NCBI RefSeq assembly: GCF_013409505.1
Contig: NZ_JACCBN010000001.1
Location: 4,588,001 to 4,652,000 of the forward strand
Direction of reading: 5' to 3'
Origin: Actinomycetospora corticicola
Lineage (GTDB): Bacteria; Actinomycetota; Actinomycetes; Mycobacteriales; Pseudonocardiaceae
DNA length: 64,000 nucleotides
Shown in pieces: positions 1 to 64,000 of this stretch. The notes under the pieces are model-generated. The model had not been told where the DNA came from. It did no database searches and saw only the letters and a program-made list of their open reading frames with translations. Positions within the stretch are counted from its first letter, which is position 1, and every line of letters starts with the position of its first letter. A program made the position numbers and the translations under genes.

Positions 1-332
1 CGCCGCAGGCCCTCGCCGTAGAGGCTGGCCGGGAACAGCACGACGAGCGTCTTCCACCACGGCATCCCGAGCGCGACGGCGGTGAGCGTGCGCAGGGCGT
101 CCGGCGTCCCGTGGCCCTGCGGCAGGCCGCCGATCGCGGCCTCCATCGCCTCCGTCAGCACGTCGCCGCCGACCAGGCGGCCGACCGCCCAGAGCGAGGC
201 CAGCGCGAGCGGCACCAGCCCGATCACGCCGAAGTAGGTGGCGCCCGCCGCCCACAGGGCGACGTCGCTGACCGGGAAGGTCCGCCCGACCTCCCGCGCG
301 AGTCCCGTCGCCCGCTCCCGTCGGGTGGTCAT
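1..332 (-). CDS. YihY/BrkB-family membrane protein, N-terminal part (gene continues past the left edge)
   Basis: Only the first 110 residues are present; the frame runs off the left edge without a stop. The visible part has a hydrophobic stretch (YFGVIGLVPLALASLW) near residues 29-44 and ends in LFPASLYGEGLRR, a run I recognise from the YihY/virulence factor BrkB family of multi-pass membrane proteins of unknown function. The ATG at 330-332 lies only 27 bp from the divergent CDP-alcohol transferase start, so the two genes must share a very short promoter region. The family call rests on a fragment. Confidence 0.72.
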   Translation of the reverse strand, partial: MTTRRERATGLAREVGRTFPVSDVALWAAGATYFGVIGLVPLALASLWAVGRLVGGDVLTEAMEAAIGGLPQGHGTPDALRTLTAVALGMPWWKTLVVLFPASLYGEGLR

Positions 333-359
333 CGCGGCCTCCGGTGGCACCCTGGCGGG

Positions 360-1067
360 ATGGCAACGGACCCGGACGCCGGCTGGTCGGCGCGCCACGG
401 CGGTCTGGAGCCGTCCGTGGTGGTGCGCGGCTGGCTGCGGCTGGTCCGGGCGTGCGTCCGCCCCGTCCGGCGGGTCCCGCCGGACGTGCTCTCGGTCGCG
501 GGGGTGCTGGTCCTCGCGGCCGCGGTCCCGGTCGCGACGACGGGTGCGCCGTGGGTCGCGCTCGCCGGGGTGCTGGTGGTGCTCGGCGGGGTGCTCGACG
601 GGCTCGACGGCGCGGTCGCGCTGGCCACCGAACGGGCCCGCCCGCTCGGGGCCGTCGTCGACGCGGTGTGCGACCGGCTGGGCGACCTGGCGCTGCTCGC
701 GGTGCTCGTCGTGCTCGGCGCCCCGGTCGCCGGGGCCGTCGCGGTGGCGGCGGTGACCCTGCTGCACGAGTACGCCCGGGCGCGGGCCCAGTCGGTGGGC
801 ATGCCCGGCGCCGGTGCGGTGACGGTGGCCGAGCGGCCGACGCGGATCATCGTCGTCGCCCTCCCGGCGCTGGGGGCCGCGGTCCTGCCGGCGGTGCCGG
901 GACCGGGGTGGAGCTGGGGGACGACGTTCCTGACGACGTGGGCGGTGCTGGCGCTGGTGGGGCTGGTGCAGCTCGGCGTGGGGATCCGTCGGACGATCCC
1001 TGCGGCGTTCCCACCGGAGCCGCCGTTGCCGCCGGACCTGCCGGACCTGCCGTCGCCGGGCCGATGA
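360..1067 (+). CDS. CDP-alcohol phosphatidyltransferase family protein
   Basis: A 235-residue membrane protein expected to transfer a phospho-alcohol head group from a CDP-alcohol. The family signature D-x2-D-G-x2-A-R-x8-G-x3-D-x3-D is visible: Asp80, Asp83, Gly84, Ala87, Gly97, Asp101 and Asp105 are all present, but the arginine that normally follows the alanine is Leu88. Several hydrophobic segments flank the motif. The ATG at 360 is chosen because the frame further upstream is antisense to the BrkB-like gene. The proline-rich C-terminus overlaps the convergent desaturase by 221 bp. The substrate cannot be told from sequence; the neighbouring carotenoid genes do not explain it. Confidence 0.8.
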   Translation: MATDPDAGWSARHGGLEPSVVVRGWLRLVRACVRPVRRVPPDVLSVAGVLVLAAAVPVATTGAPWVALAGVLVVLGGVLDGLDGAVALATERARPLGAVVDAVCDRLGDLALLAVLVVLGAPVAGAVAVAAVTLLHEYARARAQSVGMPGAGAVTVAERPTRIIVVALPALGAAVLPAVPGPGWSWGTTFLTTWAVLALVGLVQLGVGIRRTIPAAFPPEPPLPPDLPDLPSPGR

Positions 1068-2529
1068 GCCCCGCGACGATCTCGGCCGACATCAGCACGA
1101 GCGGGATGCCGCCACCGGGATGGGCCGACCCACCGACGAGGTGGAGACCCGGTAGCGGCCCGGCGTTCGACGGGCGCTTCAGCGCGGCGCGCGGGCCGTG
1201 CGAGGCGGTGCCGTAGATGGCCCCGCCGGGCGAGCCGGTCCGGCGTTCGAGGTCCGCGGGCGTGAGCACCTCCACGAACCGCAGGCGCGGCCGGACGTCG
1301 ACGCCGCGGGCGGCGAGCACGTCGAGGATCCGGTCCGCGTACGCCTCGCGCAGCCCCGGGGCGTCCCAGTCGACCCCGCGGGCCGGGTCGTGCACCGGGG
1401 CGTTGACCAGCACGAACCAGCCCTCGGAGTCGTCGTCGGGGCGCAGTGCCGGGTCGTCGGGGGCGTGCACGTAGACGGTCGGGTCCTCGACCGGACGGGG
1501 TCGCCGACCGAACACGGCGTCGAACTCGGCGGCGTAGTCGGCGGGGAAGAACACCCGGTGCGCGGCGGGCGCCTCCCGGCCCGACAGCCCGAGGAGCAGC
1601 ACGAACCCGGCGCTGGACGGCGGGATGCGGCGCAGCCGGCGGCGGGCCCGGGAGGCCGTCCCGCGGGCCAGCAGCTGCTCGTGGAGCACCGCGGCGTCCG
1701 CGTTGCAGACCACCGCGTCCGCCCGCCGCTCCTGTCCGGCCACCCGCACCCCGACGACGCGGCCGGACTCGACGAGCACCTCCTGCACCGGCGACGACAG
1801 GTGCACCGCCACACCGAGGGTGCGGCAACGCTCCGCCAGCGTGTCGACGATCCGCCGCAGGCCGCCCGGCACGTACCAGGCCCCGAACTCCTGCTCGACG
1901 AACGACGTCACCGACAGGACGGCCGGGGTGCGGCGCGGGTCGGAGCCGGAGTAGGTGGCGTACCGCTCCAGCCACGTGCGCATCCGCGGGTCGGCGAACG
2001 CCCGGCGGGCGAGCCCGCGGATCGTGCGCCACGGCGCGACGGCCCGCAGGCCGCTCGGGCTGGCGCTCATCCGCAGCAGCGCGGGCAGCGTGAGCGGGCG
2101 GCGCAGGACCTGCTCGCCGACGAGCTCCCACAGGTGCCGCGAGCGCGCGTGCAGCCGTGACCACGCCGCACCCGCACCCGCGCCGAACGCGGCGTCGAAC
2201 GCGGCCGGGACCGCCGCCGGGTCGTGCGGCAGGGTCAGGCGGGTGCCGTCGGCGAAGGTGTAGTCGCAGGCCGGGTCGACCGGCTCGACCGCGAGACCGG
2301 CAGGACCGGCGGGGCCGCCCGTCGTCGTGAACAGGTCCTCGAGCAGCCCCGGCAGGGTCAGCAGGGACGGCCCGGTGTCGAAGGTGAAGCCGTCCCGCTC
2401 GACGAGCCCGAGCTTGCCGCCGACGACGTCGGCCCGCTCGTACACCTCGACGTCGTGCCCGGCGGCGGCGAGCCGGGCCGCCGTCGCGAGCCCGCCCAGT
2501 CCGGCCCCGACGACCACCACGGAACTCAC
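847..2529 (-). CDS. Phytoene desaturase-type FAD oxidoreductase (CrtI/CrtD family)
   Basis: A 560-residue FAD-dependent carotenoid desaturase or isomerase. The N-terminus carries the dinucleotide-binding fold ([18 protein letters not shown]) and the acidic end of strand two ([13 protein letters not shown]). Near residue 485 it has the CrtI C-terminal signature [18 protein letters not shown]. The family is usually about 490-510 residues; here a tail of roughly 65 Ala/Pro/Ser-rich residues runs antisense into the end of the CDP-alcohol transferase gene. The GTG start overlaps the stop of the upstream glycosyltransferase by 4 nt (GTGA), so they are one translationally coupled operon. The company of CruF and a glycosyltransferase favours a carotenoid 3,4-desaturase (CrtD) over phytoene desaturase, but this is inference. 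Confidence 0.85.
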
Positions 2530-3647
2530 AGCGAGCGTCCCTTCCACGTCAACGTGCCGCGCACCCGACCGATCCAGGACGACACCAGCAGCCCCAGTGT
2601 GGTCACCACCGAGGCCGGGTGTCCGACCGCGTCCCACGGCGGCGTGGCGGTGAACCGGGCGGCGAGCACCCGCCCCGCGACGCCCGCGACGTACCCGAGG
2701 GCCCCGACCCGGGAACCGGCGAGTGCGGCCACCGGCGGGACCACGTAGACGACGAGCAGCGCGGCGCCGACCGCCACCGCCCCGACCGGGGAGCCGAAGG
2801 CCGCCCACAGCGACTTGCGGTAGCCGGCGTGCAGGTCGCGGCCGGTGTCGTACATCCGGCAGGTCGCGAGCGTCGACCCGTCCCCGACGCCCGTCCGTCC
2901 GCCGCTGCGGCGGACCGCGCGGGCGAGCGCGATGTCGTCGAGCACCTCGCCGTCCACGGCCCGCCACCCGCCGGCGCGGGCCAGCGCGTCCGCCTCGACG
3001 ACGAGGAACTGCCCGTTGGCCACCGCCATCGACGGCCGGTGGCTGCGTTCGGCGGCGCGCAGCGGGAGCGTCGTCAGCCACGACCAGGCGAGCAGCGGCT
3101 GCACCAGGCGCGCGAGCGGGCCGGACACCGCCTGCCGCGGCCAGGGCGAGAGCAGGGCGAGCGGTTCGGGGGCGCGCAGCATCGCGATCGCGGCGGCGAC
3201 CGCGTGCGGTGCCAGCACGACGTCGGCGTCGACGAACACGAGGACCTCGCCCCGCGCCGCCGCCGCGAGCTGCGCGCAGGCGTGCGGTTTGCCGAGCGTG
3301 CCCGCGGGTGGCGGCATGCCGGGCAGGACGCGCAGGCGGGGGTCACCGCCCGCCGTCGTGCGCACGACGTCCGCGGTGCCGTCGGTGGACCCGTCGTCGA
3401 GGACGAGGACCTCGAGGTCCCCGACGCCGCGCTGGGCGAGCAGCGACGTGATCGTCGGGGCGATCCGCGGTGCCTCGTCGCGGGCGGGCACGAGCACCGA
3501 GACCGGACCCCCGACGGCGGGTGGCGTCGTTGGCGGGCGGCGGAGCCGACGCCGGTTGACCAGCTGGTGGAGGGTGCCGGCGACGGCGAGGACGGACCCG
3601 GAGGTCACGAGCAGGTGGAGGGGTGAGAACGGACCTGCGGCGGGCAC
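2526..3647 (-). CDS. Family 2 glycosyltransferase, probably acting on carotenoid
   Basis: A 373-residue inverting glycosyltransferase. It begins with a membrane segment (residues 5-25), then a GT-A domain with [13 protein letters not shown], the metal-binding DADV, and a later [14 protein letters not shown]. Two or three membrane spans follow near the C-terminus. The GTG at 3645-3647 is chosen because earlier in-frame sequence lies in the promoter region and antisense to cruF. It is coupled to the desaturase by a 4-nt overlap and diverges from cruF. In cyanobacteria a CruF hydratase and a CruG glycosyltransferase together make glycosylated carotenoids; by analogy this enzyme may glycosylate the hydroxyl made by CruF. 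The sugar donor is unknown. Confidence 0.8.
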
Positions 3648-3743
3648 CCCGGCACCGTAGGCACGCCCGATCGACACCGCTGAGCGGTCCACGGTCCGAC
3701 GTGGATCGCGATCGGGGAGGTTCGGGAACGTGGTGACGAGGGC

Positions 3744-4544
3744 ATGGTGACGACCGTCCGCCCGGCGGTGGCGACGACCTCCCTGCCGGCCTGGGTGCTC
3801 GTCGGGGCGGCGGTGCTGGTCCAGATCGTCTACCCGCTGGTGCCCGCCTCGTGGCTCACGGGCGTGACGGTCACGAGCGTCGTGGTGTTCTTCCTGGCGT
3901 CGCTGGCGGACGTGGTGCGGGTGCACGGGGCGCGCGGGGGTCTGCTCCTCGTCGGGATCGCCGGCGGCGGCGGGCTGGTGGCCGAGGCCGTCGGGCTCGC
4001 CACCGGCTTCCCGTTCGGGTCCTACGCCTACACCGGCACGCTCGGCCCGGAGCTGCTCGGCGTCCCGGTCGTCGTCCCGCTGGCCTGGGCGATGATGGCC
4101 TGGCCCGCGCTCGTCGTCGGGCGGACGCTGGCCGGGCGCGGTCCCGGCGTCGTCGTGCTCGGCGGGCTGGCGCTGGCCGCCTGGGACCTGTTCCTCGACC
4201 CGCAGATGGTGGGGGCCGGGCACTGGACGTGGTTCGCGCCCGACCCCGCGCTGCCGTTCGTGCCCGGCATCCCGCTGACCAACTACGCGGGCTGGGTGCT
4301 CGTCTCGCTGCTGGTGGTCGGGGCGCTGCACCGGACGCTGGGTCCGCGCTCGGCCCGGGTGTCCGGGCCGGCGACCGCGCTCTACCTCTGGGTGTACGCG
4401 TCCTCGGTGCTCGCCCACCTGGCGTTCTTCGGGCTGCCGGGGTCCGCCCTGGTCGGGGGCATCGGGATGGGCGCGATCGCGGTGCCGTTCGCGGTCACCA
4501 CCTGGCGCCGCGAACGGGCCGCGTGGCGCGGCCGGGCGGGTTAG
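3744..4544 (+). CDS. cruF: Carotenoid 1',2'-hydratase, CruF family (DUF422)
   Basis: A 266-residue polytopic membrane protein with about seven or eight hydrophobic spans. The motifs PFGSYAYTGTLGP, LAWAMMAWPALV, WDLFLDPQMV and PLTNYAGWVLVS are those I recognise from the DUF422/CruF family, which adds water across the psi end of acyclic carotenoids. The gene diverges from the glycosyltransferase-desaturase pair across a 96-bp gap, which fits a shared promoter region. Its TAG stop overlaps by 3 nt with the TAA stop of the convergent SalK-like gene. The start could also be the GTG one codon later. Confidence 0.82.
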   Translation: MVTTVRPAVATTSLPAWVLVGAAVLVQIVYPLVPASWLTGVTVTSVVVFFLASLADVVRVHGARGGLLLVGIAGGGGLVAEAVGLATGFPFGSYAYTGTLGPELLGVPVVVPLAWAMMAWPALVVGRTLAGRGPGVVVLGGLALAAWDLFLDPQMVGAGHWTWFAPDPALPFVPGIPLTNYAGWVLVSLLVVGALHRTLGPRSARVSGPATALYLWVYASSVLAHLAFFGLPGSALVGGIGMGAIAVPFAVTTWRRERAAWRGRAG

Positions 4545-5407
4545 CCGGCCTGCAGCTTCTCGTCGTCGTCGGGGAACGCCCCGGCGTCACGGAGCTCCCG
4601 CGACCAGCGGGTGCAGCGCTCCACGACGCGCTCGAGCCCGTGCTCCATGCCCTCGACGACGGGGTCGAGCGCGGCCTCGGTGGCCTCCTCGACGTCGTCG
4701 CGCAGGGCCGCCCCGCGCTCGGTGAGCCGGATGCGGTCGCCGTCGCGGGTGATCAGCATGCGGTCGAGCAGGTCGGCGGTCGCCGCCTCGATGGCCTCCT
4801 CGGACCACGAGCGCGTCCGCGTGTAGTCCCGCCCCGCCATCCCGATGCGCGCCTCGGTGAGCAGGTTCGACTCGAGCATCCCGACGCCGTGCGACACGAG
4901 CGCCGCGATGTGGGCGTCGCCGCGGAACTCGCGCAGCAGGTTCGTGGCGTGCCAGAGCCGGGCCCAGGCGTCGCCGGGCCACTCCAGCGCCGCGTGGCCC
5001 GCGAACAGCGGCTTCCCCAGCACGGGCGCCCGGTCGAGGCCGCCCCGGAGCACGGTGACGACCTCCTCGACGTCGCGCGCGGGCTCGCCGAACACCCGGT
5101 GCAGGCACCGGGTGGCGCCGGCCAGCTTCGCGGCGAGGACGTCGGGCACGCTCGCGGTCGCGAGCGCCGCCTCGTAGGTGCCGGTGAGCATGTCCGGCTC
5201 GAACGCCCCGAAGCTCGCGACGACGAGGCTCGCCGGCGGCAGACCGAGCGCACCGGCCCGGCCCAGGACGTAGCCCTCGAACCGGCGCAGGCCCAACGCC
5301 TCGTACTGCTCGCGGGCCTCCTGGCTGTGGACGTACACCATGGCGATCGGCTCGATCGCGTCCCGGAGGCGGCGGGCGGGGGAGGTCGCAGGAGGCACGC
5401 GCTCCAC
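4541..5407 (-). CDS. SCO6745/SalK-like family protein, copy 1
   Basis: A 288-residue soluble protein that I recognise as belonging to the SCO6745 (SalK-related) family of actinobacteria, function unknown. Visible features are IEPIAMVYVHSQEAREQYEALG at the start of the conserved region, WPGDAWARLWHATNLLREFRGD in the middle, and an Arg/Glu-rich helical C-terminal half with a winged-helix-like look (ATADLLDRMLITRDGDRIRLTE; shown in part). It lies 20 bp downstream of a second, diverged family member on the same strand, so the two probably form an operon and arose by duplication. The GTG start at 5405-5407 is the first in frame. Confidence 0.7.
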   Translation of the reverse strand: MERVPPATSPARRLRDAIEPIAMVYVHSQEAREQYEALGLRRFEGYVLGRAGALGLPPASLVVASFGAFEPDMLTGTYEAALATASVPDVLAAKLAGATRCLHRVFGEPARDVEEVVTVLRGGLDRAPVLGKPLFAGHAALEWPGDAWARLWHATNLLREFRGDAHIAALVSHGVGMLESNLLTEARIGMAGRDYTRTRSWSEEAIEAATADLLDRMLITRDGDRIRLTERGAALRDDVEEATEAALDPVVEGMEHGLERVVERCTRWSRELRDAGAFPDDDEKLQAG

Positions 5408-5427
5408 CTACCCGGACCGCCCCGGTC

Positions 5428-6369
5428 TCATCCCGCCGTGCGCTTGAGGGGGTCGGGCGGGAACCAGCCGGCCGCGACGACCCGGTCGGCCCAGGAGCCG
5501 AGGGTGGCCACCAGCTCGTCGAACCCGTCCGATCCCCCGTCGCTCCGCTCGCGCGAGCCCGTCAGGGCTTCCACCACCCGGTGCTGCCCCAGGTCGGTGG
5601 CGGCCTCGATCGCCTGGCGGGCGTCGCGGCCCGCCGCGGTGAGCCCGCCGTCCGCGACGAGGCCGCGCGCCTCCAGACGCGCGGACGCCGCGCTCATCGA
5701 CTCCGGCGACCAGCCCCGCGTGCCGGTGTACTCGTAGAGGTCGAACCCGGCCCGCAGCTCGGTGAGGATGTTCGCCTCCAGGCCGTCGACCCCGGCCGCC
5801 ACGCAGGCGGCGAGGTGGGTGTCGCCGCGGTGCTCGCGGTAGAGCGAGGCGACGTGCCACAGGCCGGTGTGCGCGTCGGTCGGCCAGGGCCGGTCGCGCA
5901 GGCTCGCGTAGAGCGGACGGCCGGCGAGCTCGCCGGGGCCGCCCGCGTCGAGCGCCTCGCGCAGCCGACGGGTGACCCGCCCGATCTCGGCCTCGTCGAC
6001 GCCCTCGAGCGCGGCCCGCATCCCCTCGCCACCGCTCGCGGCGCGCACCGCCAGCAGCTCCTCGATCGAGCAGGTGGCCCGCGCCTGGCGCCACAGGTCG
6101 GCCGCGAGCCCCGGCTCGAACACCGCGAAGGTGGAGGCCACCACGCCGGGCGTGACGTCGCCCAGCGTGCAGCCCCGGCCCCCGACGTAGCCGGTGAGGA
6201 AGTTCAGCCCCGCCGTACGCAGCTGCTCGTGGGCGGGCGCGCTCCAGAGGTGGACCATCGCGAGCGGCTCGAGCACGTGCCGCAGCGCCAGGGCGGGGGT
6301 GTCGGGGGTGGGGGCGGTCGCACCCTCCCGCGGCTGGAGGAAGACCTCGCGGGCCTCGTCGAAATCCAC
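5428..6369 (-). CDS. SCO6745/SalK-like family protein, copy 2
   Basis: A 313-residue paralogue of the downstream gene. Shared landmarks are LEPLAMVHLWSAPAHEQL, VVASTFAVFEPGLAADLW, TGLWHVASLYREHRGDTHLA and the GWSPESMSAASARLEARGL block before the C-terminal helix. It has a longer acidic N-terminus and a Ser/Gly-rich loop (SRERSDGGSDG) near residue 280. The GTG at 6367-6369 is chosen since sequence upstream approaches the FmdB gene. No catalytic residues are known for the family. Presence of two side by side suggests a heteromeric or sub-functionalised pair, which is inference. Confidence 0.66.
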   Translation of the reverse strand: MDFDEAREVFLQPREGATAPTPDTPALALRHVLEPLAMVHLWSAPAHEQLRTAGLNFLTGYVGGRGCTLGDVTPGVVASTFAVFEPGLAADLWRQARATCSIEELLAVRAASGGEGMRAALEGVDEAEIGRVTRRLREALDAGGPGELAGRPLYASLRDRPWPTDAHTGLWHVASLYREHRGDTHLAACVAAGVDGLEANILTELRAGFDLYEYTGTRGWSPESMSAASARLEARGLVADGGLTAAGRDARQAIEAATDLGQHRVVEALTGSRERSDGGSDGFDELVATLGSWADRVVAAGWFPPDPLKRTAG

Positions 6370-6413
6370 GTGGGCGAGTGTGGCCCACGCCACGACGCCC
6401 CCGCGAGAGCGAC

Positions 6414-6902
6414 CTATCCGGACGGCGGGGTCGGCGCGGGCTTCGGGGGCGTGGGCTTCGGGGGCGTGGCCGGGGTGGGGGCGTGCGAGTGCCCGTGTCC
6501 GTGGCCATGGCCGTGTCCGTGGCCGCTCGAGGAGGAGTCGCCCGCCGGTCGCAGGATCGGCTCGCCGGCCCGCAGCGGGACCTGCTCGTACCGGCCCTCG
6601 TGGGCGATGACCGGACGGGTGTCCCCGGCGAGCTCCGGGTGCTTCTCCTCGAGGCGCTGACGCTGTTCCCACTGCTTGCGCATCGAGGCGATGTACTCGC
6701 GGTTGCCGTTGTAGACCCCGCGCCAGGTCTGGGGCATCTGCTCGCGGGACAGCCCGGGGTCGGCGCGGCCGTGCAGCGCCGGCCGCGACGGCACCTTGCG
6801 GGACTCGCCCCCGCACTCCGGGCACGCCGGGGCCGCCGCGTCGCGGCCCATCAGCCGCTCGAAGCGCAGCCCGCAGTCACAGCGGTAGTCGTAGATCGGC
6901 AC
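6414..6902 (-). CDS. FmdB-family zinc-ribbon protein with a histidine-rich tail
   Basis: A 162-residue protein. Residues 1-37 form the FmdB zinc ribbon: MPIYDYRCDCGLRFERLM followed by CPECGG gives the two metal-binding CxC/CxxC pairs. The next part is charged and helical. After residue 120 there is an unusual SSSS-GHGHGHGHGHGHSH run and then a Pro/Thr/Lys-rich tail (TPPKPTPPKPAPTPP). The GTG start has a strong ribosome site (GGAGGGG) upstream. FmdB-like proteins are usually about 60-110 residues and of unknown or regulatory role; the His-rich tail could bind Zn or Ni, which is inference. A long hairpin lies just upstream at 6927-6972. Confidence 0.8.
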   Translation of the reverse strand: MPIYDYRCDCGLRFERLMGRDAAAPACPECGGESRKVPSRPALHGRADPGLSREQMPQTWRGVYNGNREYIASMRKQWEQRQRLEEKHPELAGDTRPVIAHEGRYEQVPLRAGEPILRPAGDSSSSGHGHGHGHGHGHSHAPTPATPPKPTPPKPAPTPPSG

Positions 6903-6926
6903 TCCGGTGCCCCTCCTTCGTCGGGG

Positions 6927-6972
6927 CCTGTGAGCACTGATCCGTGTCCAGACACGGATGAGTGCTCACAGG
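6927..6972. repeat. 22-bp near-perfect inverted repeat (long hairpin)
   Basis: Two 22-bp arms, 6927-6948 and 6951-6972, are separated by 2 bp. They are complementary except at one position (G in the left arm where the right arm calls for C). It sits between the dehydrogenase stop (6987) and the FmdB start (6902), both on the minus strand. It could be a terminator for the lactonase-dehydrogenase operon, although no T-run follows, or a dispersed palindrome or operator. Its AT content is higher than its surroundings, and its sequence is unrelated to the five-copy repeat family elsewhere in the window. Confidence 0.75.
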
Positions 6973-6986
6973 CGCGCAGCGCACCT

Positions 6987-8279
6987 CTACCAGTTCGAGA
7001 TGGACTTCGCGAAGATGTCCGCGATGTCGTCCTCGGTCGGCGTCCGGGGGCACGTGGCGAGCAGCCGCTGCTGCTTCATCGTGCCCTCGACCAGGTCCGG
7101 GATGTCCGACTCGGAGAACCCGACCTCGCCGATGCCGTTCGGGATCCCGATGTCGCGCATCAGCTCGGTGACCACGTGCGGCAGCTGCTCCGACGCCTTG
7201 TTCTGCGTCTCGGCGTTCGGTCCGAGCATCCGCGCGGCCGCCATGTGCCGGTCGGGGGCGGAGTCGAACGAGAACCGGAACGCCTCGGGCGCCGTGAGCG
7301 ACACCGACATGCCGTGCGGCACCATCGCCTCGTCCGACGGGTAGCCGGCCGGGTGGAAGTCCCGGACCTGCCCGGCGATCGGGTAGGCGTTCGCGTGCGG
7401 GATGTGCACCCCGGAGTTGCCGAAGCCCATCCCCGCGAACGTCGCGGCCATCATCATGTCCATGCGGGCGTCGACGTCGTCGGCCCCGCGGTGCACCGCA
7501 GTGCGGAACGACTTCGCCAGCAGCGACATCGACTTCTCGCACCACAGGTCCGAGACCGGGTTCGACCCGCAGTAGGTGACCCGCTGCTCGGGCTGCTTGC
7601 GGTCGAACGTCGTGTACCAGCGCGCGGTGTAGCTCTCCAGCGCGTGGCAGACGATGTCCATGCCCGACGCGGCGGTGACCTCCGGCGGGAGGGTCATCGT
7701 CAGCAGCGGGTCGACGACGGCGAGGGTCGGGCGCAGCCGCCAGTGGCTGATCCCGGTCTTCACCCGCAGCGACAGGACGTCGAGGACGCACATGGCGGTC
7801 GACTCGGAGCCGGTGCCCGCCGTCGTCGGGACGGCGATGAGGGGCTTGAGGGCCCCCGGCGGCACCTGGGCGTTGCCGACCGGCTTGTTGATGTAGTCCA
7901 TCAGCTCACCGGGGAAGGTGGTGAGCAGGTTGACCGCCTTCGCGGTGTCGATCGCCGACCCGCCGCCGACCGCGACGAACCCGTCCCACGGGCCCTGCGT
8001 GGTGGCGTAGCCGATCGCCTTGTTCATCGAGTCGTCGGTCGGCTCGACGTGCACGCCGTCGAAGATCTCGACGGTCATGTCGTAGCGGCGGATCTGGTCG
8101 GCGATCCGGTCGGGCAGCCCGGTCTGCTGCATGCCCGGGTCGGTGATCAGGAGGATCCGCTTCGCGCCGTACTGCGAGAGGTCGAACCCGATCTCGTCGC
8201 AGGCGCCGGCGCCGAACTTCAGCGGCGGTGCACCCCACGTGAAGATCGACTCCTCGGTGGGGACGGGAGGGACGGTCAC
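6987..8279 (-). CDS. Iron-containing alcohol dehydrogenase, hydroxyacid-oxoacid transhydrogenase-like
   Basis: A 430-residue group III (iron-type) alcohol dehydrogenase. It has the nucleotide-binding GGGSAIDTAKAVNLL, the family signature PTTAGTGSESTAMCVLD, and metal-ligand regions around GMDIVCHALESYTARW and GVHIPHANAYP. The length and the SIFTWGAPPLKFG opening look like eukaryotic ADHFE1/HOT, which oxidises 4-hydroxybutyrate to succinic semialdehyde with 2-oxoglutarate as acceptor. The GTG start overlaps the stop of the upstream lactonase by 4 nt. With a lactonase partner, 4-hydroxybutyrate is a plausible substrate, as for the Agrobacterium blc/att genes; that assignment is inference. Confidence 0.83.
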   Translation of the reverse strand: MTVPPVPTEESIFTWGAPPLKFGAGACDEIGFDLSQYGAKRILLITDPGMQQTGLPDRIADQIRRYDMTVEIFDGVHVEPTDDSMNKAIGYATTQGPWDGFVAVGGGSAIDTAKAVNLLTTFPGELMDYINKPVGNAQVPPGALKPLIAVPTTAGTGSESTAMCVLDVLSLRVKTGISHWRLRPTLAVVDPLLTMTLPPEVTAASGMDIVCHALESYTARWYTTFDRKQPEQRVTYCGSNPVSDLWCEKSMSLLAKSFRTAVHRGADDVDARMDMMMAATFAGMGFGNSGVHIPHANAYPIAGQVRDFHPAGYPSDEAMVPHGMSVSLTAPEAFRFSFDSAPDRHMAAARMLGPNAETQNKASEQLPHVVTELMRDIGIPNGIGEVGFSESDIPDLVEGTMKQQRLLATCPRTPTEDDIADIFAKSISNW

Positions 8280-9094
8280 GTGTAGTGGCCTCCGTTCGAG
8301 ACGGTCTTGAGCTCGTGGATCTGGTCGGCGTCGTGGCCGAAGACGACGGTGGCGTTCGTCTTCTCGGCGACGTCGCGGATCTTCTCGACCGACGAGAACC
8401 AGGACTCGAGGTTGTTCACGATCGCGGCGGGGACCGGCGGCGGCCCGTAGCTCGCACCCATGTACACCGCGTCCGAGGTGAAGATCATCGTCCCGGTGTC
8501 GGGGAGGTCGACCTGCATCGACATGGTGCCCGGCGTGTGGCCCGGGGTCTGGAGGAGCGTCACGCCGGGGAGGAACTCGGTGTCGCCCGAGACCGTCTCC
8601 CAGTTCAGGTTCTCGTAGTCGCTCTTGAGGTGCGCGCCCGTGAACGGCCCGTCGAAGCCGAACGCGAACTCCTTCTCCTTGTCCGAGCACACGAGCTTCG
8701 CAGGCGAGTCCTTGAACAGGTTCGCGTTGCCGCAGTGGTCGAAGTGCAGGTGCGAGAGCACCACGTAGTCGATCTGGTCGGTGCCGATGCCGAGCTGCTC
8801 GAGCCGCTTGTCGAGGTACTCGTCGTCGGAGACCTTGTCGTAGGGGAAGAAGTCGTTGAGGCCGGTGGGACCCCAGCGCTCCTCCCAGTCCGCGGGGCAG
8901 CTGGTGTCCCACAGCAGGGTCCCGTCGGGGGTCTCGACGAGGACGCAGTGCGTCGGCACGTCGACCCACTCGGCGGGGGACTCCTTCTGCTGGCGGGGCT
9001 TGATCGACCGCCCCGGCTGCAGGAGCAGCCACGTCAGATCGGCGGTCATCGCGCCGCAATCGAGAACGCTGACCTTGATGTCACCACTGGCCAC
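8276..9094 (-). CDS. Metallo-beta-lactamase-fold lactonase (AttM/BlcC/AHL-lactonase-like)
   Basis: A 272-residue hydrolase with the di-zinc motif HLHFDHCG near residue 117, the third histidine in TPGHTPG, the bridging aspartate in TSDAVYMG and a final histidine in VVFGHDADQ. The WLLLQPG and THCVLVETPDGTLLWDTS stretches resemble the N-acyl-homoserine-lactone/gamma-butyrolactone lactonase branch. The GTG start at 9092-9094 has GGAGGT five bases upstream. It is translationally coupled to an iron dehydrogenase able in principle to take 4-hydroxybutyrate. No LuxI or LuxR gene is nearby, so gamma-butyrolactone is a better guess for substrate than an acyl-homoserine lactone. Confidence 0.83.
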   Translation of the reverse strand: MASGDIKVSVLDCGAMTADLTWLLLQPGRSIKPRQQKESPAEWVDVPTHCVLVETPDGTLLWDTSCPADWEERWGPTGLNDFFPYDKVSDDEYLDKRLEQLGIGTDQIDYVVLSHLHFDHCGNANLFKDSPAKLVCSDKEKEFAFGFDGPFTGAHLKSDYENLNWETVSGDTEFLPGVTLLQTPGHTPGTMSMQVDLPDTGTMIFTSDAVYMGASYGPPPVPAAIVNNLESWFSSVEKIRDVAEKTNATVVFGHDADQIHELKTVSNGGHYT

Positions 9095-9169
9095 TGCAGA
9101 CCTCCGCGTCTACGCACTACGGGACCGACCCCCCGTGGGTGATCACACTGCCTGTGACCGGTGCCACCG

Positions 9170-9754
9170 TCAATCGCAGGGATGGCCCGATGCGCATGCG
9201 TGCAGCGCGGCGAATTCGGCGGCCAGGGAGACCGGCGTGTAGTGGGCGTTCAGGCCACTCGGGTTGGGCAGCACCCACAGCCGCGTGGGGCCGAGCGTCC
9301 GGTCCTGCTTCCCGACGACGGCCTTCGGCTCCCCGAAGGCGGTGCGGTACGCGACCACCCCCACGACGGCGAGCCACGCCGGCGCGAGGTCGGTGGTCAG
9401 CGCCCGCAACCGCTCCCCGCCGGCCCGCAGCTCGTCGTCGGTGAGCTCGTCGGCGCGGGCGGTGGCCCGGGGCGCCACGTTGGTGATCCCGAGCCCCAGC
9501 GCGGGCAGCAGACCCTGCTCGGCCGGGGCGAGGAGCCGGGGCGTGAAGCCCGAGGCGTGCAGGGCCGGCCAGAACCGGTTCCCGGGACGCGCGAAGTGGT
9601 GCCCGGTGTACGCCGAGACCAGGCCGGGGTTGATCCCGGAGAACAGCACGCGCAGCGGCGGGTCGTCCGGACCGGGCAGCACGTCGGGGAGCAGCCGGTC
9701 CCGCGCCGCCTCCAGGTCGGCCCGGGTCGGTCCCCGGCGTCGCGCGGTCGCCAC
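9170..9754 (-). CDS. mug: Mismatch-specific uracil/thymine DNA glycosylase, Mug family
   Basis: A 194-residue base-excision repair enzyme. The active-site motif VLFSGINPGLVSAYTGHHFA and the downstream PGNRFWPALHASGF are typical of Mug/TDG glycosylases, and the intercalation loop region is seen as LPNPSGLNAHYT. It should remove U or other damaged bases opposite G from double-stranded DNA. The GTG at 9752-9754 is taken as start because sequence upstream contains a dispersed palindromic repeat. It diverges from the small helical protein gene at 9947. Confidence 0.88.
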   Translation of the reverse strand: MATARRRGPTRADLEAARDRLLPDVLPGPDDPPLRVLFSGINPGLVSAYTGHHFARPGNRFWPALHASGFTPRLLAPAEQGLLPALGLGITNVAPRATARADELTDDELRAGGERLRALTTDLAPAWLAVVGVVAYRTAFGEPKAVVGKQDRTLGPTRLWVLPNPSGLNAHYTPVSLAAEFAALHACASGHPCD

Positions 9755-9776
9755 GTGCGGCCACCCCTCCTCCGAT

Positions 9777-9829
9777 GAACGAACGGCACTCTCGCGCACA
9801 TAGAAGCTGCGAACGTGCCGCTCGTGCAC
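9777..9829 (+). repeat. Dispersed palindromic repeat, copy A
   Basis: Outer arms acgaacggcac (9778-9788) and gtgccgctcgt pair with one mismatch; between them lies the shared asymmetric core CGCGCACATAGAAGCTGCG. It is in the gap between the divergent mug gene and the small helical protein gene. Four related copies occur at 26634, 36849, 37998 and 57888. This one lies upstream of both flanking genes, so a plain terminator role is unlikely here. Confidence 0.85.
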
Positions 9830-9946
9830 GGCGGGGTGCGGCCGGACGGCCCAGCCGGTCGTCCCCAGCGGCATCCGGACCCCCGGTCGTCCCCAGCCTC
9901 GCGCGTGGCCGGGAGCGGACCCGACGTCGGGAGCGTCTGCAGGGAT

Positions 9947-10249
9947 ATGAGCGATGGATACACCGTGTCCCCGGACGCCCTGCGCCGCACCGTCGAGGAC
10001 ATCGAGTACGCCGTGGACGACGCGGCGAGGGCGGCCGCGTCGATGAGTGCTGCGGTCCGAGACCTGGCCCGGCTCGTCCCGGGGACCCGGACGGCGGAGC
10101 AGGCGCTGGTCCTGGCCCGGGAGTGGGAGGCCGACGCCGCGACCTGGCGGGCCGCGGCCGAGGCGTTGGAGGACCTGCTGGAGGACACCGCGACGGACGT
10201 CGGACTGGCCGACGGCGAGCTCGCGCGCCTGTTCGACGGCACGCGGTGA
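9947..10249 (+). CDS. Small helical protein, WXG100-like, upstream of a DUF1023 hydrolase
   Basis: A 100-residue, all-helical acidic protein. Two predicted helices (YTVSPDALRRTVEDIEYAVDD and WEADAATWRAAAEALEDLLED; shown in part) are separated by a turn near residues 44-50, a layout like WXG100/ESX-type proteins though without a clear central WxG. The start ATG at 9947 follows an AGGGAT site. Its stop overlaps the GTG start of the next gene (GTGA), so it is made together with the DUF1023 hydrolase. Such pairs are common in actinobacteria; secretion by a type VII system is possible but no ESX gene is in the window. Confidence 0.6.
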   Translation: MSDGYTVSPDALRRTVEDIEYAVDDAARAAASMSAAVRDLARLVPGTRTAEQALVLAREWEADAATWRAAAEALEDLLEDTATDVGLADGELARLFDGTR

Positions 10250-11526
10250 CCGCGCTCGCCCCGGTGGCCGTCGCCCTCGCCGCGGCCGTGGACGGGTGGG
10301 AGCACGCCGTGTTCGCCCCGCAACTGCCGGACGCGTGGCGGGGCGCGGCGGCCGACGCGGCGCGGGGCGAGCTCGTCCGGCTGCTCGACCGCGGGGGCGG
10401 GCTGCTCGACCGGGCCCGGCGGCTGTCCGCCGTGCTCGCCGACGTGGCCGCCCGGGAGCCGTTCGACGACGCCCGGCTGGCCGACGCCCTCGCCCGGGCG
10501 GCCCGGAGCGGGCCGACGGCCGTCGGGCCGTCCGCCGACGGCCCGGCAGCGGCTGCCGTCGCGCACTGGTGGGCGGGCCTGTCGCCGGCGGAGCAGGAAC
10601 AGCTGGTCGTCGGGCGCCCGGAGCTGGTCGGGGCCCTCGACGGCGTGCCGGCCGCCGTGCGCGACCGGGCGAACCGCGCCCGTCTCGCCGTGGCGCGGGC
10701 GGCCACCGAGGCGGAACTGGCGGGCCTGGCGCACGCCCGGGACGAGGCGACCGGGCTGGGGGAGCTGCAGGACGTCGAGGCGCGGCTGGCCGAGGTGCGC
10801 GGCCGCCTGGGACGGATCCTCGCGGTGGACGTGGCCGCCACCGACCACGCACTGCTGGCGCTCGACCCGGCGTCGGGACGGGCGGCCATCGGGATCGGGG
10901 ACGTCGACGCCGCGCGGCACGTGGGCGTGTTCGTGCCCGGGTTCACGGCGCGGGCGGAGGACCTGCCCGCGCGCACGGCCGAGCTGGCGGCGATGACGCG
11001 GCCCGGCGTCGCCACCGTGGCCTGGTACGACTACGCGGCGCCCCAGTGGCCGGAGGTGCTCGACCCGGCCCGGTCCGTGCTGGGCACCCGGGCGGCGACC
11101 GCGGCGTCCGGTCGGCTGGCGTCGTTCCTCGACGGGGTGGGCGTCGGGGGCGCGCACGTCACGGCGGTCGGCCACTCGTACGGGTCGCTCGTCGTGGCGC
11201 AGGCCGCGGCGACCTCACGGGCGGTCGACGACGTGGTGCTGCTCGGCTCGCCCGGGGTGACACCCGTGCCCCGGCAGCCGACGTGGGTGGCGGAGGCCCG
11301 GTTCGACCCGGTGGCCGACGCGGGCTGGTTCGGCGCCGACCCCACCGTGCTGCCGGGCATCCACCCGCTCGCGACGACGGGCGCCGTGGGACACGGGGAG
11401 TACCTACGGCCCGGCGGGACGAGCGCCCGGAACGTCGCGGCCGTCATCGGCGGCCGCGTCGACGACGTCTCGGCCGATCGCACGATCGGCGTGGGCGACC
11501 GTCTGCGGGACCTGCTGCCCCGGTGA
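10246..11526 (+). CDS. Alpha/beta hydrolase family protein (DUF1023)
   Basis: A 426-residue protein in two parts. Residues 1-190 are Ala/Arg-rich and helical; residues 200-426 form an alpha/beta hydrolase domain of the DUF1023 type with AARHVGVFVPGFTARAEDL, the tyrosine-containing VAWYDYAAPQWP, the nucleophile elbow AVGHSYGSLV and a late GHGEYL with a possible catalytic histidine. The GTG start overlaps the previous stop by 4 nt. The helical front part may pair with the 100-residue partner. Substrate is unknown. A hairpin (11527-11550) follows directly. Confidence 0.78.
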   Translation: MTALAPVAVALAAAVDGWEHAVFAPQLPDAWRGAAADAARGELVRLLDRGGGLLDRARRLSAVLADVAAREPFDDARLADALARAARSGPTAVGPSADGPAAAAVAHWWAGLSPAEQEQLVVGRPELVGALDGVPAAVRDRANRARLAVARAATEAELAGLAHARDEATGLGELQDVEARLAEVRGRLGRILAVDVAATDHALLALDPASGRAAIGIGDVDAARHVGVFVPGFTARAEDLPARTAELAAMTRPGVATVAWYDYAAPQWPEVLDPARSVLGTRAATAASGRLASFLDGVGVGGAHVTAVGHSYGSLVVAQAAATSRAVDDVVLLGSPGVTPVPRQPTWVAEARFDPVADAGWFGADPTVLPGIHPLATTGAVGHGEYLRPGGTSARNVAAVIGGRVDDVSADRTIGVGDRLRDLLPR

Positions 11527-11550
11527 GCACGGCCGGCGGACCGGCCGTGC
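11527..11550. terminator. Hairpin between convergent genes, likely bidirectional terminator
   Basis: Perfect 10-bp arms gcacggccgg and ccggccgtgc with a 4-nt loop start immediately after the DUF1023 stop and lie 17 bp from the stop of the convergent coiled-coil gene. There is no T-run, as is usual in very GC-rich actinobacteria. Confidence 0.6.
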
Positions 11551-11567
11551 CCACCCGGGGTGCGGGA

Positions 11568-12455
11568 CTAGCTGCCGGCCGGCTTGGTGCTGCCGGCCGA
11601 ACCGTTCGAGCTCGGCGAGATGGCGTCCGTCGGGCCCTTCGGGGGGACGATGCCACCCGGCTGGTCGGGGTCGGGCACGGCACCGGCGGCCGCGGCCGGG
11701 GTGTTCGTGGACCCTGCGGCCGGGCTCGGGGCCGGCTTCGGGCGCGGGGCGGGCGGCGGCGGGGGCGGGAGCTCCGGCGCACGGCGGGTGGCGACGATCG
11801 CGATGCCGGCACCGAGCACGCCGAGGACGATCCAGAGGCCCCAGCGGCGACGCTTCTTGTCCTGCTCCGGCTCGATCCGCTGCGACACCTCGCGGCGGGC
11901 CGTCGTCAGCCCGTCCTCGAGCTGGCCGCGGACCGTGTCGCCGAGGTCGCGCAGCTCGCCGACCGAGGTCGGCACCGGGGACGACTCGAGCGCCTTGCGG
12001 GCCTCCTTGAGCGAGGTGGGCACCGGCGAGGCGTCGAGGGCCTTCTTCGCGTCGTTCGCGTAGGACTTCGCCTGCTTGCGGGCGTCCTTGGCGTAGGAGC
12101 GGGCCTGCTTGCGGGCGTCCTTCGCGGCCTTGTTGGCGCGCTTGCGCGTCTCCGCCCTGGCCTCCTGCGCGCGCTTGCGGGCCTCGGCCTGCGCGTCCTC
12201 GGCGCGGGAACGGGCCTCGGCGCGGGCGTCGAGCACCCGCTGACGGGCCTGGTCGGCGGCGGCGCGGACGTCCCGACGGACCTCGGCGCGCTTCTTCGCC
12301 CCCTGCTTGCGGGCCTTCTCGCGCTCCTTACGAGCCTGCGCGGCGGCCTTCTCGGCGTGCTTGGCCGCCTTCTTGCGGGCGCGGCGTCCTTCCTTGCGCA
12401 GATCGTCCAGGTCCTCCCTGGCACCGATCACGGTCTTGCTGCTCAACGGCGACAC
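11568..12455 (-). CDS. Lys/Arg/Ala-rich coiled-coil membrane protein
   Basis: A 295-residue protein of unknown function. Residues 10-135 are a highly charged helical region made of repeated K/R-A-K/R-x-A blocks (for example KARKQGAKKRAEVRRDVRAA), predicted to be a long coiled coil and possibly nucleic-acid or membrane-surface binding. Two similar SSPVPTS/ASPVPTS blocks follow, then one membrane span (WGLWIVLGVLGAGIAIV) and a Pro-rich, low-complexity outer tail. The GTG at 12453-12455 is used. Its position next to the cyclophilin gene matches Rv0008c in M. tuberculosis, which is also a poorly understood membrane protein; orthology is not shown. Confidence 0.65.
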   Translation of the reverse strand: MSPLSSKTVIGAREDLDDLRKEGRRARKKAAKHAEKAAAQARKEREKARKQGAKKRAEVRRDVRAAADQARQRVLDARAEARSRAEDAQAEARKRAQEARAETRKRANKAAKDARKQARSYAKDARKQAKSYANDAKKALDASPVPTSLKEARKALESSPVPTSVGELRDLGDTVRGQLEDGLTTARREVSQRIEPEQDKKRRRWGLWIVLGVLGAGIAIVATRRAPELPPPPPPAPRPKPAPSPAAGSTNTPAAAAGAVPDPDQPGGIVPPKGPTDAISPSSNGSAGSTKPAGS

Positions 12456-12551
12456 CTCACTCCTCGGTGGCGGCCGATTCTGCCGCCATTCCCCTGACTG
12501 CAAGTGCCCGACCCGCCGGTGCGTCACACCCGCTACGCCGTCGGTGGCACC

Positions 12552-13091
12552 ATGACGTCCGTGACGAATGCCGAGAACGGCCCGACCGCGACGCTGCACA
12601 CCTCGAACGGCGACATCACCGTCAACCTCTTCCCCGATCAGGCACCCAAGACGGTGTCCAACTTCGTGGGTCTCGCGACCGGAGAGGGCCAGTACAGCGA
12701 GCCGAACGCGAAGGGCTCGTCCAGCGGGCCGTTCTACGACGGAACGATCTTCCACCGGGTCATCGCCGGATTCATGCTGCAGACCGGGGATCCCACCGGA
12801 ACGGGTCGCGGTGGGCCCGGCTACAAGTTCGGTGACGAGTTCCACCCCGACCTCCGCTTCGACCGCCCCTACCTGCTCGCGATGGCCAACGCCGGGCCCG
12901 GCACCAACGGCTCGCAGTTCTTCATCACCGTGGCGCCCACCACCTGGCTGAACCGCAAGCACACCATCTTCGGCGAGGTGGCCGACCAGGCGAGCCGCGA
13001 CGTCGTCGACTCGATCGCCGCCACGCCCACCGGCCCCGGCGACCGCCCGACCTCCGACATCGTGATCGAGAGCGTCGAGATCTCGAAGTAA
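12552..13091 (+). CDS. ppiA: Peptidyl-prolyl cis-trans isomerase, cyclophilin type
   Basis: A 179-residue cytosolic cyclophilin. The catalytic region FHRVIAGFMLQTGDPTGTG, the GSQFFIT core and the substrate-pocket stretch WLNRKHTIFGEV are all intact, and there is no signal peptide. It speeds proline isomerisation in folding proteins. The ATG at 12552 is the start supported by similarity of the first strands (TATLHTSNGDITVNLFPD). It diverges from the coiled-coil gene and lies upstream of a rhomboid protease, the same order as around ppiA in other actinobacteria. Confidence 0.94.
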   Translation: MTSVTNAENGPTATLHTSNGDITVNLFPDQAPKTVSNFVGLATGEGQYSEPNAKGSSSGPFYDGTIFHRVIAGFMLQTGDPTGTGRGGPGYKFGDEFHPDLRFDRPYLLAMANAGPGTNGSQFFITVAPTTWLNRKHTIFGEVADQASRDVVDSIAATPTGPGDRPTSDIVIESVEISK

Positions 13092-13126
13092 CCGGACACC
13101 CACGGGCGGACGGGGACACTGGGGAC

Positions 13127-14005
13127 ATGAGTAGTAGTCCGCCGGGCGCGGACACCCAGGTCTGCGTCCGCCACCCCGACCGTCCGACCGGACTGCGGTG
13201 CACGCGCTGCGACCGGCCGGCGTGCCCGCAGTGCCTGCGAGACGCCTCGGTCGGGATGCAGTGCGTGGACTGCGTGACCGAGGGCGCCCGCACGCAGCGA
13301 CGGGGCCGGGACCTGCGGCAGCCGACCGCCGTCGTCGTCCCGACCCTCATCGCGCTCAACGTCACCGTCTTCGCCTGGACCGTCGCCGACGCCGGCAGCG
13401 TGCAGGGCAACACCGGCGGCGCCGTCTTCGCGGGCGGCGCCCTCGTCCCGCTGCAGGTGGCGGGCGGCGACTGGTGGCGGCTGCTGACGTCGGGCTTCCT
13501 GCACATCGGCCCGATCCACCTGCTGTTCAACATGGTCGCGCTGTGGTTCATCGGGCGGGACATCGAGCTGGCGCTCGGGCGGGTGCGCTTCTCCGTGCTC
13601 TACGGGGCGTCGCTGCTCGGTGGCTCGGCGGCCGTGATGCTGTTCGGGTCGCCGGTCGGGGCGACGGCCGGCGCGTCCGGGGCCATCTTCGGCCTGATGG
13701 GTGCCCTCGTGGTGCTGCTGCGCCGGATGCGGCTGCCGGCGACGTCGGCGATGGTGATCATCGGGTTGAACGTCGTGTTCTCGCTGACGTTCCCCGGCAT
13801 CTCGCTGCTCGGTCACCTGGGCGGACTGCTGGTCGGGACCGGGGTGGCCGTGGGCATGGCCTACGGGCCGGCGCGCTCACGCCCGGTCGTCGGCCTGTGG
13901 ATCGCCGCGGCGGTCGTCGTCGCCCTCGTCGCCGCGATCGCGCTGCGCGACCTCTCCTTCGGCAGCGTCGTCTGCGGCGCCACCACCTGCCGCGTCGGCG
14001 GCTGA
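13127..14005 (+). CDS. Rhomboid family intramembrane serine protease with N-terminal zinc finger
   Basis: A 292-residue membrane protease. Residues 12-50 hold a B-box-like zinc finger (CVRHPDRPTGLRCTRC, CPQC, CVDC). Six or seven membrane spans follow. Rhomboid landmarks are LTSGFLHIGPIHLLFNM, the nucleophile serine in GATAGASGAIFGLMG, and the catalytic histidine in LLGHLGGLLVG. It should cleave membrane proteins within the bilayer; substrates are unknown. The C-terminal 43 codons overlap the convergent PH-domain gene by 129 bp. Confidence 0.9.
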   Translation: MSSSPPGADTQVCVRHPDRPTGLRCTRCDRPACPQCLRDASVGMQCVDCVTEGARTQRRGRDLRQPTAVVVPTLIALNVTVFAWTVADAGSVQGNTGGAVFAGGALVPLQVAGGDWWRLLTSGFLHIGPIHLLFNMVALWFIGRDIELALGRVRFSVLYGASLLGGSAAVMLFGSPVGATAGASGAIFGLMGALVVLLRRMRLPATSAMVIIGLNVVFSLTFPGISLLGHLGGLLVGTGVAVGMAYGPARSRPVVGLWIAAAVVVALVAAIALRDLSFGSVVCGATTCRVGG

Positions 14006-14467
14006 GGGGGCCCCGCCGCGCCCCGCCCGGGCGCGGTGGGCCTGGAGGGCGTCCGCGACGTCCACCGGGTCCGTCCCGAGTTCGAGTCGGCCGAGCACGA
14101 GCAGCCGCTCGGTCCCGTCGTCGTCGCGGGCGTCGATCTCCAGGTAGGCGGCCGGGAGCCCGAGCCGCCGCATGCGCACCACCCGGACGGCGTCCACGCG
14201 TGTCCAGGGCCAGACCCGGGCGCCGAGCAGGCCCCGCAGGGTGAGGCTGTCGTCGGTGGCCGCGAGCCGGGGGCGGGCGCGGAGCCCGAACACCGCGGCG
14301 GCGCCGACCGCGACCCCCGCGACGCCGAGCAGGAGACGTCCCGGCCCGTCGAGGCCGGAGAGGAACACCGCGGCCAGGAGACCGACGGCGCCGATCAGCC
14401 CGAGGACCACCGCGCCCCGGGGCGCCGACCACGCGATCTCAGGGTTGTCCACAGGCTCCGTCCACAC
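13877..14467 (-). CDS. PH-domain membrane protein (Rv0010c-like position)
   Basis: A 196-residue protein. Two membrane spans (residues 17-34 and 42-62) are followed by a bacterial PH-like domain (RPRLAATDDSLTLRGLLGAR, then WPWTRVDAVRVVRMRRLG and AYLEIDARDDDGTERLLVLG). The last 50 residues are Ala/Gly/Asp-rich and run antisense through the end of the rhomboid gene; they may be dispensable. It lies next to crgA as Rv0010c does in mycobacteria. The GTG start at 14465-14467 has a weak ribosome site; another GTG five codons on is possible. Confidence 0.72.
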   Translation of the reverse strand: MWTEPVDNPEIAWSAPRGAVVLGLIGAVGLLAAVFLSGLDGPGRLLLGVAGVAVGAAAVFGLRARPRLAATDDSLTLRGLLGARVWPWTRVDAVRVVRMRRLGLPAAYLEIDARDDDGTERLLVLGRLELGTDPVDVADALQAHRARAGRGGAPSAADAAGGGAADDAAEGEVAQRDRGDEGDDDRRGDPQADDRA

Positions 14468-14492
14468 TGGGGACGAATGACATCGGTGTGAT

Positions 14493-14750
14493 TCAGCGCC
14501 ACTTCATCGTCATGAGCAGGGAGATCACGACGAGCCCGAAGCCGATGAGGAAGTTGTAACCGCCGAGCTCGGCCATGAAGCGGATGTCCTCGCCGGCGAG
14601 GTAGTTGACCACCAGCCAGGCCAGCCCGACGATGCCGATCGCGAGCATGATCACGACGTACGCGGGGTGCGACGGCCCGGCGGTCTTCGCGGCGGCGGCC
14701 TGCGGGGGCGGGGTGTAGGTCGGCTTCTTGCGGACCTTCGACTTGGGCAC
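14493..14750 (-). CDS. crgA: Cell division protein CrgA
   Basis: An 85-residue protein with a basic N-terminus ([16 protein letters not shown]) and two membrane spans ([20 protein letters not shown] and [16 protein letters not shown]) ending in KWR, the layout of CrgA. In Streptomyces and mycobacteria CrgA binds FtsZ, FtsI and other divisome parts and tunes septum formation. The GTG at 14748-14750 gives the family length. It diverges from trpG/pabA across 81 bp; the membrane protein gene that lies between them in mycobacteria (Rv0012) is missing here. Confidence 0.93.
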
Positions 14751-14831
14751 GGGGATGCTCCTGGGGACGAGTGTGGAGTCCACGGTAGCGGAGCACGGAC
14801 GGCCTCCGGCCGGATCCGTAGGGTGAGAGGC

Positions 14832-15488
14832 GTGCGGATCCTCGTCGTCGACAACTACGACAGCTTCGTCTACAACCTGGTGCAGTACCTCGCCCAGCTC
14901 GGCGCGGAGCCGGTGGTGCGCCGCAACGACGAGCCGGACGTCCTCGACCTCGCGGCCGACGTCGACGGTGTGCTGGTGAGCCCCGGTCCGGGCACGCCCG
15001 ACGACGCCGGGCAGAGCCTCGAGGTGATCGGTCGCTGCGCGGCCGACCGCACGCCGCTGCTCGGCGTCTGTCTCGGGCACCAGGCCCTCGGGCAGGCCTT
15101 CGGCGGCGTCGTCGAGCGCGCCCCGGAACTGCGCCACGGGAAGACCTCGGCGGTCCACCACGCCGGCGCCGGGGTCCTGGCGGGCCTGCCCGACCCCTTC
15201 ACCGCCACGCGCTACCACTCGCTCACGGTGCGGCCCGACTCGCTGCCCGACGAGCTCGAGGCCACCGGCTGGACCGCCGACGGCGTGCTGATGGCGATGC
15301 GCCACCGCGAGCTCCCGCTGCAGGGCGTGCAGTTCCACCCGGAGTCGGTGCTCACCGAGGACGGGCACCGGATGCTCGCGACGTGGATGGGCCAGTGCGG
15401 CCACCCGGTGGCCGAGGGCCTGGTCGACGAGCTCGTGCGTGACGTCCGCGCGCTCGCCCTCGCGGCCGCACCCCCCGTGCGGGGCTGA
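14832..15488 (+). CDS. trpG: Glutamine amidotransferase, anthranilate/aminodeoxychorismate synthase component II
   Basis: A 218-residue class I glutamine amidotransferase. It opens with [20 protein letters not shown], has the oxyanion and nucleophile motifs [12 protein letters not shown] and [12 protein letters not shown] (catalytic Cys) and the His-Glu pair in [14 protein letters not shown]. It supplies ammonia to a chorismate-using partner for tryptophan or folate synthesis; the partner gene is not here. In mycobacteria the gene in this place beside pknB is called trpG, but a pabA role is equally possible. Convergent with pknB. Confidence 0.9.
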
Positions 15489-15498
15489 CGCCGCGCGC

Positions 15499-15541
15499 CG
15501 GGCCTACGCTCCGGCGAGCCGACGCCCTCGGCGCCGGCCCG
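15499..15541. terminator. Possible hairpin between convergent trpG/pabA and pknB
   Basis: Outer arms cgggcc and ggcccg enclose an inner CGAG/CTCG stem in the 59-bp gap between the two stop codons. The pairing is imperfect and there is no T-run, so this is only a candidate bidirectional terminator. Confidence 0.35.
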
Positions 15542-15547
15542 CCCGGC

Positions 15548-17515
15548 TCAGTTCCCGCTGGGGAAGAGCCCGTTGCCGCCGAAGACGCCGCCCCCGCCGC
15601 CGCCCCCGCCGCCCCCGGAGTAGCGGCCGACGGTGACCTGGATGGTGTCGGCCTTGCCGGCCTGGCTGCCCGAGGACGGGGTCTGGCTGAGCACCTTGCC
15701 GTCCTCGCCCGGGTCGTCGACGTTCTGCGAGGTGATCTGCAGGTTGCCGGTGAACCCCGCGTTGGCGAGGGTCTGCTTGGCCTCGTCCACGGACTTCCCG
15801 GTGACGTCGGGGACGGAGACCCGGTCGCCGCCGGTGACGGTCAGCGTCACCGTCGAGCCGACGGCCACCGTGCTGCCCGCCGCGGGGCTGGTCGAGGCGA
15901 CCGTCGCGGCGCCCGAGGCGTCGCCGGAGACGGTGACCTCGAGGCCGACGCCCTCGAGCGTGGAGCGGGCGGTGGAGACGGGCTGGCCCGTGACGTCCGG
16001 GACCTTGATCGTCTGCCGCTGCTGGCCCACGGTCAGCTGGATGGCGGTGCCGGGGGAGAGCAGGGTGCCCGCGGTCGGGGTCTGCGAGAGCACCTTGCCG
16101 ACCTGCGAGGAGTCGTCCACCGGCTGCTGCTGCGGCACCGGCGTCAGGGTGAGGCCGGCGGCCTGCACGATCTGCTGCGCCTGGTCGGCGGTCTTGCCGG
16201 TCAGATCCGGCGCCTGCACCCGGTCCGGGCCGCGACCGACCCGCATGGCGATGACGGTCTGCGGCTCGACCTCCGTGCCCGCCGCGGGGTCGGTGCCGAG
16301 CACCTTGCCCACCTGCGACGGGTCGGAGGCCACCGGGACGAGGTTGGGCTTGAGCCCGGCGCCGGTCAGGGTGCGGAGGGCGACGTCCTGCGGCTGGTTG
16401 CTGACGTCGGGGACGGCCAGCTGGTTGTTGCCCGGGGAGAACAGGAAGAACAGGCCGGCGAGCACCGCGGCGACCGCCACGATCCCGCCGATGATCCCCA
16501 GCCGCCGCCGGCCGCGGCGTCGCCGTTCCTCCTCCTGCTCGGCCTGCCAGGCGGCGAAGTCGCCGGCCTCGGTGGCCGGACCCGTCGCGTAGGCCGCGGG
16601 GCCGACGGCGCGGGTGGGGCCGGTCATCAGCGTGTTGCGCTCGTCCGCGGTCATCACCAGCGGGGCCTCGACCTGCTCGCCCTGGAGCACCCGCACCAGG
16701 TCGTCGCGCATCTCGCCCGCGGTCTGGTACCGGTTGAACGGGTTCTTGGCCAGGGCCTTGAGCGTGATCGCGTCGAGCGCGGCCGGGACCGCCGGGTTGA
16801 GCTCGGACGGGGCCTTCGGGTCCTCCCGCACGTGCTGGTAGGCCACCGCGACGGGGGAGTCGCCGGTGAACGGCGGCTGTCCCGTGAGGAGTTCGAAGAG
16901 CACGCAGCCGGTGGAGTAGACGTCCGAGCGGGCGTCGACCGCCTCGCCGCGGGCCTGCTCGGGGGAGAGGTACTGCGCGGTCCCGATGACCGCCGCGGTC
17001 TGCGTCAGCCCCTGCTGGGCGTCCGACAGCGCCCGCGCGATGCCGAAGTCCATCACCTTGACCGCCCCGGACGGGGTGATCATGACGTTGGCCGGCTTCA
17101 CGTCGCGGTGGATGATGCCGTGCCGGTGGGAGAAGTCGAGGGCGGAGCAGACGTCGGCGGTGACCTCGCAGACCCGGAAGGGGTCCATCGGTCCGCCGGA
17201 CTTGACGATGTCGCGCAGCGTCCGCCCCGGCACGTACTCCATGACGATGTAGGGCAGCGGGATGTCGTCCGCCCACGTCTCGCCGGTGTCGTAGACCGCG
17301 ACGATCGCCGGGTGGTTCAGCGAGGCGGCGTTCTGGCCCTCGCGCTGGAAGCGGATCAGGAACTGCGGGTCGCGGGCGAGGTCCGCGCGCAGCACCTTGA
17401 TGGCGACGTCCCGGCCGAGGCGGACGTCCCGGCCGCCGTGGACCTCGGACATGCCGCCGTAGCCGAGGGCGGGCCCCAGCTCGTAGCGGTCGGACAGGAG
17501 GCGGGGAGTGGTCAT
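15548..17515 (-). CDS. pknB: Serine/threonine protein kinase PknB with four PASTA domains
   Basis: A 655-residue membrane kinase. The kinase domain (about 10-270) has GYGGMSEVHGGRD as Gly-rich loop, Lys40 in VAIKVLRA, IHRDVKPANVM, MDFGIARAL and the activation-loop threonines in LTQTAAVIGTAQYLSPE. A basic juxtamembrane stretch, one span (IIGGIVAVAAVLAGLFFLF) and four extracellular PASTA repeats follow; the tail is a long glycine run then VFGGNGLFPSGN. It senses peptidoglycan fragments and controls cell-wall growth and division. It starts with a 4-nt overlap with the pknA stop and is the last gene of the fhaA-pknB operon. Confidence 0.96.
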   Translation of the reverse strand: MTTPRLLSDRYELGPALGYGGMSEVHGGRDVRLGRDVAIKVLRADLARDPQFLIRFQREGQNAASLNHPAIVAVYDTGETWADDIPLPYIVMEYVPGRTLRDIVKSGGPMDPFRVCEVTADVCSALDFSHRHGIIHRDVKPANVMITPSGAVKVMDFGIARALSDAQQGLTQTAAVIGTAQYLSPEQARGEAVDARSDVYSTGCVLFELLTGQPPFTGDSPVAVAYQHVREDPKAPSELNPAVPAALDAITLKALAKNPFNRYQTAGEMRDDLVRVLQGEQVEAPLVMTADERNTLMTGPTRAVGPAAYATGPATEAGDFAAWQAEQEEERRRRGRRRLGIIGGIVAVAAVLAGLFFLFSPGNNQLAVPDVSNQPQDVALRTLTGAGLKPNLVPVASDPSQVGKVLGTDPAAGTEVEPQTVIAMRVGRGPDRVQAPDLTGKTADQAQQIVQAAGLTLTPVPQQQPVDDSSQVGKVLSQTPTAGTLLSPGTAIQLTVGQQRQTIKVPDVTGQPVSTARSTLEGVGLEVTVSGDASGAATVASTSPAAGSTVAVGSTVTLTVTGGDRVSVPDVTGKSVDEAKQTLANAGFTGNLQITSQNVDDPGEDGKVLSQTPSSGSQAGKADTIQVTVGRYSGGGGGGGGGGVFGGNGLFPSGN

Positions 17516-18933
17516 CCGAACTCCTGACAGGTCACGGTGACGGTGTCACCGCGCTGGACCTCACCGGTGGGGGAGACGTAGAGCACCCGGCAGGCCGACG
17601 GGTCGGTCGGTTGCCCGCCGAGGACCGTGCGGACCGTCGGGGAGAGGCCGTCCTCGCGCAGCGCGGCGGTGGCCACGGAGGCGGAGCGGCCGACGTAGTC
17701 GATGTTGCTCACGGACACCGTGTTGCCCGACGCGGACGTGGTCGTCGTGGCCCGGCTGCGCGTGGTCGTGGTGGTCGTCGGCGGGGCCGTCGTCGTGGTC
17801 GTCGTGGTGGGAGCGGCCACCGGGGGCGGGGCGCTCGTCTCGGTGTTCGACACGAGCACGTAGGCGAGGATGCCGAGGACGACGAGCACCCCGACGACGG
17901 CGGCGATCGTGCCCCACGGCCCGCGGCGGGCGGGCTCGGGGCGGTGCCCGTCGTCCCAGCGGTCGCGGCGCGGCGGGGGCGGGGCGGAGGGACCGTCGTA
18001 GGTCGAGGCGGGCGCGACCCGGGTGGCGGGGTTGACCGCCTCGGTGGCGGCGGTGGCCGCACCGGGGCGGGGCACCGGCTCGCCCCGGCGGACCGCGGCG
18101 ACGGCGCGGGCGAACTCCCCGCCGTTGGCGTAGCGCCCGCGCGGATCCTTCGTGAGCGTGAGCTCGATGAGCTGGCGCACCACCGGCGGGACGTCCGGCG
18201 GCAGCGGCGGCAGCGGGTCGCGGATGTGCATCATCGCGACCGTCACGGCGTTCTCGGAGAGGTACGGCCGGCGCCCCGCGAGGCACTCGTAGCCCACGAC
18301 GCCGAGCGAGTAGACGTCCGACGCGGGACCGGCGTCGCCGCCGCCCGCCTGCTCCGGCGCGATGTAGTGCGCGGTGCCCATGACCATGCCCGACCGGGTG
18401 ACCGGCGCCGCGTCGATCGCCTTCGCGATGCCGAAGTCGGTGATCTTCACCTGGTTCGACGGCGTCACCAGGATGTTGCCGGGCTTGACGTCCCGGTGGA
18501 CGAGGCCGCGCTCGTGCGCGGCGTCGAGCGCGTAGCCGGACTGCTCGAGGATGTCGAGCGTGTAGTCCACGCCGAGTCGGCCGTGCACCGAGAGGATCTG
18601 GGCGAGCGGCTCGCCGCGGACCAGCTCCATGACGAGGTAGGCCACCGGCACCTGGATGGTGCCGTTCGCCGTCGTCCAGTCCGTGGTCGTCTCGCCGTAG
18701 TCGTGGACCGCGGTGACACCCGGGTTGTTCAGCGAGGCGGCGGTGCGGGCCTCGGTGCGGAACCGGTGCAGGAACTCGGGGTCCCCGGAGAGCTCGGCCT
18801 TGAGGATCTTGACGGCGACGGTGCGGTCGAGGCGGGTGTCCTGGGCCTCCCAGACCTCGCCCATCCCGCCGATCGCGATGCGTCGGCCGATCCGGTAGCG
18901 GTCGGCGAGCAGGGTTCCCGTGGTCGGAGCCAT
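17512..18933 (-). CDS. pknA: Serine/threonine protein kinase PknA
   Basis: A 473-residue membrane kinase. Kinase landmarks are AIGGMGEVWEAQD, Lys42 in VAVKILKAEL, LVHRDVKPGNILV, ITDFGIAKAI and GTAHYIAPEQ. After a linker of about 60 residues comes one span (IAAVVGVLVVLGILAYVLV), then a long Thr-rich extracellular stretch and a C-terminal PASTA-like module (VSNIDYVGRSASVATAALRE) with two cysteines. Mycobacterial PknA has no PASTA module, so the outer part here is richer. It lies between pbpA and pknB with a 4-nt gap and a 4-nt overlap. Role: phosphorylates cell-division and wall proteins. Confidence 0.94.
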   Translation of the reverse strand: MAPTTGTLLADRYRIGRRIAIGGMGEVWEAQDTRLDRTVAVKILKAELSGDPEFLHRFRTEARTAASLNNPGVTAVHDYGETTTDWTTANGTIQVPVAYLVMELVRGEPLAQILSVHGRLGVDYTLDILEQSGYALDAAHERGLVHRDVKPGNILVTPSNQVKITDFGIAKAIDAAPVTRSGMVMGTAHYIAPEQAGGGDAGPASDVYSLGVVGYECLAGRRPYLSENAVTVAMMHIRDPLPPLPPDVPPVVRQLIELTLTKDPRGRYANGGEFARAVAAVRRGEPVPRPGAATAATEAVNPATRVAPASTYDGPSAPPPPRRDRWDDGHRPEPARRGPWGTIAAVVGVLVVLGILAYVLVSNTETSAPPPVAAPTTTTTTTAPPTTTTTTRSRATTTTSASGNTVSVSNIDYVGRSASVATAALREDGLSPTVRTVLGGQPTDPSACRVLYVSPTGEVQRGDTVTVTCQEFG

Positions 18934-18937
18934 GGTG

Positions 18938-20413
18938 CTACCTCCCTCCCTGCAGGGCCGCGGCGACGACCGCGCGGCCGACCGGTCCGGCCACCGAGGA
19001 GCCGGTGGCGTCGTCCCCCCGGTTGCCGCCCTTCTCCACGATCACCGAGACGGCGACCTGCGGGTCGGGCACCGGTCCGAACACGTCGTACCAGGTGTGC
19101 GGCGGGTTGGTCTTCGGGGACGCGCCCCACTCCGCCGTCCCGGTCTTGGAGGCCAGCTGGATGCCGGGGATCTTGCCGCCGGACGTCCCGCCGTTCTCCG
19201 AACCGATCATCAACTGGGTGAGCGTGGAGGCGGTGCTGCCGGAGATCGCGCGGGAGAGGCGGTCCGGCTCGGTGGTGTCCACCACGGAGAGGTCCTGCCC
19301 CTGGATCTGGCTCACCACGTGCGGCTGCATCGGGATGCCGCCGTTGGCGATGGTCGCGGTGATCATGGCGTTCTGCAGCGGGGTGAGCCGCACGTCGCGC
19401 TGGCCGATCCCGGACTGGGCCAGCGAGGCGCCGTCGGCGAGGTCGCCCACGTCGGACTCGGCGACCGGCATCGGGATCGTGAGGTTCGGGTTCTCCATGC
19501 CGTACGCGGTGGCCTGGGCCCGCAGCCGGTCGGCGCCCACCTGGTCGGCGAGCTGGGCGAACGGGCCGTTGCAGGACTTCGCGAAGGCGACGGAGAAGGG
19601 CACCGTCGGCCCGGGCCCGCACCGCTCGCCGTCGTAGTTCTCCAGCGTGGTGGTGCTGTCGGGGAGCGTGATCCGCGGCTCGGCCGTCACCGGCGACTGC
19701 GGAGTGATCATGTTCGCCTCGAGCGCGGTCGACGTGGTGACCAGCTTGAACGTCGACCCGGGCGGATAGGTCTCCGAGATCGCCCGGTTGACCAGCGGCG
19801 AGTCGTTGCTGCTCGGGTTCAGCGACTGCCAGGCGTCGCGCTGGGTCTGGCCGTCGTGGCTGGCCAGCGGGTTCGGGTCGTAGGAGGGCGTGGAGACCAG
19901 GGCGAGGATCTCGCCGGTCTGCGGGCGGATCGCCACCACCGAGCCCTGGTAGCCGCGCGACGCCATCGCCTGGTACGCGGCCTGCTGGACCTTCGGGTCG
20001 ATCGTGAGCGCCACGTTGCCGCCGGCCGGCGAGCGGCCCGTGATGACGTCGGAGATGCGGCGCACGAACAGCCGGTCGTCGGAGCCGTTGAGCACCGAGT
20101 CCATCGACCGCTCGATGCCCGAGGTGCCGTAGATCTGCGAGTAGTAGCCGGTGACGGGCGAGTACATCGGCCCGTTCGAGTACTGCCGCAGGTACTTGAA
20201 GCGGTCGTCGGTGGGGACGCTCGAGGCGAGCACCTCACCGCCGGCCGAGATCTGCCCGCGCTGCCGGTTGTACTCGTCGAGCAGCACGCGCTGGTTGTAC
20301 GGGTTGGCCTTGTACTCGTCGGCCTTGACCACCTGCACCCACGTGGCCTGGCCCAGGAGCAGCACGATCAGGCCCATGACCACGAGGGAGACCCGACGCA
20401 GCGGGGTGTTCAC
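18938..20413 (-). CDS. pbpA: Penicillin-binding protein PbpA (class B transpeptidase)
   Basis: A 491-residue D,D-transpeptidase. One N-terminal span (VSLVVMGLIVLLLGQATW) anchors it. The three active-site motifs are STFK (in YPPGSTFKLVTT), SCN (in FAKSCNGPFAQL) and KTGTAEWG. It cross-links peptidoglycan outside the membrane, together with the RodA/FtsW-type glycosyltransferase encoded just upstream. The GTG start overlaps the rodA stop by 4 nt and the stop lies 4 nt before the pknA ATG, so expression is coupled with both. Confidence 0.95.
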   Translation of the reverse strand: MNTPLRRVSLVVMGLIVLLLGQATWVQVVKADEYKANPYNQRVLLDEYNRQRGQISAGGEVLASSVPTDDRFKYLRQYSNGPMYSPVTGYYSQIYGTSGIERSMDSVLNGSDDRLFVRRISDVITGRSPAGGNVALTIDPKVQQAAYQAMASRGYQGSVVAIRPQTGEILALVSTPSYDPNPLASHDGQTQRDAWQSLNPSSNDSPLVNRAISETYPPGSTFKLVTTSTALEANMITPQSPVTAEPRITLPDSTTTLENYDGERCGPGPTVPFSVAFAKSCNGPFAQLADQVGADRLRAQATAYGMENPNLTIPMPVAESDVGDLADGASLAQSGIGQRDVRLTPLQNAMITATIANGGIPMQPHVVSQIQGQDLSVVDTTEPDRLSRAISGSTASTLTQLMIGSENGGTSGGKIPGIQLASKTGTAEWGASPKTNPPHTWYDVFGPVPDPQVAVSVIVEKGGNRGDDATGSSVAGPVGRAVVAAALQGGR

Positions 20414-22002
20414 TCGCGGGCCCTCCCTCGGGGTGGCGTCGCCGGGGCGACGGGGTTGCCGTGCGGCGGGGTCGCCGCCTCGCTGCGGGACACCATCTCG
20501 GTGTGGGCCTCCGCGAGCGGGGTGCGGGGCGGAGTCGCGACCGCACCCGGCTCCGCGCGACCCTTCTCGGCCGCGGGCCGGCGGGCGGCGTCGGAGACGC
20601 GCAGCACGAGGGCGACGAGCACGTAGTTCGCCACCAGCGAGGACCCGCCGTAGGACATGAACGGGGCGGCCTGACCGGTGTTGGGGATCAGCCCGATCAC
20701 CCCGCCGGCGACGACGAACACCTGGATCGCCACGGTGAAGCCGAGGCCGGCCGCGAGCAGCTTGCCGAAGGTGTCCCGGACGGCGAGCGCGGTGCGCAGG
20801 GCGCGCGTGGCGATGAGGCAGTACAGCATCAGCAGCCCCATCAGCCCGATGAGGCCGAGCTCCTCGCCCATCGAGGTGAAGATGAAGTCGGTGCTCGAGA
20901 GCGGCACCAGTTCCGGGCGACCCGCGCCGAGCCCCGTCCCGAGCATGCCGCCGGTCGCCATGCCGAACAGGCCCTGGCTGACCTGGTAGGTGGCGCCCGT
21001 GGGGTCGGAGAGCGGGTCGAGCCAGGCCGCGACGCGGGTCTGCACGCGGTCGACGAACGTCCACGCCGCGAACGCGCCGGCCCCGAAGATGACCAGGCCG
21101 ATCACGACCCACGACGACCGCTCGGTGGCCACGTAGATCATCGCGAGGACGATCCCGAAGAACATCAGCGACGTGCCGAGGTCGGACTCGAAGACCAGCA
21201 CGCCCATGGCGACGACCCAGGCGATGAGCAGCGGGGCGAGGTCCCGCGGTCGCGGGAACGTCATGCCCAGGACGTGCTTGCCCGCCGTCGTGAAGAGGTC
21301 GCGCTTGGAGACGAGGAAGGACGCGAAGAAGACCGTGAGCAGGATCTTCGCGAACTCACCGGGCTGGATGCCCACGCCGCCGATGCGGATCCAGATCTTC
21401 GCGCCGTTGACCTCGGAGAGCGCGGACGGCAGCACCGCGGGCAGGGCGAGGAGCACCAGGCCGATGAAGCCCGCCGTGTAGCCGTAGCGGGCGAGGGTGC
21501 GGTGGTCGCGGACCCGCCAGAGCACGATCACGAACAGCGTCAGGCCGAGCGCCACCCAGGCGATCTGCCGGAGGGCGTTCGCGTCCGGGGCCGGGTTGCC
21601 CTGCAGCGACGCCCGGAGCGCCAGCGCCAGGTCGATCCGGTGGATCATCACCAGGCCGAGCCCGTTGAGCAGGGCCGCGCACGGCAGGATCACCGGGTCC
21701 GCGTACGGCGCGAAGCGGCGCACGGCCACGTGGGCGGCCGAGAACAGCGCCAGGTAGGCGAGCCCGAGGTAGAGCAGCTGCAGCGTGAGCTGCTGGTTCT
21801 GGTTGGCCTCGACGAGCACGAGCGCGCCGGTGGTGATGACGGCGGCGAACGCGAGCAGCAGCAGCTCGATGCCACGGCGGGTGGAGACGGCGGCGGCGAC
21901 GGCCGGACGCAGCGCGGTCCGGTCGGCGGGCATCTCGGCGGGTGCGACGCCGGGCCCCCCGGTCCGACCGGCGCGGGACGCGGCCTGGGCGGGGCGCGCC
22001 AT
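20410..22002 (-). CDS. rodA: RodA/FtsW-family peptidoglycan glycosyltransferase
   Basis: A 530-residue SEDS protein with about twelve membrane spans. Typical pieces are GAKIWIRIGGVGIQPGEFAK, FESDLGTSLMFFGI, STDFIFTSMGEELGLIG and LIPNTGQAAPFMSYGGSS. It polymerises lipid II into glycan strands and works with PbpA. N- and C-terminal extensions of about 35 and 50 residues are Ala/Pro-rich and cytosolic. The ATG at 22002 shares one base with the pstP TAA stop (TAATG). Confidence 0.95.
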   Translation of the reverse strand: MARPAQAASRAGRTGGPGVAPAEMPADRTALRPAVAAAVSTRRGIELLLLAFAAVITTGALVLVEANQNQQLTLQLLYLGLAYLALFSAAHVAVRRFAPYADPVILPCAALLNGLGLVMIHRIDLALALRASLQGNPAPDANALRQIAWVALGLTLFVIVLWRVRDHRTLARYGYTAGFIGLVLLALPAVLPSALSEVNGAKIWIRIGGVGIQPGEFAKILLTVFFASFLVSKRDLFTTAGKHVLGMTFPRPRDLAPLLIAWVVAMGVLVFESDLGTSLMFFGIVLAMIYVATERSSWVVIGLVIFGAGAFAAWTFVDRVQTRVAAWLDPLSDPTGATYQVSQGLFGMATGGMLGTGLGAGRPELVPLSSTDFIFTSMGEELGLIGLMGLLMLYCLIATRALRTALAVRDTFGKLLAAGLGFTVAIQVFVVAGGVIGLIPNTGQAAPFMSYGGSSLVANYVLVALVLRVSDAARRPAAEKGRAEPGAVATPPRTPLAEAHTEMVSRSEAATPPHGNPVAPATPPRGRARE

Positions 22003-23381
22003 TACTGGACCGCGCGGCAGTCGCGTCCCGGGACCTGCGGGGACTGGGACGGGGCGGCCGCGGTGACCGGCGCCCCGGGGGCCGCGGTCTGACCGGGCTG
22101 GTTCGGGGCGGCCGTCTGGCCGGGCTGCGCCGGCTGGTTCGGCACGATCGGGGTCGGCGGCTGGCACTCCGGCAGCAGCTCGTCGGTGCGCAGCCGGTCG
22201 ACCGTGCGGTGTGCAGCGTCGAGGTCCGAGGTGGGCAGGGAGTCACTCTGCACGGAGGTGCGGCCCACCTGGGTGAGGTCGGAGACCTTGAGCCCGGTCT
22301 GTTCCGCGACGTCCTGCAGCCGCACGCCGAGCACATCGCCCCGGACGCCCTGGTAGATCACGACCTGGTCGCCGGACACGCCGACGTAGTACTGCTGGGC
22401 GATCCACAGCCGGGTCACGAGCAGGCCGAGGCCGGCCAGCACGAGCACGCCGACCACGGCGAGCACGACCGCGAGGCGGCCGCGGCGCGGCTTGGCGTGG
22501 GCCCGCGCGGCCTCGTTCCGGGACGCGAGCGGGTCGGGGCGCGAGGAGGGCTCGGCCCGGGTGAGCGTGGCGGCCGAGGCGCGCGCGGCGGCCGAGTCGG
22601 CCGGCGGCGGGTCGGCGCGACCGTCGCCCGCGGCGCCGCCGTAGATCGGCTCGTGCTCGCCGTAGTCCACGTCGACGACGTCCGCGACGATGCACGTGAC
22701 GTTGTCCGGGCCGCCGCCCTTGAGCGCGAGCTCGATCAGGCGGTCGGCGCAGCTCTGCGGGTCGGAGATGGTGAGGGCCTCGGCGATGGTCTCGGCGCTG
22801 ACCACGCCGGACAGGCCGTCGGAGCAGAGCAGGTACCGGTCGCCCGAGCGCGCCTCGCGCACCGTCAGCGAGGGCTCGACGTCGTGCCCGGTGAGCGCGC
22901 GGAGCAGCAGCGAGCGCTGGGGGTGGCTCGCGGCCTCGTCCTCGGTGATCCGGCCCTCGTCGATGAGGGACTGCACGAAGGTGTCGTCCCGCGTGATCTG
23001 CGTGAGGACGCCCTCGCGGAAGAGGTAGGCCCGGGAGTCGCCGACGTGGACCATCCCGAGACGGCTGCCGGCGAACAGGACGGCGGTGAGGGTGGTCCCC
23101 ATGCCGTCGAGGTCGGGCTCCTCGCTGACGAGCTCGGTGATGGCGTCGTTGCCCTGGGCGGTCGCCTCGGCGAGCTCCCCGAGCAGGTCGTCGCCCGGCT
23201 CGTCGTCGTCGAGGGGGACCAGCGCGGCGATGACCAGCTTCGAGGCCACCTCGCCCGCGGCGTGGCCGCCCATGCCGTCCGCGAGGGCCAGCAGGCGTGG
23301 GCCCGCGTAGACCGAGTCCTGGTTGTTCTGACGGACCAGGCCCCGGTCGCTGCGGGCGGAGTAGCGCAGCACCAGGGTCAC
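22002..23381 (-). CDS. pstP: Serine/threonine protein phosphatase PstP (PPM family)
   Basis: A 459-residue PP2C-type phosphatase. The metal-binding motifs RSDRGLVRQNNQDS, ALADGMGGHAAGE, VGDSRAYL and GGGPDNVTCIV are all present in residues 5-235. A linker, one span (AVVLAVVGVLVLAGLGLLVT) and a Pro/Gln-rich outer domain ending in DCRAVQ follow, as in mycobacterial PstP. It reverses PknA and PknB phosphorylation. I chose the GTG at 23379-23381 (VTLVLRY) because AGGA lies seven bases upstream and it overlaps the stop of a short upstream frame; a GTG five codons earlier (23396) lacks a ribosome site but is also possible. Confidence 0.94.
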   Translation of the reverse strand: MTLVLRYSARSDRGLVRQNNQDSVYAGPRLLALADGMGGHAAGEVASKLVIAALVPLDDDEPGDDLLGELAEATAQGNDAITELVSEEPDLDGMGTTLTAVLFAGSRLGMVHVGDSRAYLFREGVLTQITRDDTFVQSLIDEGRITEDEAASHPQRSLLLRALTGHDVEPSLTVREARSGDRYLLCSDGLSGVVSAETIAEALTISDPQSCADRLIELALKGGGPDNVTCIVADVVDVDYGEHEPIYGGAAGDGRADPPPADSAAARASAATLTRAEPSSRPDPLASRNEAARAHAKPRRGRLAVVLAVVGVLVLAGLGLLVTRLWIAQQYYVGVSGDQVVIYQGVRGDVLGVRLQDVAEQTGLKVSDLTQVGRTSVQSDSLPTSDLDAAHRTVDRLRTDELLPECQPPTPIVPNQPAQPGQTAAPNQPGQTAAPGAPVTAAAPSQSPQVPGRDCRAVQ

Positions 23382-23488
23382 GGGACGATCCTGCACTCAG
23401 GGGCACGGAGCGCCCGCACCCGGGTGGGCGGCGGCGGGGTGACCAGCGGTGTGGTCAGCGGTGTGGTCACGGAGGCGTCGCTGGTCAT
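23378..23488 (-). CDS. Possible 36-residue small protein or coupling leader between fhaB and pstP
   Basis: A short open frame whose ATG overlaps the fhaB stop (ATGA at 23485-23488) and whose TGA overlaps a pstP GTG start (GTGA at 23378-23381). It would encode MTSDASVTTPLTTPLVTPPP and then a basic end (TRVRALRAPECRIVP; positions 23378-23426). A 12-bp in-frame tandem duplication (23445-23456, 23457-23468) gives TTPLTTPL. No known family. It fills the only sizeable gap in an otherwise tightly overlapped operon, which suggests translational coupling; a real product is unproven. Confidence 0.4.
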   Translation of the reverse strand: MTSDASVTTPLTTPLVTPPPPTRVRALRAPECRIVP

Positions 23489-23964
23489 GTGCGGAGCTCG
23501 ATCACGGTCTTGCCGATGCGGATCGGCGTGCCCGGGGGCACCTTGGTCGGTCCGGCGACCTTGTTCCGGTCGAGGTAGGTCCCGTTGGTGGAACCGAGGT
23601 CCTCGACGTACCAGTCGTCGCCGGACTGGGAGATGCGGGCGTGTCGTGTCGACGCGTAGTCGTCGTCGAGCACCAGCGTCGAGTCGTCGGCGCGACCGAG
23701 CATGATCGGACGCCCGTCGAGGGCGATCCGGGTGCCGGCGAGCGCGCCCGCCGTCACGATGAGGGCCTTCGGACCCGACGAGCGGCCTCCACCACGGCCC
23801 GGTTTCGCCGCCCCTCCCTTGGAGGGGCGCCGACCTGGCACCGCGGCCCGTAGTCCCGACGCGGCGTACAGGTCGGAACGGACGACCCGGAGCGCGGCGA
23901 AGACGAACAGCCAGAGCAGCGCGAGGAACGCCGCCCGGGTGAGCTGGAGGACGAGTTCGGGCAC
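23485..23964 (-). CDS. fhaB: FHA-domain membrane protein FhaB (FipA)
   Basis: A 159-residue protein with an N-terminal span (LTRAAFLALLWLFVFAALRV), a basic Gly/Ser/Lys-rich linker and a C-terminal forkhead-associated domain ([42 protein letters not shown]). FHA domains bind phosphothreonine peptides; FhaB/FipA in mycobacteria links FtsZ and the division kinase pathway. The GTG start is 10 bp after the fhaA stop. The invariant Gly-Arg, Ser/Thr, His and Asn residues are in place. Confidence 0.94.
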   Translation of the reverse strand: MPELVLQLTRAAFLALLWLFVFAALRVVRSDLYAASGLRAAVPGRRPSKGGAAKPGRGGGRSSGPKALIVTAGALAGTRIALDGRPIMLGRADDSTLVLDDDYASTRHARISQSGDDWYVEDLGSTNGTYLDRNKVAGPTKVPPGTPIRIGKTVIELRT

Positions 23965-23974
23965 GAGGCGCGCG

Positions 23975-25216
23975 TCAGCCCTGGGCGCGGAACAGCAGCG
24001 CCGAGTGTCCGACCCGGATGGTGTCGCCGTCGGCGAGCTGCCAGGTCTGCACCGGGGTGCCGTTGACCGTGGTCCCGTTGGTGGACCCGAGGTCGGACAG
24101 GGTGGCCTGCTGGCCGTCCCAGCTGATCTCGAGGTGCCGGCGGGAGACGCCGGTGTCGGCGAGCCGGAACTGCGCGTCCTGGCCGCGGCCGATCACGTTC
24201 GCACCCTGCACGAGCTGGTAGCTGCGGTTCGAGCCGTCGTCCAGCGTCAGCGTCGCGGTCATCTGGCGGGTCTGGACGCCGCCGTAGCCCTGCTGGCCGT
24301 ACTGGTCGTACCCGCCCTGCTGCTGGCCGTAGGGGTCGTACCCCTGCTGGCCGTAGCCCTGCTGCTGGCCGTACGGGTCCTGGGCGTAGCCCTGGGGCTG
24401 GCCGTAGCCCTGCTGCTGGCCGTAGGGGTCGTAGCCCTGGGGCTGGCCGTAGCCCTGCTGCTGGCCGTAGGGGTCGTAGCCCTGGGGCTGGCCGTAGCCC
24501 TGCTGCTGGCCGTAGGGGTCGTACCCCTGCTGCTGCCCGTACTGGTCGTAGCCCGGCTGCTGGCCGTAGCCCTGCTGCTGGCCGTAGGGGTCGTGGCCCT
24601 GCTGGGGGTAGCCCTGCTGCTGGCCGTACGGGTCCTGCCCGTAGCCCTGCTGGGGGTAGCCCTGCTGGGGGTAGCCCTGCTGCTGCTGGCCGTACGGGTC
24701 CTGCCCGTAGCCCTGCTGCTGCTGCTGCGGGTGACCCTGCTGGCCGTAGCCGCGCTGGTCCTGCTCCTCCGGGTACCGACCGGGTGCCTGGCTCATGGGG
24801 TGCTCTCCTGCGGATCGGGGGCTCGCGGTCCGCTGCCGCGACGCGTCGGGGTCAACGGACGACTTGGTGCGGAACTGTCCCGTGTGCAGCGCGTCGGAAC
24901 GCTCCAGAGAGACTACGACCTCACCGTATGTCTCCCACCCGCCCTCTGTGAGGTGCTCCTCGACGCAGTCGATCAGCGAGTGGGTGATGGTCTCTTCGTC
25001 CCCGGCCAACCGATCGTGATCGGCAGGGCTGAGCGCCACCGTGTAGTGATTGGGCGCCAGTTGACGCCCACCGGCCAAGACTCGCACGTTGTCCTCCGCC
25101 TCCCGGCGGAGGGCCTGTGCGATCTCCTGGGGAACGACCTTGCCGCCGAAGACCCGCGCGAAGGTGTCACCCACCAGACCCTCGAGCTTGCGCTCGAAGC
25201 GCTGTGCGCGACCCAC
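23975..25216 (-). CDS. fhaA: FHA-domain protein FhaA with DUF3662 and a long Gln/Tyr/Gly repeat linker
   Basis: A 413-residue cytosolic adaptor. Residues 1-115 are the DUF3662 domain ([35 protein letters not shown]). Residues about 140-310 are a low-complexity linker built from [15 protein letters not shown]-like units. Residues about 320-410 are the FHA domain ([32 protein letters not shown]). FhaA binds phosphorylated partners of PknA/PknB, such as the peptidoglycan flippase regulator MviN in mycobacteria. The GTG at 25214-25216 follows a GGAGGAGGG site and begins the conserved [11 protein letters not shown]. It is the first gene of the operon. Confidence 0.94.
24286..24762. repeat. Tandem coding repeats in fhaA
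   Basis: The minus-strand gene holds back-to-back variants of units encoding [16 protein letters not shown] and YPQQGY, nearly identical at DNA level over stretches of 48 bp or more (for example around 24410-24520). All are in frame, so unit number can change without breaking the gene. It is a likely spot for strain-to-strain length change and for assembly error. Confidence 0.85.
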
Positions 25217-25392
25217 CCGCGATCCCTCCTCCGGCTCGCTCGTCCGACCTTCCGTCCCGGCCGGAGTGTCGCCACACCGCACGGGACACCTCGATGGTAT
25301 CGGTCGGGCAACGGCCGGCGTTGACCTCCTTCGGGGTGGGGTTCGGCGGGGGTGCTACGGTTCTCCCGTCGATCACCGGTCGGCACCACTCC

Positions 25393-25475
25393 GGGCGAGT
25401 GGCGGAATGGCAGACGCGCACGGTTCAGGTCCGTGTATCCGAAAGGATGTGGGGGTTCAACTCCCCCCTCGCCCA
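25393..25475 (+). tRNA. tRNA-Leu, anticodon CAG
   Basis: The acceptor arms GGGCGAG and CTCGCCC pair fully, with A as discriminator base at 25475. The anticodon stem CACGG/CCGTG holds the loop TTCAGGT, giving CAG. A long variable arm (TATCCGAAAGGAT) marks a class II tRNA and the T arm is GGGGG-TTCAACT-CCCCC. The 3' CCA is not encoded. A leucine tRNA upstream of fhaA is also found in mycobacteria. Confidence 0.95.
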
Positions 25476-25595
25476 CACTGAGTCTTTCCTCTTGACCGCA
25501 CCGCGGTCGCGATGCGCGTGCCGCCTGACCCTGACCGTCCTCCGGGAGCTCTTCCCGACGTCAGGTGCTTCCCGGACCGCTGGCAGGCTGCGGTC

Positions 25596-26633
25596 ATGCC
25601 GCTCGCGCACAAGATCTGCGATCTGACCGGTCCCGGCATCACCGACCGCTTCGGCGTCGGCGGGACCGACCTCGGCGCCACCGTCCGCGCGCCGGACGGT
25701 CGCCTGGTCTCGGTGTTCGGTGACACGTTCGAGATCGCAGGGGTCGGCGGGCCCGGCTGGCGCTCCCCGGTGGTGCTCTTCGCCGACCCCTCCTCGGTGG
25801 CGACCGGCCTGCGCTGGACCGGGTGCGCCGGCGAGGACGGCTACGCCCAGCAGGTCGTCGGCTACCGCCACAAGGGCCTGCGGCGGATGGGCACCTCGAT
25901 GCTGTCGCTGCGCCGGATCTCGACGGTCCTGCCGACGGACATGATCACGCTCGGGGACGACGTGTGGCTGCACGTCATGGCCTGCCGCGAACTCGGGCAC
26001 CCGCGCGCGACCGAGCTGCACCGCTCCCGCGACTCCGGGGCGACCTGGGAGCCCGCCGACGTCCGCTGGCCGGGGGACCACCACGGCGGGCTGTTCCAGA
26101 TGCTCACCTGGGAGACCGACGGCACCTGGGTCTACGTCCTGACGACGAGCTTCCAGCGCGCCCACGGCCTGCTGCTGCACCGCGTCCCCGTCGACCGGCT
26201 CGACGACGCGAGCGCCTGGGAGGGCTGGGGCTTCGACGGCGCGACGTGGGACTGGGGGCGCTCGCCGACCGAGGTGCTCCCCGGGGCCTTCGGGGAGATG
26301 TCGCTGCGGCGGGTGCCGGACGCGAGCGGCCGCGAGTGGTGGCTGCTCGTCGTCTTCGACGCCGGGAACTACCGGATCGACGCGCTGCTGCTCGACCACC
26401 CGACCGCGAACCTGCACACCGCCCCGCGCACGACCGTGGTCGCCGGTGCCGGGTGGGGCGACGAGGACCACGCCGGTGGTCGGGTCGCCCAGCTCTACGG
26501 CGGCTACACGGTGCCGGGCTCGACGGTGGAGGACCTGCACCTGGTGGTCAGCCAGTGGAAGACCGACACCAACTGGCCGTACAAGGCCATGCAGTTCCGG
26601 GTCGACCTGTCGGAGCTGCTCCCCACCCGGTGA
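25596..26633 (+). CDS. DUF4185 domain-containing protein
   Basis: A 345-residue protein of beta-propeller look, with repeated aromatic strands such as RLVSVFGDTFEIAGVGGPGW, LGDDVWLHVMACRELG, HRSRDSGATWEPADVRW and LYGGYTVPGSTVEDLHLVVS. The DUF4185 family is common in actinobacteria and may act on or bind sugars; function is not known. No signal peptide is seen from the ATG at 25596. An ATG at 25512 would add 28 unlikely residues. A palindromic repeat follows right after its stop. Confidence 0.72.
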   Translation: MPLAHKICDLTGPGITDRFGVGGTDLGATVRAPDGRLVSVFGDTFEIAGVGGPGWRSPVVLFADPSSVATGLRWTGCAGEDGYAQQVVGYRHKGLRRMGTSMLSLRRISTVLPTDMITLGDDVWLHVMACRELGHPRATELHRSRDSGATWEPADVRWPGDHHGGLFQMLTWETDGTWVYVLTTSFQRAHGLLLHRVPVDRLDDASAWEGWGFDGATWDWGRSPTEVLPGAFGEMSLRRVPDASGREWWLLVVFDAGNYRIDALLLDHPTANLHTAPRTTVVAGAGWGDEDHAGGRVAQLYGGYTVPGSTVEDLHLVVSQWKTDTNWPYKAMQFRVDLSELLPTR

Positions 26634-26683
26634 GCGAACGGCACTCTCGCGCACAGAGATGCTGCGGAGGTGCCGCTCGTTCG
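26634..26683 (+). repeat. Dispersed palindromic repeat, copy B
   Basis: Begins the base after the DUF4185 stop. Arms cgaacggcac and gtgccgctcg flank the core CGCGCACAGAGATGCTGCG, same orientation as copies A and E. It fills the gap between two convergent genes and could end transcription from both sides. Confidence 0.88.
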
Positions 26684-26715
26684 GGCCGGGGGTGCGGCCG
26701 ACCGGTCTAGACCCA

Positions 26716-27750
26716 TTAGCGGCCGGTGCCGCTCCAGTCGGCGCCGGCTCCTTCGATGACGGGGGAGCGGCCGAGCAGGGGGCGCCACCAGGCCTCGTTG
26801 GCGCGGTACCAGGCGACGGTGTCGGCGATCCCGTCGGTCCACTCCACGGCGGGGGCCCAGCCGAGCTCGGTGCGCAGCTTGGTGGAGTCGAGCAGGTAGC
26901 GCCGGTCGTGCGAGGGCCGGTCGGGGACGATCGTCTTGAGCTCCGGGCCCAGTCCGAGTGCGCCGAGGACGGTGTCGGCGATGCCCTCGATGTCGACCTC
27001 GGTGCCCGACCCGACGTTGTAGGTCTCCCCGACCCGGCCGTGGTGGATGACCCGGTCGATCGCGGAGGCGTGGTCGGAGACGTGCAGCCACTCGCGGCGG
27101 TTCTTGGTCGAGGCGTAGAGCGGCAGCGCCTCCCCGGCCAGGGCCCTCGTCGTGAACAGCGGGATGACCTTCTCGGGGAACTGGAAGGGCCCGTAGTTGT
27201 TCGAGCAGTTGGTGATGGTGACCGGGACGTCGTAGGTGAACCCGTAGGAGCGCACGACGTGGTCGCCGCCGGCCTTGGCGGCGTTGTAGGGGGTCCGCGG
27301 GAGGTAGGGGGAGTCCTCGGTGAACGCCTCGTCGGCGTCCAGCGAGAGGTCGCCGTAGACCTCGCAGGTGGAGATGTGGTGGAACCGCGAGACCCCGACG
27401 CGGCGGACGGCCTCGAGCAGGCCCTGGGTGCCGGTGACGTTGGTGGCGAAGAAGTCGCCGGGGCGCAGGATCGCCAGCGAGTTGTGCGACTCGGCGGCGA
27501 AGTTGACCACCACGTCCACCGAATGGGCGCGCAGCAGGTGCGCGACGAGGTCGGTGTTGCCGATCGAGCCGTGGACGAACTCGACACCGTCGAGGAGCTC
27601 GCCGTCGGGACCGTTGAGCGACTCCCGCACGCCGGCGTAGGTCAGCGCGTCCAGGGCGACGATCCGGTCACCGGGGTGCACGGCGCGCCAGTAGCGGACG
27701 AAGTTGGACCCGATGAAACCGGCTGCACCGGTGACGAGGACGGTGGACAC
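26716..27750 (-). CDS. NAD-dependent dTDP-glucose 4,6-dehydratase-like nucleotide-sugar enzyme
   Basis: A 344-residue extended SDR. It has VLVTGAAGFIGSNFVRYW, VVVNFAAESHNSLAILRP, the Ser in HHISTCEVYGDL, the YNAAKAGGDHVV active site and NCSNNYGPFQFPEKVIPLF, which is the RfbB/RmlB pattern (usual RmlB has AAESHVDRS; here SHNSLA). The GTG at 27748-27750 has AGGAG eight bases upstream. It likely removes water from an NDP-hexose to give a 4-keto-6-deoxy sugar, or acts as an epimerase on a related sugar. There are no other sugar-pathway genes adjacent. Confidence 0.8.
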   Translation of the reverse strand: MSTVLVTGAAGFIGSNFVRYWRAVHPGDRIVALDALTYAGVRESLNGPDGELLDGVEFVHGSIGNTDLVAHLLRAHSVDVVVNFAAESHNSLAILRPGDFFATNVTGTQGLLEAVRRVGVSRFHHISTCEVYGDLSLDADEAFTEDSPYLPRTPYNAAKAGGDHVVRSYGFTYDVPVTITNCSNNYGPFQFPEKVIPLFTTRALAGEALPLYASTKNRREWLHVSDHASAIDRVIHHGRVGETYNVGSGTEVDIEGIADTVLGALGLGPELKTIVPDRPSHDRRYLLDSTKLRTELGWAPAVEWTDGIADTVAWYRANEAWWRPLLGRSPVIEGAGADWSGTGR

Positions 27751-27886
27751 TCGGATTCTCCTGGTGCATTCGGGGCCTTGACGAGCGCTCCCGAACCTAA
27801 CGGACCGCGCCCGACGGCCGGTCGAGCCGGTGCGGCACCCTGGACACCGGCTTCCCCGACGACCCCGACGACCTCCCGAGGACGGC

Positions 27887-29188
27887 ATGCACGACGCACG
27901 GACGTTGATCGAGCTCGGTGACGAGGCGGTCCGCCGCCTCGCGCGACGCGGGTACACGCTGGACCTCGCGGGCCTCGAGGCGATGTCCGCGCGGCGCAAC
28001 TCCTCGATCGCCCGCGCCGACGACCTGCGCGCCGAGTCGAAGCGCGTCGCCGCCGAGGTCGGCCGGGTCGCGCGGGAGAACCAGGGGCAGGGCGAGGAGG
28101 TCGAGAAGCTCAAGACCCGCGCCCGGGAGATCAAGGACGAGATCCGGACCGCGGAGGCCGAGACCGAGGCGGCCGAGGAGGCGCTGCGCGAGGTCCTGCT
28201 CGCGATCCCCAACCTCCCCGACGACGAGACCCCCGACGGCGACTCCGACGCGGACGCCGTCGAGGTCCGCCGCTGGGGCACGCCGCCCGAGTTCGGGTTC
28301 GGGGCCAAGGACCACGTCGACCTCGGCGAGGCGATGGGCATCCTCGACTTCGGGCGGGCCGCGAAGCTCTCCGGCGCGCGGTTCAGCGTCGCGAAGGGGC
28401 CCGGCGCCGTCCTCGAGCGCGCCCTCGCCACCTTCTTCCTGACGATGCACACCGCGCGCCACGGCTACACCGAGTTCTCGGTGCCCTACCTCGTCACCCG
28501 CGAGACGATGACCGGGACGGGACAGCTGCCCAAGTTCGAGGAGGACCTGTTCCGGACGGGCACCACCGACCGGAGCCTCTACCTCATCCCGACGGCGGAG
28601 GTGTCCCTCACCAACCTGCACGCCGACGAGATGCTCGACGCCGACGCCCTGCCGCTGGCCTACACCGCGTACACGCCGTGCTTCCGGTCCGAGGCCGGCA
28701 GCTACGGGCGGGACACCCGGGGGCTGCTGCGGCTGCACCAGTTCTCGAAGGTCGAGATGGTGCGGTTCTGCCGCGCGGAGGAGTCGGGCACCGAGCTCGA
28801 GCTCATGGTGTCGCACGCGGAGAACTGCCTGCAGGCGCTCGGGCTCGCCTACCGGGTGGTGCGCCTCGCCGCGGGCGACATGGGCTTCGCGGCCCGCACG
28901 ACCTACGACCTCGAGGTGTGGCTGCCCAGCCAGGGCACGTTCCGCGAGATCTCGTCCTGCTCGGACTGCGGCACGTTCCAGTCGCGGCGCGCCGCGATCC
29001 GGGCGAAGGACGCCCAGGGCGGGCGGGCGCAGGTCGCGACGCTGAACGGCTCGGGGCTGCCCATCGGCCGGGCGATGGCGGCGCTGCTCGAGCAGTACCA
29101 GGCCGAGGACGGGTCGGTGAGCATCCCGGAGGTCCTCCACCCCTTCACGGGGTTCCGCCGGATCCTCGCCGACGGAACCACCGAGTAG
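27887..29188 (+). CDS. serS: Seryl-tRNA synthetase
   Basis: A 433-residue class II synthetase. Residues 1-110 form the two-helix tRNA-binding arm (rich in AESKRVAAEVGRVAREN). The catalytic core has motif 2 (CFRSEAGSYGRDTRGLLRLHQF; shown in part), the serine-site TAEVSLTNLH and motif 3 (NGSGLPIGRAMAALLE). It charges tRNA-Ser with serine. The ATG at 27887 follows GAGG. It ends 4 bp from the stop of the convergent thioesterase. Confidence 0.96.
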   Translation: MHDARTLIELGDEAVRRLARRGYTLDLAGLEAMSARRNSSIARADDLRAESKRVAAEVGRVARENQGQGEEVEKLKTRAREIKDEIRTAEAETEAAEEALREVLLAIPNLPDDETPDGDSDADAVEVRRWGTPPEFGFGAKDHVDLGEAMGILDFGRAAKLSGARFSVAKGPGAVLERALATFFLTMHTARHGYTEFSVPYLVTRETMTGTGQLPKFEEDLFRTGTTDRSLYLIPTAEVSLTNLHADEMLDADALPLAYTAYTPCFRSEAGSYGRDTRGLLRLHQFSKVEMVRFCRAEESGTELELMVSHAENCLQALGLAYRVVRLAAGDMGFAARTTYDLEVWLPSQGTFREISSCSDCGTFQSRRAAIRAKDAQGGRAQVATLNGSGLPIGRAMAALLEQYQAEDGSVSIPEVLHPFTGFRRILADGTTE

Positions 29189-29192
29189 GGCG

Positions 29193-30014
29193 TCAGCGGC
29201 GGACCGCGGCGAGCTGGGACGCCTGGCCGACCAGGCGGCCGGTGGTGTCCCAGACCTCGCAGCGCTCGTGCATGCGGTCGCCGACCAGGTGGTCGAGCCA
29301 CTGGGTGACGCGCAGCGGGCCGGGCGCCGGCACGGCGTGCACGTGCGCGGTCAGCGACATCGTCGGCGACCAGCCGAAGAGGCCGAGGTCGAAACAGGCC
29401 GGCGGCAGGATGTCGAGGGCGACCAGCAGGCCGACCGGGGTCCACGGCTCGCGGGTGTCGAGCTCGGCCCAGCCGGTGAGGCGGCCCTCGCCGGTCGGGC
29501 GGCCGACCAGGAACCCGGTGCACGCCGGGTCCAGGCGGGTGTCGACCACCCGCATGATCGGGAGCCCGCCGCGGCCGTCCTCGGTGGTCTCGGGGCGTCG
29601 CTCGCAGGCCTCGAACGGCGTCACCGGGATCGGCCCGGGCGACACGTCGCCCTCGTGCGGGGCCGGGTCCGGGGCGTCGCCGAGCACCATGGCCGCCTCG
29701 ACGCAGGGCCGGCCGTCCTGGCTCAGCAGGACCCGGACCTGGCTCGCGCCGCGGCCCCGACGCAGGACGGTGACCTCCACGTCGGCCGGACCGGGGTCGG
29801 GGGCGCGCAGGAAGGTCCCGGTGACCGCCTGCGGGAACGCGTGTCCGGCGTCCCCGGCCTCGGGGGACAGCTCGTCGACGGCGGCCTGCGCGAGCACCGC
29901 GAGCAGGTAGCCGCCGTGGAGCTTGGGGCCGATGCCCCACTGCTCGTCGAGGACGAGCGCGCGGCGGCCCTCCCCGGTGGACGAGGAGGCGACCGCCTTG
30001 GCGAGGTCCAGCAT
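29193..30014 (-). CDS. Acyl-CoA thioesterase family protein (double hot-dog)
   Basis: A 273-residue protein of the TesB-like/4HBT_3 type. The first half has WGIGPKLHGGYLLAVLAQAA and PQAVTGTFLRAPDPGPADVEV, the second has FEACERRPE and LPPACFDLGLFGWSPTMSL, consistent with two hot-dog folds. It probably hydrolyses an acyl-CoA, substrate unknown. The ATG shares one base with the stop of the upstream antitoxin-like gene (TGATG), so the two are co-translated, a pairing with no obvious functional sense. Confidence 0.75.
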   Translation of the reverse strand: MLDLAKAVASSSTGEGRRALVLDEQWGIGPKLHGGYLLAVLAQAAVDELSPEAGDAGHAFPQAVTGTFLRAPDPGPADVEVTVLRRGRGASQVRVLLSQDGRPCVEAAMVLGDAPDPAPHEGDVSPGPIPVTPFEACERRPETTEDGRGGLPIMRVVDTRLDPACTGFLVGRPTGEGRLTGWAELDTREPWTPVGLLVALDILPPACFDLGLFGWSPTMSLTAHVHAVPAPGPLRVTQWLDHLVGDRMHERCEVWDTTGRLVGQASQLAAVRR

Positions 30015-30517
30015 CAGACCTGCGGGGGACGCGGCGCGTCCGGGTCCGGGGCCGTGAAGTCCGGCCGGGGCATGCTCGGCCGGGTCGGCGCGTCCGACGG
30101 CGGCGGCGAGGCGGGCCGGGTCGTCGGCGCCGGGTCACCGGCGGAGGCGCCGGGGCCGGCGGGGGCCGTGAAGCCGTCCGGGCCCGCGGGCGGTGCGGTC
30201 GCCGGGGGCGGCGGGGTGGCCGCCCCGCCGGGTGCGGGGTCGCCGGCGGTGGCGCCCGGCGCGTGCGGCTCCCCGGAGGTGGCCGCGCCCTGGCTCGCGA
30301 CCCAGCCCACGCCCTCGTCGACCTTGGCCTGCGCCCGGCCGATCTGGTCGGAGTACTTGCCGCCGGTCTTCTCGTCGACCCAGCGGGCGGCCTTGCCGAG
30401 CACCGCGCTGATGGTGTCCTGGTTCTCGGACACCTTCTGACCGACCGTGTCACGCAGGTCGGACGCCATCTGCTTGCCCTGACGGGCGAGCTCGTCGCGG
30501 TCCATGGTCTTCCCCAT
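30014..30517 (-). CDS. MT0933/Rv0909-type antitoxin-like protein with Pro-rich tail
   Basis: A 167-residue protein. Residues 1-75 match the MT0933-like antitoxin pattern, with VSENQDTISAVLGKAARWVD and EKTGGKYSDQIGRAQAKVDE. The remaining 90 residues are Pro/Ala/Gly-rich and disordered, which is unusual for a family that is normally about 60-90 residues. In mycobacteria the family partner is an SRPBCC-fold toxin; none is present here and the downstream gene is a thioesterase. The ATG at 30515-30517 is used; a second ATG four codons on is equally good. Confidence 0.68.
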   Translation of the reverse strand: MGKTMDRDELARQGKQMASDLRDTVGQKVSENQDTISAVLGKAARWVDEKTGGKYSDQIGRAQAKVDEGVGWVASQGAATSGEPHAPGATAGDPAPGGAATPPPPATAPPAGPDGFTAPAGPGASAGDPAPTTRPASPPPSDAPTRPSMPRPDFTAPDPDAPRPPQV

Positions 30518-30787
30518 CCGTCGAACGGCCGCCGTCCCTGCCGACCTCCCGGCGACCCGGGCGTGGAGTCTAGCGAGGTCGACCGTTCGGAACGGGGTGT
30601 CACGAGACGGTCACGCGGAGGTCATCACCGGGTCGCGAGGGGCCCGAGTGACGGGGTGCCGACACCGCGCGGGAAGCGACACGGCACGATGGGGCCCGGG
30701 GCGTCCGGCACAGCCACGCGCCCGGACGCAATGCGGCCCGGTGCTCCCGGGGCCGGTGAGCGGTGACGACGAGGAGGCACGCGGGCG

Positions 30788-32269
30788 GTGAGTTCGACGG
30801 AGGCGGGACCCCCGTCCACCGTGGGTGCGGGCCGGTACACCCTCGGCGACCTCATCGGTCGCGGCGGCGCGGCGGAGGTCTACCGCGCGCGTGACGAGCT
30901 GCTCGGCCGCGACGTCGCGGTGAAGCTGTTCCCGGCCGGCGTCGGGGAGGCCGACGAGTCCCGGCGTCAGCGCGAGGTCCAGACGCTCGCGGGCATGAAC
31001 CACCCCGGTCTCGTGACGATCTACGACGTCGGCGCCGAGGGCAGCCGCGCGTACTTCGTCATGCAGCTCATCGAGGGCGAGTCGCTCGCCGACCGGATTC
31101 GCTCCGGCCCGCTGCGGCCCGGCGACGTCGTCGCCCTGGGCGCGGCGCTGGGCGACGCGCTGACCTACGTGCACCGCCACGGCGTCGTGCACCGCGACAT
31201 CAAGCCCGGCAACGTCCTGCTCGACACCGAGGGCCGGCCCCACCTGTCGGACTTCGGGATCGCGGTCCTCGCCGACGCCACGAACATCACCGCCACCGGC
31301 ATGGTGATCGGCACCGCGTCGTACCTCTCCCCGGAGCAGGTCCGCGGCCAGCCGGTCGGCCCCGCCTCGGACGTCTACGCGCTGGGTCTGGTACTCCTCG
31401 AGTGCATCACGGCCCGCCGCGAGTACCCCGGGAACGCCCTCGAGGCGGCGGTGGCGCGCCTGCACCGCCCGCCGGACGTGCCGACCGACCTCCCGCCGGC
31501 CCTCTACGGCCTGCTGGTCGCGATGACCCGGGACGAGCCCGCGGAGCGGCCGACGACCGAGCAGGTCGTGGGCGAACTGCGGACCATCTCCCGCGAGGCC
31601 GGGATGGACGCCGAGACCGTGCTCGCACCCGCCCCGACGACGGGTACGGGCGCCACCTACGCGATGGGCCCGCCGATGGCGCCGCCCGGGACCGGCGCCA
31701 CGTACGCCATGAACCAGGGCGCCCCGCCCGGGTACGACCCCTACGGCGCCACGCAGCGCGTCGGCACCCCGCCCGGCGGCTACCCGCCGTACGGCTACCC
31801 GGCGGACGGACGCACCGCGGTCGTCGGCCCGGGGACCATGACGGGCGGGCCGTACGCGCCGCCGGAGCAGCGGCGCTCGAGCCGGGGCCCGATCATCGCG
31901 GCGATCGTCGCCGTCCTGCTGGTCGCGGGCGGTGTCGGCGCCTACGCGCTGTTCGGCAACAGCTCGACCGAGACGCCGGCCCCGGCGCCCACGTCGATCC
32001 CCGCTCCGGTCGAGACGACCACGACGACGACCCAGCAGGAGGAGACGACCACCCGTCGCCGCACCACCACGACGGTGCCGCCGACGACGGTCGCTCCCCC
32101 GCCGGTCACGACGACGGTCGCCCCGCCGCCCCCGGTGACCACCACCGACGCGCCGACCACGACGACGACCACACCGGCGAACGGTGGCGGCGGTGGCGGG
32201 CTCTTCCCGGGTGGCGGCAACGGCGGCTTCACCCGCGGCGGCGGTCAGGGCGAGGGCACCGGGAACTGA
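30788..32269 (+). CDS. Serine/threonine protein kinase with Thr-rich extracellular tail
   Basis: A 493-residue membrane kinase. The kinase domain (17-270) shows LIGRGGAAEVYRARD, VAVKLF, VVHRDIKPGNVLLD, LSDFGIAVLAD and IGTASYLSPEQVRG. A 100-residue Gly/Pro/Tyr-rich cytosolic linker, one span (IIAAIVAVLLVAGGVGAYALF) and a long Thr/Pro-rich, then Gly-rich outer tail follow. There is no PASTA domain. The GTG start has GAGGAGG upstream. What it senses is unknown; the tail resembles that of PknA and may reach into the wall. Confidence 0.9.
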   Translation: MSSTEAGPPSTVGAGRYTLGDLIGRGGAAEVYRARDELLGRDVAVKLFPAGVGEADESRRQREVQTLAGMNHPGLVTIYDVGAEGSRAYFVMQLIEGESLADRIRSGPLRPGDVVALGAALGDALTYVHRHGVVHRDIKPGNVLLDTEGRPHLSDFGIAVLADATNITATGMVIGTASYLSPEQVRGQPVGPASDVYALGLVLLECITARREYPGNALEAAVARLHRPPDVPTDLPPALYGLLVAMTRDEPAERPTTEQVVGELRTISREAGMDAETVLAPAPTTGTGATYAMGPPMAPPGTGATYAMNQGAPPGYDPYGATQRVGTPPGGYPPYGYPADGRTAVVGPGTMTGGPYAPPEQRRSSRGPIIAAIVAVLLVAGGVGAYALFGNSSTETPAPAPTSIPAPVETTTTTTQQEETTTRRRTTTTVPPTTVAPPPVTTTVAPPPPVTTTDAPTTTTTTPANGGGGGGLFPGGGNGGFTRGGGQGEGTGN

Positions 32270-32349
32270 CCGACCCGCTCACCCGCGAGGGTGACGTGGG
32301 GCAGGTTCCGGGCGCGGCCGAGCTGCCTGACGTGCACCTCGCGGTGCGC

Positions 32350-32390
32350 TTCCCGACGACGGGTCCGGCGCCCGCACCCGTCGTCGGGAA
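32350..32390. terminator. 15-bp hairpin between convergent kinase and GH65 genes
   Basis: Perfect arms ttcccgacgacgggt (32350-32364) and acccgtcgtcgggaa (32376-32390) with an 11-nt loop stand between the kinase stop (32269) and the GH65 stop (32396). The position and strength fit a bidirectional terminator. Confidence 0.7.
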
Positions 32391-32395
32391 GAGAG

Positions 32396-34801
32396 CTACT
32401 GGTGCAGCCGCCGGAAGAGCGGCGCGCGGCCGGCCGGCTGCTCGACGACGCCCGTCTGCGGGGCGGCCGGGATGTCGAGGGTGACCGGCTCGTCGACGGT
32501 GAGGGTGAGGTCCTCGTCGTGGTGGCGCAGGTCGAGGGGCTCCGAGGAGGTGGCCGACATACCGCTCGGGCCGCCCTGGCCCGTCGTCGGCTCCTCGAGG
32601 GTGTAGGTCGCCTGCCCGTGGCCGATCTCGACGTGCACCGACCGGCCGCGCCAGAGCACCCGGAAGCGCAGCCCGGACACCGCCGAGGGCAGGCGCGGGG
32701 CGAAGCTCAGCGTCCCGTCGTGCGGACGCATGCCGCCGAGGCCCTGGATGATCGCGGTCCAGCTGCTGGCCGTCGCGGCGAGGTGGATGCCGTCGCGGAC
32801 GTTGTTCTCGAGGTCGGCGAGGTCCATCTGGACGGATTCGCAGAGGTAGTCGTAGGCCAGGTCGAGGTGTCCGGTCTCGGCCGCCATGACGGCGAGGGTG
32901 CCGGGGGAGAGCGACGAGTCGCGCACGGTGATGCGCTCGTAGTAGGCGAAGTTCGCGGCCTTCTGCTCCGGGGTGAACGCGTCCGGGCACTGGACCATCG
33001 CGAGGACGAGGTCGGGCTGCTTGACGACCTGCTTGCGGTACAGGTCGAAGTACGGGTAGTTCAGCAGGAGCGGGTAGGCGTCCTCGGGGGTGTTGTCGAA
33101 GTCCCAGAACGCGTGCGAGGTGAAGCCCTCGGCCTGCTGGTGCACCCCGAGCTTCTCGTCGAACGGGATCACCATCGCGGACGCGGCGGCCCGCCAGCTC
33201 GCGATCTCCTCGCTGTGCACGCCGAGCCGCTCGGCCTCGCGGGGGTGCCGGACGCACGCGTCGGCCGCGCCGCGCAGGTTCCGCTGCGCCATGAGGTTCG
33301 TGTACACGTTGTTGTCCGCGATCGCGGAGTACTCGTCGGGGCCGGTGACGCCGTCGATGCGGAAGTTCGACGCGGAGTCGTGGTGGCCGAGCGAGCGCCA
33401 CAGGCGGGCGGTGGCCACGAGCAGGTCGACGCCGACCTCGCGCTCGAACTCGTCGTCCGCGGTCGCCGAGACGTAGCGCAGCACGGCGTCGGCGATGTCC
33501 GCGTTGACGTGGAAGGCCGCGGTCCCGGCGGGCCAGTAGCCGGAGCACTCCTCGCCCCGGATCGTCCGCCAGGCGAACGCGGCCCCCTTCAGACCGAGGG
33601 TGGCGGCGTGCGCGGTCGCGATGTCGAGGGTCGAGTGGCGCCAGCGCAGCGCGTCCGCCGCGACCCGCGGGTTGGTGTGCATGAAGACCGGGAGCACGAA
33701 CGTCTCGCAGTCCCAGAAGCTGTGGCCGTCGTAGCCCTGGCCGGTCAGGCCCTTGGCGCCGATCGCCCGCTTCTCCGCCCGTGAGCCGGCCTGCAGGACG
33801 TGGAACAGCGAGAAGCGGATGGCCTGCTGCAGGCGCGGGTCGCCGTCGATCTCGATGTCGGCGCGCGCCCAGAACGCGTCGAGGTACTCGCGCTGGGCGG
33901 TCACGAGGCCGTCCCAGCCGGTGTAGAGCGAGGCGTCCAGCGCCGCCTCGACCTGGTCGACGATCGCGGGCTGGGAGCGGGTGCTCGACCAGCCGTAGGC
34001 GAGGTACTTGACGATCCGGAGCGTCTGGCCGGGCTTGAGCCGGCAGATCACCGTGGTCCGACCGACGTTCTTCGAGCAGGAGCTCTCGACCTTCGCGTCG
34101 TCCGGACCGAAGACCTGGTGCTCCATCGCCGCCCCGACCCGCAGCTCGGAGCGCTTGGTCTGGTGGGTCATCCGCGCGCCGTAGGTGGAGTGCGAGTTGT
34201 GCTCCGGCGCGAGCGGCTTGGTCAGCGCGGCGGCGACGCGGGGGTCGCCGGTGATCTCGGGCATCTGCTCGTTGGCGAACAGCTCGGACTGGATGACCAG
34301 CAGCGCGTCGCTCTCGGAGTCCTCGGGGATCGTCACCGCGTAGGAGATGGCCGCGACCGCCCGCTGGGAGAAGCTGACCAGGCGCTGCGAGGTGACGTCG
34401 ACGCGCTGCCCGTTCGGCGAGGTCCACTCGACGTGGCGGGTGAGGATCCCGCTGCGCATGTCGAGGGTGCGCTGGTGGTCGTGCACCTGGCCGTACCGGA
34501 CGTCGAGCGGCTCGTCGTCGACCAGCAGCCGGATCAGCTTGCCGTTCGGCACGTTGACCAGCGTCTGGTTCTCCTCCGGGAACCCGAAGCCGCCCTCGGC
34601 GTGCGGCATCGGCCGGGACTCGAAGAACGAGTTGAGGTAGGTCCCCGGCATCCGGTGCGGTTCGCCCTCGTCGAGGTTGCCGCGCATCCCGACGTGACCG
34701 TTGGCCAGCGCGAAGAGCGACTCCGTCTGGCCGAGGAGGTCGACGTCGAGCTCGGGCTCGTGCACGCACCAGGGGTCGACCGTGAACACGTTCGAGATCA
34801 C
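32396..34801 (-). CDS. Glycoside hydrolase family 65 (kojibiose/maltose/trehalose-phosphorylase-like)
   Basis: An 801-residue sugar phosphorylase or hydrolase. The N-terminal beta-sandwich (TESLFALANGHVGMRGNLDE) leads into an (alpha/alpha)6 barrel. The catalytic acid lies in DGVTGPDEYSAIADNNVYTN; other GH65 landmarks are GHSFWDCETFVLPVF, GAAFAWRTIRGEECSGYWP and a phosphate-site-like TASSWTAI. GH65 enzymes split alpha-linked disaccharides with phosphate to give beta-glucose 1-phosphate. The usual partner, a beta-phosphoglucomutase, is not adjacent. The GTG start lies 62 bp from the divergent IclR gene, which may regulate it. Confidence 0.9.
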   Translation of the reverse strand: MISNVFTVDPWCVHEPELDVDLLGQTESLFALANGHVGMRGNLDEGEPHRMPGTYLNSFFESRPMPHAEGGFGFPEENQTLVNVPNGKLIRLLVDDEPLDVRYGQVHDHQRTLDMRSGILTRHVEWTSPNGQRVDVTSQRLVSFSQRAVAAISYAVTIPEDSESDALLVIQSELFANEQMPEITGDPRVAAALTKPLAPEHNSHSTYGARMTHQTKRSELRVGAAMEHQVFGPDDAKVESSCSKNVGRTTVICRLKPGQTLRIVKYLAYGWSSTRSQPAIVDQVEAALDASLYTGWDGLVTAQREYLDAFWARADIEIDGDPRLQQAIRFSLFHVLQAGSRAEKRAIGAKGLTGQGYDGHSFWDCETFVLPVFMHTNPRVAADALRWRHSTLDIATAHAATLGLKGAAFAWRTIRGEECSGYWPAGTAAFHVNADIADAVLRYVSATADDEFEREVGVDLLVATARLWRSLGHHDSASNFRIDGVTGPDEYSAIADNNVYTNLMAQRNLRGAADACVRHPREAERLGVHSEEIASWRAAASAMVIPFDEKLGVHQQAEGFTSHAFWDFDNTPEDAYPLLLNYPYFDLYRKQVVKQPDLVLAMVQCPDAFTPEQKAANFAYYERITVRDSSLSPGTLAVMAAETGHLDLAYDYLCESVQMDLADLENNVRDGIHLAATASSWTAIIQGLGGMRPHDGTLSFAPRLPSAVSGLRFRVLWRGRSVHVEIGHGQATYTLEEPTTGQGGPSGMSATSSEPLDLRHHDEDLTLTVDEPVTLDIPAAPQTGVVEQPAGRAPLFRRLHQ

Positions 34802-34863
34802 CCGGGGACTGTAACCATTCCGAAGAGGTCACGGAGCACGGCCTTTCCGAGAGGATGAGGCCC
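34802..34863. promoter_or_regulatory. Shared promoter region of GH65 and IclR genes
   Basis: Only 62 bp separate the two divergent starts, so the promoters must overlap. The hexamer ttccga occurs twice (34818-34823 and 34845-34850), a possible binding half-site for the IclR protein. No clear -10/-35 pair can be named. Confidence 0.4.
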
Positions 34864-35670
34864 ATGGCGACGCTCAACTCGGTGCACCGCGCCCTGCGCG
34901 TGCTCGAGGTCGTCGCCGAGGCGGGTGACGGGATCACCGCGAAGGCCGTCGCCCGGCGGCTCGAGTACAACCTCTCGACCACCTACCACCTGCTGACGAG
35001 CCTGGTGGAGGACGGCTACCTGGTGCGCCTGGAGCCCGCCCGCGGGTTCGGGCTGGGTCCCAAGCTGCCCGCCCTGCACGACCGGCTCCGCTCCCAGCTG
35101 CCCATCCCGCCCGGTCTCGGCGCGACGTTGCGCGAGGCCCACGCGGCGGCCGGGGCCGCGGTGCTCTACGTCGCCTTCCGGGACGCGGACGTCGTCGTCG
35201 TCGACGTCGACGAGTGCCCGGCGCACCCGGTCCCCACGATCTCGACGTGGCGGGGGGCGCTGCACGCGACGGCGGTCGGGAAGCTCCTGCTCGCGGACCT
35301 GTCGCCCGCCCGCCTCATCGAGGTCCTCGCCCGCGACGGGCAGCGCCGGCTCGCCCACCGCACGATCCTCGACCCGGACGAGCTGGACTACGAGCTCGAC
35401 CAGGTCCGTCGTCGGGACCTCGCACTGGACCGCAGCGAGTTCCACGAGCGGCTGGCCTGCATGGCGGCGCCGGTCCGTCGACCCCTTCCCGACGGTGGGC
35501 GGGGCGAGTTGGTCGGGGCGGTGTCGGTCGCGGTGCCGGTCGTGCCCGCCGGCGGCCCGGGCAGCCTCTTCGACCGCCGCGTGCGGATGGAGCGGGCGGT
35601 GCGGGGCGCGGCCGCCCGAGCGGCGTCGGCGTTCGAGGACGAGGTTTCCGTCAGGTGGGACCGGGGCTGA
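34864..35670 (+). CDS. IclR family transcriptional regulator
   Basis: A 268-residue regulator. The winged helix-turn-helix is in residues 1-60 (VHRALRVLEVVAEAGDGITA, then LSTTYHLLTSLVEDGYL) and the effector domain spans about 80-260 (TWRGALHATAVGKLLLADLS, SEFHERLACMAAPVRR). It may sense a small carbohydrate or acid. It diverges from the GH65 gene and likely represses or activates it, as neighbouring IclR proteins often do. The ATG at 34864 is chosen over one at 34855, which abuts its own ribosome site. Confidence 0.88.
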   Translation: MATLNSVHRALRVLEVVAEAGDGITAKAVARRLEYNLSTTYHLLTSLVEDGYLVRLEPARGFGLGPKLPALHDRLRSQLPIPPGLGATLREAHAAAGAAVLYVAFRDADVVVVDVDECPAHPVPTISTWRGALHATAVGKLLLADLSPARLIEVLARDGQRRLAHRTILDPDELDYELDQVRRRDLALDRSEFHERLACMAAPVRRPLPDGGRGELVGAVSVAVPVVPAGGPGSLFDRRVRMERAVRGAAARAASAFEDEVSVRWDRG

Positions 35671-35702
35671 TCACACCCGCCGGCATGCGGTGAGGTGTGC
35701 GC

Positions 35703-36830
35703 ATGCCCGCACGTGAGACCGCTCCGTTCCGCGCCGACCACGTCGGCAGCCTCCTGCGACCGCCCGCACTGCTCGAGGCCCGGGGCGCCCACGCCGAGGG
35801 CCGCCTCGACGACGCCGGGCTGCGCGCCGCCGAGGACGAGGCGATCCGCGACGTCGTCGCGATGCAGGAGTCGGTCGGCCTCCAGGCGGCGACCGACGGC
35901 GAGTTCCGGCGCACCTCCTGGCACATGGACTTCCTCTACCAGCTCGACGGCGTGTCCTCCTCGAAGGACTCGTCGGTCGAGGTGGCCTTCCGCAACGCCT
36001 CCGGCGACCTGACCTTCGCGGCGATGTCGCTCGTGATCGACCAGCGGATCGGGCTCTCGACGACGATCTTCGGCGACGCGTTCTCGATGCTGGCCTCCAC
36101 GGTGACCAGCGCGGTGCCGAAGCTGACCATCCCCTCGCCGTCGATGCTGCACTACCGCCTCGGCGGTGCACCGGTGCACGAGGGCTCGCCCTACTCCGAC
36201 CCGGACGAGTTCTGGGCCGACCTCGCGTCGGCCTACGCGTCCGAGGTCTCGCGGCTCTACGAGGCGGGCGTCCGGTACCTGCAGCTCGACGACACCTCGC
36301 TGGCCTACCTGAACGACCCGGCGCAGCGCGAGTCGATGGCCGCCCGCGGCGAGGACGCCGACCACATGCACGAGCGGTACGTCGACACCATCAACCTGGC
36401 GCTGCGCGACCGGCCGTCGGACCTCCGGGTCACCACGCACATGTGCCGCGGCAACTACCGCTCGTCCTGGGCCGCCGAGGGCGGTTACGACCACGTCGCC
36501 GAGAAGGTGTTCGGCGGCCTCGAGATCGACGGGTTCTTCTGCGAGTACGACGACGCCCGCTCCGGTGACTTCTCCCCGCTGCGCTACCTCCCGCAGGGTG
36601 ACCAGCAGATCGTGCTGGGCCTCGTGACCACGAAGTCGGGCGAGCTGGAGTCGGCCGACACCCTCAAGCGCCGTATCGAGGAGGCCACGAAGTACGTGCC
36701 GCTCGAGCAGCTCTGCCTGTCCCCGCAGTGCGGCTTCTCCTCGACCGTGGAGGGCAACGCGCTGTCCTACGACCAGGAGGTGGCCAAGCTCGAGCTGGTC
36801 GTCTCGGTGGCGCAGGACGTCTGGGGCTGA
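35703..36830 (+). CDS. Cobalamin-independent methionine synthase-like protein (MetE C-terminal family)
   Basis: A 375-residue single-barrel enzyme like YxjG/YxjH. Landmarks are FRADHVGSLLRPPALLEARG, GVRYLQLDDTSLAYL, and the zinc ligands in RVTTHMCRGNYRSSW and LCLSPQCGFSS. It transfers a methyl group to a thiol, but substrates of the short family members are often not folate; here unknown. The ATG at 35703 has GAGG seven bases upstream. It follows the IclR gene by 32 bp on the same strand and could be co-transcribed with it. Confidence 0.85.
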   Translation: MPARETAPFRADHVGSLLRPPALLEARGAHAEGRLDDAGLRAAEDEAIRDVVAMQESVGLQAATDGEFRRTSWHMDFLYQLDGVSSSKDSSVEVAFRNASGDLTFAAMSLVIDQRIGLSTTIFGDAFSMLASTVTSAVPKLTIPSPSMLHYRLGGAPVHEGSPYSDPDEFWADLASAYASEVSRLYEAGVRYLQLDDTSLAYLNDPAQRESMAARGEDADHMHERYVDTINLALRDRPSDLRVTTHMCRGNYRSSWAAEGGYDHVAEKVFGGLEIDGFFCEYDDARSGDFSPLRYLPQGDQQIVLGLVTTKSGELESADTLKRRIEEATKYVPLEQLCLSPQCGFSSTVEGNALSYDQEVAKLELVVSVAQDVWG

Positions 36831-36848
36831 TCCCCGCCCTCCCTGAGG

Positions 36849-36895
36849 GAGCGGCACTTTCGCAGCTTCTATGTGCGCGAGGGTGCCGCTCGTTC
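36849..36895 (-). repeat. Dispersed palindromic repeat, copy C
   Basis: Arms gagcggcac (36849-36857) and gtgccgctc with the core in the opposite orientation to copies A, B and E (read on plus: CGCAGCTTCTATGTGCGCG). Lies 18 bp after the MetE-like stop and upstream of the AbiEi-like gene. Confidence 0.86.
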
Positions 36896-37016
36896 ATGAC
36901 GACGGGTGCGCACCCGGCCGAGCGGGCTGCCCCCCGTCGGTCCACAGCCGGCCGTCCGTCCCCAGAGCACCGTTCGCGGTTACCGCTGTGAGCGGGTCCG
37001 GCCGGACCGTGACCCC

Positions 37017-37994
37017 ATGCCACGCCGCAGCCGGGTCGACCCGTCCGACCTCTCCGCCCTCGCCCCGCTCGCCGTCGCCCGCGTCGCCGACCTGGTGGCC
37101 CTCGGCCTGCCGTCCGCCACGATCTCCCAACGGGTCCGGTCGGGGCGTTGGCGGCGTCTGTTCCCCGGGGTCGTCCTGATGCAGAGCGGTGCGCCGACCC
37201 GGGAACAGCTGGTCGTGGCGGCGATGCTCTACGCCGGGACGGACAGCATCCTGTCCGGCGTCGAGGCCGCCCGCCGGCACGATCTCAACCGTCTTCCCGA
37301 CGACCGGTCGATCCACCTGCTGATCGCCGAGGACCGCCGACGTCGCTCGGTCACGGACCTCATCGTGGAGCGCACCCACCGTCTCCCGCCGCCCGTCGTG
37401 CGTGGCGGTGTCCGGATCGCGCCGGTGGAGCGGGCCGTGCTGGACGCCGCACGCCACTGCTCGGATCGCGACCGGGTGCGCGCGATGCTCGCCGAGGCCG
37501 TCCAACGTGGCCGGACCACGGTCGAGCGGCTGCAGGCGGAGCTGCGGGTGGGCAATCAGCGGGGGTCGGGGCTCGTGCGCGAGGTGCTCGAGGAGATCGC
37601 CGACGGCATCCGGTCGGCCGCCGAGGGCTGGGGACGGGATCTCCACGCGCGGAGCGGGCTGCCGCCGATGCTGTGGAACCCGACACTGCGATGGCCGGAC
37701 GGGCGGTTCCTCGCGCGGCCCGACGGCTACCTCGCCGAGGTCGGGATGGCGTGGGAGCAGGACTCCCTGGAGTTCCACCCCGTCGAGGAGGACGACACCG
37801 CACGGCGGCGGGCGCGGATGGTCAGCGCCGGCGTGGTGGTGGTGCACCATCGTCCGCGCCGACTCCGGATCGAGCCGGCCCTCGTGATCGACGAGCTGTG
37901 GGCCCACTTCCGGCTCGCGGCCTCCCGTCCCGCGCCGGACCTGATCGTGATCCCTTCGGACCAGCGCAATCGGCCAGTCGCCACCCCCCTGTGA
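37017..37994 (+). CDS. AbiEi-type antitoxin-domain protein, orphan
   Basis: A 325-residue protein. The front half resembles the type IV toxin-antitoxin AbiEi family: ATISQRVRSGRWRRLFPGVV and AAMLYAGTDSILSGVEAARR. The rest includes APVERAVLDAARHCSDRDRV and a C-terminal, endonuclease-like region (FLARPDGYLAEVGMAWEQDS, RARMVSAGVVVVHHRPRRLR) of the kind found in actinobacterial DUF559 proteins. No AbiEii toxin gene is adjacent. Palindromic repeats lie on both sides (36849, 37998). The ATG at 37017 is chosen; in-frame sequence upstream is non-coding in look. Confidence 0.66.
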   Translation: MPRRSRVDPSDLSALAPLAVARVADLVALGLPSATISQRVRSGRWRRLFPGVVLMQSGAPTREQLVVAAMLYAGTDSILSGVEAARRHDLNRLPDDRSIHLLIAEDRRRRSVTDLIVERTHRLPPPVVRGGVRIAPVERAVLDAARHCSDRDRVRAMLAEAVQRGRTTVERLQAELRVGNQRGSGLVREVLEEIADGIRSAAEGWGRDLHARSGLPPMLWNPTLRWPDGRFLARPDGYLAEVGMAWEQDSLEFHPVEEDDTARRRARMVSAGVVVVHHRPRRLRIEPALVIDELWAHFRLAASRPAPDLIVIPSDQRNRPVATPL

Positions 37995-37997
37995 CGC

Positions 37998-38047
37998 ACG
38001 AACGGCACCTTCGCAGCATCTATGTGCGCGAAAGTGCCGCTCGTTCG
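37998..38047 (-). repeat. Dispersed palindromic repeat, copy D
   Basis: Starts 3 bp after the AbiEi-like stop. Arms acgaacggcac and gtgccgctcgt flank CGCAGCATCTATGTGCGCG, the same orientation as copy C. It fills the gap to the convergent DUF59 gene. Confidence 0.88.
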
Positions 38048-38059
38048 GAGAGGGTCGGT

Positions 38060-38815
38060 TCAGACCCCGTAGCGCGCCGCGAGCTGGCCGCGGCAGATGC
38101 TGGTGTTCGCGTCGACGCCGACCTGGTAGCTGCGGGCCTTGCGCAGGTGCAGCGGCAGGGCGTCCACCCCGACGGTGCGCCCGGTCGGGTCCACCACCAG
38201 CGGGTCGGAGTCCTCGGAGGGGATCCCCAGTTCCCGACGACGGGCGCGGAGACGACGCAGGTCGTCCGAGGCCCCGCTCGACTCCACGGCCTCGCCCAGC
38301 GTCATCGTGGCGACCTGCTCCGGGGTCGCGCCGGCCCGCATCAGCGGGCGGACGACGAGGTCGGTGCCGGCCATCAGCGCCCGCTCGGTGAACGTGCGCC
38401 GCAGCTCGTCGAGCTCGGCGACGGCCTCGCCGACCTCGGTGCCGGCCATGGAGGTCACGAACCCGGCCCGGGCGGCCACCCCCGCGTTGATGGCGTCGGA
38501 GGCGAAGTGGTCGATGAGGACCACGTCGGCCCGCACGACCCCTGCGGCGGCCGAGACCACGTCGTGGGCGTCCGCCACCATGAGGAACGCGAAGTTCGGG
38601 GCACAGAAGTAGGTGGGCAGGCGCAGTTCCACGTGCGCGACGCGAGAGTCCGAGACGTCGACGGCGGCGACGAAGTCCAGCGAGACCACGTCGGTGTCGA
38701 GCTCGGGGTCGCGCACGGAGCGCAGCGCCTCCCACACCCGGGCCGTCGTCCCCGTGGCGGCCGCCGCGGCGTCCGCGTTGGAGCCGAGGGCCCGGGTGTC
38801 GGAGAGGACCGTCAT
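38060..38815 (-). CDS. DUF59/MIP18-family metal-sulfur cluster assembly-like protein
   Basis: A 251-residue protein. Residues 24-100 match the DUF59 fold (VWEALRSVRDPELDTDVVSL, LRLPTYFCAPNFAFLM with a conserved Cys). The C-terminal half (SMAGTEVGEAVAELDELRRT and onward) is less familiar and ends in NTSICRGQLAARYGV. Proteins of this length with a DUF59 front are encoded beside propane and acetone monooxygenase genes, where they may help load iron into the oxygenase; that is knowledge of context, not proof. Its ATG overlaps the amidohydrolase stop (ATGA). Confidence 0.75.
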   Translation of the reverse strand: MTVLSDTRALGSNADAAAAATGTTARVWEALRSVRDPELDTDVVSLDFVAAVDVSDSRVAHVELRLPTYFCAPNFAFLMVADAHDVVSAAAGVVRADVVLIDHFASDAINAGVAARAGFVTSMAGTEVGEAVAELDELRRTFTERALMAGTDLVVRPLMRAGATPEQVATMTLGEAVESSGASDDLRRLRARRRELGIPSEDSDPLVVDPTGRTVGVDALPLHLRKARSYQVGVDANTSICRGQLAARYGV

Positions 38816-39870
38816 GCCTGGGCCACCTCCCGGTTGACCAGCTCCGCGTCGTCCTGCGCGGCCGGCGAGTCAGCCTTCAGCTGCAGCTCCTCGGGGACCG
38901 GGATGTCGTAGAGCTTGGCGGCGTTGAGGCCGAGGATCTTCTTCTTGCCGTCGACGCCCAGGCGCGGGTAGTCGTCGTAGTCGTGGCCCTCGGGGTAGTC
39001 CCAGTCCACGAGGCCCTCGACCTGCCACTTGGGCTCCCAGATGGCGTAGTCGGAGCCGAAGGTCATCTTGTCCTCGCCGACCCAGAACAGCAGCTCGCCC
39101 ATGACCTTGGCGAAGAAGCGCGGGCGGGCGTGCATGAGGCCGCCGAGCACGACCGAGAGGCCGGCGTAGACGTTGGGCTCCTGCGTCGCCATGAAGCAGA
39201 AGTCCTCGATCCGCGGCAGGCCCACGTGCTCGACGATGAAGTTCAGGCCCTGGAAGTCGGTCGCGGCCTTGTCGACGTCGGAGACGTCGAAGCCGTCCTT
39301 GTCCAGCGGCCAGATCGTCGGGCCCTTGTGGATGTGGATGTTCCGGATGCCGAGCTCCTGCGCACGCTCCAGGAACTTGTAGCACTCGGGGTCGGACAGC
39401 TTGAAGCCGCGGGAGTCGCCGTTCCACTCCGCGGTGTAGAGCTTCGCGCCGAGGGGCTTCCACTCCTCGACGTTCGCCTCGAACTCGCGCATCCCGGCGT
39501 CGCCGTCACGCGGGTCGAAGCGGGTGTTCAGGCGGAACCTGTCCGGGTGGTTGCGCAGCAGCTGCCCGTTGCGCTCGGTGGTGTTGAAGCCCTCCGAGTA
39601 CCACTCCTTGAGGTACGTCGGCTGCGCGATGGCGATGTCGACGTGGCCGTCCTCGAAGAGGTCCTTCATGAGGTCGGCCTCGGAGTACTTCTGGAAGTGC
39701 TCGATCGACCAGTGGGTCTCGGCCGGGCCGAGCGACTGGTAGGCGTGGAAGCACTCGATCCAGCCCTTGGCGTACTGCTCGGCGCCCTGCACCCAGTTCT
39801 CGGGCGACGCGTCCCAGTAGTGCATGTGGGAGTCGACGACGAAGTACTTCTCGCCATTCTTCTCGTACAC
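38812..39870 (-). CDS. Amidohydrolase family protein (propane-monooxygenase-cluster type)
   Basis: A 352-residue TIM-barrel hydrolase of the amidohydrolase-2 group. It opens with KYFVVDSHMHYWDASPENW (metal-binding HxH), and later shows NIHIHKGPTIWPLDKDGFD, FIVEHVGLPRI and MTFGSDYAIWEPKWQ with the catalytic Asp region. Close relatives lie directly downstream of soluble di-iron alkane monooxygenases; their role is unclear. Here no oxygenase gene is present. It is coupled to the DUF59 gene by a 4-nt overlap and follows the alcohol dehydrogenase by 60 bp. Confidence 0.86.
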   Translation of the reverse strand: MYEKNGEKYFVVDSHMHYWDASPENWVQGAEQYAKGWIECFHAYQSLGPAETHWSIEHFQKYSEADLMKDLFEDGHVDIAIAQPTYLKEWYSEGFNTTERNGQLLRNHPDRFRLNTRFDPRDGDAGMREFEANVEEWKPLGAKLYTAEWNGDSRGFKLSDPECYKFLERAQELGIRNIHIHKGPTIWPLDKDGFDVSDVDKAATDFQGLNFIVEHVGLPRIEDFCFMATQEPNVYAGLSVVLGGLMHARPRFFAKVMGELLFWVGEDKMTFGSDYAIWEPKWQVEGLVDWDYPEGHDYDDYPRLGVDGKKKILGLNAAKLYDIPVPEELQLKADSPAAQDDAELVNREVAQA

Positions 39871-39930
39871 GGACTTCCTCCTTCGGGCATGGCGGTGCCA
39901 CGCCCTGTGTGGTGGTGGTGAGCCGAAGAA

Positions 39931-40959
39931 CTAGGGGACGAGGATCGCCCGGCCGCGGACCTTGCCCGCGTCGAGGTCGTGCAGGGCGTCCAGCGCCTGG
40001 TCGAGGCGGTACTGGACGGTGTGGAGGGTGACCTTCCCGGCCTGCGCGAGGACCATCAGTTCCGCGAGGTCGTTGTAGGTCCCGACGATGTTGCCGATGA
40101 CGTTCTTCTCGCCGGCGACGAAATCGAGGGTCGGGGCGGAGAACTGTCCGCCGTAGCCGAGCACGAAGCAGTAACCGGCCGGCCCGGTCATCGCCCAGGC
40201 GTCCATCTCCGCGCCCTGCTCGGCGACGAAGTCGAAGACGACCGTGGCGCCGCCACCGGTCAGGTCCTGGACGGCCTGCACGTGGTCGCCGTCCGCCCGG
40301 ACCGTCTCGTCCGCGCCGATGGACTTCGCGAGCTCGAGGGCGGCCGGGTTCTTGTCGACGACGATGATCTTCGTGGCGGTGAGGGCGGCGAGGGACTGGA
40401 TCCCGATGTGGCCGAGCCCGCCCGCGCCCTGCACGACGGCGGTGGTGCCCGGGTAGAGGTACGGGACGGCCTTGCGCACGGCGTGGTAGGCGGTGATGCC
40501 GGCGTCGGCGAGCGCGGCGACGTCCGCGGGGTTCGTCGACGGGTCGAGCTTCACGCAGGCCCGCGCGGTGGTGCGCAGGTACTCGGCCATCCCGCCGTCG
40601 TTGTTCGACAACCCCGGGAAGAAGGCGTCGCCGGTGCACTGCATGTCGCGGCCCGCGCGGCAGGCCAGACACAGTCCGCAGGAGGGCTGCGGGTGCAGGA
40701 TCACCGTGTCGCCCACGGCCACGTTGGTGACGGCGTCGCCCACCTCGGCGACCCACCCCGCGTTCTCGTGGCCGATGACGTAGGGCAGCGTCGGGTCCTG
40801 GATCTGCTCCCAGTCGCCGTTGATGATGTGGAGGTCGGTGCGGCAGACGCCGGCCCCGCCGATCTTGACGATGACGTCGAGCGGGCCCTGGAGCTTGGGC
40901 TCGGCGATGTCGTCGAGGGACGGGTCCTGCTGGTACTGGTGCACCCGCACGGCCTTCAC
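39931..40959 (-). CDS. Zinc-dependent NAD(P)+ alcohol dehydrogenase
   Basis: A 342-residue medium-chain dehydrogenase. Catalytic zinc ligands are in GVCRTDLHIING and VIGHENAGWVAEVG; the structural zinc site CGLCLACRAGRDMQC is complete; the Rossmann motif is VVQGAGGLGHIGIQSL followed by VVDKNPAALE, which favours NAD. In propane oxidisers a similar enzyme turns 2-propanol or 1-propanol into the ketone or aldehyde. The GTG start has GGAGGA upstream. It is first in a three-gene operon with the amidohydrolase and DUF59 genes. Confidence 0.9.
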   Translation of the reverse strand: MKAVRVHQYQQDPSLDDIAEPKLQGPLDVIVKIGGAGVCRTDLHIINGDWEQIQDPTLPYVIGHENAGWVAEVGDAVTNVAVGDTVILHPQPSCGLCLACRAGRDMQCTGDAFFPGLSNNDGGMAEYLRTTARACVKLDPSTNPADVAALADAGITAYHAVRKAVPYLYPGTTAVVQGAGGLGHIGIQSLAALTATKIIVVDKNPAALELAKSIGADETVRADGDHVQAVQDLTGGGATVVFDFVAEQGAEMDAWAMTGPAGYCFVLGYGGQFSAPTLDFVAGEKNVIGNIVGTYNDLAELMVLAQAGKVTLHTVQYRLDQALDALHDLDAGKVRGRAILVP

Positions 40960-41053
40960 GGAAACGGTCCTCCAAGCAACGGTGGTGGGGACGGACGCCG
41001 GCGAAACCCGGACGTGGTGTGGGCCTCGTCGCTCCGCTCGCAGCGGTGTCCAT

Positions 41054-41124
41054 CACACGACGGGCTTCGGTTGTGTGCAAGACCCGGGATTCCACCCTGC
41101 GCCGAAACGGACAAAACCGGCGCA
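41054..41124. promoter_or_regulatory. Inverted repeats in the divergent promoter region
   Basis: In the 202-bp gap between the alcohol dehydrogenase and the plus-strand NAD(P)-binding gene there are two inverted repeats: CACAC/GTGTG (41054-41058, 41073-41077) and TGCGCCG/CGGCGCA (41098-41104, 41118-41124). Either may be an operator for one of the genes. No regulator gene is adjacent. Confidence 0.35.
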
Positions 41125-41161
41125 GTGCGTGCGTCGGTCGTGTCCCGGGTAGGCCGACGCC

Positions 41162-41851
41162 ATGCGCGTCGTGATCGCCGGAGGCCACGGGAAGATCGCC
41201 CTGCTGCTCGCGGAGCAGCTCACCGAGCGGGGTGACACGCCGGTCGCCCTCATCCGCAACCCGGACCACGCCGACGACGTCCGGGCCGTTGGCGCCGAGC
41301 CGGTGCAGGTCGACCTCGAGGCCACCACGCCGGACGACCTCGCGACGCACCTCGCCGGAGCCGACGCGGTCGTCTTCGCGGCGGGCGCGGGGCCGAACAG
41401 CGGGGCCGAGCGCAAACGCTCCGTCGACCGGGACGCCGCCCTCCTGCTCGCGGACGCGGCCGCCGTCGCGGGGGTCCGGCGCTACCTGCTCGTGTCCTCG
41501 ATGGGCGCGGAGAACCCGCCGTCGGAGGCCGACGACGACTCGGTCTGGGGCTCCTACCTCCGGGCGAAGGCCGAGGCCGAGCAGGGCGTGCGCGGGCGGG
41601 ACCTCGACGCGACCATCCTGCGCCCCGGCGTCCTCACCGACGAGCCCGCCACCGGGCGGGTGCGCCTCGCCGAGCAGCCGGTGGGCCACGAGGAGGTCAC
41701 CCGCGCCGACGTCGCCACGACGCTGATCGCGCTGCTCGACGCCCCGGCGACGATCGGGCGGACGCTCGAGCTCATCAACGGCACCGAACCGCTCGGGACC
41801 GCGATCGACGACCTGGGCGGACGCACCGGCCCCTCGGTCCACGGCGGCTGA
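41162..41851 (+). CDS. NAD(P)H-binding atypical SDR protein
   Basis: A 229-residue Rossmann-fold protein. The N-terminal VVIAGGHGKIALLLAEQL is the modified dinucleotide-binding loop of atypical SDRs, and ADAVVFAAGAGPNSG, RRYLLVSSMGAENP and SYLRAKAEAEQGVRG follow. The active-site Tyr-x3-Lys is present as YLRAK. Function in such proteins ranges from reductases to regulators; none can be named. Its stop touches the stop of the convergent binding-protein gene with no gap, and both lie in the palindrome GGCTGATCAGCC (41846-41857). Confidence 0.78.
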   Translation: MRVVIAGGHGKIALLLAEQLTERGDTPVALIRNPDHADDVRAVGAEPVQVDLEATTPDDLATHLAGADAVVFAAGAGPNSGAERKRSVDRDAALLLADAAAVAGVRRYLLVSSMGAENPPSEADDDSVWGSYLRAKAEAEQGVRGRDLDATILRPGVLTDEPATGRVRLAEQPVGHEEVTRADVATTLIALLDAPATIGRTLELINGTEPLGTAIDDLGGRTGPSVHGG

Positions 41852-42817
41852 TCAGCCCGTCGCGATCAGCCCCTGCGCCACCAGCCAGCGGCGCGCGACG
41901 TCGCGGGGGTCGCGTCCGTCCACCTCGACCTCCCGGACCATCCCGCGGACGGCGGGCCCGTCCAGCCGGGTCGTGACGTCGGAGAGGGCGGCGGCCACGG
42001 CGGGACGACCGTCGAGGACGCCGGTCCGCAGCATCGGCGCGTATCCCCGCGACCCGGGGGGACCGTCGTCGAGCACCCGCCGGTCGTCGTCGCGTACGGC
42101 CAGCCCGAGCGCCGGGACCCGACCGGACGAGCCCGGCACGAGGCCGGCGGTGCACCGGCCGGTGGCCACCCCGGCGAGCACGGCGTTCACGTCCGGCACG
42201 ACGACGGGTGCGGGGAGTCCGTACGCGGCGGCGAGTGCCGCCGTGCCGGGTGCGACGGCGGAGCCGGGGACCGAGCCGGGGGCCGCGCAGAACACGGTGC
42301 CGGGGACGGCGAGCGCGCCCACCGGGCCGGGGGCGCGGGCGACGACCACGTCCGTGTCGGGGAACGGCGTCGGCGGCAGCCAGGTGACGCCGCGGGCGGC
42401 GTCGGCGGCCCGCAACGCCGGGAGGTCGGGGGCGGGGTCGGCCGGCGCGCCGGTCGGATCCGGGACGCCGTCGGGGCCGAGGGTGCGCAACGACGCCCAC
42501 CCGGTGTCGACGTCGGTGAGGTCGGGCGCGGTGTGCACGTCGACCCCGCCGTCCTTGCCGCACTCGTCGGTGGCCTCCCCGGACGCGGCCTGCACGGCGG
42601 CGATCGTGAGCTGGCACAGCAGCCGGAGCTCGGTGGTGGGCCCGCCGCCGACGACGTAACCGGTCCCCCGCAGGTCGTGGCGCGCGAGCAGTCCGCCGTC
42701 CGCCTCGGCCGACCGCGGCGCGGCGTTGCCGCAGCCCGCCGTCAGGATCGCGGCGAGGAGGACGACGAGCGCGGCGACCGTGCGCCTCCCGCCGCTCCGT
42801 TCACCCAGGACCCGCAC
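41852..42817 (-). CDS. Substrate-binding lipoprotein, osmoprotectant ABC type, copy C (most diverged)
   Basis: A 321-residue lipoprotein with the lipobox LTAGC after a hydrophobic signal. It is related to the two upstream binding proteins but has many changes: the opening YVVGGGPTTELRLLCQLT replaces the usual TVGSKEFDEQLLLC, and the acidic patch is weaker. Cysteines align with those of the relatives (LLCQLT, DECGKD, VFCAAP, GRCTAGL). The C-terminal PRDVARRWLVAQGLIATG matches the family end. It may bind a different ligand or have become a regulator of transport. 27 bp follow the stop of copy B. Confidence 0.72.
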   Translation of the reverse strand: MRVLGERSGGRRTVAALVVLLAAILTAGCGNAAPRSAEADGGLLARHDLRGTGYVVGGGPTTELRLLCQLTIAAVQAASGEATDECGKDGGVDVHTAPDLTDVDTGWASLRTLGPDGVPDPTGAPADPAPDLPALRAADAARGVTWLPPTPFPDTDVVVARAPGPVGALAVPGTVFCAAPGSVPGSAVAPGTAALAAAYGLPAPVVVPDVNAVLAGVATGRCTAGLVPGSSGRVPALGLAVRDDDRRVLDDGPPGSRGYAPMLRTGVLDGRPAVAAALSDVTTRLDGPAVRGMVREVEVDGRDPRDVARRWLVAQGLIATG

Positions 42818-42844
42818 CCGGGCATCATCGCAACCGTGATCGGC

Positions 42845-43801
42845 TCAGCCGATCAGGCCCTGCTCGCGCAGGAAGGTCCGCGCCACGTCGTCGGGGGAGC
42901 GGCGTCCGACGGAGACGCGGGCGTTGAGCTCGCGCATCACCTGGTCGGTGAGCATCGGCGAGAGCCGCTCGCCGAGCAGGGCGAGGCGTGGGGCGCGGGT
43001 GAGGACGTCGGTGCGCACCGTCAGGGCGGCCTGGTAGGGCAGGAAGTAGTCGCGGTCGTCGGCCAGCGTGTTGATGCGCAGCGCGTTGAGCCGACCGTCG
43101 GTGGCGAACACCTCGCCGAACACGCACGGGCGGCCCGCGGCGACGGCGGCGTAGATGCCGTTGATCTCGAGGGTGTCGAGCGCGCCGTCGGGGAACTGGA
43201 AGTCGTAGGTGCGCAGCAGCCCGACCAGCCCGTCCTCGCGGCCGGTGAACTCCTGGTCGATGCACAGCGTCGCGTCCGGCGAGCCGGAACGGGCGAGGCG
43301 CGCCAGGTCGGAGATCGACCGCACCCCGAGGCGCTGGGCGGCCGCCGCGGACACGCCGACCGCGTAGGTGTTGTCGAACGGGGCCTGGCGCAACCAGCTG
43401 ACACCGTTGGCGGCGTCGGCGACCTGCACGGCCTCGAAGAGGTCCCGCGGGTCGGTGAGCTGGGCCTCCTGGCGCAGGTAGGTCCGCCAGGCGGTCCCGG
43501 TGTACTCCCAGTACATGTCGATCGCGCCGGTGGTCAGCGCGGAGCGGACGTTCTCGGAGCCCTTGGTGTCGCACCGCTCGACGACCGTCGCGCCCGCCGA
43601 CTGCAGCAGGGCGATCGTCATGCGGCAGAGCAGGAGCTGCTCGTCGAACTCCTTGGAGCCGACGGTGAACGTCTGGCCGGTGAGGTCGACGTCGCGGGCG
43701 AAGCTGCCGGGCGGGGTGGCCCGCGGCGCGTCGCCGCCGCAACCCGCGAGGAGGGTCGCGGTGAGCAGGGCGACCGCGGCGGTCAGCAGGCGTCGACGCA
43801 T
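42845..43801 (-). CDS. Glycine betaine/osmoprotectant-type substrate-binding lipoprotein, copy B
   Basis: A 318-residue OpuAC/ProX-like lipoprotein with lipobox LLAGC. The ligand domain has TFTVGSKEFDEQLLLCRMTI, AIDMYWEYTGTAWRTYL, FDNTYAVGVS and a FGEVFATDGRL hinge region. Four cysteines (LLCRM, ERCDT, TLCIDQ, RPCVFGE) fit two disulfides. The ATG at 43799-43801 follows GGGGGAG. A strong hairpin lies upstream at 43907-43952, so this gene and copy C may be expressed apart from the transporter operon. Confidence 0.85.
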   Translation of the reverse strand: MRRRLLTAAVALLTATLLAGCGGDAPRATPPGSFARDVDLTGQTFTVGSKEFDEQLLLCRMTIALLQSAGATVVERCDTKGSENVRSALTTGAIDMYWEYTGTAWRTYLRQEAQLTDPRDLFEAVQVADAANGVSWLRQAPFDNTYAVGVSAAAAQRLGVRSISDLARLARSGSPDATLCIDQEFTGREDGLVGLLRTYDFQFPDGALDTLEINGIYAAVAAGRPCVFGEVFATDGRLNALRINTLADDRDYFLPYQAALTVRTDVLTRAPRLALLGERLSPMLTDQVMRELNARVSVGRRSPDDVARTFLREQGLIG

Positions 43802-43906
43802 CGGCTCGCTCCCCCAGGTCACGACGGCAGGCTCACGACGGCAGGTTCCCGACGACGGGTCCGGACGGTGGTCCGGCCGAGGCGGGTCCTGTGACGGCGG
43901 GTGGGA

Positions 43907-43952
43907 CACGACGGCGGGGAGGCCCGGCGAACCGGACCTCCCCGCCGTCGTG
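43907..43952. terminator. 21-bp hairpin after binding-protein gene A
   Basis: Arms 43907-43927 and 43932-43952 are complementary except one position, with a 4-nt loop. It lies just after the stop (43970) of the minus-strand binding-protein A gene and before copy B. It likely ends or thins transcription of the transporter operon; read-through could still reach copies B and C. Confidence 0.7.
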
Positions 43953-43969
43953 GCGTACAGCGGCCGGGA

Positions 43970-44989
43970 TCAGCCCTGGCCGATCAGGCCCTGCTGCTGG
44001 AGCCACTGGCGGGCCACCTGCGCGGGGTCCTGACCCTGCGAGGAGATCTGGCCGTTCAGGGCGAGCATCGTGTTGTAGTCGAGGCGCTTGGCGATCTCGT
44101 TGGAGACCGTCACCACCTGCGGCGCCCGGGCCACCACGTCACCGCGGATGGTGTTGGACGCGTTGTAGATCGGGAAGAAGTTCTTGTCGTCGGGCAGCGC
44201 GACCAGGTTCAGACCCGGGATGCGGCCGTCGGTGGTGAACACCTCGCCGAACTTGCAGGGGTTGCCGTTGGCGGTCGCCTGGTAGACGACGCCGGTGTCG
44301 AGCGTGGTGACGGCCGGCGGCGAGTTGTACGGCTTGGTGACGCCGTAGGTACGCAGCAGGTTCGGAAGGCCGTCGTCACGACCGGCGAACTCGGGCTCCA
44401 CGCAGAGCGTGGCGTTCGGGTTGCCGGAGTTGATGAAGTTGGCCCAGTCCGTCGTCGTGCGGATGTTGTTCTGGTCCGCGAACGCCTTCGTCGTGGCGAT
44501 GGCGTAGGTGTTGTTGAACGGCGTCGGCTCCGTCCAGATGATGTTGTTCTGCTGCTTGTCGAGGTTGGCCGTCGCCTCGTACTGCTGCCGCGAGTCCTTG
44601 ATGACCTGCGACTGCTTGAGGTCGGTGATCCAGCCGGTACCGGTGTAGGACCAGTACATGTCGACCTGGCCGCTCGTCAGGGCGGCGCGGGCGGCCGCGG
44701 AGCCCTGGATGCCGCAGCGGTCGTTGACCGTCGCGCCGACCGACTGCAGCGCCTGGACCTGCGCCTTGCACAGGAAGAGCTGCTCGTCGAAGTCCTTGCC
44801 GCCGACCGTGAAGGTCTGGCCCTGCAGGTTGATGCCGCTGGCGGCGAGGCTGCCGCCCGAGGCCGCCGGCTGTCCGCTGCCGGACAGGCCGCCGCAACCC
44901 GCGGCGAGGAGGGCGGTGGCGGCGAGCGTCACCGCGCCGGCCCTCCACCCGCGGAGGCGGCCCGTGCCGCCCGTGAGCTTCCACTGCAC
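43970..44989 (-). CDS. Glycine betaine/osmoprotectant-type substrate-binding lipoprotein, copy A
   Basis: A 339-residue lipoprotein with lipobox LLAAGC. The ligand domain shows TFTVGGKDFDEQLFLCKAQV, QVDMYWSYTGTGWITDL, FNNTYAIATTKAF and GEVFTTDGRIPGLNL. Cysteines at FLCKA, DRCGIQ, TLCVEP and NPCKFGE match copy B. The GTG at 44987-44989 has AAGGAG nine bases upstream. It follows permease 2 by 89 bp on the same strand and is the likely main ligand-binding part of the transporter. Aromatic residues in the DMYWSYTG stretch could form the cage for a quaternary amine. Confidence 0.87.
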   Translation of the reverse strand: MQWKLTGGTGRLRGWRAGAVTLAATALLAAGCGGLSGSGQPAASGGSLAASGINLQGQTFTVGGKDFDEQLFLCKAQVQALQSVGATVNDRCGIQGSAAARAALTSGQVDMYWSYTGTGWITDLKQSQVIKDSRQQYEATANLDKQQNNIIWTEPTPFNNTYAIATTKAFADQNNIRTTTDWANFINSGNPNATLCVEPEFAGRDDGLPNLLRTYGVTKPYNSPPAVTTLDTGVVYQATANGNPCKFGEVFTTDGRIPGLNLVALPDDKNFFPIYNASNTIRGDVVARAPQVVTVSNEIAKRLDYNTMLALNGQISSQGQDPAQVARQWLQQQGLIGQG

Positions 44990-45078
44990 TGGACGTGTCT
45001 CCTTCACTCGATGATCGATTTCCTGAGGTGGTGCCCCGGGCGGCTCCCACGATGTCGCCCGGGACGGCAGACCGGCCG

Positions 45079-45885
45079 TTATCCGGACCGGGCGACGATG
45101 GCTCGCTCGGCGACCCCGGCCAGCCAGTCGATGAGGAGGGCGACGGCGGCGATGATCGCGCCGCTGACGAACAGCAGGTTGATGCGGTTGAGCCGCAGGG
45201 CCTGCTGCACGAGCTCGCCCAGACCGCCGGCCCCGATGTAGGTGGCCAGGGTGGCCGTACCGACGTTGAGGACCAGCGCCACGCGCAGACCGGCCACGAT
45301 GACCGGCACGGCGAGGGGGATCTCGACGCTGAAGAGGGTCTGGCGCGCGGACATGCCCATGCCGCGGGCCGCCTCGATCAGCGACTGGTCGACCTGCTGG
45401 AGCCCGACCACGGTGTTGCGCAGCACCGGCAGGAGCGCCGCGAGCGTGAGGCCGATGACCGCACTGCGGACGCCGAACTCCCAGAAGCCGAGCAGGAGCA
45501 GCACGCCGAAGGGCGGGAGGGCCTGGGCGAAGCCGCCCAGGGCGAGCACCGCCCCCTGGATGCGACGCGCGCCCGGGCGGCTCAGCACGATGCCGAGCGG
45601 CACCGCGATGATCAGCACGAGCACCGTCGAGTAGAGCGTCAGCAGCAGGTGCTGGCCGAGCTGACCGAAGACGTTCGCCGGCTCCAGGGCCCGCTCCTCG
45701 ATCGTGTCGAGGGTCTGGTTGCCGACGTAGAGCAGCATGACGACGAGGCCGACGACCACGATGATCGGCGCGACCAGCAGGTCGTAGTTCGCCTTGATCA
45801 TGCCGAGGAAGCCGCGCGAGCCGCTGCCCTCGGTGCGCTGCTGGGCCGGGGTGGGGACGCCCGGCTGCAGGTCGACGGCCGTCAC
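45079..45885 (-). CDS. ABC transporter permease (OpuAB/ProW type), 2
   Basis: A 268-residue membrane protein with about six spans. The permease coupling motif is EAARGMGMSARQTLFSVEIP and the region ALLPVLRNTVVGLQQVDQSL is typical of the osmoprotectant/glycine betaine group. The start overlaps the ATPase stop by 4 nt. It should form the channel together with permease 1. Confidence 0.9.
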   Translation of the reverse strand: MTAVDLQPGVPTPAQQRTEGSGSRGFLGMIKANYDLLVAPIIVVVGLVVMLLYVGNQTLDTIEERALEPANVFGQLGQHLLLTLYSTVLVLIIAVPLGIVLSRPGARRIQGAVLALGGFAQALPPFGVLLLLGFWEFGVRSAVIGLTLAALLPVLRNTVVGLQQVDQSLIEAARGMGMSARQTLFSVEIPLAVPVIVAGLRVALVLNVGTATLATYIGAGGLGELVQQALRLNRINLLFVSGAIIAAVALLIDWLAGVAERAIVARSG

Positions 45886-46964
45886 GCGCCACGCTCCCGC
45901 GTCTTGAGGCCCGCCACCAGGTCGTTCCAGTGCAGGACGCCCTGGGGCAGGCCCTCCTCGTCGACGACCGCGACCAACGAGGCCGAGCCGTCGAGCATGA
46001 CGTCGACCGCGTCGTAGACCGTGCCCGAGAGCGGGACCGTCACGAGCGTCGTGCCCGCGGCGTCCCGGTCGGGCAGGTGGCGCCAGGCCACCGGCCGGCC
46101 GGAGCCGTCGACCTCGGCGACCGGGGTGCCGTTGCGGTTGCCGACGGCCTTCTCCTCGGTCTCGATCGGGTGCAGCTCGAGGCGCGAGAGCTCGAGCAGC
46201 GAGAGGCGCCGGACGGCCGCGCCCCCACCGACGAAGTCGGACACGAAGTCGTCCGCGGGCGCGGTCAGCACGGTGTCGGGAGCGTCGTACTGCGCGAGCC
46301 GGCCGCCGGTGCCGAACACGGCGATGCGGTCGCCGAGCTTGACCGCCTCCTGCAGGTCGTGGGTGACGAAGCAGATCGTCTTGCCGACCGTCCGCTGGAT
46401 CTCGAGGAACTCGTCCTGGAGGCGGTCACGGGTGATCGGGTCGATGGCGCCGAAGGGCTCGTCCATGAGCATGACGGGCGGGTCGGCGGCGAGGGCGCGG
46501 GCGACGCCGACACGCTGCTGCTGACCACCGGAGAGCTGGCGCGGGTAGCGGTCGCGGTAGGTCGACGGCTCGAGGCCCACCAGGTGGAGGAGCTCGTCGG
46601 CCCGCTCCTTGATGCGGTTCTTGTCCCAGCCGAGCATCTTCGGGACGACGCCGATGTTGTCGGCGATCGAGTAGTGCGGGAAGAGCCCGCCCTGCTGGAT
46701 GACGTAGCCGATCTTGCGGCGCAGCTGGTCGCCGTTGACGTCGGTGACGTCGTCGCCGTCGAGGATGATGCGCCCGCCGGTCGGCTCGATCAGCCGGTTC
46801 ATCATCTTCAAGGTGGTCGTCTTCCCACAGCCCGAGGGGCCGATGAGCATGACGATCTCACCCCGCGGGATGGACATGTCGAGCCGTTCGACGGCCGGGG
46901 ACGTCGACCCCGGATAGACCTTCTCGACGGCTTCCAGGACGATCATGTTCTCGGTCTCAGACAC
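45882..46964 (-). CDS. ABC transporter ATP-binding protein with CBS region (OpuAA/ProV type)
   Basis: A 360-residue ATPase. Walker A is GPSGCGKTTT, the signature is LSGGQQQRVGVARAL, Walker B is VMLMDEPFGAID and the switch histidine is in CFVTHDL. Residues about 270-355 look like a CBS module (VPLSGTVYDAVDVMLDGSAS, VAVVDEEGLPQGVLHWNDL), which in OpuA senses ionic strength. The start overlaps the permease 1 stop by 8 nt. Confidence 0.93.
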   Translation of the reverse strand: MSETENMIVLEAVEKVYPGSTSPAVERLDMSIPRGEIVMLIGPSGCGKTTTLKMMNRLIEPTGGRIILDGDDVTDVNGDQLRRKIGYVIQQGGLFPHYSIADNIGVVPKMLGWDKNRIKERADELLHLVGLEPSTYRDRYPRQLSGGQQQRVGVARALAADPPVMLMDEPFGAIDPITRDRLQDEFLEIQRTVGKTICFVTHDLQEAVKLGDRIAVFGTGGRLAQYDAPDTVLTAPADDFVSDFVGGGAAVRRLSLLELSRLELHPIETEEKAVGNRNGTPVAEVDGSGRPVAWRHLPDRDAAGTTLVTVPLSGTVYDAVDVMLDGSASLVAVVDEEGLPQGVLHWNDLVAGLKTRERGA

Positions 46965-47643
46965 GGATCCCCCTCGGGATGGTCAGGCGCTGCACGATGG
47001 CGAAGACGATTTCGAAGACGGCGGCCACCACGAGGCACATGAACGTGCCGATGAGGACCTGGGGGAAGGCGTTGGCCGCGCCGATGCGGGTGATGCCGGT
47101 GAGCAGGAGCTTGCCGAGGCCCGGCCCCTGCACGATCGAGGCGACGACCGCGATCGAGATCGAGATCAGCGTGGTGACCCGGATGCCGTTGAGGATGACC
47201 GGCCAGGCCAGCGGCAGCTGCACCGTCAGGAGGCGGCGGATGCGGCCGTACCCGAGGCCGCGGGCCGACTCGAGGATCGACCGGTCGACGGCGGTGAGGC
47301 CGGCGACGGTGTTCCGGAGCACCGTGTAGAGCGTGTACACCGTGAGCACGATGATCGCGGTCGTCACGCCGAGCCCGGTGATGGGCAGGAAGAGCACGAA
47401 CAGGGCGAGCGACGGGATCGTGAGGACGGCCGCGGTGATGAGCAGCGACCCCTCCCGGATGCCGGTGGCCCACCAGTCGAAGCTGAACCGGTTCGGGTTC
47501 GGCTCGCCGGTGGACACGATCAGCCCGATCGCGACGCTGATGATCGAGCCGATGGCGACGCAGTAGAAGACGAACTGGGCGTGTTGGATCGTGAGGTTCA
47601 GGATCTGGGCACTGTTCTCGCCGAAGTACTGGAAGACGTTCAC
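46957..47643 (-). CDS. ABC transporter permease (OpuAB/ProW type), 1
   Basis: A 228-residue membrane protein with about five or six spans. VYTLYTVLRNTVAGLTAVDR and ESARGLGYGRIRRLLTVQLP are the coupling regions, and SIAVVASIVQGPGLGKLLLT lies near the end. The GTG at 47641-47643 follows AAGGAG and overlaps the IclR stop by 4 nt, tying the transporter to its regulator. Confidence 0.9.
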   Translation of the reverse strand: MNVFQYFGENSAQILNLTIQHAQFVFYCVAIGSIISVAIGLIVSTGEPNPNRFSFDWWATGIREGSLLITAAVLTIPSLALFVLFLPITGLGVTTAIIVLTVYTLYTVLRNTVAGLTAVDRSILESARGLGYGRIRRLLTVQLPLAWPVILNGIRVTTLISISIAVVASIVQGPGLGKLLLTGITRIGAANAFPQVLIGTFMCLVVAAVFEIVFAIVQRLTIPRGIRV

Positions 47644-48656
47644 GACACTCCTTCCTTTCTGGTCGGAGGAACGGGACTGGGGGTCGGGGGGCGGCGTTGC
47701 CGTGGTGGTCGGGGCGGTCCGGTGGACGGGGGCGGCAGGGTGGCGCCGAGGGCCCGGGAGAGGTCGGCGGCCGCGCGGAGTACACCCGCGCTGACCTCCG
47801 GGAGCACCGGGTCGATCCGGGAGTCGGGGCCGGCGACGCCGACGGCGGCGACCACCCCGCCCGTGGCGTCGCGCACCGGGGCGCCGACGGCGAGCAGTCC
47901 GCGGTCCATCTCGTGCCGCGCGAGCGAGAGGCCCCGCCCGCGGTCCTCGCCGATGCGGGCGACGAGCTCGTCGAGCGAGCGCGGCGCGCCCGGGCCGGCC
48001 TGCGCGAGGCCCTCCGGGACGATCAGCCGGGCGACGGCGGGGGTGTCGAGGTCGATCAGCAGGGCGCGGCCGGTGGCGGTGCAGGACAGCGGCACGATGC
48101 GGCCGACCCAGCCGATGGCGCGCAGCTCGCTGTCCGGGGCGGCGGTGGCCACCGTCATGGCGGAGCCGCCGCTGCGCACACAGACCTCGACCCGCTCGCC
48201 GAGGAGCGCGGCCTCGCGCTCGACGAGGGCGTCGGCCTCGTCGCGCAGCCGCCGGCTCACGGCCCGGACGCCGAGCGAGAACAGCCGGGTGCCGATGCGG
48301 TAGCGCAGCGTGCCCGCCTCGCGCTCGACGAACCCGGCGTCGGCGAGCAGGCGCAGGAGGCGCGAGATCTGCGACTTGTCCCGGCCCAGGGTGCGGGCGA
48401 TCTCCACGACGCCGAACGACGTCGGGACGTCCGCGCTGCCGACCGGACCGCCGAGCCCGCGGGACTCCGGGTCGCCGAGCAGTTCGAGGATCGCGAGGGC
48501 GCGGTGGACCTGGCCGCCCTCCAGCGAGCCCCGCGCGCGGCGCTCGTCGTCGCCGGGGTCGACGCCGTCGCCGGTGTCCGGCTCGTGGTCCGAGGAGGAG
48601 ACCGAGGCGGTCGGGGCGGCGGAGGCGGACGGTCGACGCGGCGCTCGCGGACTCAC
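47640..48656 (-). CDS. IclR family transcriptional regulator, first gene of the ABC operon
   Basis: A 338-residue regulator. An acidic, disordered front (residues 1-45) precedes the winged helix (GGQVHRALAILELLGDPESR, then VVEIARTLGRDKSQISRLLR) and the effector domain (GWVGRIVPLSCTATGRALLI, LARHEMDRGLLAVGAPVRD). A Pro/Arg tail ends the protein. It is coupled to the permease gene by a GTGA overlap, so it probably controls its own operon; the ligand may be the transported compound or a breakdown product. Confidence 0.87.
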   Translation of the reverse strand: MSPRAPRRPSASAAPTASVSSSDHEPDTGDGVDPGDDERRARGSLEGGQVHRALAILELLGDPESRGLGGPVGSADVPTSFGVVEIARTLGRDKSQISRLLRLLADAGFVEREAGTLRYRIGTRLFSLGVRAVSRRLRDEADALVEREAALLGERVEVCVRSGGSAMTVATAAPDSELRAIGWVGRIVPLSCTATGRALLIDLDTPAVARLIVPEGLAQAGPGAPRSLDELVARIGEDRGRGLSLARHEMDRGLLAVGAPVRDATGGVVAAVGVAGPDSRIDPVLPEVSAGVLRAAADLSRALGATLPPPSTGPPRPPRQRRPPTPSPVPPTRKEGVS

Positions 48657-48973
48657 CTGGCCCCCCTCTCGGCTCCCCTGACGCGGGGAGCGTGAGGGAC
48701 AACGGTCGTTGTTTCTGTGGCAACGGCCGCGCAGAGATTAAGGGGATGGCCACCAGGTTGTCACCCGTAAGTTGGGTCTTTCTGGTGGACACGTCACGGC
48801 AACGACGGAGCAACCTCGTGACGCACGGTGGGAATCGTGGGCAGCCGAGGGTGAACGCCGCTGGTCAGGGCGACGTGGTCTCGGGCGGGTGAAGCCGTCG
48901 AGGCCGAATCGTGACCCGGCGTGATCCGTCGAGATCCACCCGGCCGGGCGGTCCCGGGGATCGGCGTGTTGCA
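48657..48973. promoter_or_regulatory. Upstream region of the IclR-ABC operon, no gene
   Basis: This 317-bp stretch upstream of the IclR start has no supported gene. It holds the palindrome ACAACG-gt-CGTTGT at 48699-48712, 43 bp before the start codon, which may be the operator for the IclR protein. A moderately AT-rich patch (cagagattaaggggatgg) at 48732-48749 could hold the promoter. Confidence 0.45.
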
Positions 48974-49001
48974 GATTCCGCCGACCGGTCGGGGTGGAAT
49001 C
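48974..49001 (-). terminator. Hairpin at the end of the DUF6474 gene
   Basis: Nested palindromes GATTCC/GGAATC (outer) and CCGACCGGTCGG (inner, perfect) overlap the DUF6474 stop codon. It would end the minus-strand transcript before the IclR promoter. Confidence 0.5.
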
Positions 49002-49641
49002 AGCTCCCGCCGGCGGGCAGGCCGGGGGTCCCGTCGAGGCCCCACAGCTCGAGGAGACGGGCCTCCAGGCGGTCGAGCTCCTCGGCGACGGCGACGTGGG
49101 CGCGGCGCCGCCGGGCGGTCGGCATCTGCTCCGCGGACCGGACGGCGGCCTCGAGGTCGGAGAGCCGGTCCCGGGCGTCGCGCGCGAAGGCGCGGACGTC
49201 GGCGTCGCCCTCACGGCGGCGCTCGATCTCGCGGATCGAGGTGGCGATGCTGTGGGCCCGCGCGTACAGCCCGGTGCCGCGCCCGGAGAAGGAGGAGAGC
49301 TCGTCGGGCGCGACACCGAAGCGTCGGGCGCGCTGCTCGTCGAGGGCGGAGCGGGCGGCGCCCACGGCCTGGTAGATCAACGGCGCGGCGATCGGCACGA
49401 CGATGCGCGCGATCCCGATCCACCGCTTCACGGTGGCGCCGGTGAGGTGGGTGTCCTCCGCGGCCCGGGCCTTCTCGGCCTCGGCCGCCTCCGCCCGCCG
49501 CTCGGCGGCCAGGCGGTCGGCCTTCGCGGCGCGGCCGGCGTGCTTCTCGGCCTTCGCCGCGTGCTTGGCCGCCTTGCGGGACCAGATGACGACGCCGTCG
49601 CCGCCCTCGAGCTCGACCGTGTGACTGGTGCGCCGTGCCAT
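49000..49641 (-). CDS. DUF6474 family protein
   Basis: A 213-residue protein of unknown function. A charged Ala/Lys/Arg/Glu helix (residues 15-60, AAKHAAKAEKHAGRAAKADR) is followed by TLTGATVKRW-like sequence, a hydrophobic segment (IGIARIVVPIAAPLIYQAVG) and helical RRREGDADVRAFARDARDRL. I recognise the pattern as DUF6474, found in several actinobacteria. The ATG at 49639-49641 is chosen since upstream in-frame sequence is promoter DNA shared with the nuclease gene. Confidence 0.7.
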   Translation of the reverse strand: MARRTSHTVELEGGDGVVIWSRKAAKHAAKAEKHAGRAAKADRLAAERRAEAAEAEKARAAEDTHLTGATVKRWIGIARIVVPIAAPLIYQAVGAARSALDEQRARRFGVAPDELSSFSGRGTGLYARAHSIATSIREIERRREGDADVRAFARDARDRLSDLEAAVRSAEQMPTARRRRAHVAVAEELDRLEARLLELWGLDGTPGLPAGGS

Positions 49642-49787
49642 TGGGGTCCTCCCCGCTCGTCCCCGGGAGGACCCGGGATGATCGCCTCGCGGGGATGTTC
49701 CCCACCCGGGGCCGGACCCTAACGGTGGTGCCCCCTCCGTGGGCGGTGACACGGAGACCGTCGGGGGTCCGTGGCACCCTGACGACC

Positions 49788-51653
49788 ATGAGCAGCTCTC
49801 CCGACGACCGGAGACGCAGCGGAGCGGAGCTCGACCTCGAGCACCGGTCGGTGCCGGCTCCGGGCGCGGTGCTGCTCGACGCCGCCGTCACGACGCGGTG
49901 CCGCCGCCGGGTCCACCTGGAACACGACCCGGCCGCCGGTCGGGCGGACGGCGCCACGGGGGTCGAGGGGGCCGGTCAGATCGTGCTCCCGGAACCCGAT
50001 CCCGGCGTGGAGATGCGGGTGGCCGACGCCGCGGAACACCGCGCTCAGCTCGCCGCGCGGTTCGCGGCGGAGCTCGGCGCGGCGTTCCGTCGGGTGCCCG
50101 ACGGGCGGCGGGCCGAGCGGGTGGAGGCGACGCTCGCGCTGGCGGCCGATCCGACGGTGCGCGCCATCGGGGCCGCGGAGCTGCCGCCGGGCGCCGGCCG
50201 GCGGGGGCACGCCGAGCTGCTCGTGCGGGCGGACGGCGACGACGGCGGCTGGTACCCGGTCATCGTGGTGCGGCACCGGGTCAGCGACCCGGGCGCCGGA
50301 GCGCTGACCTCCCCGCTGGACCGTCCGCACCCGTCGTCGGCGACCGTCGACCCGCACCGGCGGGTCCGGGCCGTCTCCCGGGACGTCCTGCGCCTGGCCC
50401 ACCTGCACCGGATGCTCGCGGCCGCCGGCCTGGGTGCCCTGCGTGCCTGGGGCGGCGTGGTGGGGCTCGACGCCGACTGCGTGGTGTGGACCGACCTCGC
50501 CGCCGGGCCGGGGCAGGAGGCGGGTCGCAGCCCGCTCGACACGTACGACCGGCGGTTCACCGACCGGCTGGCCGTCGCCACGGCCGCCCGCACCAGCGGG
50601 CCGGCGCTGGCGGAGCCGTCCCGCATCACCGAGTGCCGCCGCTGCCCCTGGTGGCCGGTGTGCGAGGCCGAGCTGCGCCGGGCCGACGACGTGAGCCTCG
50701 TGGTGCGCGGGGAGGACGCGCTGCGGCTGCGGGGCCGCGGCATCACCACGGTGCGCATGCTCGCCGCCCTCGATCCCCGGCAGGGCCTGCCCGAGCCCGG
50801 GGACGCGACCGACGAGCACGCGGGGGGCGAGCTCTCCACTGACCTGCGCGAGGCCGTGGCGCTGGCGCGTGCCTGGCGGGCGGACGTGCCGCTGGTACGG
50901 CGGGTGGCCCGGCCGGACGTGCCGCGGGGCGCGGTCGAGGTCGACGTGGACATGGAGAGCCTGGGGGAGGACGGCGCCTACCTGTGGGGCGTGCTGCTCT
51001 CCGGGGCCGACATCGGCCTCGAGCACGGCTACCGCGGCTTCGCGACGTGGGACCCGGTGCCGACGCGCGACGAGGCGCGGTCGTTCGCGGCGTTCTGGTC
51101 CTGGCTCTCCGACGTGCGTCGACGCGCCGCGGAGCGGGGTCTGACGTTCCGTTCCTACTGCTACAACGAGCAGGCCGAGAACCGGTGGCTGCGGGGCTCG
51201 GTGGAACGCTTCGCCGGGGAGCCGGGCATCCCGCCCGCGGCGGAGGTGGAGGCGTTCATCGCCTCCGACGAGTGGATCGACCTGTTCCCGGCCGTCAGTA
51301 CGTCGTTCCTGTGTCCGCACGGCAAGGGGCTGAAGCGGGTCGCACCCTCGGCCGGGTTCGCGTGGCGCGACCCGGAGGCCGGCGGGGAGAACTCGATGCG
51401 CTGGTACCGGCGCGCGGTCGCCCTGGACGGCGGGGAGCCCGAGCCCGCGATGCGCGACCGGCTGCTGGTCTACAACGAGGACGACGTCCGGGCCACCCAC
51501 GCCCTGCGGACGTGGATGACCTCGGACGCGGTGCTGGCCGTACCGCACCTCGACGACCTCCGGTCCGGGGAGCCCGGACCGGAGCCGGACCGGCCGGAGC
51601 CGGTCGAGCGGGTCAGCGAGGCGACATGCGCAGGGCCCCGTCCATCCGGATGA
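49788..51653 (+). CDS. TM0106 family RecB-like nuclease
   Basis: A 621-residue protein. The front half resembles RecB/Cas4-type nuclease domains and carries cysteines fit for an iron-sulfur cluster (TTRCRRRVH near residue 29 and CRRCPWWPVC near 285). A helix-hairpin-like LRGRGITTVRMLAALDP follows, then an RNase H-like exonuclease domain with VEVDVDMESLGEDGAYLWGV and a final VYNEDDVRATHALR. Its role in DNA repair is likely but untested. The ATG at 49788 follows no strong site. The 3' end overlaps the convergent SDR gene by 41 bp. Confidence 0.82.
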   Translation: MSSSPDDRRRSGAELDLEHRSVPAPGAVLLDAAVTTRCRRRVHLEHDPAAGRADGATGVEGAGQIVLPEPDPGVEMRVADAAEHRAQLAARFAAELGAAFRRVPDGRRAERVEATLALAADPTVRAIGAAELPPGAGRRGHAELLVRADGDDGGWYPVIVVRHRVSDPGAGALTSPLDRPHPSSATVDPHRRVRAVSRDVLRLAHLHRMLAAAGLGALRAWGGVVGLDADCVVWTDLAAGPGQEAGRSPLDTYDRRFTDRLAVATAARTSGPALAEPSRITECRRCPWWPVCEAELRRADDVSLVVRGEDALRLRGRGITTVRMLAALDPRQGLPEPGDATDEHAGGELSTDLREAVALARAWRADVPLVRRVARPDVPRGAVEVDVDMESLGEDGAYLWGVLLSGADIGLEHGYRGFATWDPVPTRDEARSFAAFWSWLSDVRRRAAERGLTFRSYCYNEQAENRWLRGSVERFAGEPGIPPAAEVEAFIASDEWIDLFPAVSTSFLCPHGKGLKRVAPSAGFAWRDPEAGGENSMRWYRRAVALDGGEPEPAMRDRLLVYNEDDVRATHALRTWMTSDAVLAVPHLDDLRSGEPGPEPDRPEPVERVSEATCAGPRPSG

Positions 51654-52371
51654 CCTCGCCGTTGAGGTAGTCGTGGTCGACGATCATCGCGACGAGCTTG
51701 GCGTACTCGGTGGGGTCGCCGAGGCGCTGCGGGAACGGCACGCCCTTCGCGAGGTCGGCCCGGAAGGACTCCTCGACGCCCGCGAGCATCGGGGTGTCGA
51801 TGACCCCGGGGGCGATCGTCAGCACGCGGACGCCGTACTGCGCGAGGTCGCGGGCCGCCGGCACGGTCATGCCGACCACGCCGCCCTTCGACGCGGCGTA
51901 GGCGATCTGACCGATCTGGCCCTCGAACGCGGCGATCGACGCCGTGTTGACGATGACGCCGCGCGCGTTGTGGTCGAGCGGCTCGGTCTGCGCGATCGCC
52001 GCGGCGGCCAGCCGCATGACGTTGAAGGACCCGATCAGGTTCACCCCGACGACCTGCGAGAACACCCCGAGGTCGTGCGGGCCCTTCTTCGACAGCACGC
52101 GGCCCGCCGTGCCGACGCCGGCGCAGTTCACCACCACGCGCAGGGGCAGGCCGGTGCCGACGGCGGCGTCGACCGCCGCCTGCACCTGGTCGCCGTCGGT
52201 GACGTCGGCCGGGACGTAGTCGACGCGCTCGAGCTTCTCGGCGTGGTCGATCGCCTTCGGCAGGTCGATGGCGATGACGTGGGCGCCGTCGGCGGCGAGC
52301 CGCCGGACGGTCGCCCCGCCCAGCCCGGACGCCCCTCCGGTGACGATGGCGGCGACGTCGGTTGCGTCCAT
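51613..52371 (-). CDS. Short-chain dehydrogenase, HSD17B10/3-hydroxyacyl-CoA dehydrogenase type 2-like
   Basis: A 252-residue classical SDR. It has IVTGGASGLGGATVRRLA, NCAGVG, the catalytic Ser in VNTASIAAFEG and the active site YAASKGG. The IAAFEGQIGQIAYAASKGGV stretch is that of the HSD10-like group, which oxidises 3-hydroxyacyl-CoA or hydroxysteroids with NAD. An 18-bp perfect palindrome lies 66 bp upstream (52437-52454). No acyl-CoA genes are adjacent. Confidence 0.87.
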   Translation of the reverse strand: MDATDVAAIVTGGASGLGGATVRRLAADGAHVIAIDLPKAIDHAEKLERVDYVPADVTDGDQVQAAVDAAVGTGLPLRVVVNCAGVGTAGRVLSKKGPHDLGVFSQVVGVNLIGSFNVMRLAAAAIAQTEPLDHNARGVIVNTASIAAFEGQIGQIAYAASKGGVVGMTVPAARDLAQYGVRVLTIAPGVIDTPMLAGVEESFRADLAKGVPFPQRLGDPTEYAKLVAMIVDHDYLNGEVIRMDGALRMSPR

Positions 52372-52436
52372 GACTGGTGCACTCCTCGGGAGGCTCGGGT
52401 CGGGTGGTCCCGCTTCGCGCGGAGGCTATCCCCTCG

Positions 52437-52454
52437 ACGGTCAGGCCTGACCGT
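52437..52454. promoter_or_regulatory. 18-bp perfect palindrome upstream of the SDR gene
   Basis: ACGGTCAGGCCTGACCGT reads the same on both strands. It stands 66-83 bp before the SDR start and about 40 bp after the methyltransferase stop. Size and symmetry fit an operator for a TetR- or GntR-type dimer; as a terminator it would lack a loop. The regulator is not in view. Confidence 0.55.
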
Positions 52455-52494
52455 TACGGGTGGGGGTTCACACCGACCGAGCCCACGCCGGTCG

Positions 52495-53790
52495 TCAGGA
52501 CCGCGCGATCCCGAACTGCCAGTCGTCGAGGTAGCGGGAGGCGAACCCGGCCTCGCAGTAGGCGAGGTAGAAGTCCCACATCCGGACGAAGGTCTCGTCG
52601 AACCCGAGGTCCCGGACCTGCGCCTCGCGGGCGAGGAAGGTGTCCCGCCAGCGGTGGAGGGTCTCGGCGTAGTCGAGGCCGATCGTGCGTCGGCCGTCGA
52701 TGCGCAGCGAGGTGTGGCGCGCGAGCGTCTGCTCGATCGCCTCGACGCTCGGGACGATGCCGCCGGGGAAGATGTACTTGTGGATCCAGGTGTACGACGA
52801 CTTCGTCGCCTGGAGCCGGTGGTGGGGCATCGTGATCGCCTGCAGCCCGAAGCGGCCGCCGGGGGCGAGGAGTCGGTCGACGGTGCGGAAGTACTCCGGC
52901 CAGTAGCGCTCGCCGACCGCCTCGATCATCTCGATGGAGATCGCGGCGTCGTACTCGCCCTGCGCGTCCCGGTAGTCGCGGATGTCGATCGTGATGCGGT
53001 CGGACACCCCGGCCTTCTCGGCCCGCGTGCGCGCCAGCTCCGCCTGCTCGACCGACAGGGTGAGGGTGGTGACGTGGGCGCCGCGCTGCGCGGCCCGGAT
53101 GGCGGCCTCGCCCCACCCGGTCCCGATCTCGATGACGCGTGAACCGTCGCGGACCCCGGCGAGGTCGAGGATGCCGTCGACCTTGCGGTGCTGGGCGGCG
53201 GTGAGCGACTCCAGCGGGCGGCCGTCGGGGCCGACCGGGCCGTCGAACCAGGCCGCGGAGTACATCATCGACTCGTCGAGGAAGAGCTCGAAGAGGTCGT
53301 TCGACAGGTCGTAGTGCCGGTGCACGTTCTCCTGCGAGACGGCGGCGTCGGCGGCGCGCTCCTCCCGCGGCTGACCCCGGTCGTAGAGCCGGCGCAGGTT
53401 CCGCACCGGGCGCGGCACGAGCGACTCGATGTGCTCGACGAAGCAGCACATGACGCCTACCAGGTCGTCGGAATCCCAGTCCCCGACCATCCAGCCCTCG
53501 CCGAGGCCGATCAGGCCCTCGGTGCCGAGCCGCGTGAAGAACGCCTCCGGGCGGATGATCCGCATGGCCGGGCTGGTCGCGTCGCCCGCGCCCTCGCTCG
53601 AGCCGTCCGGCCACACCAGACGCATCGGCATCCGCCGCACGGCCGCGCGCAGCAGCGACCGGGCGATCACCATCCGCACCCGGTTCTCGCCGGGATCCTG
53701 CAGACCCGGCCACACCCCCTCCGCGGGACGCGGGACGATGCGCTCGCCGCGCACCGGGGTGGGATCGGGGACGGGCATGGTCGACGACAC
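52495..53790 (-). CDS. Cyclopropane-fatty-acyl-phospholipid synthase family methyltransferase
   Basis: A 431-residue SAM-dependent enzyme. A front domain (IIRPEAFFTRLGTEGLIGLG, WMVGDWDSDDL) leads to the CFA core HYDLSNDLFELFLDESMMYS, the SAM loop VIEIGTGWGEAAIRAA, EMIEAVGERYWPEYF and the end region SYTWIHKYIFPGG. It adds a methylene or methyl group to unsaturated lipid chains. The GTG start has AGAGGG nine bases upstream; an ATG five codons on is an alternative. It diverges from the 342-residue membrane protein gene. Confidence 0.92.
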   Translation of the reverse strand: MSSTMPVPDPTPVRGERIVPRPAEGVWPGLQDPGENRVRMVIARSLLRAAVRRMPMRLVWPDGSSEGAGDATSPAMRIIRPEAFFTRLGTEGLIGLGEGWMVGDWDSDDLVGVMCCFVEHIESLVPRPVRNLRRLYDRGQPREERAADAAVSQENVHRHYDLSNDLFELFLDESMMYSAAWFDGPVGPDGRPLESLTAAQHRKVDGILDLAGVRDGSRVIEIGTGWGEAAIRAAQRGAHVTTLTLSVEQAELARTRAEKAGVSDRITIDIRDYRDAQGEYDAAISIEMIEAVGERYWPEYFRTVDRLLAPGGRFGLQAITMPHHRLQATKSSYTWIHKYIFPGGIVPSVEAIEQTLARHTSLRIDGRRTIGLDYAETLHRWRDTFLAREAQVRDLGFDETFVRMWDFYLAYCEAGFASRYLDDWQFGIARS

Positions 53791-54011
53791 GGCGGGGGTC
53801 CCTCTCGACGCTGGGGTGTCAACGGGCGACGGAGTTCCGTCGGCATCGTCTTCGTCGCCGACGGCTCGATCGTTCGGGCGGGTGGTGGCGATCTCGCGCG
53901 GTTCGGTCGGGGGCTGCAGGATCGTGCCCGCCTCGTCCGGCGACCCTCCCGTCGGGGTTTTCGTCGGTTACCGTGCTGCCGTCGGCGGATCGTGGAGAGG
54001 GTGGCCGGGCA

Positions 54012-55040
54012 GTGGACGCCAGCGAGGAGCTGCAGCGGCTCGACGGCGATCTCGCCGCCGGACGCATCGACGCGACCTCCTACCGCCGCCGTCGCGACGC
54101 CCTCGTCGCGCGCCGTCGCGAGGAGGAGGCGCCCGCCTGGGCCGCGGCAAGTGCGACGAAGACCACACCCGATCGGACGGTTGAGGCGCCGCCACCGGCC
54201 GCCGGCGAGCCCGCCGTCGCCCGACCCGCTGCCGCCGAGGCCGCCGTCGCCGAGTCCGCTGCCGAACCTGCCGCGGCAACGCCGGCTCCCGTCGAGACCG
54301 CTCCCGTCGAGACCGCTCCCGCCGTGGCCGCTCCCGCTGTGGCCGCTCCCGCCGAGTCGGCTCGCACCGAGACCGCTCCCCCCGAGCCGGTTGCCGCGTC
54401 GGACCCGCTCCCGGTCGCCCCGCCCGCGGCGGACCCGCTCCCACCCGTCGTCGGTCCGACCCCCGTCGGGCCCACGGCTCCCGTGCCAACCGCGGCGGAC
54501 CCCCTGCCGACGGCACCGGGCGGAACACGCTCCCGGCCCGCCCGTCCGAGCGACGTGGTGGCCGCACCGGGCACCGACGCGTTCCCCGTGCAGCATCCGG
54601 TCCCGCCCCCGCGACCGGTCGCTCCCCCGGACCCCTTCCCGCCGCCGTTCCGGTGGAGCCCGACCCCCGCCGTCCCCGACGCCGACGTCACGCAGGTGGT
54701 GCCGGACGCCGCCGACGCCACGCAGGTCGTGCCGCCGTCGGCGTTCCGGCCGCCGTCGTTCGGGCCGCCGACCTCCTGGCCGGCGACGTCCGACGTCCCG
54801 GAACGGACCCAGGTGGTCCCCGGGATCGAGGCGGGTCGGCGGCCGTCGGCGCCGGTCCCGGCGTCGCGGACCACCCCGCCGTGGGCGGACCGCGCGCCGG
54901 AGCGGCGCGACCCGTCGTCGGGCATGGCGGGGTCGCACGTGTTCTACGGCGGGCGGCGCGACCTGGCGTCGACGCTCGGCACGGCGGCCGTGGTCGTCGT
55001 CGTGATCCTGATCCTCGTGCTGTCCTTCACGCTGGGCTGA
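54012..55040 (+). CDS. Membrane-anchored protein with SHOCT-like front and TQVVP motifs
   Basis: A 342-residue protein of unknown function. Residues 2-32 (DASEELQRLDGDLAAGRIDA) resemble a SHOCT-type oligomerisation motif. A long Pro/Ala/Glu-rich disordered stretch follows, with three TQVVP motifs (about residues 230, 237 and 269). The last 20 residues are one membrane span (VVVVVILILVLSFTLG), so most of the chain faces the cytosol. The GTG at 54012 is chosen since SHOCT homology starts there. TQVVP could be a phosphothreonine target for FHA proteins, which is speculation. A TACCGT -10-like box is at 53969-53974. Confidence 0.55.
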   Translation: MDASEELQRLDGDLAAGRIDATSYRRRRDALVARRREEEAPAWAAASATKTTPDRTVEAPPPAAGEPAVARPAAAEAAVAESAAEPAAATPAPVETAPVETAPAVAAPAVAAPAESARTETAPPEPVAASDPLPVAPPAADPLPPVVGPTPVGPTAPVPTAADPLPTAPGGTRSRPARPSDVVAAPGTDAFPVQHPVPPPRPVAPPDPFPPPFRWSPTPAVPDADVTQVVPDAADATQVVPPSAFRPPSFGPPTSWPATSDVPERTQVVPGIEAGRRPSAPVPASRTTPPWADRAPERRDPSSGMAGSHVFYGGRRDLASTLGTAAVVVVVILILVLSFTLG

Positions 55041-55056
55041 CCTACGCTGCGCGGTC

Positions 55057-55863
55057 GTGGCGACGCTGGTGACCTTCCACGCCCATCCCGACGACGAGTG
55101 CATCACCTGCGGCGGGGTGATGCGGGCGGCGGCGGACGCCGGCCACCGGGTGGTGCTCGTCATCGCCACCGGCGGTGAGCACGGCGAGATCGTCCCGAAC
55201 GTGCTCGACGAGGGGGAGACCCTCGCCCACCGCCGGCACGCCGAGACCCTGGAGTCGGCGCGCATCCTCGGGGCCGCCCGCACCGAGTTCCTCGGCTACG
55301 TCGACTCCGGGATGGTCGGCACCGCGACCAACACCGCCGAGGGGGCCTTCGCCGCGGCGGACGTCGAGGAGGCGGCCGAGCGGCTGGCGACGATCCTGCG
55401 CGAGGAGGACGCGGACGTCCTCACCCACTACGACGACCACGGCGGCTACGGCCACCCCGACCACGTGCAGGTCCACCACGTCGGGCAGCGCGCCGCCGAG
55501 CTCGCCGGCACGCCGCGGGTCTACCAGGCCACCACCAACCGCGACGAGATGCGCCGCCTGATGGCGATGGCGCGGGAGATGGGCCTCGGGCTCGGCGACG
55601 GCGAGGGGCCCGACGAGCGCGAGCTGGCGGCGATGGGCACGCCCGAGGCGGAGCTCACCACCCGCGTCGACGTCACCCCGTGGCTCGGGGCCAAGCGCGA
55701 CGCCATGCGCGCCCACGCCAGCCAGATCGCGCCCGACTCGTTCTTCCTCGCCCTGCCCGACGAGGCCTTCGCGGCCGCCTTCGGCACGGAGTGGTTCCTG
55801 CGGGTCGGGGAGCCGACGGGCGGACCGTTCGAGACGGACCTGTTCGGCCCCGGCGCGGCGTAG
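55057..55863 (+). CDS. PIG-L family deacetylase (MshB/Mca-like)
   Basis: A 268-residue zinc hydrolase. It has the metal motif [14 protein letters not shown] and [11 protein letters not shown] with the second set of ligands, and [13 protein letters not shown] near the active site. In actinobacteria this fold serves mycothiol synthesis (MshB) or mycothiol-conjugate cleavage (Mca); length and motifs fit either or a paralogue. The GTG start lies 16 bp after the membrane protein stop. The msrA gene next to it also concerns redox defence. Confidence 0.85.
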
Positions 55864-55873
55864 CGTCGCCCGC

Positions 55874-56539
55874 ATGAGCTGGTTCGGTCGCGACAAGCGG
55901 CAGATGGTCGACCCCGCGGACGCGCTGCCCGGACGTCGGTCGCCGCTGCCCACCCTCGAGCGCAGCCTGGTCTCCGGGCGCCCGCTGAAGCCGCCCTTCC
56001 CCGAGGGTCTGCAGACCGCGGTGTTCGGCATGGGCTGCTTCTGGGGCGCCGAGCGGCTGTTCTGGAACACGCCCGGGGTCTGGGTGACCGCCGTGGGCTA
56101 CTCCGGCGGCTACACGCCGAACCCGACCTACGAGGAGACCTGCACCAACCTCACCGGCCACGCCGAGGTGGTGCTCGTCGTCTTCGATCCGGCGGTGGTC
56201 ACCTACGAGCAGCTGGTGCGGCTGTTCTGGGAGTCCCACGACCCGACGCAGCGCATGCGCCAGGGCAACGACGTCGGCACGACCTACCGGTCGGCGATCT
56301 ACTACGCCGACGAGGCGCAGCGGGCGGTCGCCGAGTCCACCCGCGACGCGTTCCAGCAGGCGCTGACCTCCGCCCGGAAGGGCGAGATCACCACGGAGAT
56401 CGCCCCGCTCGGCGCGTTCTACTACGCCGAGGACTACCACCAGCAGTACCTGCACCGGATCCCGAACGGCTACTGCTCGATGGCCGGCACCGGGGTCTCG
56501 TGCCCGACCGGGTTGGGCGTCACGGCCGAGCAGCCCTAG
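55874..56539 (+). CDS. msrA: Peptide-methionine (S)-S-oxide reductase MsrA
   Basis: A 221-residue repair enzyme. The active site [40 protein letters not shown] and AEDYHQQYL are those of MsrA. A further cysteine pair near the end ([10 protein letters not shown]) may act in recycling. It reduces methionine sulfoxide in proteins. An N-terminal extension of about 45 residues (including [12 protein letters not shown]) is common in actinobacterial MsrA. It follows the PIG-L gene by 10 bp and likely shares its transcript. Confidence 0.95.
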
Positions 56540-56550
56540 TCTCCCCGGCC

Positions 56551-57447
56551 GTGGAGACTGAGATCACGGTCGAGTCCGACGGAGCCCGCCTGGGGACGAC
56601 GTACCTGCGGGCCGCCGACGAGTCGCTGGCCGGTCCGGGCGGCCGCCCCTGCGTGGTGATGGCCCACGGCTTCGGTGCCACGCGCGACTCCGGGCTGCGC
56701 CCGTTCGCCGAGGCCTTCACGACGGCGGGTGCGGACGTCCTGCTCGTCGACTACCGCGGCTTCGCCGACTCCGAGGGCGCCCCCCGGCAGCACGTCGACC
56801 ACCGGGCACACCGCCGCGACTACCACGCGGCGGTCGCCCGGGCCCGGCTGATCGACGGGGTGGACCCGGAGCGGATCGTGCTGTGGGGCTCGTCGTACTC
56901 GGGCGGGCACGTGGTCGCGGTGGCCGCGGCGGACCCCCGGATCGCCGGGGTCATCTCGCAGGGCGCCGCGATGGACGGGCTCGGTGCGCTGGTGGAGATC
57001 CTGCGCTACGGCGGGCCGTGGCAGCTGCTCAAGGTCTCGGCGCACGCGATCGCCGACGCGGTCGGTCACGCCCTCGGCCGGCCGGACCACCGGGTGGCGG
57101 TCTTCGGTCCGCCCGGGGCGGTCGCGGCGATCACCTCGCCCGACGCCCAGAGCGGGTACGGCGCCATCATCGGCCCGTCGTTCGTCAACGACATGCCCGC
57201 GCGGGACATCCTGACGATCCCGTTCAACCGGCCGGTCACGGCGGCACCGCGCGTCCGGTGCCCGATGCTGCTCGTGGTCGCGGCGTCGGACTCGATCGCC
57301 CCGCCGGCCGCGGTGCGCAAGGTCGCGGCGACGGCGGGCGGGCCGGTCGAGACCGTGGAGATCGACTGCGGGCACTTCGACATCTACCTCGGAGAACCGT
57401 TCGCGACCTCGGTCGAGCGGCAGATCGCGTTCGTCCGGTCGATGTAG
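56551..57447 (+). CDS. Alpha/beta hydrolase (dienelactone-hydrolase/xylan-esterase-like)
   Basis: A 298-residue serine hydrolase. Oxyanion region VVMAHGFGATRDSGL, nucleophile VLWGSSYSGGHV, a late acid loop VVAASDSIAPP and histidine in DCGHFDIYLGEPF are in order. Substrate is unknown. The GTG at 56551 is 11 bp after the msrA stop, so it may be the third gene of that operon. Confidence 0.82.
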   Translation: METEITVESDGARLGTTYLRAADESLAGPGGRPCVVMAHGFGATRDSGLRPFAEAFTTAGADVLLVDYRGFADSEGAPRQHVDHRAHRRDYHAAVARARLIDGVDPERIVLWGSSYSGGHVVAVAAADPRIAGVISQGAAMDGLGALVEILRYGGPWQLLKVSAHAIADAVGHALGRPDHRVAVFGPPGAVAAITSPDAQSGYGAIIGPSFVNDMPARDILTIPFNRPVTAAPRVRCPMLLVVAASDSIAPPAAVRKVAATAGGPVETVEIDCGHFDIYLGEPFATSVERQIAFVRSM

Positions 57448-57556
57448 CGACACCCGTCCGGGTGGTGGTGTGTCGGCGGTGAAACAGTTCCGTGGCCGCA
57501 GCGATATCCCCGGTGTCAGCGGGCTGAGGGGCCCGCACTTCTCGGGGGAGAACACC

Positions 57557-57844
57557 ATGGGCCGTCACCACACCGCCACCGCGCTCGTCGAGCTCGCCGT
57601 CCCCGCCCCGCGGGTGTCGCCGGAGTCGTCCGCGGCCCTGCGGTCGGCGCCGTTCCCGGTGATCCCCGCCCCGCGGCAGGCCCCCGAGGCCGCTCCGGCC
57701 CCCGTCGTCGTGCCGGAGCCGCGCGGCTGGCGCGCCCGTCGCGCCGCGAAGGCCGACGCCGCAGCCCGGCGCGCCCAGGCCGTCGCCGTCGCGCACGCCC
57801 AGCGCCGCGCTCGCCAGGTCGCCCTCGCGTCGCTCACCGACTGA
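57557..57844 (+). CDS. Small Ala/Arg-rich hypothetical protein
   Basis: A 95-residue protein. The first half is Pro/Ala-rich (VPAPRVSPESSAALRSAPFP), the second a basic helix (WRARRAAKADAAARRAQAVA). The ATG at 57557 has GGGGAG six bases upstream; a GTG at 57470 would add 29 residues. I recognise no family. Composition and strong ribosome site support a real gene, but it could be lineage specific. Confidence 0.5.
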   Translation: MGRHHTATALVELAVPAPRVSPESSAALRSAPFPVIPAPRQAPEAAPAPVVVPEPRGWRARRAAKADAAARRAQAVAVAHAQRRARQVALASLTD

Positions 57845-57887
57845 CTCGGCCGGCCGCACCGGGTGGCCCGTCCGCGAACGACCCTCC

Positions 57888-57944
57888 ACGAACGAACGGC
57901 ACTCTCGCGCACATCGATGCTGCGAGGGTGCCGTTCGTGCGTTC
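57888..57944 (+). repeat. Dispersed palindromic repeat, copy E
   Basis: Perfect 10-bp inner arms cgaacggcac and gtgccgttcg, extended to about 14 of 15 bp, with core CGCGCACATCGATGCTGCG. It is the most symmetrical copy and lies between two convergent genes, 10 bp from the response regulator stop. Confidence 0.88.
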
Positions 57945-57953
57945 CGGGGGCGG

Positions 57954-58640
57954 TCAGCCCTCGAGGACGTACCCGCGACCGCGGATGGTGCGGATGCGCT
58001 CCGCGCCGAGCTTGCGGCGCAGGTAGCCGATGTAGACCTCGACGATGTTGGAGGTCGGGGGGCCGCCCCACACGCGGGTGACAAGCTCGTCCTGCGACAT
58101 CGCCTGCCCGCGCGGGTGGCGGATGAGCGCGTCGACCACCGCGTACTCGGTGCGCGAGAGGCTCACCGGCTTGTTCTCGACGAACACCTGCTCGAGAGCG
58201 GTGTCGACCATGACCTCGCCGCGCCGCAGGTAGAGCTGCGCCGTCGGGCGGTCGTCGCCGAGGCGCAGCCGCAGCCGGGCCAGGAGCTCCTCCATGGGGA
58301 AGGGCGTGACCAGGTAGTCGTCGTGGCTCGCGCGGAGCGTGGACACCGTGCGGTCGCGCGCCTCGGGCGAGGTCAGCGCGATCACCGGCGTCCGGGGGCT
58401 CTCGCGGTGCAGGTCGGCGAGGACCTCCACCGGCCGGAGCCCGCTCATCTCGACGTCCAGGACGACCGCGCGGGCGCCGCCGGCCCGGGCCGCGGCCCCG
58501 ACGCTCCAGCTCTCCCGGAGGAGTTGAGGTTCGAAGCCGTTGGACCGCAACGCACCGACGAGCACGCTCGTTGTGCGGTGCGGAGGAGCCACACACAGCA
58601 CGCGGCCCCGCTCCGCGTCCGCATAACGATTGGGTTGCAT
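57954..58640 (-). CDS. OmpR-type response regulator with degenerate receiver domain
   Basis: A 228-residue protein. The C-terminal winged helix is intact (LSRTEYAVVDALIRHPRGQA, VEVYIGYLRRKLGAERIRTI, RGRGYVLEG). The receiver keeps the phospho-acceptor Asp62 (VVLDVEMSGLRP) but has APPH in place of the acidic pair after strand one, and Thr112 in place of the switch lysine (LVTPFPMEE; usual KPF). Such receivers are normally not controlled by phosphorylation from a kinase. No histidine kinase is adjacent. It may respond to a ligand or act constitutively. Confidence 0.88.
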   Translation of the reverse strand: MQPNRYADAERGRVLCVAPPHRTTSVLVGALRSNGFEPQLLRESWSVGAAARAGGARAVVLDVEMSGLRPVEVLADLHRESPRTPVIALTSPEARDRTVSTLRASHDDYLVTPFPMEELLARLRLRLGDDRPTAQLYLRRGEVMVDTALEQVFVENKPVSLSRTEYAVVDALIRHPRGQAMSQDELVTRVWGGPPTSNIVEVYIGYLRRKLGAERIRTIRGRGYVLEG

Positions 58641-59013
58641 CGCCGACCAGGCTGCCGTGTGCGCGGCGCAGGGGCAACGAGTGCGCGCCGAACGGCGGTG
58701 TGTCGTGTGCGACGGGCGGTTCCCTGAGAGCGAGAACCGGCGTCAGGAGCAGCGGCTCCGCCGAGCGGAGTAGTGGATCTGCCCGTCGTCGCGCCCCGGC
58801 GTGCGGTCAACGGCATTGCCGGGCCTTCACTCTCAGATCACGGTCCGGTGACGGCCGGCGCTCCTAGCGTTCGTCCCGCTCCCCCCGCCAGCGGCGACGT
58901 CCGGGCTCCCCCGGTCGACACCCGAGCTCCGATCGACCGGACGCCGCCGCTCGCGACCCGGACCGCTCTCCCCGGCGGACCGGGACCGAAGAACGTCTGG
59001 AGGTCGTTCGCCC
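58641..59013. other. Intergenic region, no gene found
   Basis: This 373-bp gap between divergent genes holds no supported reading frame. It must contain promoters for the response regulator (minus) and the DUF1996 gene (plus). A small hairpin CTCCG/CGGAG is at 58756-58770. A GGAGG site at about 58999 precedes the DUF1996 start. Confidence 0.5.
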
Positions 59014-60366
59014 ATGCCCCGACGTGGACGACATCGCACCCGGCTCCCGCTCCGGCTCCTCGCCGCCATCGCCGCTCTCCTCGTGGGCGGCACCGCCGTC
59101 GTCCTCGGCGGCAACGCGCTCGCGAAGGACAACGGCGGGGACTCCGGGGGCGGCAGCAGCATCCTCTCCGCCCTGACCGGCGGGAAGTCCGAGAAGTCGG
59201 ACTCCGACTCCGGCGACTCGTCCGACGACTCCTCCGGTGACGGCAAGGACGGCGACGGCGGGTCCGACGACAAGGACGGCTCCGACTCGAAGGACGACTC
59301 GAAGGACGGGTCGGAGGACGGGTCGAAGAAGGTCAAGGCCGGCGGCACCGGCCACGACGGCAGTGGCAAGGACGACGGCGGGAAGGACCAGTCCCCCGAC
59401 GAGGCCAAGAAGTCCGACGACCAGAAGAAGGACGACCAGGACAAGCAGGCCAAGGGCGAGAAGAAGGTCGAGTTCCCCGGTCGCGAGAAGGCCCGCCCCG
59501 CCGGCGCCGACGACTACGTCGACATCGACGACGTGGAGGTCAACCAGAACATCGGTGAGGGTGGCGTCTTCTCCAAGGGCAGCTACGAGGTCGAGTGCGG
59601 CGCGAGCGACCACAACAACTCCGACAACTACATGGCGGCGCCGGGCAAGCGGAACGGCGCCCAGCACACGCACGACTACGTCGGCAACACCTCGACCAAC
59701 GGCAACTCGACCGACGAGTCGCTCGAGGCCGCCGGCACGACGTGCGCGAACGGCGACAAGAGCACCTTCTTCTGGCCGGTCCTGCGTGACCTGAACGGCG
59801 TGGGTGACGACGTCGGGAAGGACGGCGGCAGCCTCGACGGCAACGTCGGCCGGATCCTGACGCCGACGTCGGCGCGCCTGGTCTTCCGCGGCCACGGCGA
59901 CTCCGACGTCCAGCCGCTGCCGCAGCACCTCATGAACATCATGGGCAACGCGAAGGCCAAGGTGCAGGACGGCAAGAACGCCAACGCCAAGTACACCTGC
60001 AGCGGGCACACGGACCGGATCACCGCGAAGTACCCGATCTGCGGGAGCGGGGAGAAGCTCATGCGCATCCTCGACTACCCGAGCTGCTGGGACGGCCAGA
60101 ACCTCGAGTCGAAGGACCTGCGCTCGCACATGGCGTTCCCGGACTCGAACGGCAACTGCGGCGACGGCTTCACGCCGGTGCCCGCCCTGCGGATCGTGCT
60201 GACCTACGACCAGCCGGCGGGTCGGGCGTTCTCCATCGACTCGTTCCCGGACAACCAGCACGACCCGGCCACCGACCACTCCGACTTCGAGAACCTCGCC
60301 TCGAAGGCGCAGAACGAGGCCGGTGCGGAGTGCATCAACTCCGGGCGGAACTGCAGCAACGTGTAG
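59014..60366 (+). CDS. Secreted DUF1996 domain protein with Ser/Asp/Lys/Gly-rich spacer
   Basis: A 450-residue exported protein. A basic signal (MPRRGRHRTRLPLRLLAAIA) and hydrophobic core are followed by a low-complexity spacer (about residues 38-150) of Ser, Asp, Lys and Gly, then the DUF1996 domain (HTHDYVGNTSTNGNSTDESL, SCWDGQNLESKD, AFSIDSFPDNQHDPATDHSD). Conserved cysteines suggest disulfides outside the cell. DUF1996 is found in fungi and actinobacteria, function unknown. The Lys-rich (AAG) spacer is unlike neighbours. A hairpin terminator (60385-60427) follows. Confidence 0.83.
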   Translation: MPRRGRHRTRLPLRLLAAIAALLVGGTAVVLGGNALAKDNGGDSGGGSSILSALTGGKSEKSDSDSGDSSDDSSGDGKDGDGGSDDKDGSDSKDDSKDGSEDGSKKVKAGGTGHDGSGKDDGGKDQSPDEAKKSDDQKKDDQDKQAKGEKKVEFPGREKARPAGADDYVDIDDVEVNQNIGEGGVFSKGSYEVECGASDHNNSDNYMAAPGKRNGAQHTHDYVGNTSTNGNSTDESLEAAGTTCANGDKSTFFWPVLRDLNGVGDDVGKDGGSLDGNVGRILTPTSARLVFRGHGDSDVQPLPQHLMNIMGNAKAKVQDGKNANAKYTCSGHTDRITAKYPICGSGEKLMRILDYPSCWDGQNLESKDLRSHMAFPDSNGNCGDGFTPVPALRIVLTYDQPAGRAFSIDSFPDNQHDPATDHSDFENLASKAQNEAGAECINSGRNCSNV

Positions 60367-60384
60367 CTGCGTCCGCGCACCCCT

Positions 60385-60427
60385 CGCGCCCCGTCGCCCG
60401 ACGATCTACCGTCGGCGGCGGGGCGCG
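60385..60427 (+). terminator. Nested hairpin after the DUF1996 gene
   Basis: Outer arms cgcgccccg and cggggcgcg and inner arms ccgacg and cgtcgg form a strong stem 18 bp after the DUF1996 stop and just before the TPP riboswitch. It separates the two transcripts. Confidence 0.65.
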
Positions 60428-60435
60428 CGTGCGTC

Positions 60436-60522
60436 CTACGGGAGTCCGGGCGACGGGCTGAGAGGGGACCTGGCGGTCCCGACCGTTCGAACCTGATCCG
60501 GATCATGCCGGCGCAGGGAACC
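60436..60522 (+). promoter_or_regulatory. TPP riboswitch (THI box)
   Basis: The two conserved blocks of the thiamine pyrophosphate aptamer are present: GGGCTGAGAGGGG near 60455-60467 and, after the variable P3 stem (ggacc-tggc-ggtcc), GAACCTGATCCGGATCATGCC and GCGCAGGGAA up to 60520 (each differs little from consensus). It ends just before the GGAGGA ribosome site of the permease, so ligand binding could hide that site and stop translation. Confidence 0.95.
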
Positions 60523-60535
60523 GCGGAGGACGCGT

Positions 60536-61891
60536 ATGGCTTCATCGTCCCTGTCCACGTCCGCTCCCGACGAGGTCGCCCCGACCCTGGACGGCCCGGT
60601 GCCGCGGTCGCTGGGGTTCCTCGACCAGGGCGCCTTCTGGGCCAACCTCGGGGTGAGCCTGCTCGGCTTCGCCGGGGTCCTCGCGGTGCTCCAGCCCGCC
60701 GGGGCACCGCCGCTGACCGTCGCGGCCGCGGTCGTCGCGACGGTGGTGGGCACCGTGATCGGCAGCGCCATGGTCGGGCTCTCGGCGATCCCGGGCGCGC
60801 GGACCGGTGCGCCGGCGATGGTGGTCCTGCGGGGCCTGTTCGGCGGGGTCCTCTCGTGGATCCCGTCGGTGCTCAACGTCGTCCAGCTCATCGGGTGGGG
60901 CACCTTCGAGCTCGTCGTCATCGCCCAGGCGGGCACGCTCGCGATCGGCGGCCCCACGTGGGCGTGGATCGTCGGGGCCGGGGTGGTGACGACGCTGCTG
61001 ACGCTCCGCCCGCTGGGCATGCTGCGGCTGCTGCGCCGGGTGGTGACGATCCTGGTCGCGATCTCGGTGGCCTACCTGGCCTGGTGGCTCTTCACGCGGC
61101 CGGCCGCCGCCGATCTCGGTGGGGCGGGCTCGTGGTCGGGGTTCTGGGCGGGCACGGACGCGGCCATCGCGGTCGCCGTCTCCTGGATCCCGGTCGCCTC
61201 CGACTACTCCCGCCACTCGAAGCGGGTCTCGACGGCGTTCACCGCGGCCACCGTCGGCTACGGCATCACCCAGATCCTCTGCTTCGTCGTCGGGCTCGCC
61301 GCCCTGTCCCTCGTCGCCGGGGACGGGGACGCGGTCTTCGCGCCGATGCTCGTCGCACCGCTCGGCGTCGTCGCCCTGCTGATCCTCACCCTGCGCGAGA
61401 CCGACCAGTCCTTCGCCAACGTCTACTCGACCGCGGTGTCGGCGCAGAACCTCGTGCCGCGTGCCGACCGGCGGCTGCTCTGCCTGGCCATCGGCGTGAT
61501 CATCACCGTGCTCGGGCTCGTCGTCACGATCGACGACTACGCGGTGTTCCTCGCGGTCATCGGGTCGATCTTCGTCCCGCTGCTCGGGGTCGGCGTGGGC
61601 GAGGCCCTGGTGAACAAGGGGCGCCTGGACCTGTCGCGGTGGGCGCCGTCGCGGCCCCTCATGGTCGTCGCCTGGGTGATCGGACTCGCCGTCTACCAGC
61701 TGATCAACCCCGGTGGGGCGCCCGTCTGGTCGGACGCCTGGACCGCCGCCCGCGAGGCGCTCGGGTTCACGCCGCCGTCCTGGCTCTCCGCCTCGCTGAC
61801 CTCCTTCCTGACGGCGGGTCTCGTCGCCGCCGCGTTCGCCGGCCTGGCCGAGCGCACCCGGCGTCGGGAAAAGATCGCCACGGTGGGTTGA
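60536..61891 (+). CDS. cytX: NCS1-family permease under TPP control, predicted HMP transporter CytX
   Basis: A 451-residue membrane protein with about twelve spans. RSLGFLDQGAFWANLGVSLL, TGAPAMVVLRGLFGG and VSWIPVASDYSRHS are typical of cytosine/purine/thiamine NCS1 carriers. The TPP riboswitch directly upstream points to a thiamine-related substrate; CytX, predicted carrier of hydroxymethylpyrimidine, is the known TPP-controlled member. The ATG at 60536 has GGAGGA five bases upstream. No other thiamine gene is adjacent. Confidence 0.88.
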   Translation: MASSSLSTSAPDEVAPTLDGPVPRSLGFLDQGAFWANLGVSLLGFAGVLAVLQPAGAPPLTVAAAVVATVVGTVIGSAMVGLSAIPGARTGAPAMVVLRGLFGGVLSWIPSVLNVVQLIGWGTFELVVIAQAGTLAIGGPTWAWIVGAGVVTTLLTLRPLGMLRLLRRVVTILVAISVAYLAWWLFTRPAAADLGGAGSWSGFWAGTDAAIAVAVSWIPVASDYSRHSKRVSTAFTAATVGYGITQILCFVVGLAALSLVAGDGDAVFAPMLVAPLGVVALLILTLRETDQSFANVYSTAVSAQNLVPRADRRLLCLAIGVIITVLGLVVTIDDYAVFLAVIGSIFVPLLGVGVGEALVNKGRLDLSRWAPSRPLMVVAWVIGLAVYQLINPGGAPVWSDAWTAAREALGFTPPSWLSASLTSFLTAGLVAAAFAGLAERTRRREKIATVG

Positions 61892-61920
61892 GAGCGCCGC
61901 GCTCCGGGGGAGCCCCGCGG

Positions 61921-61953
61921 GGCCGGGGAGATGCGCATCCGTGCATCCCGGCC
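61921..61953 (+). terminator. Possible hairpin after the permease gene
   Basis: GGCCGGG and CCCGGCC-like arms with an inner ATGC/GCAT pair and a small bulge lie 30 bp after the permease stop and before the next gene. It is a likely but imperfect terminator. Confidence 0.45.
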
Positions 61954-61969
61954 CTGCGGGAGGAGCGCC

Positions 61970-63100
61970 ATGCGAGCCGTGGTCTACAAGGGGACGAACG
62001 AGGTGGCCGTCGAGCAGGTCGACGACCCCCGTCTGGAGGCCCCCACCGACGTCCTGGTCCGGATCACGACCACCGCGATCTGCGGGTCCGACCTGCACAT
62101 GTACGAGGGTCGGACGGTCGCCGAGACGGGCATCGTGTTCGGGCACGAGAACATGGGGATCGTCGAGGAGGTCGGATCCGGGGTCACCCGCATCCGGAAG
62201 GGCGACCGGATCTCGCTGCCGTTCAACGTCGCGTGCGGGTTCTGCAAGAACTGCCTGGCCGGCAAGTCGGCGTTCTGCCTGACGGTCAACCCGCCCTACG
62301 CGGGCGGGGCCTACGGCTACGTGGGCATGGGCCCCTACACCGGCGGCCAGGCCGAGTACCTGCGCGTGCCGTTCGCCGACTACAACGCGCTCGTGCTCCC
62401 GCCCGGCGACGAGCACGAGAACGACTACGCGATGCTCGCGGACATCTTCCCCACCGGCTACCACGCCACCGTGCTCGCCGACCTGAACCCGGGCGAGTCG
62501 ATCGTCGTGTTCGGTGCCGGGCCGGTCGGCCTGATGGCGGCGTACTCGGCGGTGCTCAAGGGCGCCTCGAAGGTGTTCGTCGTGGACAAGGTGGCGTCGC
62601 GCCTGAAGCTCGCGGAGGACATCGGGGCGATCCCGATCGACTTCTCCGCGGGTGACCCGGTCGAGCAGGTCGTCGATCAGACCGACGGGCTCGGGGCCGA
62701 CAAGGGCGTCGACGCGGTCGGCTACCAGGCCACCGCGGACAGCGGGGAGGAGCAGCCCGCCGTCGTGCTGAACCAGCTGGTCGACGCGGTGCGGCACACC
62801 GGGCGGCTCGGCATCGTCGGGCTCTACCTGCCGCAGGACCCGGGCGCGCCGGACGAGAACGCCGCCAACGGGCGCCTGCTGTTCAACGTCGGCCGCTTCT
62901 TCGAGAAGGGCCAGAAGATGGGCACCGGCCAGGCCGACGCCAAGGCCTACAACGCCCAGCTGCGCGACCTCATCGTGGCCGGCCGCGCCACCCCGTCCTT
63001 CGTGGTGTCCAAGGAGGTCCCGCTCGACGAGGCGCCGGACGCCTACGCCCGCTTCGACGCCCGTGAGGACGGTTACTCGAAGGTCGTCCTCAAGCCCTAG
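61970..63100 (+). CDS. Zinc-dependent dehydrogenase, glutathione-independent formaldehyde dehydrogenase-like
   Basis: A 376-residue medium-chain dehydrogenase. Catalytic zinc ligands are in AICGSDLHMYEG and VFGHENMGIVEEVG; the structural site is CGFCKNCLAGKSAFC. The insert YAGGAYGYVGMGPYTGGQAE and the NAD motif VVFGAGPVGLMAAYSA are those of the FdhA/formaldehyde dismutase group, with tightly bound NAD. It may oxidise formaldehyde or other aldehydes or alcohols. The ATG at 61970 follows GGGAGGAG. The aldo/keto reductase starts 8 bp after its stop, so they form an operon. Confidence 0.88.
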   Translation: MRAVVYKGTNEVAVEQVDDPRLEAPTDVLVRITTTAICGSDLHMYEGRTVAETGIVFGHENMGIVEEVGSGVTRIRKGDRISLPFNVACGFCKNCLAGKSAFCLTVNPPYAGGAYGYVGMGPYTGGQAEYLRVPFADYNALVLPPGDEHENDYAMLADIFPTGYHATVLADLNPGESIVVFGAGPVGLMAAYSAVLKGASKVFVVDKVASRLKLAEDIGAIPIDFSAGDPVEQVVDQTDGLGADKGVDAVGYQATADSGEEQPAVVLNQLVDAVRHTGRLGIVGLYLPQDPGAPDENAANGRLLFNVGRFFEKGQKMGTGQADAKAYNAQLRDLIVAGRATPSFVVSKEVPLDEAPDAYARFDAREDGYSKVVLKP

Positions 63101-63108
63101 GAGTGATC

Positions 63109-64000
63109 ATGGAGTACCGCACGCTGGGCCGGACCGGCATCAAGGTCAGCCCCTACTGCCTCGGCGCGATGATGTTCGGCGCCATGGGCAACCCCGACCA
63201 CGACGACTCGATCCGGATCATCCACCGCGCGCTGGACGCGGGGGTGAACTTCGTCGACACCGCCGACGTCTACTCGCAGGGCGAGTCGGAGGAGATCGTC
63301 GGGAAGGCCCTGAAGGGCCGCCGCGACGACGTCGTGCTCGCGACCAAGGTCCACGGCGGGATGGGCGAGGACCCGAACCGCGCCGGGAACTCGCGGCGCT
63401 GGATCGTCGCGGAGGTCGAGAACTCGCTGCGCCGGTTGCAGACCGACCACATCGACCTCTACCAGGTCCACCGGCCGTCGCCGGACACCGACGTCGAGGA
63501 GACGCTCTCCGCGCTCACCGACCTCGTGCGCAGCGGCAAGGTCCGGGCCGTCGGGAGCTCCACCTTCCCGGCCTCGGAGATCGTCGAGGCGCAATGGATC
63601 GCGGAACGCCGCGGGTACGAGCGGTTCCGCACCGAGCAGCCGCCGTACTCGATCGTCAACCGCGGCATCGAGCGCGAGGTGCTCCCGGCCTGCGAGCGCT
63701 ACGGGATGGGCACGCTCGTGTGGAGCCCGCTCGCGATGGGGCTGCTGACCGGCCGCTACCGCAAGGGGCAGGAGACCGACTCGCCGCGCATGTCCTTCGC
63801 GCCGGGCCGCCTGACCCACGAGCGCAAGCTCGACGTCGTGGAGCAGCTGATCCCGCTCGCGGAGAAGGCCGGCCTGTCGATGGTCCACCTGGCGATGGCC
63901 TTCGCGGTCGCGCACCCGGGCGTGACCAGCGCGATCATCGGTCCGCGGACCATGGAGCACCTCGACGACCTGCTCGCGGGCGCCGAGGTCACCCTCGACG
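63109..64000 (+). CDS. Aldo/keto reductase, partial (cut by the right edge)
   Basis: The first 297 residues are present with no stop before the edge. The catalytic tetrad is visible: Asp and Tyr in VDTADVYSQGES, Lys in VLATKVHGG and His in YQVHRPSPD. The opening MEYRTLGRTGIKVSPYCLGA and GRYRKGQETDSPR are typical of the YajO/Tas-like group. It uses NADPH to reduce carbonyls. The ATG at 63109 has AGGAG five bases upstream and is 8 bp after the dehydrogenase stop. About 20-40 residues are missing from the end. Confidence 0.9.
   Translation, partial: MEYRTLGRTGIKVSPYCLGAMMFGAMGNPDHDDSIRIIHRALDAGVNFVDTADVYSQGESEEIVGKALKGRRDDVVLATKVHGGMGEDPNRAGNSRRWIVAEVENSLRRLQTDHIDLYQVHRPSPDTDVEETLSALTDLVRSGKVRAVGSSTFPASEIVEAQWIAERRGYERFRTEQPPYSIVNRGIEREVLPACERYGMGTLVWSPLAMGLLTGRYRKGQETDSPRMSFAPGRLTHERKLDVVEQLIPLAEKAGLSMVHLAMAFAVAHPGVTSAIIGPRTMEHLDDLLAGAEVTLD

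What the first reader, a model, noticed from the sequence alone, without database searches (positions are those of the whole stretch)
9777..57944. Five-copy family of dispersed palindromic repeats with an asymmetric core
The same element of about 50 bp is found at 9777-9829, 26634-26683, 36849-36895, 37998-38047 and 57888-57944. Outer arms read GAACGGCAC and GTGCCGCTCGTTC; the core CGCGCACATAGATGCTGCG is kept but not symmetrical, so each copy has an orientation (A, B, E one way; C, D the other). All are between genes; B, D and E sit in convergent gaps. Shared core plus palindrome resembles REP-type elements. No RAYT/Y1 transposase is in the window, so the mobilising enzyme, if any, is elsewhere.
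Basis: partly seen in the sequence, partly recalled or inferred. Interest (0 to 1): 0.78.

Follow-up and report, generated by a model that had tools for sequence, protein, structure and literature searches.

The report
Gene-end hairpin repeats with partner gene
The five repeats belong to a family of about eighty hairpin-forming DNA repeats at gene ends in an actinobacterium, and they appear to be paired with an unusual nuclease-like gene that sits between two of them, a pairing also seen for related genes in other species.

Summary
The five copies belong to a family, here called T1, with 81 distinct places in the 6.17-Mb Actinomycetospora genome. By gene calling, 54 lie in convergent gaps, 23 in codirectional gaps and 4 inside predicted genes; none was called divergent, though copy A is divergent by its Pfam-supported neighbour. 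In 67 of the 77 convergent or codirectional cases the hairpin lies within 25 nt of a stop codon. No Y1/RAYT transposase was found in 18 genus genomes, and there is no T-tract.

A candidate partner is inside the window. Gene 37017-37994 (AbiEi-type domain plus DUF559/REase-like domain) lies between copies C and D. Its homologs have matching repeats on both sides in 62 of 72 loci (61 of 71 distinct genes), against 0 of 63 control genes; under a stricter rule, 26 of 32 against 4 of 291. Three repeat types (T1, T6, T8) are also dispersed here. A Rhodococcus ruber homolog shows the same layout.

At orthologous gene ends the hairpin stays while its type changes between species, and loops flip in place. 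I read this as a REP/RAYT-like system with a non-Y1 partner. Mobilisation is inferred, not shown.

The parts
9776..9835 (+). T1 hairpin copy A, in a divergent gap between a UDG-family gene (9170-9754 -) and 9947-10249 (+)
   Evidence: CM match 74.4 bits; context; same place in G013
26631..26690 (+). T1 hairpin copy B, convergent gap; the hairpin starts at the stop codon of the + gene
   Evidence: CM 74.5 bits; context; loop flipped in G013
36837..36896 (-). T1 hairpin copy C, after the methionine-synthase-like gene 35703-36830 and upstream of the AbiEi/REase-like gene
   Evidence: CM 70.9 bits; orthologous gaps carry other hairpin types in other species
37017..37994 (+). AbiEi-type (winged-helix antitoxin) + DUF559/REase-like gene, 325 aa, flanked by T1 copies C and D; candidate partner of the T1 family
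   Evidence: Pfam AbiEi_4 1.3e-5; PADLOC AbiEi 2.6e-14; the REase-like part rests on homologs: profile matches PDB 3hrl endonuclease-like E 8.8e-4 over profile positions 201-306; flanking-repeat tests
37988..38047 (-). T1 hairpin copy D, convergent gap between the AbiEi/REase-like gene and an FeS-assembly gene (38060-38815 -)
   Evidence: CM 79.3 bits
57889..57948 (+). T1 hairpin copy E, convergent gap before the response-regulator gene 57954-58640 (-)
   Evidence: CM 81.3 bits

Best explanation
The repeats are the dispersed, non-autonomous copies of a gene-plus-hairpin system. The gene product is an AbiEi-type winged-helix protein fused to a DUF559/Vsr-like restriction-endonuclease-fold domain. 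Most gene copies are bracketed by hairpins or repeats of their own type. For some types, solo hairpins have spread to the 3' ends of other genes, mostly convergent ones, where they are tolerated or used as bidirectional transcript ends. SHOWN: the family, its 3'-end placement, the two-sided matched repeats around the gene family, sites with one hairpin and no gene, replacement of one hairpin type by another at the same gene end between species, and loop inversion in place. INFERRED: the protein recognises the palindromic arms through its winged helix; its nuclease domain nicks or cuts palindromes at gene ends; repair from another copy installs the cognate hairpin (homing-like spread); the 13-nt loop flips by template switching or cruciform processing; and the hairpins end transcripts.
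For: 81 T1 places in the genome, reversed core pattern 0. Gap types: 54 convergent, 23 codirectional, 0 divergent, 4 inside predicted genes, against 26 / 138 / 110 for gaps >=60 bp without the element in the same stretches. Gene 37017-37994 lies between two T1 copies. Homologs carry matching repeats on both sides in 62 of 72 loci (61 of 71 distinct genes, one gene being held twice) against 0 of 63 control genes and 20 of 600 cross pairs. With both neighbouring gaps >=60 bp it is 26 of 32 homologs against 4 of 291 other genes, Fisher p 1.5e-28 treating loci as independent. Counted by protein cluster (13 clusters of the 57 intact proteins at 55% identity), 12 of 13 include a member with the match. 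By inspection, repeat type follows gene subfamily. The T6 family (125 places in this genome, reversed pattern 0) brackets homologs in G000, G008 and G009; the T8 family brackets L423 in this genome. Two other genera in the family (G052, G137) and Rhodococcus ruber show the same layout; in R. ruber, with NCBI gene annotation, 6 such hairpins lie in 4 convergent, 2 codirectional and 0 divergent gaps. 26 of 29 called homologs sit between neighbours that would converge without them (30 loci, one gene not called). G003 and G008 lack the gene at this locus and hold one hairpin there. Key residues across 59 proteins: S200 and E203 in 58, H254 in 59, D236 as D in 56 and E in 2. 11 of 38 shared pairs are loop-flipped, and pairs 15 and 37 keep flanks and arms colinear.
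Against: No movement has been caught. Of 53 G013 copies scanned, 40 had their G000 counterpart in hand: 38 are shared and the other 2 face a different hairpin in G000 (one T6-like, one with the same arms but a shorter loop), so I saw no clean empty-to-filled solo insertion and no target-site duplication. Several gene-linked types (GAAGGGC.., TAGCGGAT.., GAGTGCGG..) occur only 1-2 times in 737 kb of this genome, so not every gene has dispersed copies. G017 has 66 T1-like matches, yet its ortholog is bracketed by another type (T5), and none of the 5 of its 6 listed homologs that I fetched is bracketed by T1. 10 of 72 homologs lack a match, though L356 and L362 show hairpins on both sides. The loci come from related genomes, so p-values overstate independence. 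In R. ruber the gene next to the homolog is bracketed too, because three hairpins lie in a row. Scored by hairpin strength at a low threshold (15), controls are also sometimes two-sided: 28 of 68 homologs against 9 of 61. In T6-type proteins the E of ExD is replaced. The structure model was poor. Termination has no RNA evidence: there is no T-tract, and A-C mismatches are as common as G-U in codirectional copies (G-U/A-C 20/18 and 13/11).
Confidence: 0.55

Rival explanations
1. The hairpins are only bidirectional transcript terminators or mRNA-end stabilisers. Their sequence families arise by template switching and ectopic conversion, and the AbiEi/REase gene happens to lie between two of them.
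For: Placement within 25 nt of a stop codon in 67 of 77 cases, convergent bias and no divergent calls. Orthologous gene ends mostly hold some strong hairpin, of changing type. Hairpins without T1 are also enriched in convergent gaps: 21 of 44 score >=18 against 6 of 120 divergent.
Against: Matched repeats bracket homologs in 26 of 32 cases against 4 of 291 other isolated genes. Terminators need no conserved loop or fixed spacer, yet the core is nearly invariant at most positions and the spacer is 15 nt in 21 of 22 fetched copies from four genera. No T-tract.
Confidence: 0.17
2. The hairpins are operators or binding sites of the AbiEi-like winged-helix protein, which autoregulates or marks chromosomal sites, without any mobility.
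For: AbiEi antitoxins are known to bind inverted repeats at their own promoter (recalled, not from a call). In related hairpins the arms are themselves palindromes, and T1 stem positions 3/49 vary independently, as in two protein half-sites.
Against: Repeats lie on both sides of the gene, often directly at or after its stop codon. Solo copies sit at gene ends, not promoters. Copy number differs greatly between relatives (55, 57 and 66 against 3 and 7).
Confidence: 0.14
3. The hairpins are recombination sites of a mobile gene cassette (integron-like), the AbiEi/REase gene being cargo.
For: One-hairpin/no-gene and two-hairpin/gene states at the C/D locus (G003, G008 against G000 and others). The gene is inverted at this locus in G002. 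Identical 51-nt hairpins bracket the gene in G052.
Against: The bracketed gene is consistently of one family (26 of 32 homologs against 4 of 291 other genes), unlike varied cassettes. No integrase was identified, but none was searched for beyond Y1.
Confidence: 0.08
4. A classical REP family mobilised by a Y1 RAYT transposase.
For: Palindromic, intergenic, 3'-end biased, as reported for REPs (PMC3733652, passages read).
Against: No PF01797 match in any of 18 genus genomes, while the control search found it in 5 of 14 known genomes. No GTAG/CGTC tag.
Confidence: 0.02

Closest known systems
REP elements and RAYTs (GTAG-/CGTC-tagged palindromes; PMC3733652, passages read)
   Same: Short dispersed palindromes near stop codons, mostly convergent or codirectional; can supply the stop codon; a partner gene flanked by the repeats.
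   Different: No GTAG/CGTC tag; the partner is an AbiEi-type protein with a DUF559/REase-like domain instead of a Y1 (HUH) transposase; long 19-bp stem and conserved 13-nt loop.
AbiEi antitoxins (type IV toxin-antitoxin AbiE) and DUF559/Vsr-like endonuclease-fold proteins
   Same: The partner protein family carries AbiEi_4/AbiEi_1 and DUF559/MTES_1575 matches.
   Different: In the window both neighbours are metabolic-type genes, with no AbiEii toxin gene next to it; the two domains are fused; bracketed by palindromes.
Intergenic stem-loop families and bidirectional terminators (PMC1590033, abstract and passages)
   Same: Stem-loops enriched in convergent gaps and just after stop codons; some form repeat families.
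   Different: Fixed length and conserved loop across copies, no T-tract, link to a gene family.
Neisseria/Haemophilus uptake sequences paired as terminators (paired-terminator role recalled; PMC2346458 seen as search listing only)
   Same: Inverted pairs at gene ends.
   Different: Single half-sites are nearly absent here: 94 of 95 half-site matches lie in T1 hairpins.
Template-switch hairpin evolution and plastid loop flip-flops (PMC8604942 and PMC8794818, outlines with abstracts; PMC6342102, passages)
   Same: Spacer inversion and arm homogenisation in inverted repeats.
   Different: Here seen across a dispersed bacterial family: 11 of 38 shared pairs flipped.

Membership tests
REP (GTAG/CGTC superfamilies) | Short dispersed intergenic palindrome | tested here: met
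   81 places, 51-nt hairpin
REP (GTAG/CGTC superfamilies) | Unpaired GTAG or CGTC tag at the foot | tested here: not met
   Column counts of hairpin and flanks show no such tag
REP (GTAG/CGTC superfamilies) | Convergent/codirectional placement next to stop codons | tested here: met
   54 convergent, 23 codirectional, 4 inside, 0 divergent called; copy A is a divergent exception
RAYT-mobilised REP | Y1 transposase (PF01797) in the genome | tested here: not met
   0 of 18 genus genomes; control search found it in 5 of 14
RAYT-like gene-repeat pairing (function, not homology) | Gene bracketed by its own repeat type | tested here: met
   62 of 72 loci against 0 of 63; 26 of 32 against 4 of 291
RAYT-like gene-repeat pairing (function, not homology) | Bracketing type also dispersed as solo copies | tested here: inconclusive
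   Met for T1, T6 and T8; other types occur only 1-2 times in 737,385 bases held
RAYT-like gene-repeat pairing (function, not homology) | Partner protein binds and cuts the repeat | not testable with these tools
   Needs biochemistry; only residue conservation is available
Canonical intrinsic terminator | GC hairpin followed by T-tract | tested here: not met
   TTT within 12 nt in 2 of 127 (right) and 3 of 127 (left) flanks of G000 and G013 copies
DNA uptake sequence | Many single copies besides inverted pairs | tested here: not met
   1 of 95 half-sites lies outside T1 hairpins in 689,301 bases
AbiE type IV toxin-antitoxin | AbiEi antitoxin domain | tested here: met
   PADLOC AbiEi model PDLC02249 in 21 of 21 aligned homologs
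AbiE type IV toxin-antitoxin | Adjacent AbiEii nucleotidyltransferase toxin | tested here: not met
   Window neighbours are Meth_synt_2 and FeS_assembly_P genes; tested at this locus only
DUF559/Vsr-like nuclease | PD-(D/E)XK-type core residues | tested here: inconclusive
   S, E, D and H conserved in 56-59 of 59 proteins, but ExD varies (E in 45, D in 41 of 59) and is replaced in T6-type proteins; 3hrl profile match E 8.8e-4

The most novel reading that the evidence does not exclude
A previously undescribed class of selfish genetic element: an AbiEi-winged-helix/endonuclease-fold protein that homes cognate hairpins into gene ends, replacing resident hairpins, with many parallel gene-hairpin lineages per genome, reaching from Pseudonocardiaceae to Rhodococcus. 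It would give a function to the many orphan AbiEi/DUF559 genes of actinobacteria and explain the turnover of their gene-end hairpins.
Probability: 0.38. Interest if true: 0.93.

Novelty: new variant of a known kind. Interest (0 to 1): 0.82.

Why it matters
REP/RAYT is, to my knowledge (recalled), the main known pairing of a chromosomal gene with dispersed bacterial palindromes, and it rests on a Y1 enzyme. A parallel system with an unrelated antitoxin-nuclease protein would show that this way of life arose more than once. It would explain where the gene-end hairpins of these high-GC actinobacteria come from, and give a testable role to an orphan family now named only by its antitoxin domain. 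It also offers a natural record of hairpin loop inversion (11 of 38 shared pairs) and of hairpin replacement at fixed gene ends.

Tried and rejected
Rejected: Y1/RAYT mobilisation. Canonical T-tract terminators. Uptake-sequence-like single sites. A genus-wide single sequence: the exact core is patchy, 5 of 18 genomes at <=2 mismatches, while a looser core finds 17 of 18 genus genomes; outside the genus 73 of 372 genomes have one to three matches, against about 40 with reversed-pattern matches by my count of the listing. RNA-level selection on pairing: G-U and A-C mismatches are about equally frequent. LexA boxes were considered by eye (arms with GAAC-N5-GTTC against the recalled N4) and not pursued. 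The single-sequence AlphaFold model of the window protein was too poor to search (pLDDT 40.5). An alignment-based structure was not attempted, because the tool's text admits only loci from other named tools. Four other genes with two-sided matched repeats have ordinary domains, and their repeats are mostly of dispersed families. A T8 pair around a gene at 4,963,261-4,964,332 does not bracket a homolog. A second plasmid search with the T6-type protein found nothing.

Dropped before counts: two tandem half copies (L011, L012) left out of alignment A2; 3 of 71 loci without a homolog hit left out (L416, L420, L421; with L116 they were added); L422 and L377 hold the same gene; pairs 0 and 2 map to one G000 site; 11 of 68 homologs with internal stops or broken frame left out of the protein clusters; 4 of the 57 G013 places were not fetched.

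Literature: ten searches, of which asked for this kind of element; none listed a description of it. Only open-licence PMC papers are held, so absence from print is not shown.
Full report
Check of the observation. The window lies at 4,588,001-4,652,000 of a single 6,166,488-base contig. The genus is judged to be Actinomycetospora (Pseudonocardiaceae), because the exact core hits only Actinomycetospora records among named genomes (23 stretches), and several of those contigs have the lengths of contigs of the same-genus genome G013. An exact core pattern has 29 matches in the genome and none when read backwards. A covariance model built from 28 copies gives 148 strand-wise matches, which merge to 81 distinct places; this is a lower bound, since only 150 candidates were scored.

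Anatomy. The element is a 51-nt hairpin: a 19-bp stem around a 13-nt asymmetric loop (consensus GCACATAGATGCT). Some loop and stem positions vary while their neighbours are nearly invariant in 63 G000 and 52 G013 copies. Stem pair 15/37 covaries strongly, 7/45 and 14/38 weakly, and 3/49 not detectably. All five window copies fold well below shuffled sequence. There is no T-tract. Half-sites hardly occur alone: 94 of 95 are inside T1 hairpins.

Placement. With a gene caller written for this purpose, 54 copies are in convergent gaps, 23 in codirectional gaps, 4 inside predicted genes and 0 in divergent gaps. Gaps of 60 bp or more without the element in the same stretches are 26 convergent, 138 codirectional and 110 divergent (the stretches were chosen for the element). 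The upstream (or nearest convergent) stop codon is within 25 nt in 49 of 54 convergent and 18 of 23 codirectional cases. Copy A is one of the four 'inside' calls: the left neighbour 9170-9754 (-) is a true UDG-family gene and the gap is divergent, also in G013.

Relatives. At <=2 mismatches the core is patchy in the genus (5 of 18 genomes). A looser core (TCGYGCRNNTNGANGCNRCGA) is found in 17 of 18 genomes, with one control match. Outside the genus 73 of 372 genomes have one to three matches, against about 40 with reversed-pattern matches by my count, so it is essentially genus-bound. A stem pattern (GAACGGNACTTTCG, spacer of 10-30, reverse complement) occurs in 25 of 386 family genomes and 5 of 46 genera with no control match. 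In 22 fetched copies from four genera the spacer is 15 nt in 21; their gaps are 11 convergent, 8 codirectional, 2 divergent and 1 inside a predicted gene (gene caller trained on G000).

Gene ends keep a hairpin, not a sequence. In orthologous gaps C and D, and in the two gaps of stretch L169, most relatives hold a strong hairpin just after the same genes, but its type differs by lineage. Exceptions with no strong hairpin in the scanned 160 nt exist, and some missing cases are contig ends. Of 53 G013 copies scanned, 40 had their G000 counterpart in hand: 38 shared pairs (37 distinct G000 sites) and 2 copies facing another hairpin, one T6-like and one with the same arms but a short loop. In 11 of the 38 pairs the loop is inverted relative to the flanking genes, and in pairs 15 and 37 arms and flanks are colinear, so only the loop turned. 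Orthologous copies are barely more alike (87.6%) than non-orthologous ones between the genomes (85.1%), though the difference is significant by permutation (0 of 5000). Template switching is a known cause of spacer inversion and arm homogenisation (PMC8604942, abstract).

The partner gene. The gene between C and D (37017-37994) has an AbiEi_4 domain. A homolog in another genus (G052) was found bracketed by two identical hairpins of that genome's own type, and a third genus (G137) showed the same. All 18 genus genomes carry 3-8 matches to this protein. I collected 72 homolog loci (70 Actinomycetospora, G052, G137; one gene held twice). Scoring the best local match between the 350 nt upstream and the 350 nt downstream, 62 of 72 reach 20 or more, against 0 of 63 other genes in the same loci and 20 of 600 cross pairs, which include pairs of one subfamily. 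Restricting to genes with both gaps of at least 60 bp, in stretches already rich in repeats, gives 26 of 32 homologs against 4 of 291 others (Fisher p 1.5e-28). These loci come from related genomes, so the p-value overstates independence; by protein cluster, 12 of 13 clusters (57 intact proteins, 55% identity) include a member with the match. By hairpin strength alone, 15 of 68 homologs have a strong hairpin (score 18) on both sides against 0 of 61, but at score 15 it is 28 of 68 against 9 of 61. The four other genes have ordinary domains.

Repeat type follows gene subfamily, by inspection. Orthologs of the window gene carry T1, T2 or T5. A second subfamily carries GAAGGGC..GCCCTTC hairpins, a third GAGGGTCACC.., a fourth GAGGGGA.. 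and the largest T8-like and related repeats. The T6 family, 125 places in this genome and present in 18 of 18 genus genomes with two genomes showing a control match, brackets homologs in G000, G008 and G009. T8 brackets the fragmentary homolog L423. Other types occur only once or twice in the 737,385 bases held.

Locus history. 26 of 29 called homologs lie between neighbours that would converge if the gene were absent. At the C/D locus G003 and G008 have no such gene and one hairpin; G007 keeps only a 35-residue match; G002 has the gene inverted. So the gene-bearing unit occupies the same kind of site as the solo hairpins.

Outside the family. One homolog is in the plasmid collection, on a Rhodococcus ruber record (42.9% identity). 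It is bracketed by 47-nt hairpins with a constant 23-nt spacer. BLAST finds 10 places of the sequence in this 74-kb record; six full hairpins pass my pattern, and by NCBI annotation they lie in 4 convergent and 2 codirectional gaps. The neighbouring gene is bracketed as well, since three hairpins lie in a row.

Protein. PADLOC AbiEi matches 21 of 21 aligned homologs. Pfam (E up to 0.1) gives AbiEi_4 in 11, MTES_1575 REase in 5, DUF559 in 4 and AbiEi_1 in 4 of 21. The profile matches PDB 3hrl, 'endonuclease-like protein', E 8.8e-4, over profile positions 201-306. S200 and E203 are kept in 58 of 59 aligned proteins, H254 in 59, and D236 is D in 56 and E in 2. The likeness to Vsr is recalled, not tested.

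Reading. The simplest account is a REP/RAYT-like pairing with a different protein: gene plus flanking cognate hairpins, and solo copies at gene ends, turned over by a homing-like process. Association, placement, type replacement and loop flips are shown; binding, cutting and termination are inferred. The results that weigh against it are the lack of a caught insertion, gene-linked types without dispersed copies, the G017 case (66 T1-like matches, none of 5 fetched homologs bracketed by T1), the altered ExD of T6-type proteins, and the absence of RNA evidence.

Noticed in passing
G000 whole genome; in the window the gap 6903-6986; also L418, L420, L416: A second, more numerous hairpin family, mostly 40 nt (GTGAGCA..TGCTCAC, 125 places); in several convergent gaps it runs exactly from one stop codon (TGA) to the opposite stop (TCA).
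   Followed up: partly
G000, e.g. 5484650, 891766, 4149873, L423: A third dispersed family (T8, GGCAGGAAAGCGTCGTTGCTGTCA..), mostly at gene ends, bracketing a fragmentary AbiEi/REase homolog.
   Followed up: partly
window 60428-60536 (+): TPP riboswitch, 66.9 bits.
   Followed up: no
window 25393-25476 and 35173-35260: tRNA-Leu(cag) and tRNA-Val(gac) genes.
   Followed up: no
G000 chromosome ends: T1 copies are sparse within 0.45 Mb of the record ends: 4 of 81, binomial p 0.011; origin position not determined.
   Followed up: no
L098 (G070) 1504-1611: Palindromic arms GCGAAAGNNNCTTTCGC occur as a tandem array at exact 30-bp spacing in another genus.
   Followed up: no
NZ_CP145323.1 (L426, L427): This Rhodococcus ruber 'plasmid' carries pks13, fadD32, serS and arabinosyltransferase genes and looks like chromosomal sequence.
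   Followed up: no
G002 C3:9474-10415: The AbiEi/REase-like gene is inverted between its two hairpins relative to the other species.
   Followed up: partly
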